Shown: piece by piece, positions 1 to 64,000 of the stretch
How the letters are laid out: each line of letters starts with the position of its first letter
Numbering within the stretch: position 1 is the stretch's first letter
NCBI RefSeq assembly: GCF_000014045.1
Contig: NC_008209.1
Span: 953,001 to 1,017,000, forward strand
DNA from: Roseobacter denitrificans OCh 114
GTDB taxonomy: Bacteria; Pseudomonadota; Alphaproteobacteria; Rhodobacterales; Rhodobacteraceae
Length of the DNA stretch: 64,000 nt
Direction: 5' to 3'
The notes under the pieces: model-generated
What the model saw: only the letters and a program-made list of their open reading frames with translations
Databases searched by the model: none
Told to the model about the DNA's origin: nothing
Made by a program: the position numbers and the translations under genes

Positions 1-2089
1 CTTTGCGCTGAGGGCGCGCATTCGGGCCCTTGCCGGTTGATTTGCCGCGTTTATGCGGGGGCACGAAGCGTTTTGATGTATCTGCGGCGCGCTTTTTCGA
101 TGCGCTTGGGTCTTTTCTGGGGCCACCTTTTGCTGTGGGGCGCCCGGCACCGCTGTCTTCGCGGTGAGCCTTGTCGCGGGTGACTTTTTCCGCTCTGGCG
201 GTGTCGCGGGCGTCCTTTGTCCAGACCGCTTTGGCCTTGCCGGGTTTGCGATCCGGGTTTTCGCCTCTGGTGCTTTTGGGTTTGGGCGCGGCCCCCGGTT
301 TCATGGGGGAGCGTTCGGTCTTGTGTGATTTGGGTGGCTTTTTGCCTTTGGCGGCGGCCGCCGGTTTGTGCGGTTTGTCCTTGCGTGCGTCCTGCGCGGG
401 GCTTGCAGCGCGGGCAGGTCTTGCGGCGCGTTCAGGACGGGCATCGCGGTCCTCGGGCCGTTTTTTGCGGTGTGGTTTGGCACCGGGCTTGCTGGTGCCG
501 GGACGGTCCTGCCCCAGATCGGGTGCTTGGGCCAGACGGGTCAGCACAACCCCGGCTTCGAGCGTCATGTCGCTGCCGAGCGCGGCAACCAGCCCATCCG
601 CCCGTGACGCCAGCACTTCGACAAAACTCTGGTCCTGCCGGATGCGGATGGCGCCGATGTCATCCTTTGTCATATCGCCCTTGTTGCAGATCATCGGCAG
701 GAGTGTGCGGGGTTCGGCACCCGCGTCGCGCCCGACTGAAACCGAGAACCAGACCGAGGGGCCAAAGGTCTTGCGAGGCCGGTCATCCGGGGTTGTGGGA
801 TCGGTCAATTCCTCGGGTGCGGAGCGTTGCGCCTGATAAAAGCTCACCACCGCCTGCGCCAATTGCGTGGCGGAGAAATCCTGCGCGAGTTGCGCGACAA
901 GCTCTTCGGCCTCCTCGCTGACGGTGGCATTCCACAGCGGATCCGACAGCAAGCGCGCGGTATCCTGCGCGTTGACCTCAGCCGCAGAAGGCGGTGTGCC
1001 CCATTCCGCTTTGAGTTTCGCCCAGCCCAGCAGACGGTTCGCCTTTGTGCGCAGTTTCGGGGGCACGATCAGCGCCGAGACCCCTTTGCGCCCGGCCCGC
1101 CCCGTGCGCCCGGAGCGGTGCAACAGCGTGTCGGAATTGCTCGGCAGATCGGCGTGGATCACCAGTTCGAGGTTGGGCAGATCAATGCCGCGCGCGGCCA
1201 CATCGGTGGCAACGCAGACGCGCGCGCGCCCATCGCGCAGCGCTTGCAAGGCGTTGCTGCGTTCGGATTGGGTCAACTCACCCGAGAGTGCGACGACCGA
1301 AAATCCGCGATTGGTAAAGCGCGTCGTAAGCCGCGCAACAGCGGCGCGCGTGTTGCAAAAGACGATCGCGTTCTTGGCCTCGTAAAAGCGCAGGACATTG
1401 ATGATCGCGTTTTCCACGTCGCGCGGATGTGTGTTGAGGGCGCGGTATTCGATATCTGCGTGCTGGCGGGTTTCGGAGACGGTTTCGATGCGCTGCGCAT
1501 CGCGCTGATAGCTTTCGGCCAGCTTGGCGATGGCCTTTGGCACGGTTGCGGAAAACAGCAGGGTGCGGCGGTCCGTGGGCGCTTCATCGAGGATGAATTC
1601 AAGCTCTTCGCGAAACCCGAGGTCGAGCATTTCATCCGCTTCGTCCAGAACCACGGCGCGCAGGCCGGACAGTTCGATATTGCCACGCTTGATGTGATCG
1701 CACAGCCGCCCCGGCGTGGCCACAACCACATGAGCCCCGCGATCAAGGGCACGCCGTTCGGTGCGCGTGTCCATGCCGCCGACACAGGAGATCACGACCG
1801 CCCCCGCCTTGGCATAGAGCCAGGACAGTTCGCGCGCGACCTGCTGTGCCAACTCGCGTGTCGGGGCGATGATCAGCGCCAGCGGGGTGCCTGCGGGGCC
1901 AAAATGTTCCTGCTCCCCCAGCAGTGTGGGCGCAATCGCCAGCCCGAAGCCGACCGTTTTGCCGGACCCGGTCTGTGCCGAGACCAGCAAATCGGCCTTT
2001 GCCAGTTCGGGTGCGGTGACGGCTTCCTGAACCGGGGTGAGGGTGTCATAGCCTTGTTCGGCCAGCGCATCTGAAAGGGTCTTGAGCAC
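1..2089 (-). CDS. DEAD-box ATP-dependent RNA helicase (3' end beyond window)
   Basis: RNA-unwinding ATPase, probably for ribosome assembly or cold-stressed mRNA. The reading frame opens at a GTG at 2089 and stays open to the left edge, at least 696 codons. Motifs in order: AQTGSGKT (residues 38-45), PTRELAQQ, TPGR, DEADEML, SAT, ATDVAARGID and HRSGRTGRAGRKG. After the two RecA lobes comes a region like the DbpA/CsdA RNA-binding domain (the segment with VGRDAGAEP and QSFVEVLA). It is followed by a tail of more than 200 residues rich in Lys, Arg, Pro and Ala, typical of low-complexity RNA-binding tails in alphaproteobacterial DeaD/RhlE proteins. The C-terminus is not in the window. The start is inferred; no in-frame ATG precedes the Walker A motif. 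It is divergent from the aminotransferase at 2308. Family is certain; the choice between DeaD, RhlE and DbpA subclass is not. Confidence 0.9.
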   Translation of the reverse strand, partial: MLKTLSDALAEQGYDTLTPVQEAVTAPELAKADLLVSAQTGSGKTVGFGLAIAPTLLGEQEHFGPAGTPLALIIAPTRELAQQVARELSWLYAKAGAVVISCVGGMDTRTERRALDRGAHVVVATPGRLCDHIKRGNIELSGLRAVVLDEADEMLDLGFREELEFILDEAPTDRRTLLFSATVPKAIAKLAESYQRDAQRIETVSETRQHADIEYRALNTHPRDVENAIINVLRFYEAKNAIVFCNTRAAVARLTTRFTNRGFSVVALSGELTQSERSNALQALRDGRARVCVATDVAARGIDLPNLELVIHADLPSNSDTLLHRSGRTGRAGRKGVSALIVPPKLRTKANRLLGWAKLKAEWGTPPSAAEVNAQDTARLLSDPLWNATVSEEAEELVAQLAQDFSATQLAQAVVSFYQAQRSAPEELTDPTTPDDRPRKTFGPSVWFSVSVGRDAGAEPRTLLPMICNKGDMTKDDIGAIRIRQDQSFVEVLASRADGLVAALGSDMTLEAGVVLTRLAQAPDLGQDRPGTSKPGAKPHRKKRPEDRDARPERAARPARAASPAQDARKDKPHKPAAAAKGKKPPKSHKTERSPMKPGAAPKPKSTRGENPDRKPGKAKAVWTKDARDTARAEKVTRDKAHREDSGAGRPTAKGGPRKDPSASKKRAADTSKRFVPPHKRGKSTGKGPNARPQRK

Positions 2090-2307
2090 GAAATATCCTA
2101 TCGGTAGAGCCACGGGAGGTGGCTTCAGTCGGTCGCTTGCGACCTGTTGAGGCGTCGTTATGCCTTTGACGGTCGAGAGTCGATCACCTTTTCGGATCAC
2201 GCCCGCAGGTGTCGCAGGGCAACGACACTCTGGTGGCGCGCCGGGCTGGGCTTGCGCAACCCTTTGCATTCTGATTGCGTGCGCAAAAATGAGCCGAGGA
2301 CACCGAT

Positions 2308-3246
2308 ATGGATACAGAGACCCTGACCACCCATGATGCCGATGATGACCCGCGCAACCGCGACATCAAGATCTACATCAATGGGCAGCTTTTGCACCGT
2401 GATGCCGCCAAGGTGTCGGTCTATGATGCGGGCTTCATGCTGGGCGACGGGATGTGGGAAGGCATGCGGCTCTATGACGGGGTCTGGAGCTTTTTCGACG
2501 CGCATATGGATCGGTTTTTTGACAGCTGCAAGGCGGTCTCTCTGGATGTGGGGATGGACCGCAACGGGATCATGGAGGCGCTCAAACAGACGGCCAGGGC
2601 CAACAATATGGTCACGGATGTTCATTGCCGTTTGATGCTGACGCGGGGCCTCAAGGCGAAACCCTTTCAGCACCCGTCCCTGAGCCGCACCGGCCCAACG
2701 CTGGTCATCATCATGGAACATTCCAAGCCCGCGACCGCCTTGCAGGATCGCGGCATTCGTCTGGCCACCGTGCCGCAGGTGCGCGGTTTGCCGATGTCGC
2801 AGGATGCCAAGTACAACAGTCATTCCAAGCTGAACTGCGTCATCGCCTGTTTGCAGGCGGAGCAGGCGGGGGCGGATGAGGGGCTGATGCTGGACCCGCA
2901 TGGGTTTGTGAACACCACCAATGCCTGCAATTTCTTTATCGTGCGGCGGGGCGAGGTGTGGACCTCCACCGGTGATTACTGCATGAACGGCGTTACCCGG
3001 CAGACGGTGATTGATATCTGCCGCGCCGAGGGCATCCCGGTTTTCGAAAAGAACTATTCGCTTTATGAGGCATATGGCGCGCAGGAGGCGTTTCTGACCG
3101 GGACATTCGGGGCGCAGACCCCGGTTGCGGAAATTGACGGCAAGCCGATCGGGGATGGCACGCGGCCCGTTACGCAGCGCATTCGCGAAGTCTACAAGCA
3201 ATGGATCGCCAAGGACGTGGCCGAACAGGCCCATCGCTGGACCTGA
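2308..3246 (+). CDS. Class IV PLP-dependent aminotransferase
   Basis: Predicted fold-type IV transaminase (branched-chain or D-amino-acid aminotransferase superfamily), 312 residues. The family pattern is clear: early YINGQLLHRDAAKVSVYD, then GDGMWEGMRLYDG, the PLP-lysine region around KYNSHSKLN, EGLMLDPHGFVNTTNACNFF and the C-terminal EAFLTGTFGAQTPV. The start ATG follows an AGGAC ribosome site. It stands alone between a divergent helicase and a convergent cytochrome gene, only 6 bases from the latter's stop, so context does not name a substrate. A second class IV aminotransferase (13894) lies in the D-glutamate cluster; this one is longer and only distantly similar. Substrate not assigned. 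Confidence 0.85.
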   Translation: MDTETLTTHDADDDPRNRDIKIYINGQLLHRDAAKVSVYDAGFMLGDGMWEGMRLYDGVWSFFDAHMDRFFDSCKAVSLDVGMDRNGIMEALKQTARANNMVTDVHCRLMLTRGLKAKPFQHPSLSRTGPTLVIIMEHSKPATALQDRGIRLATVPQVRGLPMSQDAKYNSHSKLNCVIACLQAEQAGADEGLMLDPHGFVNTTNACNFFIVRRGEVWTSTGDYCMNGVTRQTVIDICRAEGIPVFEKNYSLYEAYGAQEAFLTGTFGAQTPVAEIDGKPIGDGTRPVTQRIREVYKQWIAKDVAEQAHRWT

Positions 3247-3252
3247 GCGCGC

Positions 3253-4581
3253 CTATTCGGGCGTTGTGGCCGATTGCAGAAAGCTGATCAGGTCGGCGCG
3301 GTCCTGCGCGCCCGTGATCCGTTGCATCGGCATCTTGGAGCCGGGGATGTAGTGATCCGGCCCAAGGTCAAACAGCAGATCAACGGTTTCTTCGGTCCAG
3401 ACCAGGTCTGATGTGGCCAGTGTGGGGGAGTAGGGATAATCCTTGATCGCGCCCGCGGCGCGGCCAAACAGCCCATAAAGGGAGGGCCCTGCGCGCCGTT
3501 TCCCATCCGGTTCCAGCGTGTGACAGATGGAGCATTTGCGTTTGAACTGGCGCTCGCCGTTGGTCATCTGATCTGGGTCGGTCATGAAGGCGCGGGTGGT
3601 GCCGGTCATTTGCGTGGCACTGTCAAGGCTGCCTACGGGCCAACTGTGTACCACGTCAGAAATCCCACCGGCATGGATGTTCTGGCCGTCCGGTGAAAAT
3701 GCCAGCGCCCAGACCGGCCCGGCGGGGGTGGCCTGAAAATCATCGGTGATGCGCAGGGCGCTGCTGTCGATCATCATGATGTAGCCCTGCGCGTCGCCAA
3801 TCGCGATCCGGTCCGTCTTGTCGCTATGGGCCATGGCCAGAATAGGGCGGCGATCAGCGGTGAAGTCGCCGATGTCAACGCCCTCGGGCAGGGAGACCAG
3901 CCGCGTTCCCCCGTCGACGGCACCATAGGCCAGCCAGCTTTCATCAGGCGCGACCAGCAGGGTGTTGATGCCAAAGCCATGTTCCACCAGACGTTTCAGG
4001 AAGGCCCCGGTTTGCGCGTCCCAGACCCGGATCGTGCCATCGGCTGAGCTGGTATAGACGCGCGTTCCATCGGGGGAAAAGGCCACATCGCTGACCGTGT
4101 TGTCATGCCCTTCGATCAGCAGCGAGGCTGCGCCGTCGATCGGCCAGATACGCACGGTCCGGTCCCAACTGGCGGAGGCGACGCTTTGCCCGTCCGGGGC
4201 GGCGGCAAGGCGGATGACCTTGGCATTATGTCTGCCAAGTTCGCGCACCGTGCCGTTTTGCGGCGACCAGAGCCGGACTGAATAGTCATCCCCTGCGGAT
4301 ACGATCTGATCATTGGCCACGGGGACGACCGCATTCACCGCCGCTTCATGCCCCTCCAGCCACTGCGGTGTGCCGTCTGTCCAGATGCCGACCGAGTTGT
4401 CGAAACTTGCGGTCAGGATCGTGCCATCGGTCTGCGTGCTGATCCCCTTGACCGGCCCGCCGTGGCCGTTGAGGGTAAAAGCCTCCTGCGCTTGCGTCGG
4501 TGATGACAGGAAAAGGCCGCAGGTAACAAGGCCGAAGAGCAACCCATGGCGGGCAGCAAAGAGGGTGTGTTGCTTCTTCAT
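3253..4581 (-). CDS. Periplasmic WD40-repeat / c-type cytochrome fusion
   Basis: 442-residue exported protein. The start at 4581 is preferred because it begins a good signal peptide (MKKQHTL, hydrophobic core, TQAQE cleavage site); an upstream in-frame start at 4626 would add 15 residues before it. Residues about 30-330 form WD40 repeats, with [24 protein letters not shown] and WDRTVRIW among the blades. The C-terminal ~95 residues are a class I cytochrome c domain with one haem site, CSICH (about residues 350-354), and a probable axial Met in PGSKMPMQ. A beta-propeller joined to a mono-haem cytochrome suggests a periplasmic electron-transfer protein docking on a partner, but the partner is unknown. 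It is divergent from the ArsR gene and shares its operator region, so it may belong to the same regulon. Confidence 0.85.
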
Positions 4582-4770
4582 TCGACGTGTCGGCTTCCTG
4601 ACTGGCGCATTTACAAAAGGTGGCACCGATGTTGTGACACCATATCAGAGAAACCGTGAATGCGTCTATTCCCATGCGCTGCATGGATTGGGAGGCAAAC
4701 ACGGGTTCTCATGTCAGTTCGTTTTCGCGACTGCGCGGGGGGGCGGGCACGGGTGTTGACTTTCGCCTTT

Positions 4771-4788
4771 ATATCGAGATATCTCGAT
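4771..4788. promoter_or_regulatory. Probable ArsR operator (site 1), overlapping the arsR-type promoter
   Basis: ATATCGAGATATCTCGAT contains a perfect 16-bp palindrome (4773-4788). It lies immediately before the ATG of the ArsR-family gene (4791), downstream of a TTGACT -35-like hexamer (4756-4761), so a bound repressor would cover the -10 region. A near copy lies before the oxidoreductase gene at 5148 (15 of 18 positions identical). The palindrome and similarity are read directly; the assignment to this regulator is inferred. Confidence 0.7.
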
Positions 4789-4790
4789 TT

Positions 4791-5105
4791 ATGGACATCG
4801 AGAGATCAATATCAGCGCTGAACAACCCGCTGCGTCGCCAGATTCTGGAATGGCTGAAAGACCGGTCAAACTTTCCGCCCGCCCTGCCGGAGCATGAAGA
4901 CCTTGAGGGCGTCTGTGTCGCGCATATTCAGGAGAAGGCAAAGCTGTCTCAATCCACGATATCAAATTACATGGGGGTGTTGAAACAGGCCGGTTTCGTG
5001 CGCGCAGAACGCCATGGGCAATGGACGTTTTACCGGCGTGAGGAAGCGAACATTCGCGCGTTTCTCGCGGCGGTTCAGGATGAACTGTTGAATCCACGGA
5101 AGTAG
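4791..5105 (+). CDS. ArsR-family winged-helix transcriptional regulator
   Basis: 104-residue DNA-binding repressor. ISALNNPLRRQILEWL is the first helix pair and LSQSTISNYMGVLKQAGFV is the recognition helix region, followed by the wing (ERHGQWTFYRRE). The metal-site ELCVCDL motif of classical ArsR/SmtB members is absent; a Cys is present in GVCVAH, so sensing of redox state or an electrophile is possible but unproven. The chosen ATG has no ribosome-binding site before it: a palindromic operator occupies the space, so the mRNA may be leaderless. It sits between a divergent cytochrome fusion and a downstream flavin oxidoreductase 74 bases away. Two matched operators suggest autoregulation and control of that oxidoreductase. 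Confidence 0.88.
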   Translation: MDIERSISALNNPLRRQILEWLKDRSNFPPALPEHEDLEGVCVAHIQEKAKLSQSTISNYMGVLKQAGFVRAERHGQWTFYRREEANIRAFLAAVQDELLNPRK

Positions 5106-5147
5106 AGGTGCAGCATATCACATCGAAACACGCGCCTATAAAGTGAT

Positions 5148-5165
5148 ATATCGAAATATGCCGAT
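5148..5165. promoter_or_regulatory. Probable ArsR operator (site 2), before the flavin oxidoreductase
   Basis: ATATCGAAATATGCCGAT matches 15 of 18 bases of the perfect palindrome before the ArsR gene (4771-4788). It lies 15 bases before the ATG at 5180. This pairing ties the oxidoreductase to the ArsR regulator. Confidence 0.65.
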
Positions 5166-5179
5166 AGAAAGATAATGAT

Positions 5180-6382
5180 ATGAAGAACCCATTGGCCCAA
5201 CCGCTTTTTCTGCCCTGCGGCGTTCGGCTCAAGAATCGCATTATCAAATCCGCCATGTCTGATTCCCTTGGTGATGGTGCGGGCAATCCGACCGGGGCGC
5301 AGATGCGTCTTTACGAACGATGGGCCGAGGGAGGGGCTGCGCTGTCGCTGATTGGTGAAGTGCAGGTTGTCCCGGATTTCCCCGAGAAGCCCGGCAATCT
5401 GGTTTTCGGATCGGATGCGGACCTTCCGGCCCTGCGGGAACTGGCACGGCGCGGCTCCGTCAACGGCGCGCATATCTGGCCGCAGCTGGGCCACGCGGGG
5501 GCGCTGTCACATGCGCCGATCAGCAGGCCCAGAGGCCCCTCGGCACTGGATGTTGCGGGTCTGAAATGCGACGCAATGTCCGTGGATGACATTCACAACC
5601 TGCCCCACGCCTATGCGCAGGCCGCGATGCTGGCACAGAGCGCGGGCTTTGGCGGCGTGCTGATCCATGCAGGTCACGGATTCCTCCTGAGCCAGTTCCT
5701 GTCACCCTTGTTCAATCACCGCACGGATTCCTATGGCGGCTCGATTAGCGGGCGTTTCCGCATAATACGAGAGGTGCTCAGCGCCGTTCGGCAAGCGGTC
5801 GGGGCGGCTTATCCGGTCGGGATCAGGATCAACGCCACCGACAAACTGGCAGGCGGGCTGACACATCACGACGCGCTGGACGTCGTGCGTTTGTTGGATG
5901 ACACATCCGTGGATTTGATCGACATCAGTGGTGGTACGTATTTCCCCGGCGCCGCATCAAGTTCGGATGAATTAGCGACCTCCGGCCCCTATTTCAGCGA
6001 GTTTGGCAAGAAAGCCAAATCAGTGACGTCTGTTCCGATCGTTCTGTCGGGTGGGTTTGAAACGCGCGATCAGGCGCTGAAAGCGCTGCAAGGCGGCGCG
6101 GCAGATGCCATCAGCCTCGGTCGTGCCATGGTGCTGAACCCTGCGATTGCGAATGTGTGGCAAAGCGCTGCGGGGGGTGATCCGGTCTTTCCGACATTCG
6201 TTTTGCCGCCACGTGGTGGTGTTACCGCATGGTATTCCATGCGCCTGACAGCGCTCGGCACGGACAGTGAGCACCTGTTTGATGCAAGTCCGCTGGCGGC
6301 CCTTGATGCCTATGAGCAACGCGATGCGCAGCGCTGTGACATCTGGCGCAAGTGTTTCGGTGCCCGCCCGCCCGACAGGTGA
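5180..6382 (+). CDS. NADH:flavin oxidoreductase, Old Yellow Enzyme family
   Basis: 400-residue FMN-dependent TIM-barrel oxidoreductase. N-terminal LKNRIIKSAM is the standard OYE opening; LGHAG and IHAGHGFLLSQFLSP carry the usual substrate-site His and the strand-5 motif; NHRTDSYGGS and GGFETRDQA are typical phosphate-binding loops. The tail is short and has no iron-sulfur cluster or second flavin/NAD domain, so it is an OYE-type ene-reductase rather than a dienoyl-CoA reductase. Such enzymes reduce electrophilic alkenes, quinones or nitro compounds. It follows the ArsR gene with an operator copy between them. Physiological substrate unknown. Confidence 0.88.
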   Translation: MKNPLAQPLFLPCGVRLKNRIIKSAMSDSLGDGAGNPTGAQMRLYERWAEGGAALSLIGEVQVVPDFPEKPGNLVFGSDADLPALRELARRGSVNGAHIWPQLGHAGALSHAPISRPRGPSALDVAGLKCDAMSVDDIHNLPHAYAQAAMLAQSAGFGGVLIHAGHGFLLSQFLSPLFNHRTDSYGGSISGRFRIIREVLSAVRQAVGAAYPVGIRINATDKLAGGLTHHDALDVVRLLDDTSVDLIDISGGTYFPGAASSSDELATSGPYFSEFGKKAKSVTSVPIVLSGGFETRDQALKALQGGAADAISLGRAMVLNPAIANVWQSAAGGDPVFPTFVLPPRGGVTAWYSMRLTALGTDSEHLFDASPLAALDAYEQRDAQRCDIWRKCFGARPPDR

Positions 6383-6491
6383 TCATTGACTTTGCGCGGG
6401 ATTAAGTCGTGCGCCGTTTCGCGCCCGAAAGCGCAAACGCTTCAGCATCGCACGAATTCGCGCGGCCGCATCATCGCAAATTTGAGAAGGA

Positions 6492-6567
6492 TGGTGGAGC
6501 CTAGCGGGATCGAACCGCTGACCTCCTGCATGCCATGCAGGCGCTCTCCCAGCTGAGCTAAGGCCCC
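6492..6567 (-). tRNA. tRNA-Ala (anticodon GGC)
   Basis: 76-nt cloverleaf read on the minus strand. The acceptor stem opens GGGGCCU and pairs with AGGCUCC, followed by an encoded CCA end. The D arm is GCUC...GAGC, the anticodon stem CCUGC/GCAGG encloses AUGGCAU so the anticodon is GGC (Ala, GCC codons), and the T arm contains GGUUCGAUCC. It stands alone between two protein genes. Confidence 0.97.
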
Positions 6568-6636
6568 ATTGCGCCGCTGGATAGCGGCAGTGCGAAGCGG
6601 GATCAAGAGTAAAAGCGAACCCGCTGCGCAATTGGG

Positions 6637-6963
6637 TCAGTTATCGTCGTCGTCCGCCGCAACGTCAGCGATTTCCTCAAGCGGAACGCTGTCCGTGTCA
6701 TCGTCGTCATCATCCAGCAGATCATCGTCGAGATCCACATCCACGTCATCATCGTCCAGTACCGCTTCTTCTTCGGTATCGGCTTCTTTCGCTTTGGCGG
6801 ATGCAGCGTCTTCGGCGTCTGCTGCGATCATGCGTGACTTGCTCAGGTCCACTTCGACCACTTCACCAGTATAGGGGCTGATGATCGGACTGGCGTTCAG
6901 ATCGTAGAAACGTTTGCCGGTGGTCGGGCAGAGGCGTTTCGTTCCCCATTCTTCCTTGGGCAT
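6637..6963 (-). CDS. FYDLN-acid family protein (TIGR02300)
   Basis: 108-residue cytosolic protein of an alphaproteobacterial family of unknown function. It begins MPKEEWGTKRLCPTTGKRFYDLN, the family signature, with a Cys and treble-clef-like first ~30 residues. The second half is almost entirely acidic, with long runs of Asp. The ATG at 6963 is chosen because the signature starts there; a longer reading would add about 178 unlikely residues. The acidic tail suggests binding to a basic partner, but nothing here shows which. Confidence 0.88.
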   Translation of the reverse strand: MPKEEWGTKRLCPTTGKRFYDLNASPIISPYTGEVVEVDLSKSRMIAADAEDAASAKAKEADTEEEAVLDDDDVDVDLDDDLLDDDDDDTDSVPLEEIADVAADDDDN

Positions 6964-7095
6964 GAAAACCCCCTTTGAATTTGCGGTTAAGGTGTAGATG
7001 ATTGGAGCGCAAGTGCCATATGAGGCGGGGTCTGTAAAGACCTGCCGCGTGTGGCACAGCCCGTGACCCGTGATTATCGTAATTAGAGCAAGCAT

Positions 7096-7785
7096 ATGAA
7101 CGATCCGTTTCTGCCCGGCGACCCGCCTGTCCCGCTGATCCTGCGCCGCTCTGGGCGGGCGCGGCGAATCTCCCTGCGCATTTCGCAACTGGACGGTCGT
7201 GTGACGCTGACGCTGCCAAATCATGTTCCGGAACGCGAGGCCATCGGATTCGCGCAGGAAAAAGAGACATGGATTCGCAAGCATCTGGCCAACCGGGCGG
7301 AAAATGTCGACGTGGGCCATGGTGTCGTGCTGCCGATCGGTGGTGTGCCGCATGAGGTGACTGAAGGCGCGGGGCGCAGGATCAGTTTTGCGGCGGGTAA
7401 AGTGCATGTGCCCGGCGCGTCTGATCGTGTGGGCCGGCGTCTTGGCGGCCATCTCAAGGCGCTTGCCAGAACTCGCCTCGCGCAAGCGTCGGATCACTAT
7501 GCTGCGCGGCTGGGAAAACCCTATGCCGCGATCACGCTGCGGGACACACGGTCGCGCTGGGGTTCCTGCACGGCGCAGGGGCGGTTGATGTATTCATGGC
7601 GTCTGATTCTGGCCCCGCCGGAGGTTCTGGAGTATGTGGCCGCCCATGAAGTGGCGCATCTTGCACAGATGAACCACTCGCCTGCCTTTTGGGCGGAGGT
7701 CGAGCGGATTTACGGCGATTACGCTGCTGCAAGGACCTGGCTGCGCCGCGAAGGGGGCGCGCTGCATCGCTACCGGTTCGGGTGA
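7096..7785 (+). CDS. YgjP/SprT-like zinc metallopeptidase-fold protein (DUF45)
   Basis: 229-residue protein. The signature is RSRWGSC followed by the zinc motif in AAHEVAHLAQMNHSPAFW (HExxH with a third ligand region downstream), as in the YgjP/M48-like DUF45 family. The N-terminal third is an RR-rich strand domain (LRRSGRARRISLRIS) seen in most members. No signal peptide, so cytosolic. Family members are widespread and mostly uncharacterised. Divergent from the FYDLN gene with 132 bases between them; that space holds no obvious gene. Confidence 0.85.
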   Translation: MNDPFLPGDPPVPLILRRSGRARRISLRISQLDGRVTLTLPNHVPEREAIGFAQEKETWIRKHLANRAENVDVGHGVVLPIGGVPHEVTEGAGRRISFAAGKVHVPGASDRVGRRLGGHLKALARTRLAQASDHYAARLGKPYAAITLRDTRSRWGSCTAQGRLMYSWRLILAPPEVLEYVAAHEVAHLAQMNHSPAFWAEVERIYGDYAAARTWLRREGGALHRYRFG

Positions 7786-7834
7786 TTTTCAGGCCGGGAC
7801 TTGACGGCCCGGGTCACGTGATCACAAATGCAGC

Positions 7835-8485
7835 ATGATCTTGAATCCACGCCCCGCAGATGCGACGCCCGTTGCCCATGACCGTGTCTATCGTTCCTTG
7901 CGGGGGCGTATCATGCAGGGTGCCATCGCCCCGGGGGAGGCCCTGACGCTGCGCGGGATCGGCAAGGACTATGATGTCTCGATGACCCCGGCGCGCGAAG
8001 CGGTGCGCAGGCTGGTGGCTGAGGGGGCGTTGACCCTGTCGTCATCCGGGCGCGTCTCGACACCGGAACTCAGCAACGAACGTATCGAGGAGCTTGCTTC
8101 CTTGCGCGCCCTGATCGAGGTCGAATTGGCCAGCCGGGCCCTGCCGCGCGCACATATGGCGCTGATCGAACGGTTGCAGACCATAAATTCCACCGTGGCC
8201 GAGGCGGTCGCCCACCGGGACGCGGTCAGCTATATCCGCACAAATCTGGAGTTTCACCGCACCCTCTATTTGCGCGCGCAAGCCCCGGCGATGCTGGCCA
8301 TGGCGGAAACGGTCTGGTTGCAGATGGGTCCGACCATGCGCGCGCTTTACGGTCGTTTGCGGCGCAAGGAACCGCCGCAGTATCACCGTCTGATCATCGC
8401 GGCCCTGCGCGCGGGTGATGAGCCGGGTTTGCGCCTTGCGGTGCGCTCGGATGTCACGCAAGGCCTCAGGATGCTGGCAAGCTGA
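7835..8485 (+). CDS. GntR-family regulator (FadR/FCD subgroup)
   Basis: 216-residue transcription factor. Residues 12-80 are the GntR winged helix (VYRSLRGRIMQGAIAPGE, LRGIGKDYDVSMTPAREAVRRL) and the remainder is an all-helical FCD ligand domain with the metal-site pattern (EFHRTLY and later His residues in RAGDEPG context). Effectors in this group are usually small organic acids. No catabolic operon adjoins it: the gene stands between the YgjP-like gene and convergent accA, so its targets are not evident from context. Confidence 0.85.
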   Translation: MILNPRPADATPVAHDRVYRSLRGRIMQGAIAPGEALTLRGIGKDYDVSMTPAREAVRRLVAEGALTLSSSGRVSTPELSNERIEELASLRALIEVELASRALPRAHMALIERLQTINSTVAEAVAHRDAVSYIRTNLEFHRTLYLRAQAPAMLAMAETVWLQMGPTMRALYGRLRRKEPPQYHRLIIAALRAGDEPGLRLAVRSDVTQGLRMLAS

Positions 8486-8517
8486 GGATTCAAGCCTTGT
8501 CCCTGACGGTGCCGGTA

Positions 8518-9480
8518 TCAGGCGGCGAGGCCTTTTGAACCCAGTTCAAGGAATTTGTTGCGCCGCTCGGTGATGAGCGCCGCGCGGTCCATGGCGGACA
8601 GCTCCGCGATCATCTCGCCAAGCGCGGCGCCCACGGATGCGATGGTGGTTTCTTTGTGACGGTGCGCACCGCCCAATGGTTCGGGAATGATGCGGTCTAT
8701 CACGCCAAGCTGCTTAAGGTCCTGCGCGGTCAGGCGCAGCGCTTCGGCGGCTTCGCGCATCTTTTCGGCGTCTTTCCATAGGATCGACGCACAGCCCTCG
8801 GGGCTGATCACCGAATAGACCGAATGTTCGAGCATGGCGACACGGTTTGCCGTGGCAAATGCGACCGCACCGCCCGAGCCACCTTCGCCAATGACGACGG
8901 AGACGAGCGGTACGCCAATCTGAAGACATTTCTCGGTGGAACGGGCGATGGCCTCGGACTGGCCGCGTTCTTCGGCCCCTTTGCCGGGATAGGCGCCGGG
9001 GGTGTCCACCAGCGTCACCACCGGCAGGTTGAAACGGTCCGCCATTTCCATCAAACGGATCGCCTTGCGGTATCCTTCGGGCCGGGCCATGCCGAAATTC
9101 CGTTCAATTCGGGATTTCGTATCATTGCCCTTTTCATGTCCGATCACCATGACCGGGCGGTCCTGCAGGCGGGCCAAGCCGCCGAGGATGGCGTGGTCAT
9201 CGGCAAAGTTCCGGTCGCCTGCCAGCGGCGTATAATCGGTGAACAGCGCGTTGATGTAATCTTGGCAATGGGGGCGTTCCGGGTGGCGCGCCACCTGACA
9301 TTTGCGCCACGGCGTCAGCGCACCATAAAGCTCTTCGAGCATTTTGCGCGCCTTGGCATCCAGTGCGGAGGCTTCATCGGTGACGTCCATTTCCTCATTG
9401 GCCCGTGCAAGGGCGCGCAACTCTTCGGCCTTGCCTTCAATCTCGGCAAGAGGTTTTTCGAAATCCATATATTGCGTCAT
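8518..9480 (-). CDS. accA: Acetyl-CoA carboxylase carboxyltransferase subunit alpha
   Basis: 320 residues, the usual AccA length. It transfers carboxyl from carboxybiotin to acetyl-CoA, giving malonyl-CoA, as a heterotetramer with AccD in the cytosol. Recognisable segments: N-terminal [29 protein letters not shown], the crotonase-fold core [18 protein letters not shown] and [11 protein letters not shown], and [13 protein letters not shown]. Monocistronic here; accD and accBC are elsewhere. Confidence 0.97.
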
Positions 9481-9538
9481 GAGCCACTCCGATTGAACGG
9501 GTCCTATATGGCGGGCATTGCGGGGCTTTGCAACGGGA

Positions 9539-10135
9539 TCACGCGGGCCAGAGCATCGGAATGAGAGAGGCCATCAGCAGGGCGGCCATGGTGCAGTTGA
9601 AAACGCGCAAGCGCAGCGGGTTCGTCAGGATGCGCGCCATTTGCTGGCCCAGAACCGCCCAGAGCGTGATCGACGGCAGGTTCACCAGTCCGAACACCAA
9701 GGCCACAAGGCTGAACGCAACCAGCGTGGCATCCGTTGCATAGACCGACAGGGCGGTCAGGGCCATGGCCCATGCCTTTGGGTTGACCCACTGAAAGGCG
9801 GCGGCCTGCAGGAATGTCATCGGCCTGCCCTGCGCCTCGCCCGATTTGGCCGGGCCTGCGCGCGCGATTTTCCATGCCAGCCATGTCATATAGGCGACGG
9901 AGCAGACTTTCAGCACCGTATAGCTGGGCGGCCAGGCGTCAAAAAGCCTGATCAGCCCGGCACCCACGGCGACGATCATCAGCGTAAAGCCGATGGCGAT
10001 ACCCAGCATATGCGGCACGGACCGGGAAAAACCGAAGTTGGCACCAGAGGCCATCAGCATCAGGTTATTTGGCCCGGGCGTTACCGAACTGACAAAGGCG
10101 AAAACCACGAGGGCGGAGAGTGTTTCATAAGGCAT
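9539..10135 (-). CDS. LysE/RhtB-family amino-acid exporter
   Basis: 198-residue inner-membrane protein with about six transmembrane segments. The N-terminal signature [16 protein letters not shown] is that of the LysE/RhtB family. The ATG at 10135 fits the family's usual start; another in-frame ATG at 10153 would add six residues, and neither has a clear ribosome site. It is divergent from an Lrp/AsnC regulator 72 bases away with an inverted repeat between them, the common regulator/exporter pairing, so an amino acid is the likely effector and substrate. Confidence 0.88.
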
Positions 10136-10171
10136 GCGCAAAGAATGGCGCATTCGAAATATATGTGGATT

Positions 10172-10191
10172 GCAAAATTTTCGGATTTTGC
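10172..10191. promoter_or_regulatory. Inverted repeat between lysE-type and lrp-type genes, likely Lrp operator
   Basis: GCAAAAT (10172-10178) and ATTTTGC (10185-10191) form a perfect 7-bp inverted repeat with a 6-base spacer in an AT-rich divergent intergenic region. Its place between the Lrp-family gene and its presumed target fits an operator. Binding is inferred. Confidence 0.55.
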
Positions 10192-10207
10192 GGAATAATC
10201 ACAATTA

Positions 10208-10660
10208 ATGACCAGCCTTGACCAGAAAACCGAACATATATTGCGTGAACTGACCGCCAACGGACGCATCAGCAATATCGAACTCGCCGACCGTGTGGGG
10301 CTGTCACCCTCTGCCTGTCTGCGTCGCGTGCAGGAACTGGAGCGCGCGGGTCTGATCAAAGGGTATCGCGCCGTGCTTGACCGGACCGCATTGGGGCGCG
10401 GGTTTGTCGCCTATATCGGTGTCGGCCTGCGAGAACATTCCAAGGCCAGCCAGGAAGCGTTCGAGCGCGCCATCGCACGCGCGCCCGAAGTGCGCGAATG
10501 TCACAACACCACCGGCACGATCGAGTATCTGCTGCGGGTGGAATGCGCCGACCTGCCGGAATACAAATCGTTCCACACCGATACTTTGGGCGCCATTCCG
10601 CAGGTGAGCGCCATCACCTCTTATGTTGTGATGGGCTCCCCCAAGGACGAACGCGCCTGA
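10208..10660 (+). CDS. Lrp/AsnC-family transcriptional regulator
   Basis: 150-residue regulator: N-terminal helix-turn-helix (NIELADRVGLSPSACLRRVQELERAGLI) then the RAM/AsnC ligand-binding beta-alpha-beta domain (ECHNTTGTIEYLLRVECADL). Proteins of this type form octamers that sense amino acids. The divergent LysE-type exporter is its probable target. The mcl1 gene converges on it with 15 bases between stops. Confidence 0.92.
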   Translation: MTSLDQKTEHILRELTANGRISNIELADRVGLSPSACLRRVQELERAGLIKGYRAVLDRTALGRGFVAYIGVGLREHSKASQEAFERAIARAPEVRECHNTTGTIEYLLRVECADLPEYKSFHTDTLGAIPQVSAITSYVVMGSPKDERA

Positions 10661-10675
10661 GGGTGATCGCCCCGC

Positions 10676-11632
10676 TCAGGAGGCGATCATCTCCGACTGG
10701 CGCACGATCACTTCGGCCTGTTTGATCGAGGCGATATCAACCAGCCGCCCCTTGTAAACGGTCGCCCCTTCGCCATTGGCTTTGGCCTGTTCCATGGCCG
10801 CCAGAATTTCACGCGCCTCGCGCACAGCGTCCTCGGAGGGGGTAAAGACCTCATTGGCGATGGCGATCTGCTTGGGGTGGATCGCCCATTTGCCCACCAT
10901 GCCCAGCGTGGCAGACCGCCGTGCCTGCGCCCGGAACCCTTCGTCGTCCGAGAAATCGCCGAAGGGGCCATCCACCGGCAGAACGCCATGCGTCCGGCAG
11001 GCGGCCACGATGGCCGTTTGCGCCCAATGCCAGGGGTCTGACCAGTATTTCTGGCCCTCGCGCAGCATGTAGTAATTCTCCTGCGTGCCGCCGATGCCTG
11101 TGGTTTGCATGCCCATGGAGGCGGCAAAATCGGCAGCCCCGAGGCTCATCGCGGCCATGCGGGGGGAGGCGGAGGCGATTTCTTCCACATGGGCGATGCC
11201 GGCCGCAGATTCGATGATGACCTCAAAGGTGATCTTCTTGTTGCGGCCCTTGGCGGCCTCAATCGCTGTGACCAGCGCATCCACGGCATAAATGTCGCCC
11301 GCGCAGCCGACCTTGGGGATCATGATCTGATCCAGCCGCTCGCCCGCCTGTTCCAGCAGGTCCACCACGTCCTTGTACCAATAGGGCGTGTCCAGCCCGT
11401 TGATGCGGACCGAAAGCGTCTTGGTGCCCCAGTCGATGTCGGAGATCGCCTGAATGATATTGGCACGCGCGGTGTCCTTGTCGCTGGGCGCGACACTGTC
11501 TTCGAGGTCAAGATTGATGACATCCGCCGCGGAAGTTGCCATTTTCTCGAAAATGGCGGGACGTGACCCGGGGCCAAAAAGCTGACAGCGGTTCGGGCGT
11601 GCAGGGGCAGTGGGCTGAAGGCGAAAGCTCAT
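10676..11632 (-). CDS. mcl1: L-malyl-CoA / beta-methylmalyl-CoA lyase
   Basis: 318 residues, the same length as Rhodobacter Mcl1. It cleaves malyl-CoA to acetyl-CoA and glyoxylate, and methylmalyl-CoA to propionyl-CoA and glyoxylate, in the ethylmalonyl-CoA pathway used for acetate assimilation. CitE/HpcH fold motifs: LFGPGSRPAIFEKM, INLDLEDSV, VRINGLDTPYW, MIPKVG, EVIIESAAGIAHVEE, GAADFAASMGMQT and GKWAIHPKQ. The ATG at 11632 is preceded by GAGG at proper distance; upstream in-frame codons are not supported. Divergent from the D-glutamate cluster with a palindrome-rich 259-base spacer. Confidence 0.92.
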   Translation of the reverse strand: MSFRLQPTAPARPNRCQLFGPGSRPAIFEKMATSAADVINLDLEDSVAPSDKDTARANIIQAISDIDWGTKTLSVRINGLDTPYWYKDVVDLLEQAGERLDQIMIPKVGCAGDIYAVDALVTAIEAAKGRNKKITFEVIIESAAGIAHVEEIASASPRMAAMSLGAADFAASMGMQTTGIGGTQENYYMLREGQKYWSDPWHWAQTAIVAACRTHGVLPVDGPFGDFSDDEGFRAQARRSATLGMVGKWAIHPKQIAIANEVFTPSEDAVREAREILAAMEQAKANGEGATVYKGRLVDIASIKQAEVIVRQSEMIAS

Positions 11633-11697
11633 TTGGGACCTCATGGGTAATTTTATGTCAAATACTATCGCGGTTCTGATATTAAATTGCGCAAGAT

Positions 11698-11724
11698 GCT
11701 GCAAGTGCATTTCGCAGTTGCAGC
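11698..11724. promoter_or_regulatory. Inverted repeat in the mcl1/dgcN divergent spacer
   Basis: GCTGCAA (11698-11704) and TTGCAGC (11718-11724) form a 7-bp inverted repeat with 13 bases between. Just upstream is a perfect TTGCGCAA palindrome (11687-11694). The cluster of TTGC/GCAA half-sites suggests an operator for mcl1, dgcN or both, but the regulator is not identifiable from this window. Confidence 0.4.
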
Positions 11725-11891
11725 AAAACAAATCAGATGTGCGGATCCAAGCGGATGCATGAAACTTCGAAATTTCCGTGCAAATGTCGAAGAATCTTGC
11801 ACAATAAATCGCTGCATACCCAATTATGCGATGCCTTTGCAGCCCAAACCGGGGAAATTGCAGTGAATCAGGATCACAGGGGGCCATCGCG

Positions 11892-12893
11892 ATGATCGAG
11901 ACACCATATCTTCTATTTCTGGGCGATGCGCAGGACCAGCTTGCGGCCAAAGTCGCGCAGGGCATCAAGGACTGGCGTCCTGAAAACGCCGTAGGCCAGT
12001 TGCGGCTGCCGGGCTGCAAGGCGGACGTCGGCTTGCAGGACATGACGCTGCAACAGGCGCGGGAGGCGGGCGCACAAACGGTTGTGATCGGGGTGGCGAA
12101 CCGGGGTGGCGTGATCTCCAAGGAATGGCGCGCGGTTTTGGTCGAGGCGATCGAGGCCGGGTTCGATCTGGCCAGCGGGCTGCACAACCTGCTGCGCGAT
12201 GAGGGCGACCTCGTTGCTGCGGCGCAGGTGCATGGCCGGACCTTGCATGACGTGCGCGTGCCCACGGATGCCTATCCGATTGCCAGCGGCGTCAAACGCT
12301 CCGGCAAGCGTGTTCTGGCCGTCGGAACCGATTGTTCGGTCGGCAAGATGTACACGGCACTGGCCCTTGATGCCGCGATGCGCGCGCGCGGCATGAAAAG
12401 CACGTTCCGGGCCACCGGGCAGACGGGTATTCTGATCACTGGTTCAGGTGTGCCACTGGATGCGGTCATTGCTGACTTCATGGCCGGGTCCGTCGAATAT
12501 CTGACGCCAGACAATGACGCGGACCATTGGGACATCATCGAAGGGCAGGGCAGCATTTTCCATGTGTCCTATTCGGGGGTGACGCTGGCCTTGATCCATG
12601 GCGGGCAGCCAGATGCGCTGATCCTGTGCCACGAGCCGACGCGCAAACACATGCGTGGCTTGCCGGATTTCGCGGTTCCCACGATCGAGTCGGTGCGCGA
12701 CATCACGTTGCAACTGGCCCATGTGGCCAACCCGGCTTGCAAGGTTGTCGGGGTTTCCATCAATACCCAGCATCTCGGTGACGCGGAGGCGACCGCCTAT
12801 TGTAAGGAGGTCGAAGCGCGTTTGGGATTGCCCACGGTTGATCCTTTCCGCCATGGGGCAGATCGTCTGGCGGAAGCGCTGGCCGCCCTGTAG
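11892..12893 (+). CDS. dgcN: D-glutamate N-acetyltransferase DgcN (DUF1611)
   Basis: 333 residues. In the marine D-glutamate pathway described for Proteobacteria, DgcN acetylates D-Glu to N-acetyl-D-Glu. DUF1611 features: N-terminal TPYLLFLGDA, the middle YPIASG, a P-loop-like VGTDCSVGKMYTALAL, FRATGQTGILI and the C-terminal VVGVSINTQ. The ATG at 11892 is chosen because the family begins there and a G-rich site (around 11878) precedes it; an in-frame ATG at 11826 is not conserved-looking. dgcA follows 38 bases later, supporting the assignment strongly. Confidence 0.88.
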   Translation: MIETPYLLFLGDAQDQLAAKVAQGIKDWRPENAVGQLRLPGCKADVGLQDMTLQQAREAGAQTVVIGVANRGGVISKEWRAVLVEAIEAGFDLASGLHNLLRDEGDLVAAAQVHGRTLHDVRVPTDAYPIASGVKRSGKRVLAVGTDCSVGKMYTALALDAAMRARGMKSTFRATGQTGILITGSGVPLDAVIADFMAGSVEYLTPDNDADHWDIIEGQGSIFHVSYSGVTLALIHGGQPDALILCHEPTRKHMRGLPDFAVPTIESVRDITLQLAHVANPACKVVGVSINTQHLGDAEATAYCKEVEARLGLPTVDPFRHGADRLAEALAAL

Positions 12894-12931
12894 GTATTGC
12901 CAGCGGTTTCTCAGCCCCGGAAGGGAATACA

Positions 12932-13897
12932 ATGAAGATTGACGTCTCGCGTGACGTGTTCAGGCTGGCTCAGGTGTTCACCATCAGTCGTGGATCGCGC
13001 AGCGAAGCGCATGTCCTGACCGTGCGTGTGAGCGATGGCACCCACAGCGGCTGGGGCGAATGCGTACCCTATGCGCGCTACGGCGAAACACTGGACAGTG
13101 TGACAGACGAAATCCTCGGCCTTCCGCCGCAGATTAACCGCGCGACCTTGCAAGACATGTTACCGGCAGGGGCTGCGCGCAATGCGGTGGATTGCGCCCT
13201 TTGGGATCTGGAAGCGAAACGCGCGGGCAAACGGGTTTGGGCGCTTGCCGGTCTGGCGGCGCCGGTGCCGCAGATCACGGCCTATACGCTGTCGCTGGAC
13301 AGCCCCGAAGCCATGCGTCAGCAGGCGGTCAAAAATGCGCATCGACCTGTGTTGAAAATCAAGCTGGGGACGCCTGATGACATGCCACGGCTCAAGGCTG
13401 TGCGGGCCGGTGCGCCGAAGTCAAAGATCATCGTGGATGCAAACGAAGGGTGGTCTGCCGAGGTTTACGCGGAACTGGCCCCGCATCTGGTGGCATTGGG
13501 GGTCGCATTGGTTGAACAGCCCTTGCCTGCGGGCGAGGATTCGGCGTTGATCGGCATGGACCGCCCGGTGCCGGTCTGTGCGGACGAAAGCTGTCACGAC
13601 CGGGCCAGCCTCGCCGGATTGAAAGGCAAATATGATGTCATCAACATCAAGCTCGACAAGACCGGCGGCTTGACCGAGGCGCTTGCCTTGCGTAGCGAAG
13701 GGGAAGCAATGGGCTACGGCGTGATGGTCGGGTGCATGGTCGGCTCCAGCCTTGCCATGGCCCCGGCAACGCTTGTGGCGCAGGGTGCGTCAGTAGTGGA
13801 CCTTGATGGGCCGCTGCTTTTGGCCGAGGATCGGGACCACCCGTTGGAATTTGATGACAAGGGCGTTCACCCGCCTGAAAAGGAGCTTTGGGGATGA
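12932..13897 (+). CDS. dgcA: N-acetyl-D-glutamate racemase DgcA (enolase superfamily)
   Basis: 321 residues of the dipeptide-epimerase branch of the muconate-lactonising/enolase superfamily. It would convert N-acetyl-D-Glu from DgcN into N-acetyl-L-Glu. Visible active-site motifs: LKIKLG (catalytic Lys pair region), IIVDANEGW, VEQPLP, CADESCHD (metal ligands) and INIKLDKTGG. Preceded by a GGAAGGGA ribosome site. Its TGA stop overlaps the ATG of the aminotransferase, showing translational coupling. The partner dgcN sits directly upstream. Confidence 0.88.
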   Translation: MKIDVSRDVFRLAQVFTISRGSRSEAHVLTVRVSDGTHSGWGECVPYARYGETLDSVTDEILGLPPQINRATLQDMLPAGAARNAVDCALWDLEAKRAGKRVWALAGLAAPVPQITAYTLSLDSPEAMRQQAVKNAHRPVLKIKLGTPDDMPRLKAVRAGAPKSKIIVDANEGWSAEVYAELAPHLVALGVALVEQPLPAGEDSALIGMDRPVPVCADESCHDRASLAGLKGKYDVINIKLDKTGGLTEALALRSEGEAMGYGVMVGCMVGSSLAMAPATLVAQGASVVDLDGPLLLAEDRDHPLEFDDKGVHPPEKELWG

Positions 13898-14760
13898 CAT
13901 TGCGGACTGTCTATGTGAACGGCGAATACGTGCCAGAGAATGAAGCACGGGTTTCGATCTTTGATCGCGGATTCCTGATGGCGGACGGTGTCTATGAGGT
14001 GACGTCGGTTCTGGATGGCAAGCTGATTGATTTTGACGGCCATGCGGTGCGCCTGCAACGCTCACTGGATGCGTTGGATATGGTGAACCCGATCTCGACC
14101 GAAGATCTGCTGGAAGTGCACCGCGAACTGGTTCGCGTGAACGAGGTCGAGGAGGGCATGATTTATCTGCAGATCACACGCGGCGCGCCCGGCGATCGCG
14201 ATTTCGTCTTTCCGGACCCTGAAACAACCGAGCCGACGATCGTGCTGTTCACGCAGAACAAGCCCGGTCTGGCAGACAGCCCGGCGGCCAGGAAGGGCAT
14301 CAAGGTGATCAGCATCGAAGACATCCGCTGGGGCCGTCGCGACATCAAGACGGTGCAGTTGTTGTACCCCTCCATGGGCAAGATGATGGCCAAGAAAGCC
14401 GGTGCTGACGACGCATGGATGATCGAAGACGGTTACGTGACCGAAGGGACATCCAACAACGCCTATATCGTCAAGGGCAGCAAGATCATCACGCGCGCCC
14501 TGTCCAATGACATTTTGCACGGAATCACGCGCGCCTCTGTACTGCGCTTTGCGCGTGAGGCGCAGATGGAAGTCGAAGAGCGCAACTTCACCATCGACGA
14601 GGCAAAGGAGGCGGATGAAGCCTTTATCACCTCGGCGAGCACTTTCGTGATGCCCGTGGTTGAGATCGACGGCGTAGCCTTGGGCGATGGCGTGCCGGGA
14701 CGCGTGGCGCAGCGGTTGCGCGAAATCTATCTCGAAGAGAGCCTGAAGAAGGCGATCTGA
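13894..14760 (+). CDS. dat: D-amino-acid aminotransferase
   Basis: 288-residue fold-type IV transaminase closely resembling D-alanine aminotransferase: RTVYVNGEYVPENEARVSIFDRGF, DGVYEVTSVLDG, YLQITRGAPGDRDF, KTVQLLYPSMGKMMAKKAG (PLP lysine region) and VTEGTSNNAYIV. It interconverts D-amino acids and 2-oxo acids, and could generate or use D-Glu. The start is the ATG at 13894 with AGGAG at 13881, overlapping the dgcA stop. Third gene of the D-glutamate operon. Confidence 0.88.
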   Translation: MTLRTVYVNGEYVPENEARVSIFDRGFLMADGVYEVTSVLDGKLIDFDGHAVRLQRSLDALDMVNPISTEDLLEVHRELVRVNEVEEGMIYLQITRGAPGDRDFVFPDPETTEPTIVLFTQNKPGLADSPAARKGIKVISIEDIRWGRRDIKTVQLLYPSMGKMMAKKAGADDAWMIEDGYVTEGTSNNAYIVKGSKIITRALSNDILHGITRASVLRFAREAQMEVEERNFTIDEAKEADEAFITSASTFVMPVVEIDGVALGDGVPGRVAQRLREIYLEESLKKAI

Positions 14761-14828
14761 CGCTTGGCCCTGCGCCTTTGCGGCCCCGGTCGCGCAACGC
14801 GGCCCTGGTCCATCAGATGGAGCGCATG

Positions 14829-15275
14829 ATGCTGACACGCGAGACTCTACCGCAGGCTGTCGGCAAGCCCTTGGGCACATCGAAATGGGTTCAGATTTCG
14901 CAGGCGCGCATTGACGCCTTTGCCGATCTGACCGAAGACTGGCAGCCCATCCACCTTGACCCCGACGCCGCGCAATCAGCGGGGTTCGCGGGCACCGTGG
15001 CGCATGGCTTTCTGACCCTCTCGATGCTTTCGGCGATGAGCTACGACGTGTTGCCCAGGATCAAAGGGGAGAGTGCTTCGATCAACTATGGCTTCGACCG
15101 CGTTCGGTTTATTGCGCCGGTGCCCGCTGGTGCGCGTATCCGGACGCATTTTGACCTTGTCGAGGCCGGGCCACGGGGTGAGGGCTGGATGCTGCGACTG
15201 GCTGCCAACGTCGAAATCGAGGGCGCGGATAAACCGGCGCTGACGGCGGATTGGCTGGCCTATTACCTGTTTTGA
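14829..15275 (+). CDS. MaoC-family hot-dog dehydratase/hydratase
   Basis: About 148 residues with the R-specific hydratase signature: DLTEDWQPIHLDPDAAQSAG and GTVAHGFLTLSMLSAM, containing the Asp/His pair and the hydratase loop. The ATG at 14829 has GGAG six bases upstream; ATGs at 14826 and 14817 are alternatives. Such enzymes hydrate enoyl-CoA or related unsaturated acyl groups. It follows dat by 68 bases on the same strand and may be co-transcribed, but a role in D-glutamate breakdown is not obvious; it may instead serve CoA metabolism together with nearby mcl1. Confidence 0.8.
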   Translation: MLTRETLPQAVGKPLGTSKWVQISQARIDAFADLTEDWQPIHLDPDAAQSAGFAGTVAHGFLTLSMLSAMSYDVLPRIKGESASINYGFDRVRFIAPVPAGARIRTHFDLVEAGPRGEGWMLRLAANVEIEGADKPALTADWLAYYLF

Positions 15276-15352
15276 TGGCGCGCGTGGGGCAGCGCTCCGC
15301 GTCATGTATGGTTTCGGCCCGACCTCCGGCCCCAAGCGTGAGGTCGCGCAGG

Positions 15353-15664
15353 TCAACCCTTGCCGACGTTCTCGGCAAAGGCGGTCTTGAAGGCTTCCTG
15401 TTTGGCGGGCGATGCCTCTGTCTGGTGGTTGGTTTTCCACTCATCCATCGTCATGCCATAAAACAGTTCGCGGGCTTCGTCCTTGCTCATTTCGATGCCC
15501 TTTTCGCCCGCCGCTTCCTGATACCAGCGGCTCAGGCAGTTGCGGCAGAAACCCGCAAGGTTCATCATGTCAATGTTCTGCACGTCGATGCGGTCTTCCA
15601 TCAGGTGCTTTTGCAGGCGACGAAAAGCGGCGGCTTGCAGTTCGATCTCGGTCTGGGTCGGCAT
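15353..15664 (-). CDS. DUF1244 family small protein
   Basis: 103 residues, mainly helical. The family hallmark is FCRNCLSRWYQEAAGEKG with two cysteines and the C-terminal FYGMTMDEWKTNHQ. Start at 15664 with AGGAG upstream; seven extra residues from an upstream start are unlikely. Function unknown; the two cysteines may bind metal. It converges with the MaoC gene. Confidence 0.88.
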   Translation of the reverse strand: MPTQTEIELQAAAFRRLQKHLMEDRIDVQNIDMMNLAGFCRNCLSRWYQEAAGEKGIEMSKDEARELFYGMTMDEWKTNHQTEASPAKQEAFKTAFAENVGKG

Positions 15665-15886
15665 GGGGGTACTCCTTGACATCAACGCTGATCTTACAGA
15701 TTGGTTCTGACGGACCTGCTGTCAACCATTGCAGTTGTGCGGAATGTCATGTCATCAAGATGTTATTTGGTGCACTTACAGGGTGTCATGGTTGCCCTTG
15801 GGTGCGGCATGACCCATAAAGCCCAAAAGCCGTTAGCGATAACTCAAGCGGATTGATGAATTGAAAAGAAGAGGGACCGGACCTTT

Positions 15887-17335
15887 ATGAGACGCCATCG
15901 CAATGTAAAAATCGTTGCCACTCTGGGGCCTGCGTCCAGTGATTACGACATGATCCGGGCTTTGCATGACGCGGGTGCGGATGTGTTTCGCCTGAACATG
16001 AGCCACGGCACCCACGACGAACTGCGCGAGCGGCACCGGATTATCCGCCAGATAGAAGAGGACACGGGCGGCAGCATCTGTATTCTGGCGGACCTGCAAG
16101 GGCCAAAGCTGCGCGTGGGTGTCTTTGCCAATGAAGAGGGCGAAATGCTGGAGGAAGGCGCGGCTTTCCGCATGGATCTGGACGAAGCGCCCGGGGACAA
16201 GACGCGTGTGAACCTGCCCCATCCGGAGATTTTCGAAGCGCTCGAACCCGGTGCCAGCCTGCTGGTCAATGATGGTAAAATTCGCCTCAAGGTGGAGGAT
16301 TGCAGCAAAACCCACGCCAATTGCACCGTGATTGCGGGCGGCGTGATTTCGAACCGCAAGGGAGTCAATGTGCCTGATGTGGTGTTGCCCCTCGCCGCGC
16401 TTTCGGACAAGGACCGCAAGGACCTGGAGTTCGCCTGCGAGCTGGGCGTTGACTGGCTTGCGCTGTCCTTCGTGCAGCGTGCGGATGATGTGCTGGAAGC
16501 CTCGGATCTGGCCAATGGCCGCGCGGCGATCCTCAGCAAGATCGAAAAGCCCGCAGCGGTGCATAACTTCGATGAAATCCTTGAAGTCAGCGACGGGATC
16601 ATGGTCGCGCGCGGTGATCTGGGCGTGGAGTTGCCCGTGCAAAACGTGCCGCCCATTCAAAAGCGGCTGGTGCGCAAATGCCGCCGTGCCGCCAAGCCTG
16701 TCATCGTCGCGACCCAGATGATGGAAAGCATGATCGAAAGCCCCGTGCCCACCCGCGCCGAGGTTTCCGATGTGGCCACTGCAATCTATGAGGGTGCGGA
16801 TGCAGTGATGTTGTCCGCAGAATCCGCCGCCGGTGCCTATCCGGTTGAGGCGGTGACCACCATGAACAACGTCGCCATCGAGGTCGAACAGGACCCGACC
16901 TATACGCAGATCATCGAAGCCTCCCGCGAGGCCAAGGGACGGTCCGTTGCAGACGGGATCGTGTCGGCGGCGCGCGAAATTGCCGAGACGACCAACATCA
17001 AGGCGATCTGCTGTTTCAGCCAAAGCGGGACAACGGCGATGCTGACCGCGCGCGAACGCCCGCGGGTGCCGATCATTGTCATGACCTCCAAGGCGCGCAC
17101 GGCCCGGCGGCTGACACTGGCCTGGGGGTGTAACTGCGTCATGACAGACCAGCTTGAGCGTTTCAAACAGGCGGTGGTCAATTCTGCGCGCGTGGCGACC
17201 CGTCAGGGCTATGCCACCAAAGAGGACCTGATCGTGGTCACGGCTGGCGTACCCTTCAACGTGCCGGGCAGTACCAACATCCTGCGCGTGGCGCCTTGTG
17301 ACGAGCGGCTGATCTTTAACACGGATCCGGAATAG
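15887..17335 (+). CDS. pyk: Pyruvate kinase
   Basis: 482 residues, normal length. Converts phosphoenolpyruvate and ADP to pyruvate and ATP in the cytosol. Motifs: N-terminal RNVKIVATLGPASSDYD, FRLNMSHG, ADLQGPKLRVG, the B domain, the active-site segment ILSKIEKPAAVHNFDEIL, MVARGDLGVELP, ATQMMESMI and the C-terminal allosteric domain with SQSGTTAMLTARERP. A GAGGGA site precedes the ATG. Monocistronic. Confidence 0.97.
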   Translation: MRRHRNVKIVATLGPASSDYDMIRALHDAGADVFRLNMSHGTHDELRERHRIIRQIEEDTGGSICILADLQGPKLRVGVFANEEGEMLEEGAAFRMDLDEAPGDKTRVNLPHPEIFEALEPGASLLVNDGKIRLKVEDCSKTHANCTVIAGGVISNRKGVNVPDVVLPLAALSDKDRKDLEFACELGVDWLALSFVQRADDVLEASDLANGRAAILSKIEKPAAVHNFDEILEVSDGIMVARGDLGVELPVQNVPPIQKRLVRKCRRAAKPVIVATQMMESMIESPVPTRAEVSDVATAIYEGADAVMLSAESAAGAYPVEAVTTMNNVAIEVEQDPTYTQIIEASREAKGRSVADGIVSAAREIAETTNIKAICCFSQSGTTAMLTARERPRVPIIVMTSKARTARRLTLAWGCNCVMTDQLERFKQAVVNSARVATRQGYATKEDLIVVTAGVPFNVPGSTNILRVAPCDERLIFNTDPE

Positions 17336-17369
17336 GGCTTGGCAGACTGACCCAACACAGGCGTCTTTG

Positions 17370-18116
17370 CTAACCTGCGATGCCTTCGGCGGCCCGCGCG
17401 CTGGCGCAATACTCGGAAGATACGTTGAGATTGCGCCCGGCATAGGCGGCCGAAATCGTGTAATCTATCAGGTAGATCATTGTGGCAATCATGATGAATG
17501 CCGGGCGGCTGCGTTTGCGAAACGGGGCGAGTCCTGCGAAGATTCCAACATAGAGAAAGAGATTGAGCAAGAAGCTCAGCAGAGTGAGGCATAGGTAGAT
17601 CGAGAGGGTAGGCTGCGACACGGTAAACCGAGGGGTGCCGGAGCCGAAGTCCAGAACCGGAAGACACCCCATGGCGAATGCGCTGAAGGTCGGGACTTCT
17701 TCAGGCATGAAGATCGACATGATGCCCAGTGCCAAGGCGACCAACGCATTGACGACCAACACGTAAGCACCTGCGATGAAAGCCTTGAGTGACAGGGCTT
17801 TATGAAATGGCAGGTCTACGCCGGCGAGACGAAGCCCACAAAACAGTGTCACGGATGTCACGGCGAGAATAAGGAAAGCCGTCACCGTGAAATGCTGCGC
17901 GAAATTGCGAAACTCATCGTTCAATCCGAACGGAAGGAACGCCATCAGCGATACGGAAAAGAGCAAAAAATAGTAAACAAGGGCATTTTGTACCGAGTTG
18001 CCCCCACGGTAGACCGCATCTGCTAATTTCCATGGGCGGGTCATAGCCAGACCGAGCGTATCAAGCAGATCGCCGAGGGAAAATTTCTCTAATTCGAAAA
18101 ACTTGATGAAATTCAC
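17370..18116 (-). CDS. Multi-pass inner-membrane protein of unknown function
   Basis: 248 residues with about five hydrophobic segments (approximately residues 45-65, 78-98, 108-130, 158-182 and 190-212). The layout resembles Yip1-type or similar small permease-like proteins, but no diagnostic motif is visible. No signal peptide. It converges with pyk and is divergent from rpmI with 240 bases between. Its codon use looks slightly lower in GC than its neighbours. Function cannot be assigned. Confidence 0.7.
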   Translation of the reverse strand: MNFIKFFELEKFSLGDLLDTLGLAMTRPWKLADAVYRGGNSVQNALVYYFLLFSVSLMAFLPFGLNDEFRNFAQHFTVTAFLILAVTSVTLFCGLRLAGVDLPFHKALSLKAFIAGAYVLVVNALVALALGIMSIFMPEEVPTFSAFAMGCLPVLDFGSGTPRFTVSQPTLSIYLCLTLLSFLLNLFLYVGIFAGLAPFRKRSRPAFIMIATMIYLIDYTISAAYAGRNLNVSSEYCASARAAEGIAG

Positions 18117-18356
18117 ATTTTTTGACCTGAAACCATGTCAGAGATCAAAAGCGTATCACGTTTTGCAACTTCAATGTAGGGCGTTGCCTTGGTGAGGGGG
18201 TCTCATATGCACAGTCCGGCGACGAAACCGGGGATTAGGCCGAAGATGTCTTGCCATAGTCGGTTTGATCCCCTAAAGAGCGATTTCTCGAACGCGGGAC
18301 CGGCCAAAGCGGCATGCCGAGTCGCGCTTAAACCGATCTGAGACAAGGAGACGGAA

Positions 18357-18557
18357 ATGCCCAAGATGAAGACGAAATCAAGCGCCAAGAAGCGCTTCAA
18401 GGTGACGGCCACTGGCAAGGTCATCGGCGGCCAGGCGGGCAAACGCCACGGCATGATCAAGCGGACCAAGAAGTTCATTCGCGACGCACGCGGCACGACA
18501 GTTCTGTCCGAGCCAGATGCAAAGATCATCAAGGGCTTCATGCCCTACGACCGTTAA
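18357..18557 (+). CDS. rpmI: 50S ribosomal protein L35
   Basis: 66 residues, highly basic: [20 protein letters not shown] at the start and GFMPYDR at the end. Part of the large ribosomal subunit. AAGGAGACGG ribosome site upstream. Followed by rplT 12 bases later. infC, which often precedes this pair, is not adjacent; the 240 bases before it must hold the promoter and any L20-responsive leader. Confidence 0.98.
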
Positions 18558-18569
18558 GGAGAGCCGAAG

Positions 18570-18935
18570 ATGTCCCGTACCAAAGGTGGAACAGTCACCC
18601 ACGCCCGTCACAAGAAAGTCATCAAGGCCGCCAAAGGTTACTACGGTCGCCGCAAGAGCACCTTCAAAGTTGCCCGTCAGGCAGTCGACAAGGCCAACCA
18701 ATACGCCACGCGTGACCGCAAGAACCGCAAGCGCAATTTCCGCGCCCTGTGGATTCAGCGGATCAACGCAGCCGTGCGCAGCCATGACGAAGCGCTGACA
18801 TACAGCCGCTTCATCAACGGTCTGAACCTTGCCGGTATCGAAGTGGACCGCAAGGTGCTTGCTGACCTCGCCGTACACGAACCCGAAGCATTTGGCGCAA
18901 TCGTCAAGCAAGCGCAGGATGCGCTGGCCGCATAA
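18570..18935 (+). CDS. rplT: 50S ribosomal protein L20
   Basis: 121 residues; [38 protein letters not shown] and the C-terminal [20 protein letters not shown] are standard L20 segments. Binds 23S rRNA early in 50S assembly and commonly represses its own operon. Second gene of rpmI-rplT; a strong terminator follows. Confidence 0.98.
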
Positions 18936-18960
18936 CGCTAGGGCATGATCAACAGTTCAA

Positions 18961-18989
18961 AGCCGCTCTCCCGGAGGGCGGCTTTTTTG
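18961..18989 (+). terminator. Rho-independent terminator of rpmI-rplT
   Basis: AAGCCGCTCTCCC with GGAGGGCGGCTTTTTT: a GC-rich stem with a run of six T, 25 bases after the rplT stop. Confidence 0.92.
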
Positions 18990-19359
18990 TTGGACGGCAA
19001 CATATTGCGCGCGTGTTTCATGACCTGTTCCAGCCCATCGCGGGATCATCCTGTGCAAATATGCATCGGCAAAACAGGTTCTGGTGGCCCGCGCAGCGAC
19101 GAACACAAAGCCTGTCGTCGCGCTGAAGCTGCGATGCACCCACCGTCGGCTTGTAAAGCAAAGCACTTGCCTTGATTTCATAAACAACGCTAAAGCATCG
19201 CCTGTGCGGCACGGGTCATTCAGCCGGGCTCCGGGTCATGCAAAGGCGCAAAAACTGCCTTTTGGCGCCCATCATCGCAGCGGTGGAAACCTGCGGGTCA
19301 CCGGTGACGATCGCAAAACGGCCAGCGCGGAAAGAGCCGCGGTTCGATAAAGGTGAAAA
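18990..19359. other. 370-base gap with no supported gene
   Basis: No frame shows a family-like protein or a convincing start with a ribosome site, and no tRNA or hairpin RNA is recognised. It probably holds the promoter for the YrbL-like gene at 19360. Confidence 0.6.
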
Positions 19360-20028
19360 ATGTTGTTCACAGCAAGCGTTATCAAGCTTTCCGACGATCA
19401 CAGCATTGCAAACGGCACCGTGCGCATTGTCTACGCGTTTCCCGGTCAACCCGACCTCTTGATCAAGGTTTTCCATGCGTTTGAAGAACGTTCCTCGCGC
19501 AGGCCACTCAAGCGCCTCGCCTGGAGGTTATTCCCCATGCTGAAATTCCGCACCATTCTGAATGAGTTGAAATGTGAGCTACTCGCTTCGCTCAAGCTTG
19601 GCGCGGATATCGAGAACATGCCGATTTCCAGAATGCTGGGTATTGTGCAGACCGACCGGGGCGTCGGTGTTGTCGTGGAACGTATTGATGGGCTGGACGG
19701 TGATCTGGCGCAACGGCTCAATCGGCTTTGCCGGCGTGGGCGCATGGACGAACCGGTGTTGGAAGCGCTGAATGTTTTCGTCGGCAGAATGTTCGACCTG
19801 CACATCGTGGCGCGCGACATCAATTTTTCCAATATTGTCTACGGGACACGCGGTGCGGGCGCGGCCTGTTTCCTGATCGACGGATATGGTGAGCGCAACC
19901 TGATCCCCTTTCGCAGCATGTCCAGGCGAATGAATGATCGTTCGTTGGACCGACAGTTTGCGACGATCGCACGAAAGACAGGTCTCACGTGGCATTCGGA
20001 TCAGCGTGCTTTTTCAAATTCCGGGTAG
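19360..20028 (+). CDS. YrbL-family (PhoP-regulatory network) kinase-like protein
   Basis: 222 residues. The segment VVVERIDGLDGDL, then FDLHIVARDINFSNIVYG (protein-kinase-like catalytic loop HxxxRDxxxxN) and CFLIDGYGERNLIPFRSMSRRMN place it in the YrbL-PhoP_reg family, an atypical kinase fold. The AAAGGTGAAAA ribosome site precedes the ATG. It lies between rplT and pheS on the same strand but has its own upstream gap. Family members are known from PhoP-regulated genes; biochemical activity is not established. Confidence 0.8.
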   Translation: MLFTASVIKLSDDHSIANGTVRIVYAFPGQPDLLIKVFHAFEERSSRRPLKRLAWRLFPMLKFRTILNELKCELLASLKLGADIENMPISRMLGIVQTDRGVGVVVERIDGLDGDLAQRLNRLCRRGRMDEPVLEALNVFVGRMFDLHIVARDINFSNIVYGTRGAGAACFLIDGYGERNLIPFRSMSRRMNDRSLDRQFATIARKTGLTWHSDQRAFSNSG

Positions 20029-20219
20029 GTGATTACCGGCTGTCGAAAGGGCAGGCGTAAGGGGTCCGGGCGCGTCTTTTGATCGCCGTCCTGTGCGGGA
20101 TGCGCACAGCTGCGTGTGCATGTGCCTCAGCCGTCAACGCCTCAGCCCCGCACAACTGCTGGCTTGCCATCAGGGACTGTTCTGCTAGGAAACAGGGCAA
20201 ATCAAGGGACGCGCGGAAT

Positions 20220-21293
20220 ATGGACGATCTCAAGCAAAAATACTTAAGCCAGATAGCGGCAGCGCAGGACGAGGCGGGGCTGGAAGCGATCCGCCTGGCG
20301 GCTGTCGGCAAGAAGGGTGAGGTCGCCCTGAAAATGCGCGAGTTGGGCAAGATGACCCCGGAAGAACGACAGGTCGCTGGCCCGGCCCTCAATGCCCTCA
20401 AAGATGAGATCAATTCGGCGCTGGCTGCCAAGAAAGCGGGCTTGGCGGATGCCGCGCTGGATGCGCGTTTGCGCGACGAGTGGCTGGATGTGACCCTGCC
20501 CGCGCGCGGACGTCCGCGCGGGACGATCCACCCGGTCAGTCAGGTCACCGAAGAAGTCACGGCCATCTTTGGCGAAATGGGGTTTTCGGTCGCCGAAGGG
20601 CCGCGCATTGATACCGATTGGTATAACTTTGACGCGCTCAACATTCCGGGCCACCACCCGGCGCGGGCCGAGATGGACACGTTTTACATGACGCGCGCCG
20701 AAGGCGACGACCGCCCGCCCCATGTGCTGCGCACCCATACGTCCCCTGTGCAAATCCGCACGATGGAGGCGCAGGGCGCGCCCTTGCGCATCATCTGTCC
20801 CGGTGGCGTCTACCGCGCGGATTACGACCAGACGCATACGCCCATGTTCCATCAGGTCGAAGGACTGGCGATCGACAAGGACATCTCCATGGCGAACCTG
20901 AAATGGGTGCTGGAGGAGTTCTTTGCCGCCTTCTTTGAAATCGACGGGATCAAGACGCGGTTCCGCGCGTCGCACTTCCCCTTCACCGAACCCTCGGCGG
21001 AGGTGGATATCCAGTGTTCGTGGATTGATGGGCAATTGCGCATCGGCGAAGGGGACGACTGGCTCGAAGTTCTTGGCTCCGGCATGGTACATCCCAAGGT
21101 GCTGGCCGCCGGCGGGATTGACCCCGACCAGTGGCAGGGCTTCGCCTTTGGCATGGGCATCGACCGCATCGCCATGCTGAAATACGGCATCCCGGATTTG
21201 CGCGCGTTCTTTGATTCCGACCTGCGGTGGCTGCGGCATTACGGGTTTGCCTCGCTGGATCAGCCGACGCTGCATGGGGGGCTGAGTAGGTGA
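20220..21293 (+). CDS. pheS: Phenylalanine--tRNA ligase alpha subunit
   Basis: 357 residues. Catalytic subunit of the alpha2beta2 synthetase charging tRNA-Phe. N-terminal coiled coil ([18 protein letters not shown]), then class II motifs: [14 protein letters not shown], the motif 2 region [21 protein letters not shown], and motif 3 [14 protein letters not shown]. The ATG at 20220 is chosen as the family start; an in-frame upstream start at 20079 would add 47 non-conserved residues. Its stop overlaps the GTG of a HIRAN gene, which separates it from pheT. Confidence 0.96.
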
Positions 21294-21691
21294 TTGGTTG
21301 GTTCAAAAAGAAGAAAGCCGAAACTGTGAATTTGCCGTTGCTTGATTGTGGCGGGCAATACCAATTCGATATTGTGGGTGAAGCATCTTACCAAATTGAG
21401 TTGGAAGCGATCGCTGGAAAAAAAACCAAAGAGAGCAAGCAGTTTCGTTGTCATGCTGCGATGGTCATCGAAGACAATAATCGTCACGACCCTGAAGCCG
21501 TACGCGTTGTTATTGACAGCAAAACGGTTGGTTACCTTTCTAGAGCGGATGCTCGCCACTTTCGAAAATGGTTTGCAGAACAAGATTTAGGGCTTTTGGG
21601 TGTTGCTGTGAGTGCAGAAATCGTTGGTGGCTGGAAAGACCATGAGTCCGAGGGACATTTCGGCGTAAAACTAGACTTTAATTTTGACTGA
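21290..21691 (+). CDS. HIRAN-domain protein inserted between pheS and pheT
   Basis: 133 residues starting at a GTG that overlaps the pheS stop (GTGA). Residues about 35-130 match the HIRAN pattern: [40 protein letters not shown] and a C-terminal beta strand (FGVKLDFNF). HIRAN domains, as in HLTF, bind DNA ends or stalled forks; stand-alone bacterial ones are poorly known. The N-terminus is short and Lys-rich. Base composition is clearly more AT-rich than pheS and pheT on either side, suggesting later arrival. It is presumably translated with the phe operon. Confidence 0.8.
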
Positions 21692-21747
21692 TTTGTAGTC
21701 TGTTACTGCCCGAAGCTTTTGGTTTGAACACAGCATAGGACCTTAGA

Positions 21748-24147
21748 ATGAAATTCACACTCTCTTGGCTCAAAGAGCATCTTGATACCTCTGCCACGCT
21801 GGACGAGATCACCTATGCGCTGACCGACCTTGGTCTTGAGGTCGAAGGGGTCGAGGACCGTGCGGGCAAGCTGCGGGACTTTACTATCGGTTACGTCAAA
21901 TCAGCGGAAAAACACCCGGATGCGGACCGCCTCAAGGTCTGTCAGGTAGCGACTGATGAGGGCGACAAGCAGATCATTTGCGGCGCCCCGAATGCGCGCG
22001 AAGGCATCACCGTCGTCGTGGCGAAACCCGGCGTCTATGTGCCCGGTATTGATACCACCATCGGCGTGGGCAAAATTCGCGGGATCGAAAGCTTTGGCAT
22101 GATGGCCTCCGAGCGCGAGATGGAGCTGTCCGAAGAACACGACGGCATCATCGAATTGCCGAGCGGAGAGGTCGGGCGGTCTTTCGTCGACTGGCTGGCA
22201 GAGCATGACCCGGCCAAGGTTGACCCGGTGATCGAGATCGCGATCACCCCGAACCGGCCCGATGCGCTCGGTGTGCGCGGGATCGCGCGTGATCTGGCGG
22301 CGCGCGGCCTTGGCACGTTGAAGCCGCGCGATGTTGCCGCCGTCGAAGGGGTCTTCCCCTGTCCGGTGAGCATCACCATCGAGGCGGATACGCTGGAGCA
22401 GTGTCCGGTTTTCTTTGGCCGGGTGATCCGGGGTGTCAAGAACGGCCCAAGCCCGCAGTGGCTGCAGGACAAACTACGCGCCATCGGTCTGCGCCCGATT
22501 TCGTTCCTCGTCGATGTGACGAACTTCTTCACCTATGATCGCAACCGCCCCCTGCACGTCTTTGACGCCGACAAGATCGAAGGCAAAACCCTGCGGGTCC
22601 ATCGCGCCAAGGGTGGCGAAACCCTCGTGGGGCTGGACGAAAAGGAATATACCTTTGCAGAAGGCATGACGCTGATCTCTGACGCGGCCAATGTGGAAAG
22701 CATCGCGGGGGTCATGGGCGGCCTTGCGACGGGCTGCACCGCAGAGACCACGAATGTCTTTATCGAAGCGGCCTATTTCGATCCGGTCCGCACGGCCTAT
22801 ACCGGTCGCGCGCTGAAGATCAATTCCGACGCGCGGTATCGGTTTGAACGGGGCATCGACCCGGAATGGACGCCCTACGGGATCGAACATGCAACGCATA
22901 TGATCCTTGAGCATGCAGGCGGTGAGCCCTCCGAGGTCATCGTGGCGGGCAAGATACCTGACACCAACCGGGCCTATAAACTGGATGCCGCGCGGGTGCA
23001 GTCGCTGGTGGGCATGGACATCCCCGAAAGCAGTCAGCGCCAGACGCTGACCGCGCTGGGGTTCCGCCTTGAAGGCAACATGGCCCATGTGCCAAGCTGG
23101 CGCCCGGATGTGCAGGGCGAAGCGGATCTGGTCGAAGAAGTGGCGCGGATTGCCTCGCTTACCAAGCTGAAAGGCAGACCGCTGCCCCGGCTGGATGAAG
23201 GCGTGTCGCGCCCGATCCTGTCGCCGATCCAGCGGCGCGAAGCCATGGCACGGCGGACCTGCGCGGCCTTGGGGTACAACGAATGTGTCAGCTACAGCTT
23301 TATTGATCAGGCCTCTGCCAAGCTGTTCGGTGGCGGAGAGGACGTCACCCGGCTGGAAAACCCGATCAGCAGCGACATGAGCCACATGCGTCCCGCATTG
23401 CTTCCCGGTCTCTTGCAGGCGGCAGCGCGCAATCAGGCGCGGGGCAATATGAACCTCGCGCTGTTTGAGGTCGGCCCTGCCTTTCACGGCGGCGAACCCG
23501 GAGAGCAGCATTTGCTGGTCAGTGGGGTGCTGATCGGGCGGACGGAACCCAAGGATGTGCATGGTGCGTCCCGCGCTGTTGACGTCTATGATGTCAAAGC
23601 GGATGCGGAAGCGGTTCTGGCGGCCATCGGTGCACCTGCCAAGGTACAGATTTTGCGCGGTGCCGCCCCGTGGTGGCATCCCGGTCGGCATGGGATGATC
23701 TGTCTGGGGCCCAAGAAAGTTCTGGGTGTATTCGGCGAAATCCACCCGCGTGTGTTGGCGGCGATGGACGTCAAAGGGCCCGCGATGGGCTTTACCATCT
23801 GGCCGGCCGAGGTGCCGCTGCCCCGCAAGAGTGGCGCGACCCGTGCCGCATTGCAGATTAGCGACCTGCAGGCGGTGGAGCGCGATTTCGCCTTTGTTGT
23901 CGATAGCGGTGTGGAGGCACTGACCCTCGTCAACGCGGCAATGGGGGCTGATAAGGCGCTGATCGAGGATGTGCGCGTCTTTGATGAATTTATCGGCGGC
24001 TCTTTGGGGGAAGGAAAGAAATCCCTTGCGCTGACAGTGCGGATGCAACCCGCGACCCAGACGCTGACCGATAAAGACATCGAAGCGGTCAGCGCAAAGG
24101 TCGTGGAAAAGGTGATCAAGGCCACGGGTGGAACGCTGCGCGCCTGA
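21748..24147 (+). CDS. pheT: Phenylalanine--tRNA ligase beta subunit
   Basis: 799 residues. Editing and structural subunit of phenylalanyl-tRNA synthetase. Domains: MKFTLSWLKEHLDTSATLDEI opening, an N-terminal tRNA-binding OB fold (residues about 40-150, ICGAPNAREGITVVVA), B3/B4 editing domain, B5, the synthetase core, and the C-terminal anticodon-binding FDX-ACB domain (about 705-797). It lies 56 bases after the HIRAN gene, which separates it from pheS. Confidence 0.97.
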   Translation: MKFTLSWLKEHLDTSATLDEITYALTDLGLEVEGVEDRAGKLRDFTIGYVKSAEKHPDADRLKVCQVATDEGDKQIICGAPNAREGITVVVAKPGVYVPGIDTTIGVGKIRGIESFGMMASEREMELSEEHDGIIELPSGEVGRSFVDWLAEHDPAKVDPVIEIAITPNRPDALGVRGIARDLAARGLGTLKPRDVAAVEGVFPCPVSITIEADTLEQCPVFFGRVIRGVKNGPSPQWLQDKLRAIGLRPISFLVDVTNFFTYDRNRPLHVFDADKIEGKTLRVHRAKGGETLVGLDEKEYTFAEGMTLISDAANVESIAGVMGGLATGCTAETTNVFIEAAYFDPVRTAYTGRALKINSDARYRFERGIDPEWTPYGIEHATHMILEHAGGEPSEVIVAGKIPDTNRAYKLDAARVQSLVGMDIPESSQRQTLTALGFRLEGNMAHVPSWRPDVQGEADLVEEVARIASLTKLKGRPLPRLDEGVSRPILSPIQRREAMARRTCAALGYNECVSYSFIDQASAKLFGGGEDVTRLENPISSDMSHMRPALLPGLLQAAARNQARGNMNLALFEVGPAFHGGEPGEQHLLVSGVLIGRTEPKDVHGASRAVDVYDVKADAEAVLAAIGAPAKVQILRGAAPWWHPGRHGMICLGPKKVLGVFGEIHPRVLAAMDVKGPAMGFTIWPAEVPLPRKSGATRAALQISDLQAVERDFAFVVDSGVEALTLVNAAMGADKALIEDVRVFDEFIGGSLGEGKKSLALTVRMQPATQTLTDKDIEAVSAKVVEKVIKATGGTLRA

Positions 24148-24203
24148 TACGTCCGCGCCGGTTGGGCGCTGCAGCATGTAATTGAATTCAAAGGAGATGC
24201 AGC

Positions 24204-24653
24204 ATGACATTGAAAGTGTATCTGTCGGGTGAAATCCACACTGACTGGCGCGAGCAGATCGTGGCGGGGGCGCAGGATCTTGATGTGGTTTTTGACAGCC
24301 CGGTGACCGACCACGCGGCGAGCGACGACTGCGGCGTTGCGATCCTTGGCGCAGAGGACAACAAATACTGGCACGACCACAAGGGTGCGATGGTCAATGC
24401 GATCCGGACGCGCAAGGGGATTGCAGATGCCGATGTGGTTGTCGTGCGGTTTGGCGAGAAATACAAACAGTGGAACGCAGCCTTTGACGCGGGCTATGCG
24501 TCAGCCTTGGGAAAATCCCTGATTATCCTGCATGGGCCAGACCACGCGCATGCCTTGAAAGAGGTCGATGCGGCAGCCCTTGCGGTTGCGGAAGATCCCA
24601 AGCAGGTCGTTGATATTCTGCGGTATGTACTGACCGGCACTTTGCCTTCGTAA
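24204..24653 (+). CDS. YtoQ family protein
   Basis: 149 residues. LKVYLSGEIHTDWREQI at the start and NKYWHDHKGAMVNAIRTRKGIADADVVVVRFGEKYKQWNAAFDAGYA later are signatures of the YtoQ family, related in fold to nucleoside 2-deoxyribosyltransferases (Rossmann-like with a conserved acidic/Asn pocket). Enzymatic role unproven. AAAGGAGATG ribosome site. It follows pheT by 56 bases. Confidence 0.85.
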   Translation: MTLKVYLSGEIHTDWREQIVAGAQDLDVVFDSPVTDHAASDDCGVAILGAEDNKYWHDHKGAMVNAIRTRKGIADADVVVVRFGEKYKQWNAAFDAGYASALGKSLIILHGPDHAHALKEVDAAALAVAEDPKQVVDILRYVLTGTLPS

Positions 24654-24697
24654 CTGACCCTCCCGAGGCGCAGGTGATCTGCGCTCTGTTTTCGGGT

Positions 24698-24730
24698 CCC
24701 GGCGCTCCTTGACGTGCCGGGCGTGTTTTT
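24698..24730 (+). terminator. Probable terminator after the ytoQ-type gene
   Basis: CCCGGC (24698-24703) pairs with GCCGGG (24716-24721), followed by CGTGTTTTT. Short stem with a five-T run, in the gap before mscL. Confidence 0.6.
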
Positions 24731-24822
24731 CCCCCGTGGATGCGCCTTACAACACGGCTCTTATGTGTTAACGAAAGGTTAACGGCCATGTTCAGGGCCG
24801 TCATCAACAGTACGAGGGAAAA

Positions 24823-25251
24823 ATGCTCAACGAATTTAAGACCTTTATTTCAAAGGGAAATGTCATGGATATGGCGGTCGGTATCATCATTGGTGCCGCA
24901 TTTACCGCCATCGTTTCATCTCTGGTCGCAGACCTTGTGAACCCGTTTATCGCGCTTTTCACCGGTGGCATCGACTTTTCGGGGTGGTTTTATGCGCTTG
25001 ACGGCGAAACATATGCGTCACTTGCAGCGGCAACCGATGCGGGTGCGCCGGTCTTTGCCTTTGGCAATTTCATCATGGCCGTGATCAATTTTCTGATCAT
25101 CGCCTTTGTGGTTTTTATGCTGGTCAAAACGGTGAACCGCATCAAAGACGCCGCCGAAGGTGAAAAAGAGGCTGTTGCCGAAGAACCCGCAGGCCCGACC
25201 GAGTTGGATATTCTCAAGGAAATCCGCGACGCCTTGGCCAAACAAGGCTGA
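24823..25251 (+). CDS. mscL: Large-conductance mechanosensitive channel
   Basis: 142 residues. Pentameric inner-membrane channel that opens under membrane tension to release osmolytes on hypo-osmotic shock. N-terminal [34 protein letters not shown] (TM1), a periplasmic loop, TM2 ([21 protein letters not shown]) and a charged C-terminal helix bundle. GAGGGA before the ATG. A repeat element begins 10 bases after the stop. Confidence 0.96.
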
Positions 25252-25260
25252 TCGCTTCTG

Positions 25261-25363
25261 AAGCGTCATGCAAAAAACCTCGATCACGCAACGCTGCCTG
25301 AAACCCGGGGTTTCAACGCGTTGCGCGATGCTTGATGTTCCAGGTATTTCGTCAGACGTTCTA
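25261..25363 (+). repeat. Dispersed palindromic intergenic repeat, copy 1
   Basis: About 103 bases starting AAGCGTCATGC and ending TTTCGTCAGACGTTCTA. Recurs at 42663, 49467, 54750 and 57768. The ends form an imperfect inverted repeat (GCGTC...TGCGAAAAACC with GGTATTTCGTCAGACGC), and the middle holds a TGAAA...TTTCA hairpin. Sits between the 3' ends of mscL and the convergent gene at 25448. Confidence 0.88.
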
Positions 25364-25375
25364 TATACGATTAAA

Positions 25376-25409
25376 AAAGGGCCTGCCGGCATCTACCGGC
25401 AGGCCCTTT
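25376..25409 (-). terminator. Strong terminator of the peptidoglycan-binding protein gene
   Basis: AAAGGGCCTGCCGG pairs perfectly with CCGGCAGGCCCTTT (14-bp stem, 6-base loop). Read on the minus strand a run of six T follows, so it ends transcription of the gene at 25448; it may also work for mscL in the other direction. Confidence 0.93.
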
Positions 25410-25447
25410 GTTATGTGATGGGGTTCTGTTCGTGCAAAACCGGCGTG

Positions 25448-26773
25448 TCAGTTCCCGCCAAGGTTAAGCGCAGGCAAGGCAAGCCCACCCTGACCAGAGG
25501 TTTGAAGCGGTGCCACGCCGACGACAGGTGCGCTGGTGATCGAGGCTTTGATGATGGCGTTACGCTCGGCTGTCTTGCTTGGGACAAATACCGGTTGCGC
25601 GCCTTGCTCCATTGAGGCGATGGCCGTTTGATACCAGCCGGTTGATGCGGCGGGTGATTTCGCGGTGCCAAAGCCCCAGCGCAGGTGATGACCCATGATT
25701 TCGCTATACGGCATCTGGCCAGCGGCAAGCATGGAAGCTGCCCCGCCAAGCGCCATCTGAGCGTCATCCTGACGATAGCCAAGGCCCAGACAAATCTGAC
25801 CATAGGCTGCGGCGGTCTGCATATTGCCCTGATAGACGCTGTTTGCCACCTGCTGCGCTTGCGTTGCGACAAGTTTCACATCGCCGGTTCCGATCTGCGA
25901 AATGGCCGGAGCCATCGCTTGCGCGATCTGACTGCACTGCCCGGCGAAAACGTCTTCGCTCTGGCCCGTCTGGCTGATCAACCCCTGGCTTTGTGTGATG
26001 GAGAATGCACGCGCCTCGCAGAACTGTTCGCCGAGGGCCTGTTCGGGATCATTGATGTTGTTGGCAAGGATCACGCCCTGATTGGCTTGCGTCATGCCAG
26101 ATACCAGTTCGCAATGGCTGGCCATGGAGGTCACCGCTTGCTGCGCGCCAAAGGTGATCGGCGCGATGGACAGCGGGGCCTGGGCCTGTTGTGTGCCCGT
26201 GTTGTTGGTGAAGCCGCCCGTGTTGGCGTTGTTGCGGGCAACGATACCGTTGTTGTTCTGTACGTTGTCTACCTGCCCGCCGTTGTTGCGGTAGCGATTG
26301 GCATAGGTCGGATCGGCGAAGGCCTTGAGAAGACCGCGTGTCCCTTCATTTGCTACAACCTCAGGGAAGGCGGCACCGCCACCGGCCTGAAGCCGCTGAT
26401 GCGCGCCGACGAGTTGTGAGCGCTGCCAGTCATCCAATCTGCCCGTCGGCTGCCAGCCCATGTAGTTCTGATACTCCGAAATCCCTGCGCGGGAGCGTGG
26501 CCCGAGTGATCCATCTACGGTGCCCACGTTGAACCCGAACCCGTTCAACGATGCCTGCACCTCCCGGTTTTGCTGGCGCTGATAGCTGCTGATCGACGAC
26601 CTTTGCTTTTGCTGTTGTTGCGCACGTTGGTTTTTGCCGATCTGGTTGTTTAGCAAAGCCCCCAAGGCGGCCCCGGCAACAAAGCCCCCGATTGTGCTGT
26701 CCGCCTTTGCGCTTGTTGTTGTGATCATCAAAGTGGCTGCCACAACAGCCGCAATTCCATTCCGCTTTTTCAT
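25448..26773 (-). CDS. Secreted protein with glycine-zipper and peptidoglycan-binding domain
   Basis: 441 residues from the ATG at 26773. Signal peptide (KKRNGIAAVVAATLM...SAKA), then a glycine-zipper stretch (IGGFVAGAALGALLNNQIG), a Gln-rich linker, and a PG_binding_1 domain (EVQASLNGFGFNVGTVDGSLGPRSRAGISEYQ, about 70-105). The rest has Asn/Gln-rich low-complexity and a helical Cys-containing domain (SHCELVSG, EQFCEARA, GQCSQIA, QICLGLGY) of no recognised family. Likely periplasmic or outer-membrane associated. It shares the upstream region with the Srf-like operon, being divergent from it. Confidence 0.8.
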   Translation of the reverse strand: MKKRNGIAAVVAATLMITTTSAKADSTIGGFVAGAALGALLNNQIGKNQRAQQQQKQRSSISSYQRQQNREVQASLNGFGFNVGTVDGSLGPRSRAGISEYQNYMGWQPTGRLDDWQRSQLVGAHQRLQAGGGAAFPEVVANEGTRGLLKAFADPTYANRYRNNGGQVDNVQNNNGIVARNNANTGGFTNNTGTQQAQAPLSIAPITFGAQQAVTSMASHCELVSGMTQANQGVILANNINDPEQALGEQFCEARAFSITQSQGLISQTGQSEDVFAGQCSQIAQAMAPAISQIGTGDVKLVATQAQQVANSVYQGNMQTAAAYGQICLGLGYRQDDAQMALGGAASMLAAGQMPYSEIMGHHLRWGFGTAKSPAASTGWYQTAIASMEQGAQPVFVPSKTAERNAIIKASITSAPVVGVAPLQTSGQGGLALPALNLGGN

Positions 26774-27170
26774 AGCCAATACCCCACGTCAAAATCTTTA
26801 ATTTGCACGATTAAATCAGATTCGCGCCCGCGTCGCACGGTTTTTTTCAGGAAATACGGGGATTTGATTGCTCGAATGTTCTTTGATTTGTGTGAAATGA
26901 ACAGAAAACCGGGCACGGTTTACAGCGCGCATGTCCAAAACGCCGAGTGTGCGCGTATTGAGCCGCCTGATTGCCACAGGGTGATTGACCTCGATTTTTT
27001 TATGCCGTTATCTGGAAGCGCGGGCGCATCGGGGCGATCTGGTGTAGGGTGACATGCATCTGTTTTTCTTGGTGCTTTGGGCAGTGGACGACAGTCCGGA
27101 GTGTCAAAAACCGCAGTTTTGATTTTGCACCGACGTCAGCCGGTGCACCAGTTATTATGCGGAGCCTGAT
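26774..27170. other. 397-base divergent spacer before the Srf-like operon
   Basis: Markedly AT-richer than its surroundings. No gene is supported. It must contain the promoters for the operon starting at 27171 and for the minus-strand gene at 26773. A short inverted pair is seen near 27131-27147 (GACGTCAGCCGGTGC region); nothing conclusive. Confidence 0.5.
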
Positions 27171-29012
27171 ATGGCCGAACACTTTTTGACCAAGACGCGC
27201 ATTGATTTGAGCCGATGCATTGCGGCGGGCGATGCACCTGCCGTTGAGCAATATGAGGCATTCAATGCGCTGCTGATGGCCAAGGCCGGTCCGGATGTTG
27301 CCAAGCTGTTTGCCGAACCGCTGGTCAGCAAGGGCAATGATCAGGCCGCGTCGACGGTGTCATGGTATTGCGACCGGGCGGGGCAGGGCGTGCCCTTGTC
27401 AAAACTCGATACGGCGGAACAGAACGAGGTTGCAACGGCCCTGCGCGCGCGTCTGTCGACGTTAAAGGATCTGTTGGATGATGACGAAGCGGCGCCCTTG
27501 GTCGCCGCTGCGCTGCACATCGGCAGTGCGGGCGATATCTGGGCGGTAGGCGGTCATCCGGTCATTGTGAACTGGGGTTTGATGCCCGCAGAAGGGTCAG
27601 ACGCTGCAACCCGGTCAGTACATTACGCCCGCACGCTGGGTCCGTATCTGGCGATGGATGGCGCACCACCCCTGACGCAGCAGGAGCAGGAACAACGCAG
27701 GGGGGAAAAGATCGCGGCGGTTGCGGCGGCTTCGGCCATTGCGGGGGCGGCGGCGGGTACGGCAGCGACCGCTGGTACGGTGGATGCCACGGAGCCTGTC
27801 GCAAATGCAGCGCAAGGCACGACCGCCGGTGCAACCGCCACCGCAGGCGGGGCAACGGATGATCCCTCAGCACCTGTACCCGGGGAGCGCCCGGCGCGCG
27901 GGCGGGTGCCGTTGGTCGCCTGGGTGCCGCTGGTTCTGCTATTGCTGCTTTTCGGCGGGGCACTGGCCTGGCTGCTGGTGCCGGGCAACCGCATTTTTGC
28001 GGATGATGGTGTGCAGCCGGCGGTGACGGATGAAGACACTTTACGCGCTGCGCGCGAGATCAACCGCGCGCTGGAACAGCGGCTGGCTGATTTGAACGTG
28101 GCTCTCGAAGGCGCCGTGTGTCGGGCCGATGGCACCTTGCTGATGCCGGATGGGCTGACCATCGAAGGGCTGCTGCCTCCCGGTTTTGACGAAGGCACGC
28201 TGCGTGCGGGTGAGATCATCAAGGCAGACCGCACGCCGATCCTGCCGCCCGCCTCTGACCGGGTGATGATCCCTCCGGCGGATGGGGACATCACCGATAC
28301 GGCAACCTTGCTCAACCACATTGATGATCGCACGGCGATGGTTGTGGCGGTGTCCGATCAGGGCACGGCCACGGGGACGGGTTTTTTCGTGGGGCCGGAT
28401 CTGCTCGTGTCGAACTTCCATGTGGTCGAAGGGGCGGATGCGCAGAATATCCTTGTGGTCAGCAAGGCGATGGACGGGCCGAAACGCGTCGATGTGTTGA
28501 AATCGCTGGGTCCAGTGGCCGACGTGGGCGCGGATTTCGCGCTGCTGCGGGTGTTGGACGTGGACCAGCCGTTTTACACGCTGCGCCAGAGCGACCAGTC
28601 CATGCGGCTGCAATCGGTGATCGCGGCGGGCTACCCCGGTGATGTGTTGCGGATCAACAGCGATTTTCAGTCCCTCAGCAGCAGCAACAATTTTGATGTC
28701 CCCGATTTGATTGTAACGGACGGCTCGGTGAATTCGGAACAGTCGCTTTCGGACCGCGCGCATGCCGTGATCCATTCGGCACCGCTGTCGGGGGGCAATT
28801 CCGGCGGACCACTGGTTGATATGTGTGGCCGCGTGGTGGGTGTGAATACCTTCGTCTATCAGGGCGAGTTGCGGAACCTGAATTTTGCCCTTTCCATTGA
28901 TGATTTGCTGGAGTTTCTGGCCGACACACCCGCGGCCCCGACCATATCCAGCGAGGTTTGCGAGCCCTTTGTTGCCCGCCCTGCGCCTGTTTCTGTTTCG
29001 GCGGGACAGTAG
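27171..29012 (+). CDS. Membrane-anchored trypsin-like serine protease with Srf-type N-terminal domain
   Basis: 613 residues. Residues 1-170 form a cytosolic domain homologous to the start of the next gene (LFAEP, WYxxxxGQxVPL, the PVIVNW strand). An Ala/Gly/Thr-rich linker leads to one transmembrane helix (about 246-270), then a short helix ending in a Cys (about 295-316). The C-terminal periplasmic part is an S1 trypsin-like protease (residues about 385-600) with triad His417 (SNFHVVEG), Asp455 (GADFALLRV) and Ser544 (SGGNSGGPL). No PDZ domain, unlike DegP. It opens a nine-gene same-strand operon with SrfA-, SrfB- and SrfC-like proteins, so it is probably the system's processing enzyme or effector. 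Function inferred. Confidence 0.85.
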   Translation: MAEHFLTKTRIDLSRCIAAGDAPAVEQYEAFNALLMAKAGPDVAKLFAEPLVSKGNDQAASTVSWYCDRAGQGVPLSKLDTAEQNEVATALRARLSTLKDLLDDDEAAPLVAAALHIGSAGDIWAVGGHPVIVNWGLMPAEGSDAATRSVHYARTLGPYLAMDGAPPLTQQEQEQRRGEKIAAVAAASAIAGAAAGTAATAGTVDATEPVANAAQGTTAGATATAGGATDDPSAPVPGERPARGRVPLVAWVPLVLLLLLFGGALAWLLVPGNRIFADDGVQPAVTDEDTLRAAREINRALEQRLADLNVALEGAVCRADGTLLMPDGLTIEGLLPPGFDEGTLRAGEIIKADRTPILPPASDRVMIPPADGDITDTATLLNHIDDRTAMVVAVSDQGTATGTGFFVGPDLLVSNFHVVEGADAQNILVVSKAMDGPKRVDVLKSLGPVADVGADFALLRVLDVDQPFYTLRQSDQSMRLQSVIAAGYPGDVLRINSDFQSLSSSNNFDVPDLIVTDGSVNSEQSLSDRAHAVIHSAPLSGGNSGGPLVDMCGRVVGVNTFVYQGELRNLNFALSIDDLLEFLADTPAAPTISSEVCEPFVARPAPVSVSAGQ

Positions 29013-29024
29013 CGGGTTAGTGGT

Positions 29025-30314
29025 ATGAATGGATCCTTTCTGACCAACACCTCGACCGAAGGGTTGCAGCCGCTCGGCACCGCCCCGCAGCGGTCCTATG
29101 AACTTGTCAGCGACACGGTCCGCGACGCCTGTGGCGAGGCGGCAGCAGCGCTTTTCGCGGAGCCGGTGCCGACGCAGTATGGGGATCGGTTTGACTGGTA
29201 CGCCACGGTAGACGGGCAGGCGGTGCCGCTGGCCTCGCTTGAGGATCCGGAACCGGCGCGCGAGGTGCTCTCCGGGTTGGTGGCCAAGGTCAAGGATGTG
29301 GCTGATGAGCTGATGGCCTCAAAGCTGGCGGAAAAACAGCGCCTCGGTGAAGCGCTGGCCAATGCGCTCGAAATCCCGGACGAAGACGCGATTTTCGTCA
29401 TAGAGAGTGCGGATGGTGCGCCACCGCAGCCGGTTTTGGTGAACTGGGCGTGGAGCAAGGACGCACAGGTTGCGGTGCGCGGCGTGCTGACGGGCATGGA
29501 CACCCGCGCGCCTGCGCAGCGCCCGGGCTATGTGCCGCCTCCTGCGGCGGCTGCGGCGGTGCCTTTGGCATCGGGCGTGGGCGCGGCGGCTGTGGCCGGT
29601 GTCAGCGCCTTTTGGTGGTGGCTTGTCTGGCTCGGCTGGTTGCTGCTGGCGCTGCTGATTGCGGCGGTGATCTACCTGATGATCGAACCCTGCGCCTTGC
29701 GTATTTCATGGCTGCCGAACACCTGCGCGCAGGTCGAGGAAATCCCCGACACGCTCTATGAAGAACGTCTCCTGCTGGAGGATCAGATCACGCAGGTGCA
29801 AAAGGAAATCCATATCAAGGATCGCCTCTGCCAGCCTGATTTTGCCCTGCTGCCGATCCCGGACCCTGATGCGGTGGTGCCGCCCGAAACCGGCGTGCAG
29901 CCAAGCCTGCCGATTGATCCGGAAGTTGATGACCGTGCCGACCGGGCCGGTGCGCAGCGGGGGGATCTGTCTTTCACGCTGATCTGGGAAGGGTCCGACG
30001 ATCTGGATCTGCACACCACCTGCCCGGCGGGGGATACGTTGTTTTTCCTTGATAAGGCGGCGTGCAACGGGGTGATGGATCTGGACATGAACGGGTTTCA
30101 GGTCGTGCCCGACCCGGTGGAAAACACCTATTTCACCGATCCCTTGCCGGGTGATTACCGTGTGCGGGTGAACCTTTATCGCCAGCGCGATGGCGATGCG
30201 CCCCGCAGCTTCACGTTGCAGATCCGCGAAGGCGACCGGGTCACCACGCAAAAAGGAACGGTTTCGGTAGGGGCGGAAAACTGGCAGTATACCTACCGGT
30301 ACGGGGGAAAATGA
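29025..30314 (+). CDS. SrfA-like membrane protein with YfaP/DUF2135-like periplasmic domain
   Basis: 429 residues. N-terminal cytosolic domain (about 1-160) shares LFAEP, the DWYxxxDGQxVPL strand and PVLVNW with the protease before it; this pattern also recalls enterobacterial SrfA proteins. After a Pro/Ala-rich linker there is one transmembrane helix (about 196-220), a short coiled coil ending in Cys (LEDQITQVQKEIHIKDRLC), an acidic/Pro linker and a beta-rich C-terminus (SDDLDLHTTCPAGDTLFFLD, LPGDYRVRVNLYRQRDGD) that resembles YfaP/DUF2135 domains. Its stop overlaps the ATG of the SrfB gene (ATGA). SrfA assignment is by motif memory, so moderate. Confidence 0.65.
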   Translation: MNGSFLTNTSTEGLQPLGTAPQRSYELVSDTVRDACGEAAAALFAEPVPTQYGDRFDWYATVDGQAVPLASLEDPEPAREVLSGLVAKVKDVADELMASKLAEKQRLGEALANALEIPDEDAIFVIESADGAPPQPVLVNWAWSKDAQVAVRGVLTGMDTRAPAQRPGYVPPPAAAAAVPLASGVGAAAVAGVSAFWWWLVWLGWLLLALLIAAVIYLMIEPCALRISWLPNTCAQVEEIPDTLYEERLLLEDQITQVQKEIHIKDRLCQPDFALLPIPDPDAVVPPETGVQPSLPIDPEVDDRADRAGAQRGDLSFTLIWEGSDDLDLHTTCPAGDTLFFLDKAACNGVMDLDMNGFQVVPDPVENTYFTDPLPGDYRVRVNLYRQRDGDAPRSFTLQIREGDRVTTQKGTVSVGAENWQYTYRYGGK

Positions 30315-33300
30315 TGTTTGAAGAGAGTGTCGGTCGTTTAAAGCAACTGGTTGATTTCGGGGAAGAGATCACGCTTGTGCCCTATAGCGGGGTGCAGATG
30401 CTTGATTTCGGTTTTGATCTGGACGCGCTTGAGATCAAGGCCTCCAAATTTATTGAACGCGTGACCCGCGAGGAAGCGGGCGAGGTGGAACGCACGCTGA
30501 TCCCGCTCAGTGGCAATGACGAACGCGACCTGCCCATCCTTGAGGCAGCACTTGAAACCGATGATGCCTATTCGATCCGGCCCATCGCGGCGCTGGAGCC
30601 ATTCCTGGAAAAATGGGTGCCGGTGCCTGTGCTGCGGATGAAAAGCCAGCGCGGACCCAGCGGCGAAGAGCGTTCTGATCCCGGTCCCTCAAGCTGGGCA
30701 CGCATGCGGATTGTTGAACTTGAAACCCCCGATCCCGAAACGGGCCATACCCACCGCGTGCAACTCGCACTTGATACCAACCTGATGGCGGGTGGGCAGC
30801 CCTCGCACTACATCGCACCCGAAGTGGCGGATGCCGAAAAGCCGCGCGATTTCCGCCTTGTGTCGGAGCCTGCGCATATGGACTGGTTCCTGCGCCGCCT
30901 TGAGGAAGCCGAAGACGGCAGCCTGATTGATTTGCAGGTCTGGGTATCGGATTGGCTCAAGGAACTCTTCATGAGCTACAAGCGCGCGGCGCGTCCCGGG
31001 CGTACCGTGCTGGAAGAAAACCTGCCGCATCAGTTTGAGCACTGGGCGCGGTATCTGGCCTATCTCAACCTCGTGCAGCAGGCCGTGTCGCCGCCCAAGA
31101 TGCGGTTTGTGAATACCGTCGCGGACCGGGACGCGGTCACGCCGGTCGCGGTTGATCTGGTGCTCGACATCGGCAACAGCCGCACCTGCGGCATCCTGAT
31201 CGAGCAGTTCGCGGGCGAAAGCCGCGTTGATCTGGCGCGCTCCTTTCCGCTGGAAATCCGCGATCTGTCGCGCCCTGAATTCATGTATTCCGGCCTGTTC
31301 CAAAGCCGGGTGGAGTTTGCCGAACTGCGCTTTGGCGATGAACGCTTTGCCAGCCGGTCGGGGCGGCGCAACGGGTTTTTATGGCCTAGCTTTGTGCGTC
31401 TCGGCCCCGAAGCCGTTCGACTGGTGCAGGGAGAAGAAGGCACCGAAACGGTATCGGGTCTTTCCTCGCCCAAACGCTATTTGTGGGATGATGCGGCGGT
31501 CTCGCAGGACTGGCGGTTTCATGACCACATGGATGTCAACAACCTGCCCAAGGCGGTGCGCGCGGCCATGCGCCACCTGAATGAAGCAGGCGATGTCATC
31601 AAGCAGTTGCAAAAAGACATTGAGAGCGGTCTGCGCACCGCCGGGACCGCCAGCACCACGGCGGCGATCCGGCCCCGGTTTTCGCGCTCGTCGCTCTATG
31701 GGTTCATGCTGGCGGAGATCATTGCGCATGCGCTTATTCAGGTAAACGATCCTGCGTCACGGTCGCGCCGCGCGCAAAGCGATTTGCCGCGCAGGCTGAA
31801 CCGGATCATCCTCAGCCTGCCCACCGCGACCTCCATTCAGGAACAGGCGATCATGCGGTCCCGCACGGAAGGCGCATTGCAGCTTGTCTGGTCCATGCTG
31901 GGCATCACCGACAGCACCAAGAATTCGATTTCCGGCAAGCCCGAGTTGAAAATCGAATGGGACGAGGCCAGTTGCACGCAGCTTGTCTATCTTTACAGCG
32001 AGCTGACGCAGAAATTCGAAGGCCGCATTGACACCTTCCTGACGCTCAAAGGCAAGGAGCGCCAGCTTGAAGGCCAGAAGGAGGCGGTGCCGACGCTCAG
32101 GCTGGCCTGCGTCGATATTGGCGGCGGTACGACCGATCTGATGGTCACGACCTACCGGGGCGAGGCCAACCGCGTGCTGCACCCCGAACAGACCTTCCGC
32201 GAGGGGTTCCGGGTGGCGGGTGATGATCTGGTCCACCGGGTGGTCAGCGCCATCGTGATCCCGCGCCTGCAGGAAAGCATCGAAGCGGCGGGTGGTTCTT
32301 ATGTCGCGGAAAAGATGCGGGAACTCTTTGGCGGGGACCGTGGCGGTCAGGACCAACAGGCGGTGCAGCGGCGCCGCCAGTTTTCCGTGCGTGTGCTGGT
32401 GCCGCTGGCCGAGGCCATTCTGTCTGTTTCGGAAGCCTCCGAAGAATTTGACCGGATTGATCTGAACCCTGCCGAGGTGCTGGGCCTTGAGGTGCCCCCC
32501 GAGGATGCGGGCGAAGAAGAGCTGGAGGCGTTCACCCCGCTGGAAGTGCTCAGCTATCTTGAACGCGCAGCGGCGGAATGTGGCGCTGACAACTGGAGCC
32601 TTTCAGATATCGTGCTCAGCACGTCGCGCGAGGATGTGGATGCTATTTCGCGTGAAGTGTTCCAGAAGGTCCTCAGCAATATGTGCGAGGTCATTGACCA
32701 TCTGGGCTGTGATATCGTGCTGCTGACCGGGCGGCCATCGCGACTGCCGGCTGTCCGCTCGATTGTCGAGGAGATGATGGTCGTGCCACCGCACCGCCTG
32801 ATTTCGATGCATAAATACAAGACCGGGCGCTGGTATCCGTTCCGCGATCCCGTAACGCAACGCATCGGGGATCCGAAATCCACCGTTGCGGTGGGGGCCA
32901 TGCTGATTGCGCTGGCGGAAAGCCGCATTCCGAATTTCAAGGTCACGACCGAAGCGTTTCAGATGCGCTCCACCGCGCGGTTCATTGGCGAGATGGACCG
33001 CAACGGGCAAATCCTGCGCGAACGCGTGCTGTTTTCCGACATTGATCTGGATAAGAAGGGCAAGTCCGGCGATCAGACGGCGACGCTCAAGATGTTTTCG
33101 CCGGTTCATATCGGGTCACGCCAGCTTGATCTGGAGCGCTGGACGACGACGCCGCTGTTCCGGCTGGATTTCAACAACAGCAATGCACCGGGCGCGCAGA
33201 AACGGCCAACACCCTATCAGGTGACGTTGGAAAAGGATGAAGGCGACGATGATGAGGCGCAGACATCCGTGGCCAAGCTGCGGCGTGAAAGCCTGCGCGA

Positions 33301-33430
33301 GGCCTTCAAGATTGCCGAAGTGCTGGATGGGGAGGGCGATGAGATGAAGGCCAGCGAACTGGTTCTGAAACTGCAAACCCTCGGCTTTGACGATGACTAT
33401 TGGATCGATACCGGGGTCTACAGAATATGA
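30311..33430 (+). CDS. srfB: SrfB-family protein (actin/Hsp70-fold ATPase signatures)
   Basis: 1039 residues, matching the ~1000-residue SrfB family named from the SsrB-regulated Salmonella genes. It contains the nucleotide-binding elements of the actin/Hsp70 fold: phosphate loop 1 DIGNSRTCG (Asp286), phosphate loop 2 DIGGGTTDL (Asp602), and a possible adenosine motif LTGRPSRLPAV (about 805). No signal peptide or transmembrane segment, so cytosolic. In known clusters it sits beside SrfC. The activity of SrfB is not established; the ATPase role is inferred from the motifs. Translationally coupled to the SrfA-like gene upstream. Confidence 0.85.
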   Translation: MMFEESVGRLKQLVDFGEEITLVPYSGVQMLDFGFDLDALEIKASKFIERVTREEAGEVERTLIPLSGNDERDLPILEAALETDDAYSIRPIAALEPFLEKWVPVPVLRMKSQRGPSGEERSDPGPSSWARMRIVELETPDPETGHTHRVQLALDTNLMAGGQPSHYIAPEVADAEKPRDFRLVSEPAHMDWFLRRLEEAEDGSLIDLQVWVSDWLKELFMSYKRAARPGRTVLEENLPHQFEHWARYLAYLNLVQQAVSPPKMRFVNTVADRDAVTPVAVDLVLDIGNSRTCGILIEQFAGESRVDLARSFPLEIRDLSRPEFMYSGLFQSRVEFAELRFGDERFASRSGRRNGFLWPSFVRLGPEAVRLVQGEEGTETVSGLSSPKRYLWDDAAVSQDWRFHDHMDVNNLPKAVRAAMRHLNEAGDVIKQLQKDIESGLRTAGTASTTAAIRPRFSRSSLYGFMLAEIIAHALIQVNDPASRSRRAQSDLPRRLNRIILSLPTATSIQEQAIMRSRTEGALQLVWSMLGITDSTKNSISGKPELKIEWDEASCTQLVYLYSELTQKFEGRIDTFLTLKGKERQLEGQKEAVPTLRLACVDIGGGTTDLMVTTYRGEANRVLHPEQTFREGFRVAGDDLVHRVVSAIVIPRLQESIEAAGGSYVAEKMRELFGGDRGGQDQQAVQRRRQFSVRVLVPLAEAILSVSEASEEFDRIDLNPAEVLGLEVPPEDAGEEELEAFTPLEVLSYLERAAAECGADNWSLSDIVLSTSREDVDAISREVFQKVLSNMCEVIDHLGCDIVLLTGRPSRLPAVRSIVEEMMVVPPHRLISMHKYKTGRWYPFRDPVTQRIGDPKSTVAVGAMLIALAESRIPNFKVTTEAFQMRSTARFIGEMDRNGQILRERVLFSDIDLDKKGKSGDQTATLKMFSPVHIGSRQLDLERWTTTPLFRLDFNNSNAPGAQKRPTPYQVTLEKDEGDDDEAQTSVAKLRRESLREAFKIAEVLDGEGDEMKASELVLKLQTLGFDDDYWIDTGVYRI

Positions 33431-33460
33431 GAATGTGCAAGCTTGAAATGGTGCGGTGCG

Positions 33461-36160
33461 ATGTCTGAGAACAATATACTTGCAGAGCGCTGCGTAGAGG
33501 TGTCGCAACTGACACGCGACGCACTGGCCTGGGTCAACCACGCAGAAAACGCCGAAACTGTAGGGCCGCGGCACAAGAGCCTGACCAAGCTGCTGCGCAA
33601 GAGCGCGCGGCGCGCCGAACGGCTGGGCAAATCGGCCCGCACCAATATGTCGGTGAGCGTTTTCGGTCCCTCGCAGGCGGGTAAATCCTTTCTGGTGTCG
33701 GTGTTGGCGCGACCTTCTGACGGGCGGCTTACGGCGGATTTCAACGGCCCCGGCGGGCAACTTGATTACATCTCTCAGGTGAACCCGGCAGGGGATGGGG
33801 AATCCACCGGTCTGGTCACACGGTTCACGATGACCAAGGCCGCAACACCCGATGGATTTCCGATCCAGCTGAACCTGTTGTCCGAGGCCGATATCGCGCG
33901 CACGATCATCAACAGTTTTTACGAGGATGGCGATCAGTCCGAGACGCCGCCCGAACCCGAAGACCTCAAGGCGCATTTTGCTGCCCATGCAGGCAAGGCC
34001 GGGGCGGGTGAGGTGCCGGGCCTGTCGTTCGAAGAGGTCTATGAAATCGCCGAATACGTCGAAAACACATTCGGCAAGGTCGCCTATGCCAGCCATCTGC
34101 GCGGGTTCTGGGATGAGGCGGCGAGCCTTGCGCCCAATATGTCGATCAAGGACCGTGGCGATTTTCTGTCGATCCTCTGGGGTGGGTATCAGCCACTGAC
34201 GGACCTTTATGTCAAACTGTCCTCGGCCCTGACGCTGATCGACAACGCCGAAGAGGTCTACGCCCCGCTTGAGGCGCTGCAACCGCGCGAGACGTCGATC
34301 ATTGACGTCAACACGCTCGGCGGGCTCTTCGGGCCTGAAAACGAGGACACGCTGCCGATCCGCACGCCTTCGGGCAAAGTGGCGCAGATGAACCGCGCGG
34401 TGGTCTGTGCGCTTGCGGCCGAACTGGTCTTTCCGATGGCGGAGCAGCCGTCAGATTTCTTTGCCGAAACGGACCTGCTGGATTTTCCGGGGGCGCGCAA
34501 CCGCTTTGAATTGCCGCTGACCAAGACGCTGGAAAACCCCGAAGAGGGCGTGACAAATATGCTGTTGCGCGGCAAGGTCGCTTATCTCTTTGACCGCTAC
34601 GTGGCAAATCAGGAAATCACCTCCATGCTGCTCTGCGTGCCCGACAGCAATATGGACACGGTCAGCCTGCCGGGGCTGGTCGAAAACTGGATCTCCATGA
34701 CTCATGGGGCCACGCCGCAGGAACGGGCCAAGAACGACTGCATCCTGTTTTTTGTCATGACCAAGTTTGACAAACATCTGGGTGAAAGCGCGTCGGGCGG
34801 TTCTTCGACCGAACGCTTCGAGCGGCGGATGGATGCCTCCCTGCTCAAGGCGTTTGGCAAATTACGCGACAGTTGGGTGCATAAATGGACGCCCAGCCAG
34901 CCGTTCCAGAACTGCTACTGGCTGCGTAATCCGAACTATTTCGTCGAAGGTCTGATCAATTACAATGAGGATGAGACGGAAAAGGAAATCCGCGCGGAAA
35001 AACTGGATCGGGTGGCGGAGCTCAAGGAAGGGTGTCTGTCCACGGATGCGGTGCGCGCGCATTTCAAGGAGCCGGAAGTCGCTTGGGACGCGGCCCTGAC
35101 CCTGAATGATGGGGGTGTGGGCTATCTGACGCAGGAGTTGACGAAGGTTTGCAAGCCGGAAAGCAAGATGGGCCAAATCTCGGCCCAGTTGGACAAGATG
35201 ACCAACGACGTTCTGGGGGAATTGCGCGATCTCTATGTGTCTGACGATATCGAAACGCGGATCGAAGAAAAGCGCGAAGCTGCCGCGCAGATCATCGACT
35301 GCCTTGAGCTGACGCTGCAAAGTCACCGTTTCGGGGCCTTCATAAACGCGCTTTGTGTGGATCAGGACGCGATCGAGGACCGGATCAGCCGGGTGCCAAG
35401 CTCCATCCGGATCAGTCAGGCGGTGGGTTCTTCCGCGATGGAAAGCACATCCAGCGGCGGGGCTGCATCCCCGCCACGCCCCGGTGGCGCATCACGCCCC
35501 TCGCGCCCCGGAAGGCCAAACCGCCCGGGCAAACCGGCGCCCGCAGCCGCTGAGGCCGAGACCGATGTAACCGCCAAGACAGCGTCGCTGATCCGCACCA
35601 TGTCGTCAGAGGATTTTCAGGCCAACACCGCCATTGATATCTGGATCGAACATCTGAGCCAGTTGCGCGAGGATGCAGACCGCTTGGCGACCTTCAGCCT
35701 GACGCCTGAGGCGGCGGCAGATCTGGTGCGCGAACTGGTGCACGGCTTCCGGCGCACCGATGTTGCATCGGAGATGAAAACCCTGCTCAAGGCGATTGAC
35801 TACGGGCTGACTGTTGACAAACAGGCACCACCCGCCGCCATCGTCTGCGCCGAGACGATCAATAGTTTCGTACATTCCCTGGGTGCGGAAAAGCTGTCGG
35901 ACAAGGACCGACCGGTGATCGAATTGCAGGACGGCCACAACCGGATGGCATTTGAGGCGCGCCCGGCCTCCGATACGGCGTTTGATCTGCCGCAGGAACA
36001 ACGCGCTGCCGCCGAAGACTTCTGGACGGATTGGGTCTATATGCTGGAAGCGCTGTTTGTCGGAAACGCCAAAGACGGCGACGCGGGCGAAATCAACATC
36101 GAGCAGAACATGGCCATCGGGCGCGTGGTCAATGGGCTTGATGCTGAACAGGCCGCGTAA
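33461..36160 (+). CDS. srfC: SrfC-family protein (P-loop GTPase-like)
   Basis: 899 residues from the ATG at 33461 (a TTG at 33443 is possible but has no better ribosome site). Walker A GPSQAGKS at residues 69-76; LLDFPGARNR is a plausible DxxG G3 loop, and FFVMTKFDKH a TKxD G4-like motif, so a dynamin/translation-factor-like GTPase is likely. A Pro/Gly/Arg-rich stretch (about 655-690) links an N-terminal GTPase and helical region to a helical C-terminus. No signal peptide. Family known as SrfC (PF10139, putative bacterial virulence factor). It follows SrfB by 30 bases. Confidence 0.85.
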   Translation: MSENNILAERCVEVSQLTRDALAWVNHAENAETVGPRHKSLTKLLRKSARRAERLGKSARTNMSVSVFGPSQAGKSFLVSVLARPSDGRLTADFNGPGGQLDYISQVNPAGDGESTGLVTRFTMTKAATPDGFPIQLNLLSEADIARTIINSFYEDGDQSETPPEPEDLKAHFAAHAGKAGAGEVPGLSFEEVYEIAEYVENTFGKVAYASHLRGFWDEAASLAPNMSIKDRGDFLSILWGGYQPLTDLYVKLSSALTLIDNAEEVYAPLEALQPRETSIIDVNTLGGLFGPENEDTLPIRTPSGKVAQMNRAVVCALAAELVFPMAEQPSDFFAETDLLDFPGARNRFELPLTKTLENPEEGVTNMLLRGKVAYLFDRYVANQEITSMLLCVPDSNMDTVSLPGLVENWISMTHGATPQERAKNDCILFFVMTKFDKHLGESASGGSSTERFERRMDASLLKAFGKLRDSWVHKWTPSQPFQNCYWLRNPNYFVEGLINYNEDETEKEIRAEKLDRVAELKEGCLSTDAVRAHFKEPEVAWDAALTLNDGGVGYLTQELTKVCKPESKMGQISAQLDKMTNDVLGELRDLYVSDDIETRIEEKREAAAQIIDCLELTLQSHRFGAFINALCVDQDAIEDRISRVPSSIRISQAVGSSAMESTSSGGAASPPRPGGASRPSRPGRPNRPGKPAPAAAEAETDVTAKTASLIRTMSSEDFQANTAIDIWIEHLSQLREDADRLATFSLTPEAAADLVRELVHGFRRTDVASEMKTLLKAIDYGLTVDKQAPPAAIVCAETINSFVHSLGAEKLSDKDRPVIELQDGHNRMAFEARPASDTAFDLPQEQRAAAEDFWTDWVYMLEALFVGNAKDGDAGEINIEQNMAIGRVVNGLDAEQAA

Positions 36161-36189
36161 GGGTCGAAGATTGCGAGAGAGGTAAAGCG

Positions 36190-37197
36190 GTGATTTCAGT
36201 CAAACCCGATCCGGCGCACCCCCGTGGGGGCCATGCGGAGCTTTCGGTGCCAGAGGACAAACTGGTCGGCGAGACCGCGCAGGTTGCTGTTTTTGACAAT
36301 TATTCCGAACGCTTTCTGGGGGAATCCGGCTGGCAGCCGGTCAAGGTCATGTTCGGGCCCTATGCGGTGCGGCGCGAAGGGGGGCAGGCGCATCTGGTGA
36401 TCGGCCCCGAAATCGTGAACCAGATCGAGGAATACGCGAACGTCAAGCTGATGGTGGGTGATGCTGAACAGGATGTAAGCTGGCCAGATGATGTGGTTCC
36501 CGCACCGGGTGCTGCGAAAATCGGCGGCATCATGGGCACGAAAGCTGCCGAAGTCACAGCCGCAAGTGCGCTGAGCGCCAAAATGCCGGAACCGGAGCCT
36601 GAACCCGCCGAGGTGGACCCCACCCCGGAACCGACCCCGGCCCCAACGGCACAACCGGTCGAAACGCCTGCGCCCAAGGGCAAAGGCGGTCTGATCGCCG
36701 GTCTGGTGGTTGTGCTGCTTTTGGCGGCTGCTCTGGCCTATTGGCTGCTTGCGGCGGACGACACGCCTGTCACACCCGTGGCCGAACCGGTGATCGCGCC
36801 TGCGCCAGTGGCGGAGGCCAGTGACCCCTGCGCGGCAGATGCGCTGCGCGCTCTTGAGGGGTTCGGTGCGCAATCAGCAGCGCTGCGGGGGTGTGCGGGT
36901 ACGGCATCAGCCGATACGGCCCTTGGTCTGGTCGAGCGTGCGGCGGCAGCAGGGGACGCGGATGCCCTGGCGCTGTTCGGCACGGTCTATGACGGTGAAG
37001 CGGTGGATGCGGTGATCGAGGATCAGATTGGTCTGACCTTCGGGGATGAACCCGCAACGGCGGCGGAGTATTATGCACGTGCTGTCGCGGCAGGATCGGC
37101 CGAGGCGAGCGAAAAGCTGGCTGCCTTGTGCACACGGATGGCCGATATGACAGACACATTGGTGCAGGGCGCCGTCACCGATTATTGTGGCAATTAG
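36190..37197 (+). CDS. Single-pass membrane protein with Pro-rich linker and Sel1-like periplasmic tail
   Basis: 335 residues from a GTG preceded by GAGAGG. N-terminal ~110 residues: a small cytosolic beta domain without recognised family. Then a Pro/Glu/Thr-rich linker (PEPEPEPAEVDPTPEPTP), one transmembrane helix (about 178-198) and a periplasmic C-terminus with Cys pairs and helices (ADALALFGTVYDGEAVD, AAEYYARAVAAGSAEASEKLAAL) resembling a Sel1 repeat. The layout matches the two N-terminal genes of the operon (cytosolic domain, linker, helix, periplasmic module), suggesting an adaptor between the cytosolic SrfB/SrfC and the periplasm. Its last codons overlap the leader of the vWA gene. Confidence 0.7.
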   Translation: MISVKPDPAHPRGGHAELSVPEDKLVGETAQVAVFDNYSERFLGESGWQPVKVMFGPYAVRREGGQAHLVIGPEIVNQIEEYANVKLMVGDAEQDVSWPDDVVPAPGAAKIGGIMGTKAAEVTAASALSAKMPEPEPEPAEVDPTPEPTPAPTAQPVETPAPKGKGGLIAGLVVVLLLAAALAYWLLAADDTPVTPVAEPVIAPAPVAEASDPCAADALRALEGFGAQSAALRGCAGTASADTALGLVERAAAAGDADALALFGTVYDGEAVDAVIEDQIGLTFGDEPATAAEYYARAVAAGSAEASEKLAALCTRMADMTDTLVQGAVTDYCGN

Positions 37198-37207
37198 GGA
37201 GATGGGT

Positions 37208-39115
37208 ATGCGCATGCGGTTGATGGTGATGGTCATGGCAGCCCTGTCTTTCTGGGCCTCTGCGCTTGCGGCTCAACCCTTGCTGATGGAGGGCACCAAT
37301 ACGGTGTTTCAGCGCGTGCTGACCCGCCCCGCCGCCACCCTGCACAGTGCCGTTGATGGCGCCGTGATCGAACATATCCCCGCGTTTCAGCCGTTTTACG
37401 TCTTTGCCGATCAGGGCGCATGGAAACAGATCGGACCGTCCATTTCGAGGGAGCCGACCGGATGGGTGAAAACGGACCAGACCGTTGAGTGGAAACAGAA
37501 TATCGTCGGTGCCTTTACGAATGCCGCCGGGCGGGAGCGCCAGCTGGTGTTTCAGAGCGAAGAGGATTTGCGCTGGCTGTTGAACCACGAAGCCTTGCCG
37601 CAGGTGCAGGAGCGGTTGCTGGCCGAGGCCTCGGCGGGGATATCGCAGGGCAACAACGGTGTTGTCTCTGTTGAGCCGGAAGAGTTCGTCAACATCCGCG
37701 AAGACCTCTATGTGATGCCGATCCTCGATTTTGTCGAAGACCTGCATCCGCTCAACTACGAGGATATTCTGTTGATGGAGGTGGCCTCTGTCCCGCTCAA
37801 GGCGGAGAGTGGCGTGCAAAACAACGCGGATCAGGGCAATGCGGCCTTTGACGTCGGGATCGTCTTTGTGTTCGACACCACCCAGTCGATGGAGACCTAT
37901 ATCGCGCGCACGCAGAAAGTCCTGCAAAACACGGTTCAGCAGATCGCAGGGACCGAGATTGGCAAGCTGGTGAACTTTGGCGCCATCGGGTTTCGCGACA
38001 ACACGGATGCGGTGCCCGAACTGGAATACCGCACCAAGGTCCTTGCGGATATCAAACGGCGCGATGACCAGTCCGAAGTGTTGAACGCGATTGCCAACAC
38101 ACGGGTGGCCATCGCCAATTCGCCCGGTTTCAACGAAGACAGTCTGGCGGGTGTCGAGGATGCGATTGACCTGATTGACTGGCAGCAAGAGGGATCGGGC
38201 GATCCGATTGATGCACGCTATATCATTCTGGTCACGGACGCCGGGCCGAAAGACCCGCGTGATCCCAATGCACGCTCGCAGATCGGGGTTGAGGAGTTGC
38301 AAGCCGATGCAGAGGGCAAGAACATCGTCACGATGACGCTGCACCTCAAAACGCCGACCGGGGGCGAGGCAAACCATGCCTATGCCGAAAGCCGCTACCG
38401 TGCGCTGTCGACCTTTGCGGGTCGTCAGTTCTATTTCCCCATCGAGGGCGGATCAGAGGAAGCGTTCGAGGGTGTCGCAACCCGGCTGGTCACGGCCATC
38501 ACCGATCACGTGCGCACCGCGCGCGGCGAAACATCAATCCTGAGCGAGGACGAGGCCGGCGAAGATCTGGTGGCCTTGGGCCGCGCCATGCGCCTGGCCT
38601 ATCTGGGCTCACAACGCGGCACGCAGGCCCCGGATGTGATCCGCGGGTGGGTCAGTGACAAGGCGGTGGAAGCGCCGCAATCGCTCGCTGTGGAGCCGCG
38701 CTTGCTGATCACCAAGAATGAGATGGCGACAATGGCGGAACTGCTGGACAACCTGATCCGTCTGGGGGAGCAAAGCCAGGGTGGCGATGATGCGATGAAC
38801 TTCTTTACGCAGGTGCGGGGCGTGATTGCGGATATGGCAACCAACCCGGACCGGCGGCTGAACACGCAAGCCGACACGCTGGGCGGGGCGTTGGAATACC
38901 TTGAGCAACTGCCCTATCGCAGCCAGCTTTTGCAAATGACCGAAGACCGCTGGGCGCAAAGTGCCATGCTGCGCCGGTCCATCATCGACGGGATGCGCCA
39001 GAAGCTGACGCAATACCGCAAGTGGCTGTTTGACCCGCAGGTCTGGACCGCGCTGCACGACGGGGCCGATGATGGGGAGCTGGTCTTTGCCATGCCCTTT
39101 GACGTTTTGCCCTGA
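37208..39115 (+). CDS. Secreted SH3-like/von Willebrand factor A protein
   Basis: 635 residues from the ATG at 37208 (AGGGAG upstream; an in-frame GTG at 37187 and an ATG at 37202 are alternatives). Signal peptide ending ALAAQP. Residues about 25-90 look like a bacterial SH3 domain. A vWA domain spans about 220-430: the metal-site motif is VFDTTQSME (DxTxS rather than the usual DxSxS), followed by GAIGFRDNTD and LVTDAGPKDP. The remaining ~200 residues are helical. vWA domains bind proteins through a metal ion. Fifth to sixth in the Srf-like operon; likely the periplasmic ligand-binding part. Start partly uncertain. Confidence 0.82.
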   Translation: MRMRLMVMVMAALSFWASALAAQPLLMEGTNTVFQRVLTRPAATLHSAVDGAVIEHIPAFQPFYVFADQGAWKQIGPSISREPTGWVKTDQTVEWKQNIVGAFTNAAGRERQLVFQSEEDLRWLLNHEALPQVQERLLAEASAGISQGNNGVVSVEPEEFVNIREDLYVMPILDFVEDLHPLNYEDILLMEVASVPLKAESGVQNNADQGNAAFDVGIVFVFDTTQSMETYIARTQKVLQNTVQQIAGTEIGKLVNFGAIGFRDNTDAVPELEYRTKVLADIKRRDDQSEVLNAIANTRVAIANSPGFNEDSLAGVEDAIDLIDWQQEGSGDPIDARYIILVTDAGPKDPRDPNARSQIGVEELQADAEGKNIVTMTLHLKTPTGGEANHAYAESRYRALSTFAGRQFYFPIEGGSEEAFEGVATRLVTAITDHVRTARGETSILSEDEAGEDLVALGRAMRLAYLGSQRGTQAPDVIRGWVSDKAVEAPQSLAVEPRLLITKNEMATMAELLDNLIRLGEQSQGGDDAMNFFTQVRGVIADMATNPDRRLNTQADTLGGALEYLEQLPYRSQLLQMTEDRWAQSAMLRRSIIDGMRQKLTQYRKWLFDPQVWTALHDGADDGELVFAMPFDVLP

Positions 39116-39124
39116 GGCGCGGCG

Positions 39125-39904
39125 ATGGCCTATTCGCTCGCAATTGACGATCTGACGGTGACGCTTGGCGATGCAGAACGCCGCTTTACGCTGCAAGCGG
39201 GGCAGTGGTCGATTGCGGCGGGGGAGGTCATTGGGCTGACCGGACCATCGGGCACCGGCAAGACGCTGCTGCTGGAACTGCTTGGCATGTTACGCGCGCC
39301 CGATCGCGGCAGCTATATCGCCACGCCACTGGCAGGCACCGCTGGCACGCGGCAGGAGTTTCACAGCTTTTGGCAGGACGCGAATGCAATGGCGCTGTGT
39401 GCCGGGGCGCGTGCGGGGTTCTTTGGGTTTGTGCCACAGGCGGGCGGGCTATTGCCGTTTCTGACCGTCACCGAGAACGTGGAAATCACGCAGCGGATCG
39501 CGCAGCGTCCTGACGAAAGCTGGCTCAAGGCGCTGTTGGGTGAATTGGGTCTGAGCCAGATCGCGCATTTGCGCCCCGGTGCCTTGTCCATCGGTCAACG
39601 CCAGCGGGTGGCGATTGCGCGCGCGCTGGCCCATCGCCCGTTTTGCGTGATCGCGGATGAGCCGACCGCAGCGCTCGATCCGGAAAATGCACAAGTCGCC
39701 ATGGGCCTGTTGATCGAGGCCGCGCGCGCCGGGGGCACGGCGACCCTGTTGTCGAGCCACGATTACCCGACGCTGGAAAAGTTCGAGATGCGGCGCATGA
39801 GGTTGCAGATCACCTCGGCACCGCATGACCCGGATGTGGTCAGCACCCTCGTGGCCATGAACACACAAGGCGCGACATCGCCATCTGACCGGGTAGACGT
39901 CTGA
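39125..39904 (+). CDS. ABC transporter ATP-binding protein (MacB/LolD-type)
   Basis: 259 residues. Walker A GPSGTGKT, Q-loop FVPQAGGLLPFLTV, signature LSIGQRQRVAIARAL, Walker B CVIADEPTAALD and the H-loop LSSHD. LolD/MacB-like ATPase that would power mechanotransmission by the FtsX-like permease next to it rather than pump a substrate through the membrane. Its stop overlaps the permease ATG (TGATG). Part of the Srf-like operon. Confidence 0.93.
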   Translation: MAYSLAIDDLTVTLGDAERRFTLQAGQWSIAAGEVIGLTGPSGTGKTLLLELLGMLRAPDRGSYIATPLAGTAGTRQEFHSFWQDANAMALCAGARAGFFGFVPQAGGLLPFLTVTENVEITQRIAQRPDESWLKALLGELGLSQIAHLRPGALSIGQRQRVAIARALAHRPFCVIADEPTAALDPENAQVAMGLLIEAARAGGTATLLSSHDYPTLEKFEMRRMRLQITSAPHDPDVVSTLVAMNTQGATSPSDRVDV

Positions 39905-41100
39905 TGCTGATCCTGCGTCTTGCTCTGCGTGATCTGTTTTTCCAGAAGGTGCATCTGATCTGCAACATCGCGGTGCTGGCCGGGGTTCTGGTGCCGCTTC
40001 TGGTGTTATTCGGTGTCAAAAACGGTGTCTACAACGCGCTGATCGGGGAGTTGCTGAGCAACCCGAGGTCCGTGCAGATCGACACCTCCGGCAATGCCAC
40101 GTTTTCCACAGCGGACGCCGAAACAGTTCGGGGCTGGCCCGAGGCCGGATTTGTGACCCTGAAAACGCGCAGCCAGTTCGATTTCGTGAATGTACGGCTG
40201 GAGGGCGGGCGGCAAAAACGCGATGCGATCCTGATCCCCAGTGGCGCAGGCGATCCCAACCTGCCAGAAGGTCTGGCGCTGGATGCAGGTGCTGCCGTGA
40301 TCAGCGCGCAACTGGCCGATCAGCTTGAGATCAGTGCCGGGGACCGCATTGATGTCATCACACAGGCAGAGGACCGCCCGCGGCAACTGCGTATCCAGCT
40401 GGACGTGGTGGCGGTATTGCCGGCTGAACGCGCCTCCGGTCGCGCCGTGCTGGCGCGGATCGACGTTCTTGATCTGGTCGAGGCGTTTTACGACGCCTAT
40501 GCCCTGCCGGAGTACGGCATCACGCAGGGCAAGCCACTGTCTGATCGCGCGGCGGTTTTCGAGGGCATGCGCGTCTACGCCGTTGGTCTGCAAGAACTTG
40601 CGCCCCTGCAAAACCGGATTGAAAGTGAATTCGGCATCCGCACCGAAGCGCGCACTGCCCAGGTGCAGGGTGTCCTGAACCTTGGGCGCAACCTCAACCT
40701 TGCGCTTTTGCTGACCGCATCGGTTGCCAGTCTGGGACTGGCCGCAGCGCTGGTGTTTGGCTTTTGGGGCGAAGTGCAGCGCAAGCGGCAGGTTCTGGCG
40801 TCACTTGCGCTGATGGGGCTGGGTGGGCAACGGCTGTGGCTGTTTCCAATGATACAGGCGCTGGTGTCTTCTGCGCTGGCTTTGGTGGTCTCCTTTGCCT
40901 TGCTGGGCCTTGCCGCATTGGTGGCAGAGCAGATGTTCGATACCGGTCTGGCCGCAGGCGGGCTGGTGCAGATAACGACGGGGCAGGTCATGGTGATTGT
41001 GCTCGCAGTCAGCGTGTTCGTCATCGCCTCATCACTGTTTGCAGCGCGTGCGGTTCTGCGCATTGATCCGGCAACGGTGCTGAGAGAGGGGGCAACATGA
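39904..41100 (+). CDS. ABC transporter permease (FtsX/MacB/LolC-type)
   Basis: 398 residues. One N-terminal transmembrane helix, a ~200-residue periplasmic domain (about 60-250), then three C-terminal helices, ending RIDPATVLREGAT: the FtsX-fold topology with the cytoplasmic ATPase-coupling tail RxxPxxxLR. It partners the ATPase encoded just upstream. Type VII ABC proteins of this sort drive lipoprotein release, toxin export or cell-wall hydrolase activation; the exact substrate here is unknown. ATGA overlap with the next gene. Confidence 0.92.
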   Translation: MLILRLALRDLFFQKVHLICNIAVLAGVLVPLLVLFGVKNGVYNALIGELLSNPRSVQIDTSGNATFSTADAETVRGWPEAGFVTLKTRSQFDFVNVRLEGGRQKRDAILIPSGAGDPNLPEGLALDAGAAVISAQLADQLEISAGDRIDVITQAEDRPRQLRIQLDVVAVLPAERASGRAVLARIDVLDLVEAFYDAYALPEYGITQGKPLSDRAAVFEGMRVYAVGLQELAPLQNRIESEFGIRTEARTAQVQGVLNLGRNLNLALLLTASVASLGLAAALVFGFWGEVQRKRQVLASLALMGLGGQRLWLFPMIQALVSSALALVVSFALLGLAALVAEQMFDTGLAAGGLVQITTGQVMVIVLAVSVFVIASSLFAARAVLRIDPATVLREGAT

Positions 41101-42656
41101 AACATGTGATGGGTCTGTTGATGCTCTTGCTGAGCGCGGGGGCATCCGTTGGACAGGAAACGGACAGCGCGACATGGGATGCAGAGTTGGTTGATCCGGC
41201 CGGGGGGGCGGATTTGATCCTGCCGTTGCCCTGTGGCGGTGGCATGGCATTTCAGCGGGTCGCGGTGCCGGTCGATGTGGCAGATCCGATTGATGATCGG
41301 CCGTTTCGCATGGGCCAGTCGCAGGAATCCACCGGCTTTTCAGATTACCTGACCCCGGCGTTCCTGCGCGGCGCGTTCTATACGCAGGAGGGGTCGTATT
41401 ACTATATCGCGCGCTATGAGATGAACGTCGCGCAATACCGCGCCCTGACGGGGGCGTGCGATGCGCCCTTTACCCGCAAGGATCGTTTTGCCCAAGGCGA
41501 TCTGAGCTGGTTCGAGGCTGTCAACCTGACCCGCCTGATGACGGAATGGATTTTGCAGAACGCAGCCGACAGCCTGCCTGCGCAGGGTACGCGCAAGGGT
41601 TTCGTGCGGCTGCCAACTGAGGTTGAATGGGAATATGCAACGCGGGGTGGGGCAAAGGTGGATCCGACGCTGTTCCCGGGTCGGCGGTTTTTTGAGGACG
41701 GCGCATTGTCTGACTATGCCCATTTTCAGGCCGCAGGTCAGGGGCGTGGCAAGTTGCGCCCCGTCGGGCTGCGTGCGCCAAATCCCGTGGGGCTGTTTGA
41801 TGTCTATGGCAATGCCGAAGAGCTGATGCTGGAGCCCTTTCGTCTGAATGCGGTGGGCCGTCAGCATGGGCAAGCGGGCGGTGTTGTGACACGCGGCGGC
41901 TCGATTGATACAACGCCAGAGAACATCTATTCCGCACAGCGGCGCGAATATCCGATGTTCAACCCGCGTTCGGGCATGGCGCAAAGCGGCAGTTTCTTTG
42001 GTCTGCGCCCGGTGATCGGCGCGCATATCGTGACGGATGCGGATTATGATGCGATCCGCAATGGTTGGCTCGCGCGGGTGGAAACGGGTGAGACGTCGGA
42101 AAGTGCCGAACCCCTGACAGCGCTTGCCGCCTTGCTCGAAGAAGAGATCGACCCACGTCGCAAACAGGCGTTGAGCGATCTGCAACTGAGCTTCCGACTG
42201 GCCCGCGAGGCGGCGGAGACATCGACGCGGCAGGCGGCGAAATCCACCCTGATCAGCGGGGCGGCATTTGTGGAAACCCTTGTGGAGGACGCGCGGGCGA
42301 TCCAGCAGCTTGATTTGCAATTGCGCGCGCTGCGCGATCAGGCCCGCGTGGCTGTCGGCACCCCGCAGCACCCGCAATTGATGGTCGCTTTTCGAAACAC
42401 TCTGGAACGTCTGGGTCAGTTGCGCGAAGGGCAGGCGACCTATCTGCTGTCCTATCGGGCCGCTCTTGAAACGCTTACCAATGATGTGGAGGGTGCGACG
42501 CTGGATACCGCCTATCAGACCCTGTCGCAGGACCTGATCGAGGCCGAACAGGTCCCGTTTCTTGAGATGCTGCGCCAGTTCTGGCGCGATCTGGAGGCAT
42601 ATCGCGAACAGCCTGACATGAGCCAACAGGATTTGCTGGCGCTGGCGGTACGCTAA
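41097..42656 (+). CDS. Secreted FGE/SUMF1-fold protein with helical C-terminus
   Basis: 519 residues. Signal peptide (MGLLMLLLSAGASVGQ). Residues about 35-310 follow the formylglycine-generating-enzyme fold: FRMGQSQEST, YYIARYEMNVAQYRALTG, LSWFEAVNLTRLM, VRLPTEVEWEYATRGG, NPVGLFDVYGNAEELM and GGVVTRGGSIDT. The usual VWEW and catalytic cysteines are missing; the only Cys are in LPCGGG and TGACD, so it is probably a non-enzymatic binding version. The last ~190 residues are coiled-coil-like helices. Ends the nine-gene Srf-like operon. A repeat element starts seven bases after the stop. Confidence 0.85.
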   Translation: MKHVMGLLMLLLSAGASVGQETDSATWDAELVDPAGGADLILPLPCGGGMAFQRVAVPVDVADPIDDRPFRMGQSQESTGFSDYLTPAFLRGAFYTQEGSYYYIARYEMNVAQYRALTGACDAPFTRKDRFAQGDLSWFEAVNLTRLMTEWILQNAADSLPAQGTRKGFVRLPTEVEWEYATRGGAKVDPTLFPGRRFFEDGALSDYAHFQAAGQGRGKLRPVGLRAPNPVGLFDVYGNAEELMLEPFRLNAVGRQHGQAGGVVTRGGSIDTTPENIYSAQRREYPMFNPRSGMAQSGSFFGLRPVIGAHIVTDADYDAIRNGWLARVETGETSESAEPLTALAALLEEEIDPRRKQALSDLQLSFRLAREAAETSTRQAAKSTLISGAAFVETLVEDARAIQQLDLQLRALRDQARVAVGTPQHPQLMVAFRNTLERLGQLREGQATYLLSYRAALETLTNDVEGATLDTAYQTLSQDLIEAEQVPFLEMLRQFWRDLEAYREQPDMSQQDLLALAVR

Positions 42657-42662
42657 CCCCTA

Positions 42663-42764
42663 AAGCGTCATGCGAAAAATCTGACCCACGTAATGCTGCC
42701 TGAAATCAAGGGTTTCAACGTGTTGCGTGATACTTGGTTTTTCAGGTATTTCGCCAGACGCCTT
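42663..42764 (+). repeat. Dispersed palindromic intergenic repeat, copy 2
   Basis: AAGCGTCATGCGAAAAATC... to CGCCAGACGCC. About 102 bases. Sits between the stop of the FGE-fold gene and the stop of the convergent gene; its right edge overlaps the latter's stop codon (42763-42765). Confidence 0.9.
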
Positions 42765-43659
42765 AGTTCTGCGGCAGGCTTTTGCGTGTGGGCATGCTGT
42801 CAATGACCGGGACATCATCGCCTGCGATGTCAAACCGTTTCTCACCGGGATCAAGCGTGGCCGAGATATAGGTGCGGCGCGTGCCGCCTCCCGGTTTGTC
42901 CGACGCCTCAACCAGCGTATAAAGCGTGACCGGCTGCCCCATGAAATCGGTGAATGTCCCTGTCGGGGCCTGCCCCTGACTGGGGATCGATTCCCAATGG
43001 CGCAGGATATCAATCGGTTTGACCGGCTGCTTATAGGCCAATAGCAGTTCGCCAAAGAACTCGCCATCGCGCGAGGGGTTCGTCGTGCGGCTGAAACTGG
43101 CCTCGGGCAGAAGGGCGGTTACCGCCTGATTGGCGGGGCGCTGAAACTCGCCATGATCGGTGCCGATCCAGATGCCGCCGCCTGCCGCGCGCAGGGCTTC
43201 CATCTGGTTGATCACCAGATTGGCCGAAGAGTCATTCACCCCCGGCCAGTTCGCCAGTTTATGGGCGTTGGTGTTACGAATGAACAAAGTCCCATCCAGC
43301 ATCAGCGATTTCGGCCCGTTGGCATAAAAGCCACGCAGCGCGTCAAGGTCCGCATCGTTGAACGTGCGGTTGGTGTTTGTGGCTGAGATCACGATAATCC
43401 TGTAGCCGTCCTGCGTTGCCAGATGGCGCGCCAGAGAGCCGCGGCGCGGTTCAAACTTGTAGGTGACATCAAAAACAGCGCCGCCCTCGTAATCATCGAC
43501 AAAGCGCGCCACCCGCTGTCTGTGCGAGGATTTGGTCGAGGGCTCTTCGACGCTGACATCCCACCACAGCACCTTCATCGGTTGCGCCATGGCAGTGCTT
43601 GCCACAAGGATCAGCCAGGCGGCCATCAGGGCGACGATCTTGCAAGAGAGAGTTTTCAT
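42763..43659 (-). CDS. Secreted protein of no recognised family (paralogue A)
   Basis: 298 residues. Signal peptide ending STAMAQP. A repeated-looking core: VLWWDVS start, RGSLARHLA, IIVISATNTNRTFNDADLDALRGFYANG, LMLDGTLFIRN, GGGIWIGTDHGEFQ, NPSRDGEFFGELLLAY, IDILRHWESIPSQGQAPTGTFTDFMGQPVTLYTLVEASD. About 50% similar over its whole length to the next gene. The alternating strand/helix pattern with a D-G-T-L element recalls a ThuA/class I amidotransferase-like fold, but no catalytic Cys is present. Periplasmic. Its start ATG overlaps the stop of its paralogue by four bases, so they are coupled. Lies directly beyond the Srf-like operon, on the opposite strand. Confidence 0.75.
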   Translation of the reverse strand: MKTLSCKIVALMAAWLILVASTAMAQPMKVLWWDVSVEEPSTKSSHRQRVARFVDDYEGGAVFDVTYKFEPRRGSLARHLATQDGYRIIVISATNTNRTFNDADLDALRGFYANGPKSLMLDGTLFIRNTNAHKLANWPGVNDSSANLVINQMEALRAAGGGIWIGTDHGEFQRPANQAVTALLPEASFSRTTNPSRDGEFFGELLLAYKQPVKPIDILRHWESIPSQGQAPTGTFTDFMGQPVTLYTLVEASDKPGGGTRRTYISATLDPGEKRFDIAGDDVPVIDSMPTRKSLPQN

Positions 43660-44552
43660 TCGTTTACCACGCTTTTACGGGTGGGCATGTAGTCGCGCAC
43701 GGGTTCAGGCTCCGCGTTGCTGTCAATCGCGGTGCGCCCTTCGCCCGGCGCAAAACTGGCTGTGATATAGGGCCGCTTGGCCTTGCCGCCCGGCTTGTCG
43801 GATGTCTCGACCAAGGTGTGCAGCGTGACCGGGTTGCCCATGAAATCGGTAAACTGGCCCACGGGTGCTTCGGCCTGACTGGGTATCTCTTCCCAGTGCC
43901 GCAGGATATCCAGAGGCCGCACCGGCACGGCAGTGTTCAGCAGCGTGCCCCCTATGAACTCCCCATCGCGGGACGGGTTCGTGCGACCCGAAAACCGCGC
44001 GCGCGGCACGATCGCTTCGAGCAATTGATTTGCCCCCGCCTGAAATTCGCGGTGATCCGTGCCGATCAGGATGCCGCCGCCCGCATCGGCAAGGGCAGCG
44101 ATCTGGTTCATCAACAGGGCGGCGCTGGCGCCATTGGGGCCGGGGAACACCGTCTTGGGTCCGGGCCGCGCGTTGCGCACCCAAAGCGTGCCGTCCAGCA
44201 TCAAGGCGCGCTTGCCGCCTGCATAATGCGCGCGCAGGGCATCGAGGTCCGCGTTGGTGAAGTTCTTGTGCGTAGTTGTGACGTCCAGCACGATTATATC
44301 AAAAGGCGCGCCCGCCAGAGCCTTGGCAAGTGCGCCGCGTTGGGTCGCATGTTTGAATGTCACATCATAGCTTGCCCCGCCATCGAACTGGTCGATGTAA
44401 CGTGCCATTGCTGCGCGGTCTTGCGCGTTGCTCGCACCATCATAGGTGGGTGATCCATCCCACCACAGCACGGTTTTTTGATCCGCCTGCGCCGCAATTG
44501 AGCCGATAAACAAAGCAAAAATGCCGAAAGTGGCGGTTAAATATTTACGCAT
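43656..44552 (-). CDS. Secreted protein of no recognised family (paralogue B)
   Basis: 298 residues from the ATG at 44552, chosen because a signal peptide starts there (KYLTATFGIFALFIGSIAAQA). Shares with its downstream paralogue VLWWDGSP, RGALAKALAG, NFTNADLDALRAHYAGG, LMLDGTLWVRN, GGGILIGTDHREFQ, NPSRDGEFIGGTLLN, IDILRHWEEIPSQAEAPVGQFTDFMGNPVTLHTLVETSDKP and a C-terminal PTRKS. Same length and layout: a tandem duplication. Function unknown. Divergent from the membrane protein at 44690. Confidence 0.75.
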   Translation of the reverse strand: MRKYLTATFGIFALFIGSIAAQADQKTVLWWDGSPTYDGASNAQDRAAMARYIDQFDGGASYDVTFKHATQRGALAKALAGAPFDIIVLDVTTTHKNFTNADLDALRAHYAGGKRALMLDGTLWVRNARPGPKTVFPGPNGASAALLMNQIAALADAGGGILIGTDHREFQAGANQLLEAIVPRARFSGRTNPSRDGEFIGGTLLNTAVPVRPLDILRHWEEIPSQAEAPVGQFTDFMGNPVTLHTLVETSDKPGGKAKRPYITASFAPGEGRTAIDSNAEPEPVRDYMPTRKSVVNE

Positions 44553-44689
44553 CCTCGAAATTCCGTTTAGGTGGTCGGCAACAGAATGGCCCTTGGGGCC
44601 GTGTTTGTCCAATTTCTTTACGGGCGATTGCCTTATTGAACCTCAGCATGGGCCGCACGTGCCGCAGCCAAGCAAAAGGAGCGTTATTC

Positions 44690-45346
44690 ATGAGCGCGCT
44701 CAGGATTTTTTCGGTGGTTGGTGCTGTCGCGCTGGTGGTCGGCAGTGGCGCGGCGGCATTTGCAGCCCTGCAAAGCTGTGCTGTACGCCTTGAACTTCTA
44801 TCAGAGGTCAGCGGCTGCCCGACTGATGCTGATCTGGCGCTGGAGGCGGAACTGGCCGCACTCGCAGCGACGCGTGCAGCCTTGCGGGACGAGATTTTCA
44901 ACCGCGAAACCATTCTGGCCGCGCGCCAGTGTGAGGCCGTGCCGCCGTCCTCCACCGCGCCGATCACGCAGCCGCAACTGGCGGCCAATGATCTTGAGGC
45001 GCTTTATGGCTGCTGGTCCTTGGGCAGCAGCTATCAGACCCGTGATGTGGATACCGGAAAGATCGTCTCTTACCCCACGTGGCGGATGTGTTTTGACACG
45101 CAAGGGCGCGGGAAACAGGTCATGCAGGGTGATGATGGCTCCACCTGTGAGGGGCCAGTGCAGGCGCGTATGGAAAGCCCCGCGCGCCTGATCCTTGGCG
45201 AAGGGGGTAACCTTGCGTGCAGCGATGGCGGCTATATCCACCGCCGCGATATCGCCTGCACCGCCGAGGGGGGCAGCATGGCCTGCGCGACCCTTCAGCC
45301 CGAGACCGAAGGGGCTGCAGACGTTCCTTTCAGCCGCTGGCAATAA
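44690..45346 (+). CDS. Membrane-anchored protein with coiled coil and beta-rich periplasmic domain
   Basis: 218 residues from the ATG at 44690 (AAGGAG upstream). N-terminal membrane anchor (SALRIFSVVGAVALVVGSG), then a Cys, a helix (ALEAELAALAATRAALRDEI), another Cys, and a C-terminal domain with six further Cys (GCWSLGSSYQTRDVDTGK, RMCFDTQGRGKQVM, STCEGPVQARM, LACSDGG). The anchor-coiled-coil-Cys order is that of the protease and SrfA-like proteins at 27171 and 29025, lacking only their cytosolic domain. The C-terminal domain has no recognised family; a relation to the tail of SrfA proteins is possible. Likely an accessory of the Srf-like system, on the same strand as it. Confidence 0.7.
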   Translation: MSALRIFSVVGAVALVVGSGAAAFAALQSCAVRLELLSEVSGCPTDADLALEAELAALAATRAALRDEIFNRETILAARQCEAVPPSSTAPITQPQLAANDLEALYGCWSLGSSYQTRDVDTGKIVSYPTWRMCFDTQGRGKQVMQGDDGSTCEGPVQARMESPARLILGEGGNLACSDGGYIHRRDIACTAEGGSMACATLQPETEGAADVPFSRWQ

Positions 45347-45477
45347 AAACCGCCGCGCCGGTTGCAGCTTAGCTTTTGGTTAAGCCAGAGTAAGCCAACG
45401 ACCACTTCCCTTTGGGGGCGGGCGGCTGCATCATATCGCTCGAAAGTGAGTGCTGATGTGCCAAGGGAGCTGTGCCG

Positions 45478-46623
45478 ATGCCCAAAGATCATGTAGACCC
45501 GATTGCCGCGCTGCGGGACAATACGTCCGTTCCTTTCGAGCGTGCACGCGCCATGCCCACCGAAGTCTATACTTCGCAGGCCTTCGTGGATGCCGAGCTT
45601 GAGCATATCTTCCGCAAGGATTGGTACTGCGTCGGTCGTGCGGATTCGCTGGTGGCCCCCGGTGACTACATATCCTGCGAGCTGGCGGGTCAGCCGATTG
45701 TGGTGTTGCGCGACCGTGAGGAACAGTTGCGCGCGATGAGCAATGTGTGCCTGCACCGCATGTCCACCCTGCTGCACGGGCGCGGCAATGCCAAAACCAT
45801 CGTTTGCCCCTATCATGCCTGGACGTACAACCTTGACGGCAAGCTGCGCGGTGCACCCGCGATGACCCAGAACGAAGGGTTCTGCAAGGATCAGTACGAG
45901 CTGCCACAGGTGCGATGCGAGGAATGGCTGGGCTGGGTCTTTGTCTGCCTTGATCCCGATGCCGCACCGGTCGCCGAACAATTGTCGGATGTCGCGCAGA
46001 TGATCGCAGGCTATGACATGACGAATTATTCCGAAGCGTTCTATGAGGAACATGTCTGGGACACGAACTGGAAGGTTCTGGCCGAGAACTTCATGGAAAG
46101 CTATCACCTGCCGGTGTGCCACGCGGGCACCATCGGCGGTTTGTCGAGGCTGGAGGATATGATCTGCCCGCCCGGTGGTGCCGCGTTCAACTATCACACG
46201 ATCCTCAAGGATGAATCGCTGCGCATCGCCATGGCGCACCCCACCAGGAATGTCCGGCTGGAAGGGGACGCGCGGCGCACGACCTATTTGCTGGCGCTTT
46301 ACCCCAGCCTGATGATCACGCTGACGCCAGGTTATTTCTGGTACCTTTCCCTGCATCCCAAAGGACCGGGGCAGGTGCACATCCGCTTTGGCGGCGGCAT
46401 GTCCAATGACTTTGCCGATGACCCGGATACAGAAGAGAACTTTGCCGCGCTCAAGACGCTTCTGGATGACGTGAATATCGAGGACCGCGGCTGCACCGAA
46501 AAGGTCTATCGTGGCCTTTGTTCGGATGCAGCAACGCCCGGACACCTGAGCCATCTGGAACGACCCAACTATGATTTCGCGCAATATCTGATGGCAAAGA
46601 TTGACGCCGGGCGGGCCAGTTGA
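45478..46623 (+). CDS. Rieske non-haem iron oxygenase, alpha subunit
   Basis: 381 residues from the ATG at 45478 (AAGGGAG upstream; a GTG at 45472 is too close to the ribosome site). Rieske [2Fe-2S] motif CLHRM...CPYHAW; NFMESYHLPVCHAG gives the mononuclear-iron His pair and the bridging region. Ring-hydroxylating/demethylating oxygenase type. Members of this subgroup demethylate quaternary amines or hydroxylate aromatic acids; with no reductase partner adjacent the substrate cannot be named. Ligands for catalysis appear intact. Confidence 0.88.
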   Translation: MPKDHVDPIAALRDNTSVPFERARAMPTEVYTSQAFVDAELEHIFRKDWYCVGRADSLVAPGDYISCELAGQPIVVLRDREEQLRAMSNVCLHRMSTLLHGRGNAKTIVCPYHAWTYNLDGKLRGAPAMTQNEGFCKDQYELPQVRCEEWLGWVFVCLDPDAAPVAEQLSDVAQMIAGYDMTNYSEAFYEEHVWDTNWKVLAENFMESYHLPVCHAGTIGGLSRLEDMICPPGGAAFNYHTILKDESLRIAMAHPTRNVRLEGDARRTTYLLALYPSLMITLTPGYFWYLSLHPKGPGQVHIRFGGGMSNDFADDPDTEENFAALKTLLDDVNIEDRGCTEKVYRGLCSDAATPGHLSHLERPNYDFAQYLMAKIDAGRAS

Positions 46624-46681
46624 CACGATGTATCTCCGCATTTCCGCGTCTGGCACGCGAACCACAGTCAAAGGGAACCAA

Positions 46682-47089
46682 ATGATACGCACGGGAACCA
46701 TGATATTGGCGGGTCTGGCGCTGGCCGGATGCGCGACGCTGGAGTCCAGCGAAGAAACACTTCGCCAGCATGGGTATTCAGAGAATTATGTCGCGGGCTA
46801 TCATGACGGATGCCCAAGTGGAAAACGGGCGGGCGGTGACAGCTTTCAGCAAGCGGCGCGCGATGATGTGGCCTATGCCGCCGGGGGCGATTACAAAACC
46901 GGGTGGGATTATGGTTTCCTGTCCTGTCGCGAAACCGAAGCGCAAAATGAACGGACGGCAAGCATTATCGGTGCGGCGATTGCAGGCAGCATGGCAAGCA
47001 GCCACGGTGCCGATGGAATTGATGCGCGCGATGCCCTCAAGGGGATTGATACCTCGGGGCTGGAGAATCTGGGGGTTGGCGGGCTCTGA
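46682..47089 (+). CDS. Small lipoprotein
   Basis: 135 residues. Lipobox LAGC after MIRTGTMILAGLA. The mature part carries Gly/Ala-rich segments and a Cys-paired core (YHDGCPSGKRAGGDSF, WDYGFLSC). Start at 46682 chosen at the signal peptide; an upstream in-frame ATG at 46601 is not supported. Outer- or inner-membrane attached, function unknown. Confidence 0.72.
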   Translation: MIRTGTMILAGLALAGCATLESSEETLRQHGYSENYVAGYHDGCPSGKRAGGDSFQQAARDDVAYAAGGDYKTGWDYGFLSCRETEAQNERTASIIGAAIAGSMASSHGADGIDARDALKGIDTSGLENLGVGGL

Positions 47090-47160
47090 GTCGGGCCGCG
47101 CGCCTCTATGCTGGGGAGCGTGGCAGACGCGCAAGCCGCGTCGCCAAACCCTCTTGCGCC

Positions 47161-48279
47161 CTATTGCCTGATCGCAACGGTGGGTGAGATGACATCCAGC
47201 CCCAGCGCCTTGCCAACGGCGTAATAGGTCAGCTGGCCTGCGTGCACGTTCAAGCCGTTCAACAGGTGCGGATCATCAATGCAGGCTTGTCGCCAGCCCT
47301 TGTCGGCCAGGGCCAGCATGAAGGGCATCGTGGCGTTGCCAAGCGCAATCGTTGACGTGCGCGCCACGGCGCCGGGCATGTTCGCCACGCAGTAATGCAT
47401 GATTCCGTCCACGTCATAAACCGGGTCACTGTGGGTCGTGGCCTTTGAGGTTTCAAAGCAGCCGCCCTGATCAATGGCCACATCCACCAGCGCCGCACCG
47501 GGTTTGAGCGTTGCAAGCTGCGCCCGGCTGATCAGCTTGGGCGCGGCGGCACCGGGAATGAGGACTGCACCGATGATCAGATCGGCGGCCTGCGCCAGTT
47601 CCAGCGTATTGCCAGCAGAGGCATAGGAGGTCTTGAACTGACCGCCAAAGACGTCATCCAGATACCGCAGGCGTGCCAGCGACCGATCCAGAACCGTGAC
47701 ATCCGCGCCCATACCGGCCGCAATTCTGGCGGCATGGGTGCCGACGACACCCCCGCCGATCACCACAACACGGGCAGGCCCGACGCCGGGCACCCCGCCC
47801 ATCAAGACGCCACGCCCGCCGTTGGCCTTTTGCAGGGTCCATGCCCCGACCTGTGGCGCAAGCCGCCCTGCAACCTCTGACATCGGGGCCAAAAGCGGCA
47901 AGCCGCCCTGAGCATCCGTCACCGTTTCATAGGCAATGCACGTCGCACCGGAGGCCAAAAGGTCATGGGTCTGATCCGGATCCGGCGCAAGGTGCAGATA
48001 GGTAAACAGTACCTGGCCCGCGCGCAGCATTTTACGCTCACCGGCCTGTGGTTCCTTGACCTTCACGATCATCTCGGCGGTTGCGAATATCTCTGCGGCG
48101 GTCTCCAGAACCTGAGCACCTGCCGCTGTGTAATCCGCATCCTCAAACCCGGCACCGGCGCCTGCGTTCGTTTCGATCAAAACCCGGTGCCCGTGTGACA
48201 CGGCCTCGCGGGCGGCGTTTGGTGTCAGGCCGACGCGAAATTCCTGTGGTTTGATCTCTTTTGGGCACCCGATGATCAT
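47161..48279 (-). CDS. ald: Alanine dehydrogenase
   Basis: 372 residues. Oxidatively deaminates L-alanine to pyruvate and ammonia with NAD. Start at 48279 after GGAGGAG. Motifs: N-terminal IGCPKEIKPQEFRVGLTP, VKVKEPQ (substrate Lys), VVVIGGGVVGTHAARIAAGMGA (NAD fold), DVAIDQGGCFET and HYCVANMPGAVARTST. Divergent from an Lrp regulator, a pairing often seen with ald control by alanine-sensing Lrp homologues. Confidence 0.96.
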   Translation of the reverse strand: MIIGCPKEIKPQEFRVGLTPNAAREAVSHGHRVLIETNAGAGAGFEDADYTAAGAQVLETAAEIFATAEMIVKVKEPQAGERKMLRAGQVLFTYLHLAPDPDQTHDLLASGATCIAYETVTDAQGGLPLLAPMSEVAGRLAPQVGAWTLQKANGGRGVLMGGVPGVGPARVVVIGGGVVGTHAARIAAGMGADVTVLDRSLARLRYLDDVFGGQFKTSYASAGNTLELAQAADLIIGAVLIPGAAAPKLISRAQLATLKPGAALVDVAIDQGGCFETSKATTHSDPVYDVDGIMHYCVANMPGAVARTSTIALGNATMPFMLALADKGWRQACIDDPHLLNGLNVHAGQLTYYAVGKALGLDVISPTVAIRQ

Positions 48280-48420
48280 GATGCACTCCTCCTCCGTTGC
48301 ATTATGGCCGAAACATACGAAGTCTTTGGCGCAAATAGGCGCGAAATAAACCTTGCCTCTAGTTGATTTATTGAAAGAAATCACCGCTAATGTACGCAAA
48401 ATCGAACGAATTGTGTGCGA

Positions 48421-48879
48421 ATGACGCTTGATACCACAGACAAACGCATATTGGGCGCGCTTCAGCGTGCGGGGCGTATGTCAAATGCGGATCTCAGCGA
48501 TGCGGTCAACCTGTCGCCTTCTGCCTGTCACCGGCGTGTTCAGCGTCTGGAAAAGGACGGGTACATCAAGGATTACGTAGCCCTTCTGGATGCGCGCAAG
48601 ATGGGCGTGCCGACGACCGTTTTTGTGGAGATCACGCTGCAGGCGCAGGCGGATGAGGTGCTGGACGCCTTCGAGAAAGCAGTGGCGCGCATCCCGGACG
48701 TGCTGGAGTGTCACCTGATGGCGGGGACCGCGGATTACCTGCTGAAGGTGGTGGCCGAAAATACGGATGATTTTGCCCGTATCCACCGCCAGTACCTTGC
48801 ACGCCTGCCAGGCGTCGCGCAGATGCAGTCGAGCTTTGCGCTCAGGACGGTGTTCAAAACCACTGCGTTGCCGGTCTGA
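48421..48879 (+). CDS. Lrp/AsnC-family regulator, probably of ald
   Basis: 152 residues from the ATG at 48421 (a GTG six bases earlier is possible). Helix-turn-helix NADLSDAVNLSPSACHRRVQRLEKDGYI and the AsnC ligand domain ECHLMAGTADYLLKVVAENT. Located 141 bases from divergent ald, with an AT-rich spacer holding a tandem GGCGCAAATA/GGCGCGAAATA pair (48328-48348). It likely activates ald in response to alanine, as known for related Ald regulators. TGATG overlap links it to the next gene. Confidence 0.9.
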   Translation: MTLDTTDKRILGALQRAGRMSNADLSDAVNLSPSACHRRVQRLEKDGYIKDYVALLDARKMGVPTTVFVEITLQAQADEVLDAFEKAVARIPDVLECHLMAGTADYLLKVVAENTDDFARIHRQYLARLPGVAQMQSSFALRTVFKTTALPV

Positions 48880-49481
48880 TGGGAGAGGCAGGTATCGAAG
48901 TGGCCGTGGCTTATTTCTCTGGTGAGGGACATACGCGTCGTCTGGCCGAGGGTGTCGCGGCCGGGGCGCAGGAGGCGCAGGCGCGTGCTGTTTTGATTGA
49001 TGTTGAGGATCTTTGTCAGGTGGACTGGCAACGCCTGCATGATGCGTCCGCGATTGTCTTTGGCGCGCCCACGTATATGGGCAGCGCCGCCGCACCGTTT
49101 AAGGCATTCATGGATGCGACCAGTAATTTTTGGCTCGACGGGCTATGGGCCGATAAAATTGCCGCTGGGTTCACCGTAGGATCGGCGGCAAGCGGCGATA
49201 AATCAAACACGCTCCTATCCTTCGTAACGCTGGCCGCTCAGCACGGGATGATATGGGTGGGCCAAAGTGAGATCGGCCCACCTGCGCGTCCAGACAACGC
49301 AGGCATAAACCAGGATGGGTTCTGGCTCGGGCTTGCGGCGACGTCGTCGCGTGACAAATTGGTACTGATAGAGCAGCCGGGTATGGAAACGGCGCGGCGA
49401 TTTGGGTGTCGCATCGGCAGGGCTGCGCAGCGTTGGCACCAGTGCCCTGAAGCTGTGTCGCCCCAGCGCGTCACGCGATAA
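48879..49481 (+). CDS. Flavodoxin-fold protein (NAD(P)H quinone/FMN reductase-like)
   Basis: 200 residues. VAVAYFSGEGHTRRLAEGV is the FMN phosphate loop and FGAPTYMGSAAAPFKAFMDATSNFW the WrbA/flavodoxin-type strand; GFTVGSAASGDKSNTLLSF follows. Probably an FMN-binding NAD(P)H quinone reductase. The ATG overlaps the Lrp stop. The last few codons and the TAA stop lie in a dispersed repeat (49467-49569), so the C-terminal RVTR may have been replaced by repeat insertion. Confidence 0.85.
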   Translation: MGEAGIEVAVAYFSGEGHTRRLAEGVAAGAQEAQARAVLIDVEDLCQVDWQRLHDASAIVFGAPTYMGSAAAPFKAFMDATSNFWLDGLWADKIAAGFTVGSAASGDKSNTLLSFVTLAAQHGMIWVGQSEIGPPARPDNAGINQDGFWLGLAATSSRDKLVLIEQPGMETARRFGCRIGRAAQRWHQCPEAVSPQRVTR

Positions 49482-49569
49482 ACCTGAAACACGTATTGCT
49501 GTGTGAGATCAAGGATTTCAACGCGTTACGTGACACCTGATGTTTCAGATTTTTCGTCAGACGCTCTAG
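49467..49569 (+). repeat. Dispersed palindromic intergenic repeat, copy 3
   Basis: Begins in the end of the flavodoxin-type gene (GCGTCACGCGATAAACC) and ends TTTCGTCAGACGCTCTA. Aligns through its full length with the other copies. Sits between convergent genes (flavodoxin-type and rpsU). Confidence 0.88.
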
Positions 49570-49584
49570 CACCCTTCCAAACAA

Positions 49585-49614
49585 AACCCCCGCGTGGAGG
49601 TCCACACGGGGGTT
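49585..49614 (-). terminator. rpsU terminator
   Basis: AACCCCCGCGTGGA pairs with TCCACACGGGGGTT; read on the minus strand it ends in TTTTGTTT. Thirty-one bases beyond the rpsU stop. Confidence 0.9.
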
Positions 49615-49645
49615 CGCTGATTCAAAAGTACAAAACGAAGGTGAC

Positions 49646-49852
49646 TTACATCATCCCTTCGCGTTGTGCCTTTTTGCGTGCCAGCTTGCGGGCACGGCGG
49701 ATCGCTTCAGCTTTCTCGCGCGCTTTTTTCTCGGACGGCTTTTCGAAATGTTGCTTGAGCTTCATTTCGCGGAAGACGCCTTCGCGCTGCAGCTTTTTCT
49801 TCAGAGCCCGGAGGGCCTGATCGACATTGTTGTCGCGAACACTAACCTGCAT
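49646..49852 (-). CDS. rpsU: 30S ribosomal protein S21
   Basis: 68 residues: [24 protein letters not shown] and the basic C-terminus [15 protein letters not shown]. Binds the 3' domain of 16S rRNA. Own terminator downstream; divergent from the COQ9 gene, an arrangement common in Rhodobacteraceae. Confidence 0.98.
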
Positions 49853-49962
49853 GTGGTTTTCACCACCTTTCTAAGTTGAGTTGCAAGGATTTGCAGGAAG
49901 TGGGCGTATAGCAAAGACGCCCTAACTTGTCTAGTGTGTTGATACCGACGTTCAGGAGCCAG

Positions 49963-50664
49963 ATGATGACAGTGCCGTATGAAACCGCCAAAGCCGCCCT
50001 TTTGGAAGCAGCCATGATGCATGTGCCGTTTGATGGCTGGTCAGAGACCACATTTCAGGCCGCCGCGCGGGATGCGGAGTTGTCGCCATCGGTCGCGCGG
50101 GCCATCTGTCCGCGCGGTGCGGTTGATCTGGCGATTGCCTTTCACAAGGCGGGGGATGCGGCGATGCTGGACCGTCTGGCCGAGACTGACCTCAGCGCGA
50201 TGAAGTTCCGCGACAAGGTGACAGCGGCGGTGCGCATACGTCTTGAAGTGATTGAAGACAAGGAAGCGGTGCGCCGGGGCACCACGCTCTTTGCGCTGCC
50301 GATGTATGCGGCGGATGGGGCCAAGCTGATCTGGGGCACGTGCGATGCGATCTGGACGACGCTGGGCGATACGTCTGACGATGTGAACTGGTACACGAAG
50401 CGTGCCACCCTGTCGGGCGTCTATTCGTCTACGGTGCTTTATTGGCTGGGCGATGACAGCCCTGATCACATGGCCACATGGGGCTTTCTGGACCGGCGGA
50501 TCGAAAACGTCATGGCCATTGAGCAGGTCAAGGCCAAGGTGCGCCAAAGCCCGACGCTGAGCCGTTTGATGACAGGTCCGAATTGGCTGTTGAGCCAGAT
50601 CAAGGCGCCGCGCATCACGCCCAAAACCGACCTGCCGGGAAGCTGGACCGCCCCGCGCGAGTGA
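49963..50664 (+). CDS. COQ9-family ubiquinone biosynthesis protein
   Basis: 233 residues from the ATG at 49963 (AGGAG upstream). TetR-like helical lipid-binding fold with a C-terminal COQ9 region (WYTKRATLSGVYSSTVLYWLGDDSPD, FLDRRIENVM). In mitochondria COQ9 presents ubiquinone precursors to COQ7; bacterial homologues are thought to act in the same pathway. Next to rpsU; the quinone oxidoreductases that follow fit loosely with quinone metabolism. Confidence 0.9.
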   Translation: MMTVPYETAKAALLEAAMMHVPFDGWSETTFQAAARDAELSPSVARAICPRGAVDLAIAFHKAGDAAMLDRLAETDLSAMKFRDKVTAAVRIRLEVIEDKEAVRRGTTLFALPMYAADGAKLIWGTCDAIWTTLGDTSDDVNWYTKRATLSGVYSSTVLYWLGDDSPDHMATWGFLDRRIENVMAIEQVKAKVRQSPTLSRLMTGPNWLLSQIKAPRITPKTDLPGSWTAPRE

Positions 50665-50727
50665 TGGCGTTGCACCCGTCGTGTGCTTGTCTATTGTGAG
50701 CACAAACTGAACAACAGGACGGATGAC

Positions 50728-51714
50728 ATGGCCCAGATGATGCGCGCAATTGAGATCAGCGAAGCGGGGGGGCCGGATGTGCTGAAGCCGTGCCAGCGCC
50801 CGGTGCCCGAGCCTGCCCATGATCAGGTGGTGATCAAAGTGGCGTGGGCGGGCGTGAACCGGCCTGATGCCCTGCAACGTGCGGGCCTCTATGCGCCACC
50901 GCCCACGGCCAGCGATTTGCCGGGGCTTGAAGCCTCGGGCGAGGTCGTCGCTGTAGGGACTGGGGTGACTGACCTTGCGGTGGGTGATCTTGTCTGCGCG
51001 CTGCTGCCGGGCGGGGGCTATGCGGAATATGTCGCCACACCTGCGGCGCATTGTTTGGGCGTTCCCGATGGGATGGGCCTGCGCGAAGCGGCCTGCCTGC
51101 CCGAGACGTATTTCACCGTCTGGTCCAATGTGTTCAAACGCGGTGGCCTCAAGGCGGGCGAACGGTTTTTGGTGCATGGTGGCTCCTCCGGCATCGGCAC
51201 AACGGCCATTCAACTGGCGCATGCCTTCGGCGCGCGGGTGTTTGCCACCGCCGGCTCGGATGAGAAATGCGCGGCATGTGTGGAATTGGGTGCCGAGCGT
51301 GCGATCAACTACCGCGACGATGACTTCGTGGCTGCCATGCGCGCGGAGGGCGGCGCAAACGTCATTCTGGATATGGTCGGCGGGGATTACATTCCGCGCA
51401 ATTTCAAGGCCTTGGCGGATGACGGGCGGCTGGTGCAAATTGCTTTCCTTGGCGGTCCAAAGGTCGAGGTGAATTTTGCGCCGCTGATGACGCGCCGTCT
51501 GACGATGACGGGATCGACCCTGCGCCCGCAAAGCGATCTGGCCAAGGCAGAAATTGCGCAGGAATTGCGCGACACCGTTTGGCCGATGCTGTCTGCCGGA
51601 ACAATCGGCCCGGTGATGGATCAGGAATTCCCCCTCAAAGAGGCAGCAGCGGCGCATACACGCATGGAAAGCTCGGGCCATATTGGCAAGATCGTTCTGA
51701 AAGTCGCCTCGTGA
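50728..51714 (+). CDS. NAD(P)H quinone oxidoreductase (zinc-free alcohol dehydrogenase family)
   Basis: 328 residues from the ATG at 50728. Medium-chain dehydrogenase fold: GVNRPDALQRAGLY, LEASGEVVAVG, VHGGSSGIGTTAIQLAHAFGA (NADPH Rossmann) and GAERAINYRDDDF. No catalytic zinc Cys. PIG3/zeta-crystallin-like quinone reductase, cytosolic. Followed by a related enzyme 35 bases later; identity between the two is modest. Confidence 0.9.
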   Translation: MAQMMRAIEISEAGGPDVLKPCQRPVPEPAHDQVVIKVAWAGVNRPDALQRAGLYAPPPTASDLPGLEASGEVVAVGTGVTDLAVGDLVCALLPGGGYAEYVATPAAHCLGVPDGMGLREAACLPETYFTVWSNVFKRGGLKAGERFLVHGGSSGIGTTAIQLAHAFGARVFATAGSDEKCAACVELGAERAINYRDDDFVAAMRAEGGANVILDMVGGDYIPRNFKALADDGRLVQIAFLGGPKVEVNFAPLMTRRLTMTGSTLRPQSDLAKAEIAQELRDTVWPMLSAGTIGPVMDQEFPLKEAAAAHTRMESSGHIGKIVLKVAS

Positions 51715-51748
51715 GGCCCGTGCCAGTTCGACGTAGTGGAGGGATAAG

Positions 51749-52723
51749 ATGGTAAAGACCGTAATCATTGAAGAAGCCGGTGGGCCTGAGGCTCTGCGCG
51801 TGGTGGATCGACCCGTTGGTGATCCGGGGGCCGGTGAGGTGCGCATCACCCACAAGGCCTGCGGTTTGAATTTCATCGACGTCTATCAACGCAGTGGCCT
51901 TTACCCGATGACGTTGCCCCATGCCCTCGGGATGGAAGCGGCGGGCGTGATCGAGGCTGTCGGCGCAGGAGTCACGCATCTGAAGGTTGGCGACCGCGCC
52001 GCCTATGCCGCCACCCCGCCCGGTGCTTATGCGCAGGCCCGCGTGATGCCCGCCGCACAGGTTTGCCCGTTGCCTGATGGGATTTCGTTCGAAGAAGCCG
52101 CCGCCATGATGCTCAAAGGGCTGACGGTGCAGTATCTGTTCCACCGCACGACCCCGCTGAAGGTGGGCGACACCGTGTTGTTTCACGCGGCCGCCGGGGG
52201 TGTTGGTCTGATTGCCTGCCAATGGGCGCGCTCAGAAGGGATCACGCTGATCGGGACTGCCGGGAGCGATGCAAAATGTGCGATGGCGCTGGAGCACGGT
52301 GCCGCCCATTGCATCAACTACAAAACCGAGGATTTCGCCGCGCGGGTCCGCGCGCTTACCGATGGCAAGGGCGTAGACGTGGTGATGGATGCGGTCGGCG
52401 CGGATACCTTTGAGGGGTCATTGGACAGCCTCAAGCCGCTTGGCATGATGATTTCCTTTGGGAATGCGTCGGGGCCGGTGCCGCCGTTTTCTGTCGGTAT
52501 TCTGGGCCAGAAAGGGTCACTGAAAATCACCCGCCCGACCCTGTTCACCCATATCGCAGAGCATGAAACCTGTCAGGCCATGGCGGCACAGCTGTTTGGA
52601 AAGGTGCAAAGCGGAGCGGTGAAGATTCGCATCGACCAGCGATTTGCGCTCGATGATGTGGCTGAGGCCCATCGCGCGCTGGAAGCACGCAAAACCACGG
52701 GCAGCACGATTCTGACGCCCTAG
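51749..52723 (+). CDS. NADPH:quinone reductase (QorA-type)
   Basis: 324 residues. TVIIEEAGGPEALRVVDRPVG start, GLNFIDVYQRSGLYP, LGMEAAGVIEAVG, FHAAAGGVGLIACQWA and the typical DRFALDDVAEAHRALEARKTTGS end match QOR1. One-electron reduction of quinones by NADPH. GGAGGG ribosome site. Its TAG stop overlaps the TAG stop of the convergent RNase gene within a single CTAG. Confidence 0.93.
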   Translation: MVKTVIIEEAGGPEALRVVDRPVGDPGAGEVRITHKACGLNFIDVYQRSGLYPMTLPHALGMEAAGVIEAVGAGVTHLKVGDRAAYAATPPGAYAQARVMPAAQVCPLPDGISFEEAAAMMLKGLTVQYLFHRTTPLKVGDTVLFHAAAGGVGLIACQWARSEGITLIGTAGSDAKCAMALEHGAAHCINYKTEDFAARVRALTDGKGVDVVMDAVGADTFEGSLDSLKPLGMMISFGNASGPVPPFSVGILGQKGSLKITRPTLFTHIAEHETCQAMAAQLFGKVQSGAVKIRIDQRFALDDVAEAHRALEARKTTGSTILTP

Positions 52724-53349
52724 CGGACCGGGGTGAACAGCGCGTTTTTCGCGCTACAGTCCCGGATGACATCGCGCCCGCACTGGCGCGGCTCAAGCGC
52801 GCGGGTCAGGCAAACCCGTGCCTCTTGGATATGTCCGTCGCGGCAAGTGATCGTGATCTGATCGGGGCGCAATTCGGGGTTTGCCTCAAGAAAGGCTTGT
52901 TCAACGACCTGCGGCGCGATGCGCACAGGTTCGCTCAACCGGCGCAGAATTTCCGGGCGCTTTATCCGCGCGTAAGCCTCGCGCGATGTGTCAAAATACT
53001 GCGCGGCACTCACCCCGGCACAGGTGCCATGCTTTTTCCACTGGTGCCAGGCCAGACCGGAGGTGCCCATGATATCGGCCATGCCAGCGGTCATCTGCCG
53101 GGAGGGCGCGCGTTCGGAGGTCTGACAGTAGTCGGGAAAGCCGCTTTCGTATTGCGGCCACAGGCCATGGAGTATCCAGCCATGATCATGGCGCGCATCA
53201 CATTGGTCTGACCCGCGCGCATCCCCTTCAAGCGCGCACCAGTTTGGCGACCAGCTGAGCGAGAGGACATAGTAGTCAAACGTGCCGCTCGTATCGCTCT
53301 GGGCGCCAAGGGGCAGGGCGGCAATAAGTGAGGCAATGAGCCAGCGCAT
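52720..53349 (-). CDS. Secreted ribonuclease T2
   Basis: 209 residues. Signal peptide (RWLIASLIAALPLGAQS). The two catalytic boxes are clear: ILHGLWPQY (CAS I His) and WKKHGTCAG (CAS II His). Cys residues suit the family's disulfides. Periplasmic or secreted, cleaving RNA to 2',3'-cyclic phosphates. Convergent with and sharing its stop with the quinone reductase gene. Confidence 0.93.
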   Translation of the reverse strand: MRWLIASLIAALPLGAQSDTSGTFDYYVLSLSWSPNWCALEGDARGSDQCDARHDHGWILHGLWPQYESGFPDYCQTSERAPSRQMTAGMADIMGTSGLAWHQWKKHGTCAGVSAAQYFDTSREAYARIKRPEILRRLSEPVRIAPQVVEQAFLEANPELRPDQITITCRDGHIQEARVCLTRALEPRQCGRDVIRDCSAKNALFTPVR

Positions 53350-53486
53350 TGGGGCTTTCCTTATGGGATTTTGCTGATTATATACTGCGACAGTTCCCCC
53401 ACAATGGAAACCGTTCCGAGGCTTCGGAACCGCCCTTCAAGGCGATTGGGTCGGCGTGGGGAATGCGTATTGATAGGAGCACCACA

Positions 53487-54263
53487 ATGGCAAAACCGAT
53501 TATGGCCAAAGCCACCGCTGTCTGGCTGGTGGATAACACGACCCTCAGCTTCAAGCAGATTGCCGATTTTGTCGGAATGCACGAACTTGAGGTGCAGGGG
53601 ATCGCGGATGGCGATGTGGCGCAGGGCGTCAAGGGTTTTGACCCGATTGCCAACAACCAGCTGACGCAGGATGAAATCGACACGGCGCAAAACAACCCGC
53701 TGCACAAGCTCAAGCTCAAATTCAATGCCGCAGCACAGGGCGAGGAAAAGCGCCGTGGTCCACGTTATACACCGCTGTCCAAACGTCAGGACCGTCCGGC
53801 ATCCATTCTGTGGCTGGTCAAATTCCACCCCGAACTGACAGACGGTCAGATCAGCAAGCTGATCGGGACAACCAAACCGACCATTCAGGCCATTCGCGAA
53901 CGCACGCATTGGAACATCAGCAACATTCAACCGATTGACCCGGTGGCACTGGGGCTGTGCAAGCAATCCGAACTGGACATGGCCGTGCAGAAAGCTGCCG
54001 CCAAAAAGGCCGCCGATGCGCCGGTGATGAGCGATGACGAACGCCGCAAATTGGTCAGCACGGAACAAAGCCTCGGCATGGAGGCAGAGCCCAAGATCCC
54101 GACCGCCATCGAAGGGCTGGAGACGTTTACACTGTCAGGTGACAGCGCGAAGGATGACGAAGAAGAGTCAGCGGGTGATTTCTCCGATGCGGATAGCTTC
54201 TTTAACCTGCCCGACGGCACGCATGACGATGAAGACGAAGATGAAGCGGCGGACAAACGCTGA
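53487..54263 (+). CDS. trcR: Cell-cycle transcriptional regulator TrcR (DUF1013)
   Basis: 258 residues from the ATG at 53487 (AGGAG upstream). MAKPIMAKATAVWLVDNTTLSFKQIADF with a helix-turn-helix, FDPIANNQLTQDEI, PASILWLVKFHPELTDGQISKLIGTTKPTIQAIRERTHWN (second helix-turn-helix), then an acidic tail. Conserved across Alphaproteobacteria and named as a cell-cycle regulator. An in-frame start at 53349 would add an unrelated leader. Followed by a good terminator. Confidence 0.92.
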   Translation: MAKPIMAKATAVWLVDNTTLSFKQIADFVGMHELEVQGIADGDVAQGVKGFDPIANNQLTQDEIDTAQNNPLHKLKLKFNAAAQGEEKRRGPRYTPLSKRQDRPASILWLVKFHPELTDGQISKLIGTTKPTIQAIRERTHWNISNIQPIDPVALGLCKQSELDMAVQKAAAKKAADAPVMSDDERRKLVSTEQSLGMEAEPKIPTAIEGLETFTLSGDSAKDDEEESAGDFSDADSFFNLPDGTHDDEDEDEAADKR

Positions 54264-54292
54264 ACCCATGCGGCTTGTCTGATTTATTCAAT

Positions 54293-54319
54293 CCCCGGTG
54301 CATTGTCGCCGGGGTTTTT
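54293..54319 (+). terminator. trcR terminator
   Basis: CCCCGG (54293-54298) pairs with CCGGGG (54309-54314), followed by five T. Confidence 0.88.
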
Positions 54320-54398
54320 GTTTCGGGGCCGGGCCGATGGCTTGTGTTCCAGCACCAAAGCGGTCAGGCCTTCCCTATCTTATCAAAAAGGACATACC

Positions 54399-54740
54399 AT
54401 GATTGAACGTATTGAAACCGGCATCAGATCATCGAAAATCGTGAAACATCAAGGTGTTGCTTATATCACCGGTCAAGTCGGTGAGGGCGATACAATTCAG
54501 GAGCAAACCGCAGAGTGTTTGCGACGTCTGGATGCACTTTTGATCAAGGCGGGTTCATCGCGCGAGAAAATGCTGCGGGCGACGATCTGGCTGGCGGATA
54601 TGAGTGATTTTGCCGGGCTGAACGAAGTGTGGAACGCATGGGTTCCCGAAGGGCACGCCCCGGCCCGCGCTTGTGGTGAGGCCAAGCTTGCGCGTCCTGA
54701 GTTGAAGGTGGAAATCATCGTCGATGCGGCCTACGGCTGA
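54399..54740 (+). CDS. RidA-family protein
   Basis: 113 residues from the ATG at 54399. [34 protein letters not shown] and [23 protein letters not shown] are YjgF/YER057c/UK114 signatures; [19 protein letters not shown] holds the Arg that normally binds the substrate carboxylate. RidA proteins hydrolyse reactive enamine/imine intermediates; the subfamily here is closer to Rid2/Rid3-type than to archetypal RidA. A repeat copy follows. Confidence 0.9.
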
Positions 54741-54749
54741 CTTAATTTA

Positions 54750-54853
54750 AAGCGTCATGCGAAAAACCTGAAGCACGTGAGCGATGCCTGAAATCAAGGG
54801 TTTCAACGCGTTACGTGATACCTGATGTTTGTGGTATTTCGTCAGACGCTCTA
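54750..54853 (+). repeat. Dispersed palindromic intergenic repeat, copy 4
   Basis: The most complete copy: AAGCGTCATGCGAAAAACC at the left and TTTCGTCAGACGCTCTA at the right, an internal TGAAATC...GGTTTCA hairpin (54789-54805) and an ACGT pair. Between convergent RidA and recR; its right edge forms recR's TAG stop (54851-54853). Confidence 0.92.
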
Positions 54854-55444
54854 AAAGGATTTCCGCGCGCGCATCGCTGCGGTGATCGTGCCGTCGTCAA
54901 GGTAATCCAACTCCCCACCGATCGGAACGCCTTGCGCCAATGACGTGAGGCGGACCTGACCTTCGAGGTTGTCGGCGATGTAATGGGCGGTCGTCTGGCC
55001 GTCGATCGTTGCGTTCAGGGCGAGGATCACCTCGGTGATCCCTTCGCTGGGAACACGGTCCAGCAGACGGGGAATGCGCAATTCCTGCGGGCCGACCGCG
55101 TCCAGCGCGGACAGTGTGCCGCCCAAAACGTGATAGCGCCCTTTGAAAATCCCGGACCGCTCCATCGCCCAGAGGTCGGCAACATCCTCGACCACGCAGA
55201 GTTCCCCATTGGCGCGTTTTTCACAGGTGCAAATGTCACATACATCCGTCGTGCCGACATTGCCGCAGTTCAGACATTCGCGGGCCGTCTCGGCGACCGT
55301 TTGCAGCGTGTCTGCCAGCGGGATGAGCAGCAGGCTGCGTTTCCGGATGAGGTGCAGCACGGTACGGCGCGCAGACCTTGGCCCAAGCCCGGGCAGCTTG
55401 GCCATCAGGTCGATTAACGCGTCAATATCCTTTGTGCTGCTCAC
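54851..55444 (-). CDS. recR: Recombination mediator protein RecR
   Basis: 197 residues. Works with RecF/RecO to load RecA on gaps. Helix-hairpin-helix ([18 protein letters not shown]), C4 zinc motif [16 protein letters not shown], Toprim domain ([23 protein letters not shown]) and the C-terminal [23 protein letters not shown]. Clustered with ybaB and dnaX as in many bacteria. Its stop codon is formed by repeat copy 4. Confidence 0.97.
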
Positions 55445-55500
55445 ACATCATGCCTGTTTTGCGGGGGCCGCGCGGGCGGTTGTCTGCGGCGAAGGGGGGC

Positions 55501-55845
55501 TCAGAACGGCAGCTTCATATCCGCTGGCAAGCCCATGCCTTCGGTCAGCTTCGCCATTTCTTCCTGCGCCTTTTCGGCGGCCTTGGTTTGCGCATCCTTG
55601 ATCGCGGCAAGGATCAGGTCTTCGACGACTTCCTTATCGTCGCTGTTGAAGATCGACGGGTCAATGTCCAGACCTTTCAACTCGCCCTTGGCGGTGCAGG
55701 TGGCTTTGACCAGACCCGCGCCGGAAACACCTTCGACGATCACATTTTGCATGTCTTCCTGCATCTGCGCCATCTTGGCCTGCATTTCCTGCGCTTTTTT
55801 CATCATGCCGGCCATATCGCCGAGTGAACCTAGTCCTTTGAGCAT
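55501..55845 (-). CDS. YbaB/EbfC-family nucleoid-associated protein
   Basis: 114 residues from the ATG at 55845. LKGLGSLGDMAGMMKKAQEMQAKMAQMQEDMQN and a VSGAGLVKATCTAKGELKGLDIDPSIF core. Dimeric DNA-binding protein, typically between dnaX and recR, as here. An in-frame start at 55935 would add 30 residues. Confidence 0.95.
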   Translation of the reverse strand: MLKGLGSLGDMAGMMKKAQEMQAKMAQMQEDMQNVIVEGVSGAGLVKATCTAKGELKGLDIDPSIFNSDDKEVVEDLILAAIKDAQTKAAEKAQEEMAKLTEGMGLPADMKLPF

Positions 55846-55910
55846 CTGCTGTGTCCTTATGTGATCCGTTACGTTTGATATGCGTGTTTTGAGGCGCCCT
55901 CGCAAGGGGC

Positions 55911-57659
55911 TCAACTGTCCTCGAAGGGGTCCCACTCGTCTTCGACCTCCGGCAGGGCATTCGCAACGGCGGCTGCCGCGATCTGCTCTGGGGTTTTGAT
56001 GGAGGTGATGCGGGCCTTGGGAAACTGCGTCAGAACCGCTTGCATCAAAGGGTGTTCGAGCGCTTTGCTTTGCAGATCAAGTTCGGCGGCGTCTCGCTTT
56101 TCGGCAATCGTCGGCGCGGATGCATCATTCACAATTGTGACGGCCCAGCGATTGCCGGTCCAGAGTTGCAGCCGCTGCCCAAGCCGTTGCGCCAGATCGG
56201 CGGGCGCGTTTTCTGTCGGTGCAAATTCGATCCGGCCGGGTTGGTATTGCGCCAGCCGCACGCAGCCTTCGACCTCAACCAAGAGCTTTACGTCCCGGTT
56301 GGCGCGGATCAGTTCGACCACATGATCAAAGCTCACAAACCGCGCGAGGGCTTCATTCGGCTGCTCGGCAAGGGCCGCCACCGTGCCGGAACCGGACGGG
56401 GGCGCGGGTCTTGCCGTGGCATGGGCGGTTGCGTTTGTGCCCTGCGGTGCCGGGCTTTGCGTGGCGGTGTTGCCGCGCGCGGGGGCCGGAGGGTTGTCCG
56501 CCTTGAGCTGGCGGACCAACTCGCCGGGCGTGGGCAAATCCGCCACATGGGTTAGCCGGATGATCGCCATCTCGGCGGCCATCATTGCGTTGGGGGCACT
56601 TGCCACTTCGTCCAGGGCTTTCAGCAGCATCTGCCACAGCCGCGTCAACACGCGCATGGGCAAGGCTCCCGCCATCTCAAGGCCGCGGCTGCGTTCGTCG
56701 GGCGATACGGTGGGGTCTTCGGCGGCTTCGGGGGTGATCTTGACCACCGACACCCAATGGGTGATCTCCGCCAGATCGCGCAGCACGGCCATCGGGTCGG
56801 CCCCTTCGGCATATTGTGCCGACAGTTCGGTGAGCGCGCCCGCAGTATCCCCGCGCAGGATCATGTCAAACAGGTCCAGCACCCGCCCGCGATCGGCCAG
56901 TCCAAGCATGGCGCGCACCTGCGCGGCTGTTGTCTCTCCCGCGCCGTGGCTGATGGCCTGATCCAGCAGCGAGGTCGCATCCCGCGCGGAGCCTTCAGCC
57001 GCGCGCGCGATCAGAGCCATGGCGTCCTGCGCGATTTCGGCCCCTTCGGCAGTCGCAATTTTGCGCATCAGATCAATCATGACCTCGGGTTCGATGCGGC
57101 GCAGGTCAAACCGCTGGCAACGCGACAGCACGGTCACAGGCACCTTGCGGATTTCCGTGGTGGCAAAGATGAATTTCACATGTTCCGGCGGCTCTTCCAG
57201 CGTTTTGAGCAGCGCGTTGAATGCGCCGGTGGACAGCATGTGCACTTCGTCGATGATATAGACTTTGTAGCGGGCCGATGCAGCACGGTAGTGGACGGAA
57301 TCGATGATTTCCCGGATGTTCGCGACCCCGGTATTGGACGCCGCGTCCATTTCCATCACATCGACGTGGCGGCCTTCCATGATGGCGGTGCAATGTTCAC
57401 AGGTCCCGCAGGGGTCGGTCGTAGGCCTGCCCGTGCCGTCCGGGCCGATGCAGTTCATGCCCTTGGCAATGATCCGGGCGGTCGTTGTCTTACCGGTGCC
57501 GCGGATGCCGGTCATGATGAAAGCCTGCGCGATGCGGTCCGCTTCAAACGCGTTTTTCAGCGTCTGAACCATCGCGTCCTGCCCAACAAGGTCGGCAAAG
57601 GTCTCTGGGCGGTATTTACGCGCCAGAACCTGATAGGGGGCGTGCGGTGTTTCGGACAT
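55911..57659 (-). CDS. dnaX: DNA polymerase III subunits gamma/tau
   Basis: 582 residues. Clamp-loader ATPase: GIRGTGKTTTARIIAK Walker A (residues 51-58 core), the zinc module CIGPDGTGRPTTDPCGTCEHC, YIIDEVHML Walker B, and sensor regions, then an Ala/Pro-rich tau-type extension with a C-terminal domain. Followed immediately by ybaB and recR on the same strand. Confidence 0.97.
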   Translation of the reverse strand: MSETPHAPYQVLARKYRPETFADLVGQDAMVQTLKNAFEADRIAQAFIMTGIRGTGKTTTARIIAKGMNCIGPDGTGRPTTDPCGTCEHCTAIMEGRHVDVMEMDAASNTGVANIREIIDSVHYRAASARYKVYIIDEVHMLSTGAFNALLKTLEEPPEHVKFIFATTEIRKVPVTVLSRCQRFDLRRIEPEVMIDLMRKIATAEGAEIAQDAMALIARAAEGSARDATSLLDQAISHGAGETTAAQVRAMLGLADRGRVLDLFDMILRGDTAGALTELSAQYAEGADPMAVLRDLAEITHWVSVVKITPEAAEDPTVSPDERSRGLEMAGALPMRVLTRLWQMLLKALDEVASAPNAMMAAEMAIIRLTHVADLPTPGELVRQLKADNPPAPARGNTATQSPAPQGTNATAHATARPAPPSGSGTVAALAEQPNEALARFVSFDHVVELIRANRDVKLLVEVEGCVRLAQYQPGRIEFAPTENAPADLAQRLGQRLQLWTGNRWAVTIVNDASAPTIAEKRDAAELDLQSKALEHPLMQAVLTQFPKARITSIKTPEQIAAAAVANALPEVEDEWDPFEDS

Positions 57660-57767
57660 GAAAAGCCTTGCTGGAACGGAATCGGAGCGACGATTGGCAG
57701 ACTAAGGCGCAGCGCGTCCAAGAACAACGGCACTTGGCAAAGAAGTGCCGCAGGGACCCCGCCAATT

Positions 57768-57859
57768 CGCTGCGTGGCAAACCTCGTTCACGTGGCGCTG
57801 CCTGAAATCAAAGATTTCAACGTGATACTTGATACTTCAGGTATTTCGTCAGACGCTCT
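57768..57859 (+). repeat. Dispersed palindromic intergenic repeat, copy 5
   Basis: About 92 bases; the left end is diverged, but CACGTGGCGCTGCCTGAAATC, GATTTCAACGTG and TTTCGTCAGACGCTCT align with the others. Its right end carries the TGA stop and last residues of the minus-strand dehydrogenase (57849-57859). Unlike the other copies it lies between two genes on the same strand. Confidence 0.85.
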
Positions 57860-58895
57860 GGAACGACAGCTGCACCTTGATTGATTTGTTGCGATCCAGC
57901 GTGGTCGCAAATGCCTCATGTGCCTGTTCCACCGGAAAGACCTGCGTGATCATGGGGGCGACGTCGATCACCCCTTCGTCGATCATCCGGACCGCATCGG
58001 CAAATTCAGGGTGGAAACGGTGCGTGCCCTTCAGCGAAACTTCTTTTCCGACAATGGCGTTGATGGGGATATTCAGGCTCCCCGCGACGCCGACCTGAAC
58101 CAATGTGCCGCGCGGGCGGACAAATTCAATCGCCATAGCAATCGCGGCCTCCGCACCGGAGCATTCGAACACAACATCGAATTGTTGTTCGGGCGACCTG
58201 AAGGCGTCCATCAGGTCGGCTGATGTCGCGATATTGATGCAGTGCGTTGCCCCCATTTTGCTCGCGTTGGACAGGGTGAAATCAACAAGATCCGTCACCA
58301 CGATATTCGATGCACCCCGTGCCTTGGCCACAGCAACACATAACGCGCCAATCGGCCCGGCCCCGGTGACCAGAACGCGTTTGCCCGCCAGATCGCCCGC
58401 CTGATTTGCAGCATGCAGACAAACCGCCAGCGGCTCGGCGCAGGCGGCATGTGCGATATCGGTGTGTGCGCTCACTTTGACGCATTGGGATGCTTGCACC
58501 GGCAGAATGCTGCGAAATCCCCCCTGCACGTGGGGAAAGGTTCTGGCCGAGCCCAGAAACCGCATGTTCAGGCAATGCTGGTATTCCTCGCGGGTGCAGA
58601 AATGGCAATCATTGCAGGGCTGGCTGGGGTTCACCGCGACTTTGTCGCCCGGTTCCACAGCGGTGACGCCCGGTGCGACCGATTTCACGACGCCCGCGAT
58701 TTCGTGGCCCAGAATGATGGGTTCTTTCACGCGCACCGGGCCAAAGCCACCATGCTGGAAATAGTGCAGGTCTGATCCGCAGATGCCACCGCGCGCAATT
58801 TCGACCGCGACGTCGCCCGCTTCCAGAGGCGGTGAAGCGATCTCCTCAACGCGCAAGTCACCTTTGCTGTGAAGTCTGCAAATTGTGGTGGTCAC
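57849..58895 (-). CDS. Zinc-dependent dehydrogenase, L-idonate 5-dehydrogenase type
   Basis: 348 residues. Medium-chain dehydrogenase: GGICGSDLHYFQHGG (catalytic zinc), GHEIAGVVKSV, structural-zinc Cys set CNDCHFCTREEYQHC, and the NAD fold VLVTGAGPIGALCVAVAKARGA. Sequence pattern is closest to L-idonate/sorbitol-type dehydrogenases. It precedes a TRAP transporter on the same strand, suggesting uptake and oxidation of a sugar acid. The C-terminal QSV and stop come from repeat copy 5. Confidence 0.88.
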   Translation of the reverse strand: MTTTICRLHSKGDLRVEEIASPPLEAGDVAVEIARGGICGSDLHYFQHGGFGPVRVKEPIILGHEIAGVVKSVAPGVTAVEPGDKVAVNPSQPCNDCHFCTREEYQHCLNMRFLGSARTFPHVQGGFRSILPVQASQCVKVSAHTDIAHAACAEPLAVCLHAANQAGDLAGKRVLVTGAGPIGALCVAVAKARGASNIVVTDLVDFTLSNASKMGATHCINIATSADLMDAFRSPEQQFDVVFECSGAEAAIAMAIEFVRPRGTLVQVGVAGSLNIPINAIVGKEVSLKGTHRFHPEFADAVRMIDEGVIDVAPMITQVFPVEQAHEAFATTLDRNKSIKVQLSFQSV

Positions 58896-58907
58896 GAAAA
58901 CCTCCTT

Positions 58908-60185
58908 TTACGGTATAAGGACAGAGGGCAACCAGGTCGCCAGCGGGGGGAAGTAGGACACCATCAACAGAACGATGATGTTTGTCGCGATAAACGGCAG
59001 GATCGCGATGATAACGGGGGTCAAGGGCAATCGCGCGATCCCCGCGCAGACAAACAGGCACACGCCAAGGGGCGGGGTGGTCAGGCCGATCATCAGGTTC
59101 AGCACCGCGAAGGTCGCAAAATGCAGCGGGTCAATCCCCACGGAGGTCGCAAGCGTCAGAAGCGGGACAAAGAGGATGATCAGAGCCGCAATCGTTTCCA
59201 TGAACATGCCGACAATCAGCAGCAGGACGTTGATGATCAGGATGATGATGAATTTGTTTTCCGTGAACGACAACACAGCGGCGGCGATCGCCTGTGGAAT
59301 ACGCTCGGAGACGAGGATCCAGCCGAACACATTCGCAAACCCGACCAGAACCAGAATCCCCGATGCGGCAACAGCGCTGTCGACAATGATCCTGGGTATT
59401 TCACGGAACGGAAGTTCGCGGTAGACGACAAGCCCGATGAACATGGCATAGACACTTGCGATGATTGCCGTTTCCGTCGGTGTCGCCACGCCGCTGAGCA
59501 GACCGTAAAGGATCAAAGCGGTCATCGCGAGCGCCCAGAACGCGCCCGCAAAGGACCGCCCGATTTCGCCCACGCCCTGCCATTCCTGTTTGGGAAAATT
59601 CCGGCGGCGCGCAATCACATAGGTGGTGATCATCATCGCCATACCCAGCAGAATGCCCGGTATCGCTCCGGCCAGGAACATCTTTCCGACAGAGATACCG
59701 GACAAGGCCCCGACGATGATCATCGGCACGCTTGGCGGAATGATCGGCCCGACGGTGGAGGAGGCGGCGGTGATGGCGGCAGAAAAATCGGCGGGGTATC
59801 CGGCCTTTTTCATGCCCGGTATCATGACGCCGCCGATGGATGCCGCATCGGCCACCGCCGTGCCGGTGATGCCCCCGAACAGCATCGACGCGCCCACGTT
59901 CGTGAGGCCAAGGCCCCCCCTGATCCAACCGACCAGCGCATTGGCAAAGCGGATGATCCGTTCCGTGATACCGCCCCGGTTCATCAGGTTGCCTGCGAGA
60001 ATAAAGCCGGGGATGCTGAGCAAAACGAAAACATCCATGCCCGCATACATTTTCTGTGGCATGACGACCACAGGAATACCCGTGACCAGCAGATAGCAGA
60101 GGGAGCTCAGGCCGAGAGTGATGGCCACGGGGATGCCCACGACAAGACCGATGACGAAAACGGCAATAAGAACAGTGAGGCCCAT
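58908..60185 (-). CDS. dctM: TRAP transporter large permease (DctM-type)
   Basis: 425 residues, ~12 hydrophobic helices. Ion-coupled TRAP transporter channel subunit: MGLTVLIAVFVIGLVVGIPVAI start, GGITGTAVADAASIGGVMIPGM and STVGPIIPPSVPMIIVG. Pairs with the DctQ and DctP genes upstream; encoded just after the dehydrogenase gene in transcription order. Confidence 0.95.
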   Translation of the reverse strand: MGLTVLIAVFVIGLVVGIPVAITLGLSSLCYLLVTGIPVVVMPQKMYAGMDVFVLLSIPGFILAGNLMNRGGITERIIRFANALVGWIRGGLGLTNVGASMLFGGITGTAVADAASIGGVMIPGMKKAGYPADFSAAITAASSTVGPIIPPSVPMIIVGALSGISVGKMFLAGAIPGILLGMAMMITTYVIARRRNFPKQEWQGVGEIGRSFAGAFWALAMTALILYGLLSGVATPTETAIIASVYAMFIGLVVYRELPFREIPRIIVDSAVAASGILVLVGFANVFGWILVSERIPQAIAAAVLSFTENKFIIILIINVLLLIVGMFMETIAALIILFVPLLTLATSVGIDPLHFATFAVLNLMIGLTTPPLGVCLFVCAGIARLPLTPVIIAILPFIATNIIVLLMVSYFPPLATWLPSVLIP

Positions 60186-60187
60186 GG

Positions 60188-60682
60188 TCAGCTATCCATA
60201 CGTTTGACCGGCTCACCCGTGCCGGCAAAAAAGAGCATCGAAACGATCCTCAGCAGGGCAAAAACCGCAAGGCAGGCGAGCAATGCGAGAACTGAAAAAT
60301 GGATGTAATCCATGCGCACGCCCAAGGCGGGCGAGGTTTGAAAGGCCCCGATGGACACATATTTCCATGCCGCAGGGATCAGGATTACGCAGAGGATGAG
60401 CGTTGCGCTCGCAGACAACAGTCGCAACAGCCATGGCCCCTTGCCCGGGAGCGCTTCGCAGACGACGTCTACATTCACCAGATCACCGGAGCGCAGGGAC
60501 AGTCCGGCCCCGAAGGTCACGGTATACAGCATCGCGTAGCGCGTCAGCTCTTCGGTCCAGACGGGGGATGATCCGAATGTGCGCCCCAGAACCTGTGTCA
60601 GGACGGCACAGATGAGAACGAAAAAGGACAGCCCGACACCGACGCTGGCCAAACCCACGATGATCCGTTCTATCCGCTGCAT
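60188..60682 (-). CDS. dctQ: TRAP transporter small permease (DctQ-type)
   Basis: 164 residues with four transmembrane segments; WTEELTRYAMLYTVTFGAGLSLRSGDLVNVDVV is the DctQ signature. Two bases separate it from dctM, so the two are translated together. Confidence 0.92.
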   Translation of the reverse strand: MQRIERIIVGLASVGVGLSFFVLICAVLTQVLGRTFGSSPVWTEELTRYAMLYTVTFGAGLSLRSGDLVNVDVVCEALPGKGPWLLRLLSASATLILCVILIPAAWKYVSIGAFQTSPALGVRMDYIHFSVLALLACLAVFALLRIVSMLFFAGTGEPVKRMDS

Positions 60683-60710
60683 CCGTCAGACTTTCATTAA
60701 AATAGGTGCA

Positions 60711-60740
60711 AGAGCCGCCGGGTCGATGACCGACGGCTCT
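60711..60740 (-). promoter_or_regulatory. Intercistronic hairpin between dctP and dctQ
   Basis: AGAGCCGCCGG (60711-60721) pairs with CCGACGGCTCT (60730-60740), with one mismatch, around an 8-base loop. There is no strong T-run, so it likely stabilises the upstream binding-protein mRNA or attenuates transcription rather than ending it. Confidence 0.65.
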
Positions 60741-60750
60741 CGCGGGCGTT

Positions 60751-61728
60751 TTATTCAGAGAACAGCGATTCCACGATGGGGCGGATTTCTTCGCTTACGT
60801 TGGCAAGAACCGCGTCCTTGGCAGCGGCCTGAAACGCCGCGCCATCCACCTCGACGAAGGTCATGCCCTTGCTTTCGAGATAGCCGCGATCTTCGGCGAG
60901 GCTTTCCAGCAGCAGACCACGCTCATATTCCTGCGCTGTTGCTGCGGCCTGCATGACGGCGTTCTGATCGTCCTCGGACAGTTTGGCCCAGGTGGATTCC
61001 GCGATTGTCAGGTAAATCCAGGACCGGACATGTTCGGTCTGGTTCACATAGCCCTGGACTTCATTGAAGTTGGCCGAGCGGATCAGGGCAAGCGGGTTTT
61101 CCTGACCGTCGATCACGCCGTTTTGCAGGGAGGTAAAGACCTCGGAGAATGCCATCGGTGTTGGCGATGCGCCCAGAGCGCTCCAGACGTCCACGAAAAG
61201 CGGCACGTTCGGGACGCGCATTTTCATGCCATCAAGGTCTGCAGGTGATGTGATCGGGCGTTGCGACGTCAGATTGCGCGGCCCACGGGCAAAGAACGCA
61301 ATCGGGCGCACTTGGGCCTTTTCGATGATCTGCTGTTTGATCTGTTCACCGATTTCGCCAGAGGCGACTTCGTCCATATGCTCAAGGGATTTGTAGGCAT
61401 AGGGTACGGCCAGCAACGCCGCCATCGGGGCCCAGTTTTGCAGGCTTTCGCCGGTGATCGTCATGTCCACCGTGCCAAGTTGCATGCCGTTGATCAGGTC
61501 GATTTCCTTGCCGAGGGATTCGTTCGGGAAAACCTCGACGGCAATGCGACCGTCGGTCAGCGTGGAGAGTTCCTCGCCGAATTTGACCGCTGCGAGGTGC
61601 CATGCGTTTTGCTCATTTGCCAGATGCCCCAGTTTCAGGGTCATCTCCTGCGCAAATGCGGCTGAAGACGCGAGCGCTGCAACGCAGGTCACCGCAGCCA
61701 GTCCTTTGATTTTTGTAAAGAGCCTCAT
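60751..61728 (-). CDS. dctP: TRAP transporter substrate-binding protein (DctP-type)
   Basis: 325 residues with signal peptide (GLAAVTCVAALASSAAFAQ). Periplasmic solute receptor: LKLGHLANEQNAWHLAAVKFGEEL, ARGPRNLTSQRPITSPADLDGMKMRVPNVPLFVD with the substrate-carboxylate Arg, and YVNQTEHVRSW. First gene of dctPQM. Substrate likely a sugar acid or related carboxylate, by the adjacent dehydrogenase. Confidence 0.95.
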   Translation of the reverse strand: MRLFTKIKGLAAVTCVAALASSAAFAQEMTLKLGHLANEQNAWHLAAVKFGEELSTLTDGRIAVEVFPNESLGKEIDLINGMQLGTVDMTITGESLQNWAPMAALLAVPYAYKSLEHMDEVASGEIGEQIKQQIIEKAQVRPIAFFARGPRNLTSQRPITSPADLDGMKMRVPNVPLFVDVWSALGASPTPMAFSEVFTSLQNGVIDGQENPLALIRSANFNEVQGYVNQTEHVRSWIYLTIAESTWAKLSEDDQNAVMQAAATAQEYERGLLLESLAEDRGYLESKGMTFVEVDGAAFQAAAKDAVLANVSEEIRPIVESLFSE

Positions 61729-61744
61729 GATGTTTCCTCCAGTG

Positions 61745-62473
61745 TTAAGGCTTGGGATCGGATATTGTTTGTGCAGGCCCGTCGAAATACGCGGGGTAAA
61801 GGGCCTGCACCTTTGGGAGCGAGCTTAGAATTTCCATCAGATGTGTGCGCATCGCGGCCTCGGCCCCTGCCACGTCTTGCTGTTGGATCGCATCGACAAT
61901 CGCGCTGTGCTGATCAATCAGCTTGGCGACCGGAAACTCTTCGAAGGTCAGAAACCGCACCCGGTCCATCTGTGTCTTGATGGCGTCCAGAATACTCCAG
62001 GCTTTGCCAACACCGGCGGCATCCGCAAGGGTGTGGTGGAACTTTTCGTCCAGTTCGATGAATTTCGCAGGGTCGCGCGCACCGACCGCCTTTTGCGCGT
62101 CCAACTGTATGCGCAGATCTTTAACCAACCCCTCCGGCGGCGCGTCTGCCAGTCTTTTGACGATGTCGGCTTCTACCGCTTCGCGTACGAAACGACCGTT
62201 CAGGACCGCATCATAATCGATGAGTTTCACAAAAGTGCCGCGTTGTGGTCGGATCTCAAGCAGGCCTTCGTTCATGAGGGTGATGAAGGCTTCGCGGACG
62301 GGTTGCCTGCTGACGTGGTATTCCCTTGCAAGCTCCGGTTCTGACAACCTGCTGGCCGGTTTGAGGTCATTGCGGATGATGCGGCTGCGCAGGATCAAGC
62401 GGAGTTGCGGGCTGACCGCGACCAGCGGGTCAAGCTTCCATTTGCTCAGATCATCCAGCACCAACGTCATCAT
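61745..62473 (-). CDS. GntR-family regulator (FCD), probably of the TRAP operon
   Basis: 242 residues. Winged helix (LRSRIIRNDLKPASRLSEPELAREYHVSRQPVREAFITL) and an FCD effector domain with metal-binding Asp/His pattern (LDEKFHHTLADAAG). Lies 16 bases upstream of dctP on the same strand, so it is likely co-transcribed and controls the operon with the transported acid as effector. Confidence 0.9.
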   Translation of the reverse strand: MMTLVLDDLSKWKLDPLVAVSPQLRLILRSRIIRNDLKPASRLSEPELAREYHVSRQPVREAFITLMNEGLLEIRPQRGTFVKLIDYDAVLNGRFVREAVEADIVKRLADAPPEGLVKDLRIQLDAQKAVGARDPAKFIELDEKFHHTLADAAGVGKAWSILDAIKTQMDRVRFLTFEEFPVAKLIDQHSAIVDAIQQQDVAGAEAAMRTHLMEILSSLPKVQALYPAYFDGPAQTISDPKP

Positions 62474-62659
62474 CGCTCCCTTTGCGGGAAAGCTACTTGT
62501 ATACTTCCATACATGTCAACATGGGTGAGAATGACATGTGGAAATACGCAAAGGTTTCGCGATGTATCGTGTCAAAAATACTGTAGGATCAGTGGCGTTT
62601 AACGGCCATAAACACACCGGATCGCGGGGCGGCATGTACTGCCGCCACACCTGATCGGG

Positions 62660-63475
62660 TTATATGATCGCGCCGCGCACCTTGGCTGATACCCATTCGG
62701 AGATCACCACAGCCGCCAGAATCACCAGCAGGATGAGCGAGACCTGCGGCCATGCCAGCACGTTCAGCGATGCGGACAATTGCAGACCGATGCCGCCCGC
62801 CCCGACAAGCCCAAGCACCGTTGATTCCCGGATGTTGATGTCCCAACGGAATACCGCGATACCGGCGAAAGCGGGCATGATTTGCGGCACGATCCCATAG
62901 GCCATGACCTGCCAGCGGGACGCACCCGTCGCTGTCATCGCTTCGACCTGAACTTCGTCAATCTCTTCTATGGCTTCATAGAGCAGCTTTGCGCAGAACC
63001 CGATGGAGCGGATCGCAATGGCGATCACACCCGCAAAGACGCCGGGACCGATAATCGCGATCAGCAGCAAGGCCCAGATCAGCGAGTTGATCGAGCGTGT
63101 GGATACGATGATCAGCAAGGCGATCGGGCGCACAAACAGTGCCGATGGCGTCGTGTTGCGCGCAGCAAAGAAGGCAATCGGAACCGCAAGAAACAGGGCG
63201 ATGATCGTACCGAGGGTCGCAATGTTCAGCGTGTCCCAGATCGGCTCGCCCAACTGCGCGATGTAGTCCCATTTGGGCGGTGTTGCGCGGGTCCAGATAT
63301 CATTGGCAATGCGGGGTGCGTCCCAGACGAAGAACCACGTGGTGGCTTGTGAAATCTGCTGCCAGCAATAGGCAAAGATCATCAGACCGACGAGCCACAT
63401 GGCCCAGTGCGAGAGGCTTTCGCGTCCGGTGCGTCTTTGCCAGATTTTCTGGCTGTCTGTCTCGCGGATCGGCAT
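62660..63475 (-). CDS. phnE: Phosphonate-type ABC transporter permease (PhnE-like)
   Basis: 271 residues, six transmembrane helices. TRSINSLIWALLLIAIIGPGVFAGVIAIA and EAIEEIDEVQVEAMTATGASRWQVMAYGIVPQIMP contain the EAA loop of ABC permeases; the length and composition are PhnE-like. The start ATG overlaps by one base the TAA stop of the preceding PhnE-type gene (TAATG). Phosphonate or phosphite transport is inferred; the ATPase and binding protein lie outside the window. Confidence 0.88.
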   Translation of the reverse strand: MPIRETDSQKIWQRRTGRESLSHWAMWLVGLMIFAYCWQQISQATTWFFVWDAPRIANDIWTRATPPKWDYIAQLGEPIWDTLNIATLGTIIALFLAVPIAFFAARNTTPSALFVRPIALLIIVSTRSINSLIWALLLIAIIGPGVFAGVIAIAIRSIGFCAKLLYEAIEEIDEVQVEAMTATGASRWQVMAYGIVPQIMPAFAGIAVFRWDINIRESTVLGLVGAGGIGLQLSASLNVLAWPQVSLILLVILAAVVISEWVSAKVRGAII

Positions 63476-64000
63476 TATTGTACCCTCGCCCGGATAATGC
63501 CGGAAATATATTCCAGCGCCATGACAATCACGATAATCATGATCAGGATCGCAGCGGCAGTGTCATACTCGTAGCGGTCAAAGGCCGTGTTGAGCGTCGC
63601 ACCGATTCCCCCGGCCCCCACCAGACCCAGGATAGCGCTTTCGCGGAAATTGATGTCGACACGGTAGATCGACAGGCCGATGAGGCGCGGCATGACCTGC
63701 GGTTGCACGCCGTAATTGATCCACTGTGTCCAGCGCGCGCCGGAGGCTCTGATTGCCTCCGCCTGCACCTTGTCCATGCTTTCGATATCTTCGGCCAGCA
63801 GCTTTGACAAAAAGCCGATTGTCGCAAAGCTCAGCGTCAGGAAACCGGCGAGCGGGCCGAAGCCAAAGATCGCAACCAGCAGAATTGCCACGATGATTTC
63901 CTGAAGCGCGCGCGAGATGGCGATGATGCCCCGGCAGATCAGGTAGATCGGCAAGGGCGCAACATTTCGCGCGGCCCCGAGCGCGATCGGGATCGAGATG
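63475..64000 (-). CDS. phnE: Second PhnE-type ABC permease (5' end beyond window)
   Basis: 175 codons visible; the reading frame is open to the right edge (IPIALGAARNVAPLPIYLICRG precede the first in-frame ATG at 63954). Motifs: RALQEIIVAILLVAIFGFGPLAGF and the EAA loop VQAEAIRASGARWTQWINYGV. Tandem PhnE pairs are usual in phnCDEE operons. It is upstream of the other phnE gene. Confidence 0.88.
   Translation of the reverse strand, partial: ISIPIALGAARNVAPLPIYLICRGIIAISRALQEIIVAILLVAIFGFGPLAGFLTLSFATIGFLSKLLAEDIESMDKVQAEAIRASGARWTQWINYGVQPQVMPRLIGLSIYRVDINFRESAILGLVGAGGIGATLNTAFDRYEYDTAAAILIMIIVIVMALEYISGIIRARVQ

Follow-up and report, generated by a model that had tools for sequence, protein, structure and literature searches.

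A conserved nine-gene srf locus of Roseobacter denitrificans that places SrfB and SrfC beside homologues of the PpkA/Tag sensor

What do the srfABC genes do? Pfam and the literature name them as a virulence factor, and much of the work on them concerns enterobacteria, where most of the loci sampled carry no sensor and several have broken GTPase motifs. Passages of PMC3608642 call their function unclear. A full-length system suggests a possible role for srfABC and a place to study it, and makes the function testable. We describe such a system from Roseobacter denitrificans OCh 114 (GCF_000014045.1; genome G000 of our sample). The window, meaning the whole stretch of DNA analysed, is 64,000 nucleotides long (NC_008209.1, positions 953,001-1,017,000, forward strand). 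A sensor known from type VI secretion (T6SS) is present also in genomes without TssC, where it stands beside a predicted dynamin and a predicted Hsp70.

Gene content and conservation of the locus

All nine ORFs on the + strand between 27171 and 42656 are open (Table 1). They overlap by 4 bases at 30311, 1 base at 39904 and 4 bases at 41097, and g6 overlaps g5 by 11 bases, which reproduces the run of nine co-directional, overlapping genes described in an earlier note on this DNA. The boundaries given there were too narrow, since u1 upstream and the downstream genes to 45346 also belong. In Pfam and NCBIfam scans the Trypsin_2, ABC_tran and FGE domains score above cut-off, and the vWA domain and the SrfA-family N-domains of g1 and g2 below it. 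The first downstream protein has homologues after the sensor genes in four genomes (G649, G602, G431 and G576) and no match in Pfam, NCBIfam or PADLOC searches; the stand-alone SrfA C-terminal domain is kept in the same four.

Table 1. Features of the srf locus, in window coordinates
Feature	Position	Strand	Evidence
u1, secreted PG_binding_1 protein with glycine-rich stretch	25448..26773	-	PG_binding_1 E 5e-9; divergent from operon
g1, SrfA-family N-domain / TM / periplasmic trypsin-like protease	27171..29012	+	NF040486, Trypsin_2
g2, SrfA-family N-domain / TM / periplasmic DUF2135-like domain	29025..30314	+	NF040486, DUF2135
g3 SrfB, predicted Hsp70-like ATPase	30311..33430	+	PF07520, predicted fold
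g4 SrfC, predicted dynamin-like GTPase	33461..36160 (ORF open also from TTG 33443)	+	PF10139, predicted fold, motifs
g5, cytosolic g5N / TM / periplasmic repeat-like domain	36190..37197	+	hydropathy, alignment
g6, secreted vWA protein, counterpart of PpkA periplasmic half without kinase	37187..39115	+	profile match
g7, TagT-like ABC ATPase	39125..39904	+	ABC_tran, profile match
g8, TagS-like FtsX/LolC-type permease	39904..41100	+	profile match, 4 hydrophobic segments
g9, TagR-like secreted FGE-fold protein, FGE core without cysteines	41097..42656	+	FGE-sulfatase, profile match
Secreted-looking protein of unknown family, clade-specific companion; paralogue of 43656..44549	42763..43659	-	
Paralogue of the 42763..43659 protein	43656..44549	-	
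Secreted-looking stand-alone SrfA C-terminal domain	44690..45346	+	NF040486 positions 307-421, E 4e-10, below cut-off

The gene content recurs more often than chance would allow: vWA, ABC, permease and FGE genes lie beside srfBC at 33 of the 52 SrfB loci whose downstream sequence is long enough to judge. Nine loci with less than 9.2 kb downstream of SrfB were excluded from the 52 (L055, L060, L064, L069, L076, L087, L089, L101 and L104), and L074, whose SrfB is below cut-off, was left out of all locus counts. L100, L106 and L107 were scored as partial, and L049, with its FGE gene upstream of the cluster, as present. The sample is weighted toward the family of the window (19 of the 52, the window apart); neighbourhoods were examined for 36 of 45 SrfB matches besides the window's own, and sampled genomes may overlap.

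The permease is commoner in genomes with SrfB. In the window's family, where SrfB is patchy (25 of 394 genomes), the permease was found in 25/25 SrfB-positive and 8/369 SrfB-negative genomes (Fisher 6e-33, uncorrected for relatedness), and in an even draw across the phylum in 8/21 and 7/377, respectively (Fisher 7e-8, likewise uncorrected). On whether SrfB and SrfC stand alone, the phylum draw gives a mixed outcome: 13 of its 21 SrfB-positive genomes have no full-length permease, which speaks against a single system, but 12 of these 13 belong to one family (f49, which also contains one long-form genome, G296). Distances between the components were correlated at 0.905-0.985 across 32 loci (all six families occur at 33, from which the near-identical L073 was removed) and at 0.902-0.976 across the 12 outside the family, with none of 2000 permutations as high; having no species-tree control, these values do not part co-selection from common descent. 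The single-system view of the earlier note gains support from the tight co-occurrence of the genes and from synteny. All nine genes are genuine and are kept together in evolution, and this anatomy of the locus is well supported; its function we infer.

A sensor module in g6-g9

The four last genes were compared with six T6SS-type loci of one family (including L138, L139, L141 and L143), in which every ORF was scored. The C-terminal part of PpkA, TagT, TagS and TagR were matched in the same order as g6-g9 in all six. A g6 profile trained on Srf loci aligned over positions 1-610 of its 610 with the C-terminal region of each of six PpkA-type proteins (E 7e-178-2e-180), and in both of the two examined Pfam confirmed a kinase domain. 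Besides matching ABC_tran (E 2e-22), g7 yielded a profile that found the TagT-position ATPases of the six loci (E 2e-71-2e-73). The g8 profile matched six TagS-position permeases over positions 1-396 of 396, and in the phylum draw it gave at least 170 bits to its own kind versus at most 51 to other permeases. The FGE-sulfatase domain of g9 (E 4e-18) extends to a profile match with the TagR-position proteins of the six loci (E 1e-81-1e-84; positions 85-498 of 499 in one piece); TagR itself we take to be SUMF1-like. One of the six loci, L141, was examined further and has TssM, a PP2C phosphatase and a TagQ equivalog.

Residues D230, S234 and D351 of g6 are invariant in 11 sequences; MIDAS assignments, like those of catalytic triads, follow general convention or were made by eye, and for the SH3 part of g6 we assume the label of the earlier note. 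The only cysteines of g9 are at 46 and 121, and the aligned FGE core is 136-283. Because neither falls inside that core, calling the fold inactive, as had been done, is reasonable; a reading of g9 as an active FGE enzyme was rejected, the core being without catalytic cysteines.

By sequence comparison g6-g9 are homologues of the PpkA periplasmic half and of TagT-TagS-TagR, an envelope-damage sensor known from bacterial "tit-for-tat" weapons. Passages of PMC11881912 describe a module of this type as sensing outer-membrane damage in Pseudomonas aeruginosa. With the PpkA-TagT-TagS-TagR(-TagQ) genes of the P. aeruginosa H1-T6SS (the threonine phosphorylation pathway) the window shares homology and gene order, a likeness established on the six T6SS-type loci of one family rather than on P. 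aeruginosa itself. Unlike that pathway, the locus has no kinase or TagQ-model match and its genome no TssC match, g5 fills the kinase slot, and the cytosolic neighbours are SrfB and SrfC. Pfam found no Pkinase domain in the nine proteins. At locus L156 a kinase-TM-g5C-type protein directly precedes the vWA gene, that is, in the slot that g5 fills in the window.

Of the 19 family loci that could be assessed, 16 have a homologue of u1, which lies either downstream of the FGE gene or upstream of g1. Its sequence does not match the TagQ model NF041250; of seven TagQ-position proteins from other srf loci six match this model below cut-off (17-138 versus 300 bits) and one (L099) does not match. It is possible that u1 is a TagQ-position partner. 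Its glycine-rich stretch is, by eye, presumably Gly-zipper-like.

The earlier note had read g7 and g8 as a MacB/LolCDE-like ABC pair, and the locus as a machine for export or lipoprotein handling. An ABC ATPase and an FtsX-type permease are indeed present, and DevA and LolD profiles match g7 below cut-off. Against this, the Lol models stay far from their cut-offs (LolD 108 versus 308 bits, LolCE 21 versus 362 bits), and g8 has its full-length TagS match, with scores well apart from those of other permeases. On that gap in scores a Lol/MacB exporter was rejected. The pair is TagT/TagS-like and, together with the FGE gene, is part of the PpkA-TagTSR sensor; we consider an export machine improbable.

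Could the locus simply regulate a T6SS post-translationally, as PpkA/TagQRST does? The homology of g6-g9 to the PpkA/Tag genes would fit, as would TssC in 15 of the 25 SrfB-positive family genomes, if this exceeds the family background; all 6 genomes carrying the T6SS-type comparison loci have TssC. The remaining 10 of the 25 are without it, TssC has no match in the window's own genome, and a kinase was matched at 1 of 61 srf loci. (Within 10 kb of the srf genes of locus L094 there are PppA-like genes and one for a PpkA-type kinase.) As the sole role, T6SS regulation was rejected on the cluster-bearing genomes, the window's own included, that have no TssC match, and of all the readings considered we hold it the least probable.

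SrfB, SrfC and the single-pass proteins

SrfB and the adjacent SrfC match PF07520 (1243 bits) and PF10139 (1095 bits) over cut-off. At E up to 0.1 these were their sole Pfam matches, with no Hsp70 model for SrfB and no dynamin model for SrfC. Since PDB sequence searches with SrfB, vWA and SrfC profiles yielded nothing useful, the folds of both are predicted ones. The SrfB model has the fold of an Hsp70 nucleotide-binding domain at residues 279-875, a beta domain placed like the substrate-binding beta domain of Hsp70, and an extra N-terminal domain. Asp286 and Asp602, which the earlier note had put in nucleotide loops, proved invariant across 16 aligned sequences. SrfB is predicted to be an Hsp70-like ATPase.

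SrfC is predicted to be a dynamin-like GTPase. Its AF2 model (pLDDT 84) matches SynDLP, BDLP, mitofusin and IniA, with low Foldseek TM-scores (about 0.2 of query). By conventional motif definitions, G1 is GPSQAGKS, G3 is DFPG and G4 is TKFD; G1 is at residues 69-76 from ATG 33461, where a P-loop had been proposed, or 75-82 from the TTG start. SrfC resembles SynDLP, BDLP and IniA in its predicted fold and its G motifs. It differs from these and from DynA in being a separate sequence family (PF10139) without a Pfam dynamin match, and in having genes for a sensor and an Hsp70-like protein next to its own.

G1 and G3 are intact at all 34 loci with vWA and permease. G1 is lost at 7 of the 27 others, a number that includes cut loci (Fisher 0.002, ignoring relatedness), and all seven are enterobacterial-type short loci. 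G4 is missing at 5 of the 34 long loci; among the 29 that have it, the motif is TQxD in two.

The single-pass proteins have a common layout. In g1 the SrfA model NF040486 matches residues 35-219 (E 1e-8), hydropathy places a TM at 242-273, and a Trypsin_2 domain (E 1e-19) follows with protease residues H417, D455 and S544 at motif positions. In g2, NF040486 (E 2e-17) and DUF2135 (E 0.005) are both below cut-off, the alignment also supports the assignment, and the TM is at 193-228. The NF040486 cut-off of 150 bits is unreached in both (63.6 and 35.1 bits), similarity being confined to the N-domain. SrfA-type proteins keep a common cytosolic domain and TM with varied periplasmic domains, which is domain swapping. 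A search for SrfA homologues gave 181 proteins, mainly close relatives; none among the 120 listed comes with a precomputed Pfam assignment, and the search added no further kind of periplasmic domain. The TM of g5 (163-191 by hydropathy) lies between the g5N and g5C domains in every one of the 29 g5 proteins that carry the two domains on a single ORF. Its periplasmic domain has no Pfam match; we take its repeats, by eye, to be Sel1-like. One further domain label, FLxGxW, is likewise our own.

One might instead suppose that SrfABC are exported effectors or toxins released under control of the Tag module. Passages of PMC3608642 suggest PpkA-triggered export of SrfC in host-associated Deltaproteobacteria, and passages of PMC6950479 report a toxin in Xenorhabdus. 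The hydropathy scan found no hydrophobic segment in SrfB or SrfC, the predicted folds are those of an Hsp70 and a dynamin, g1 and g2 have a hydrophobic segment between N-domain and remainder, and the window's genome has no TssC match, all of which count against export. We regard it as improbable, if slightly less so than an export machine. The cytosolic NTPases, single-pass adaptors and periplasmic protease of the earlier note hold up, now with a sensor module.

Proposed role and the enterobacterial loci

We propose, with a probability of roughly 0.55, that the locus is a stress machine reaching across the envelope, in which an envelope-damage sensor drives Hsp70/dynamin membrane remodelling. 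A sensor of the PpkA/TagQRST kind (g6, g9, g7-g8 and a peptidoglycan-binding partner) would detect a breach of the envelope. The signal would pass through the single-pass g5 and the SrfA-type g1 and g2 to two cytosolic NTPases, the Hsp70-like SrfB and the dynamin-like SrfC; no fused Ser/Thr kinase and no type VI weapon would be activated. SrfC would assemble on the inner membrane and remodel or reseal it, SrfB would load, regulate or disassemble SrfC, and the SrfA proteins would act locally through their periplasmic tails (a protease in the window), for example by proteolysis. We infer all steps between the sensor and SrfB/SrfC, as we do damage as the signal, g5 and SrfA as transducers, SrfB action on SrfC, and remodelling as the output. 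Cells may in this way answer envelope damage by membrane remodelling instead of firing a weapon.

A wider and more tentative version would make the PpkA/TagQRST module a wound sensor of bacteria in general, to which different outputs can be coupled (kinase-T6SS, kinase alone, SrfB/SrfC and others), the Srf output an Hsp70-controlled dynamin that assembles at the wound and reseals the inner membrane, and the Salmonella srfABC genes a reduced remnant. If so, prokaryotes would have in the Srf output an equivalent of the plasma-membrane repair of eukaryotes.

The rival that we rate highest, though still unlikely, is a cell-wide system of defence or conflict: the sensor would detect injury by phage or competitor, and SrfB/SrfC would hold back lysis or bring about cell death, along the lines proposed for DynA or for conflict systems centred on a GTPase and Hsp70. 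The patchy spread noted above would suit such a role, as would a TIR protein near a related sensor locus without SrfB (L157). According to passages of PMC7159879, conflict systems that couple a GTPase to Hsp70, as here, do exist, with vWA-based systems elsewhere in the same paper; the Hsp70 theme is mainly actinobacterial and firmicute, unlike the window, and a listing of mentions for the paper has none of SrfB or SrfC. DynA delays phage lysis (PMC8844932). Against defence, Pfam recognised no toxin-like cytosolic effector among the nine proteins, and PADLOC, run on eight of the nine (g7 left out), matched only the g1 protease domain; on that scan a known anti-phage system was rejected. We return to damage sensing and membrane remodelling as the preferred reading.

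The earlier note's description of an undescribed system was too strong. Linkage of srfABC to tag/ppkA-type genes, as in the window, is described in passages of PMC3608642 for host-associated Deltaproteobacteria, and T6SS control genes lie beside srfABC in Xenorhabdus stockiae (passages of PMC6950479). Unlike our reading, the former treat ppkA as a threonine kinase and the latter only name T6SS control genes; within this open-licence literature, the passages concerned do not bring up SrfB/SrfC folds, kinase loss or adaptor swapping. For Salmonella, a review (PMC6543913) gives PmrAB as an activator of srfABC and an inhibitory route via RcsF, and swarming is the only trait described as changed in srf mutants (PMC4219756).

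The window shares with srfABC of Salmonella and other enterobacteria the SrfA-SrfB-SrfC order and families. The sampled enterobacterial-type loci are mostly of a short form without the sensor: 11 such loci have no g5-g9 unit, and the SrfC P-loop is broken in 7 of them, whereas the window has both. Sensor loss is not always coupled to GTPase loss, because three non-enterobacterial short loci (L070, L083 and L084), which have g5 and no sensor genes nearby, retain an intact P-loop.

A tree of vWA proteins (50 rows, unrooted, several long branches) unites the six T6SS kinase-type proteins as a single clade. Seven changes of the Srf label are required on it, four of them forced by supported branches, and it gives no direction to these changes. 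The SrfC P-loop losses come from related enterobacteria and may be few events.

The srf operon and its conservation

Nine open reading frames (g1–g9) on one strand make up the srf operon. The genome that carries it has 4.33 Mb and a completeness score of 100%. Homologues of the gene pair that follows the operon on the opposite strand adjoin the cluster in four related genomes.

Genes of the srf operon, with Pfam and NCBIfam annotation, and the neighbouring gene pair
Feature	Position	Strand	Description
Operon g1–g9	27171-42656	+	nine ORFs; neighbours overlap or lie no more than 29 bases apart
g1			SrfA-like N-domain, then trypsin
g2			SrfA-like N-domain, then weak DUF2135
g3			SrfB
g4			SrfC (PF10139)
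g5			no match at meaningful score
g6			weak vWA
g7			ABC ATPase
g8			weak LolCE, the sole match
g9			FGE
Gene pair	42763-44549	-	two secreted-looking paralogues belonging to no known family

SrfB scored over the cut-off in 21 of 398 genomes drawn evenly from the phylum and in 25 of 394 genomes of the family Rhodobacteraceae, the window's own genome being included in both counts. Of the 45 other SrfB neighbourhoods, 36 were compared, at least 25 named loci were added by an SrfB-profile scan of GTDB species genomes, and every collected neighbourhood was searched with profiles built on the genes of the window. The set holds 61 SrfB loci (window counted, L074 left out), 52 of them with 9.2 kb or more of sequence following SrfB. 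The vWA, ABC, permease and FGE genes are present together at 33 of these 52; three others have a partial set and 16 lack it, of which 11 are of the enterobacterial type (seven named loci and four from family f49, which also holds one genome, G296, with the long form, srfBC plus the four sensor genes). All nine gene families occur at 18 of 19 assessable Rhodobacteraceae loci (window excluded), the sole exception being L067, where no SrfA-type genes were detectable. The long form is also found in Pseudomonas, Vreelandella, Terasakiella, Arboricoccus, Tistlia and Rhodopila, and in Methylococcus, but there FGE was not detected by profile.

With a threshold of E 1e-20, the permease profile matched 33 of the 394 family genomes, all 25 SrfB-positive genomes among them; the eight without SrfB comprise a g5-bearing contig fragment, a decayed srf locus, two loci of the kinase type and four of other types. 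Membership of the permease family in the phylum draw (at least 170 bits; next best match 51 bits) extends to 15 of 398 genomes, eight with SrfB and seven without. Fisher tests of the association gave 6e-33 (family) and 7e-8 (phylum), values that ignore relatedness of genomes. At the decayed locus (L158, 5982-15165) pieces of the SrfA N-domain and trypsin share one ORF with the SrfC C-terminus, profile search gave no SrfB match, and the sensor genes, the permease split across two ORFs, still adjoin the decayed srf genes.

Homology of g6–g9 to the PpkA-TagTSR sensor

Six of the seven SrfB-free, permease-positive phylum genomes, all from family f44, encode proteins of 990–1164 residues to whose C-terminal part the Srf-trained vWA profile aligns along its full length of 610 positions. 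The ABC, permease and FGE profiles match the successive next genes, in the same order, at all six loci, and profile search of these 20 kb stretches gave no SrfB, SrfC or g5 cytosolic domain (g5N). Both long vWA proteins scanned by Pfam carry a protein kinase domain, and neighbours at one locus (L141) include a PP2C phosphatase, an IcmF/TssM protein and a TagQ equivalog (507 bits against a cut-off of 300). This gene organisation is that of PpkA-TagT-TagS-TagR-TagQ. In Pseudomonas aeruginosa, the T6SS assembles after the outer membrane is damaged mechanically or chemically; tagQ and ppkA mutants lose this assembly, which is attributed to TagQRST-PpkA (PMC11881912); TssK assembly is reported to require TagQ and TagR and to be promoted by TagS and TagT (PMC6657622).

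Proteins similar to the TagQ of L141 follow FGE in eight srf loci outside the family (L075, L077, L080, L085, L086, L090, L099 and L103); the TagQ model, run on six of them, matched five, all below cut-off. The window, in contrast, has a peptidoglycan-binding protein instead, on the opposite side of the cluster.

The seventh SrfB-free genome (G014) has vWA, ABC, permease and FGE genes standing alone with a Gly-zipper gene; no kinase was matched at its vWA protein, and neither SrfB nor TssC, the T6SS core marker, in the genome. Its permease has about 200 residues inserted.

A protein named from Roseobacter litoralis shares 98% identity with g6. Three of the 120 homologues listed for g6, of 649–655 residues, are labelled 'serine/threonine-protein kinase PpkA'; a precomputed kinase domain is absent from them, and the name is likely a misannotation through partial homology.

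Partners of the sensor module and proposed mechanism

TssC was found in 15 of the 25 SrfB-positive family genomes; the search gave no match in the other ten, the window's own genome included, eight of which are at least 90% complete. A PpkA kinase query matched one of 61 srf loci, that of Desulfovibrio sp. An276 (L094). There PppA-like and kinase genes (21026-23117) lie less than 10 kb from srfBC, both output types together.

Immediately before the vWA gene, the kinase-type locus L156 encodes a kinase, a transmembrane segment and the g5 periplasmic domain (g5C), whereas srf loci encode g5N, a transmembrane segment and g5C. A hydrophobic segment separates the two domains in 29 of 29 g5 proteins with both on one ORF. 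We infer that g5 occupies the transducer slot.

Sensor homology and the predicted folds of SrfB and SrfC are computed results; signal, wiring and output are our interpretation. Most likely, g6–g9 would read periplasmic damage, g5 and SrfA would relay the signal to SrfB-SrfC, and the response would be dynamin-type membrane remodelling. Among the matches listed from the open-licence literature, none connects dynamin with this SrfC or Hsp70 with this SrfB; two listed papers in which 'srf' and 'dynamin' both occur deal with other genes, judging by titles.

The vWA-TagTSR module adjoins separate Ser/Thr kinases in two genomes of the family (L156 and L159), L159 additionally having a PppA-like phosphatase, an FHA-vWA protein and a trypsin-like protein; neither genome matched TssC. 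Further module types (L155, L157, L161 and L162) gave no SrfB or kinase match. A trypsin-like protein lies near the module in L155, where it has a peptidoglycan-binding domain by Pfam, and in L157 and L161; L157 also has a TIR-domain protein nearby.

Published srf loci and SrfA-type adaptors

A ten-gene srf-tag neighbourhood has been described from host-associated Deltaproteobacteria, only one of which is reported there to have T6SS machinery, with the proposal that PpkA might trigger SrfC export (PMC3608642). Genes tied to T6SS post-translational control lie near srfABC in Xenorhabdus stockiae (PMC6950479). An srfC mutant is reported as a poor swarmer and normal swimmer (PMC4219756), and srfABC as inhibited through RcsF and activated by PmrAB (PMC6543913). 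One paper links the operon to the making of surfactin (PMC3946378), which we read as confusion with Bacillus srf.

SrfA-type proteins have the N-domain and a hydrophobic segment in common, followed by a divergent remainder: trypsin (g1), DUF2135-like (g2), an FLxGxW-type stretch in many, vWA in L086 and L088, and subtilase in L100. The subtilase adaptor (16580-19012) is from a MAG named as Bacteroidota-type (Acetofilamentum), whose locus has two vWA-profile matches and four SrfA N-domain genes. One Deltaproteobacteria MAG locus (L104) holds five SrfA N-domain genes and two SrfC-like genes.
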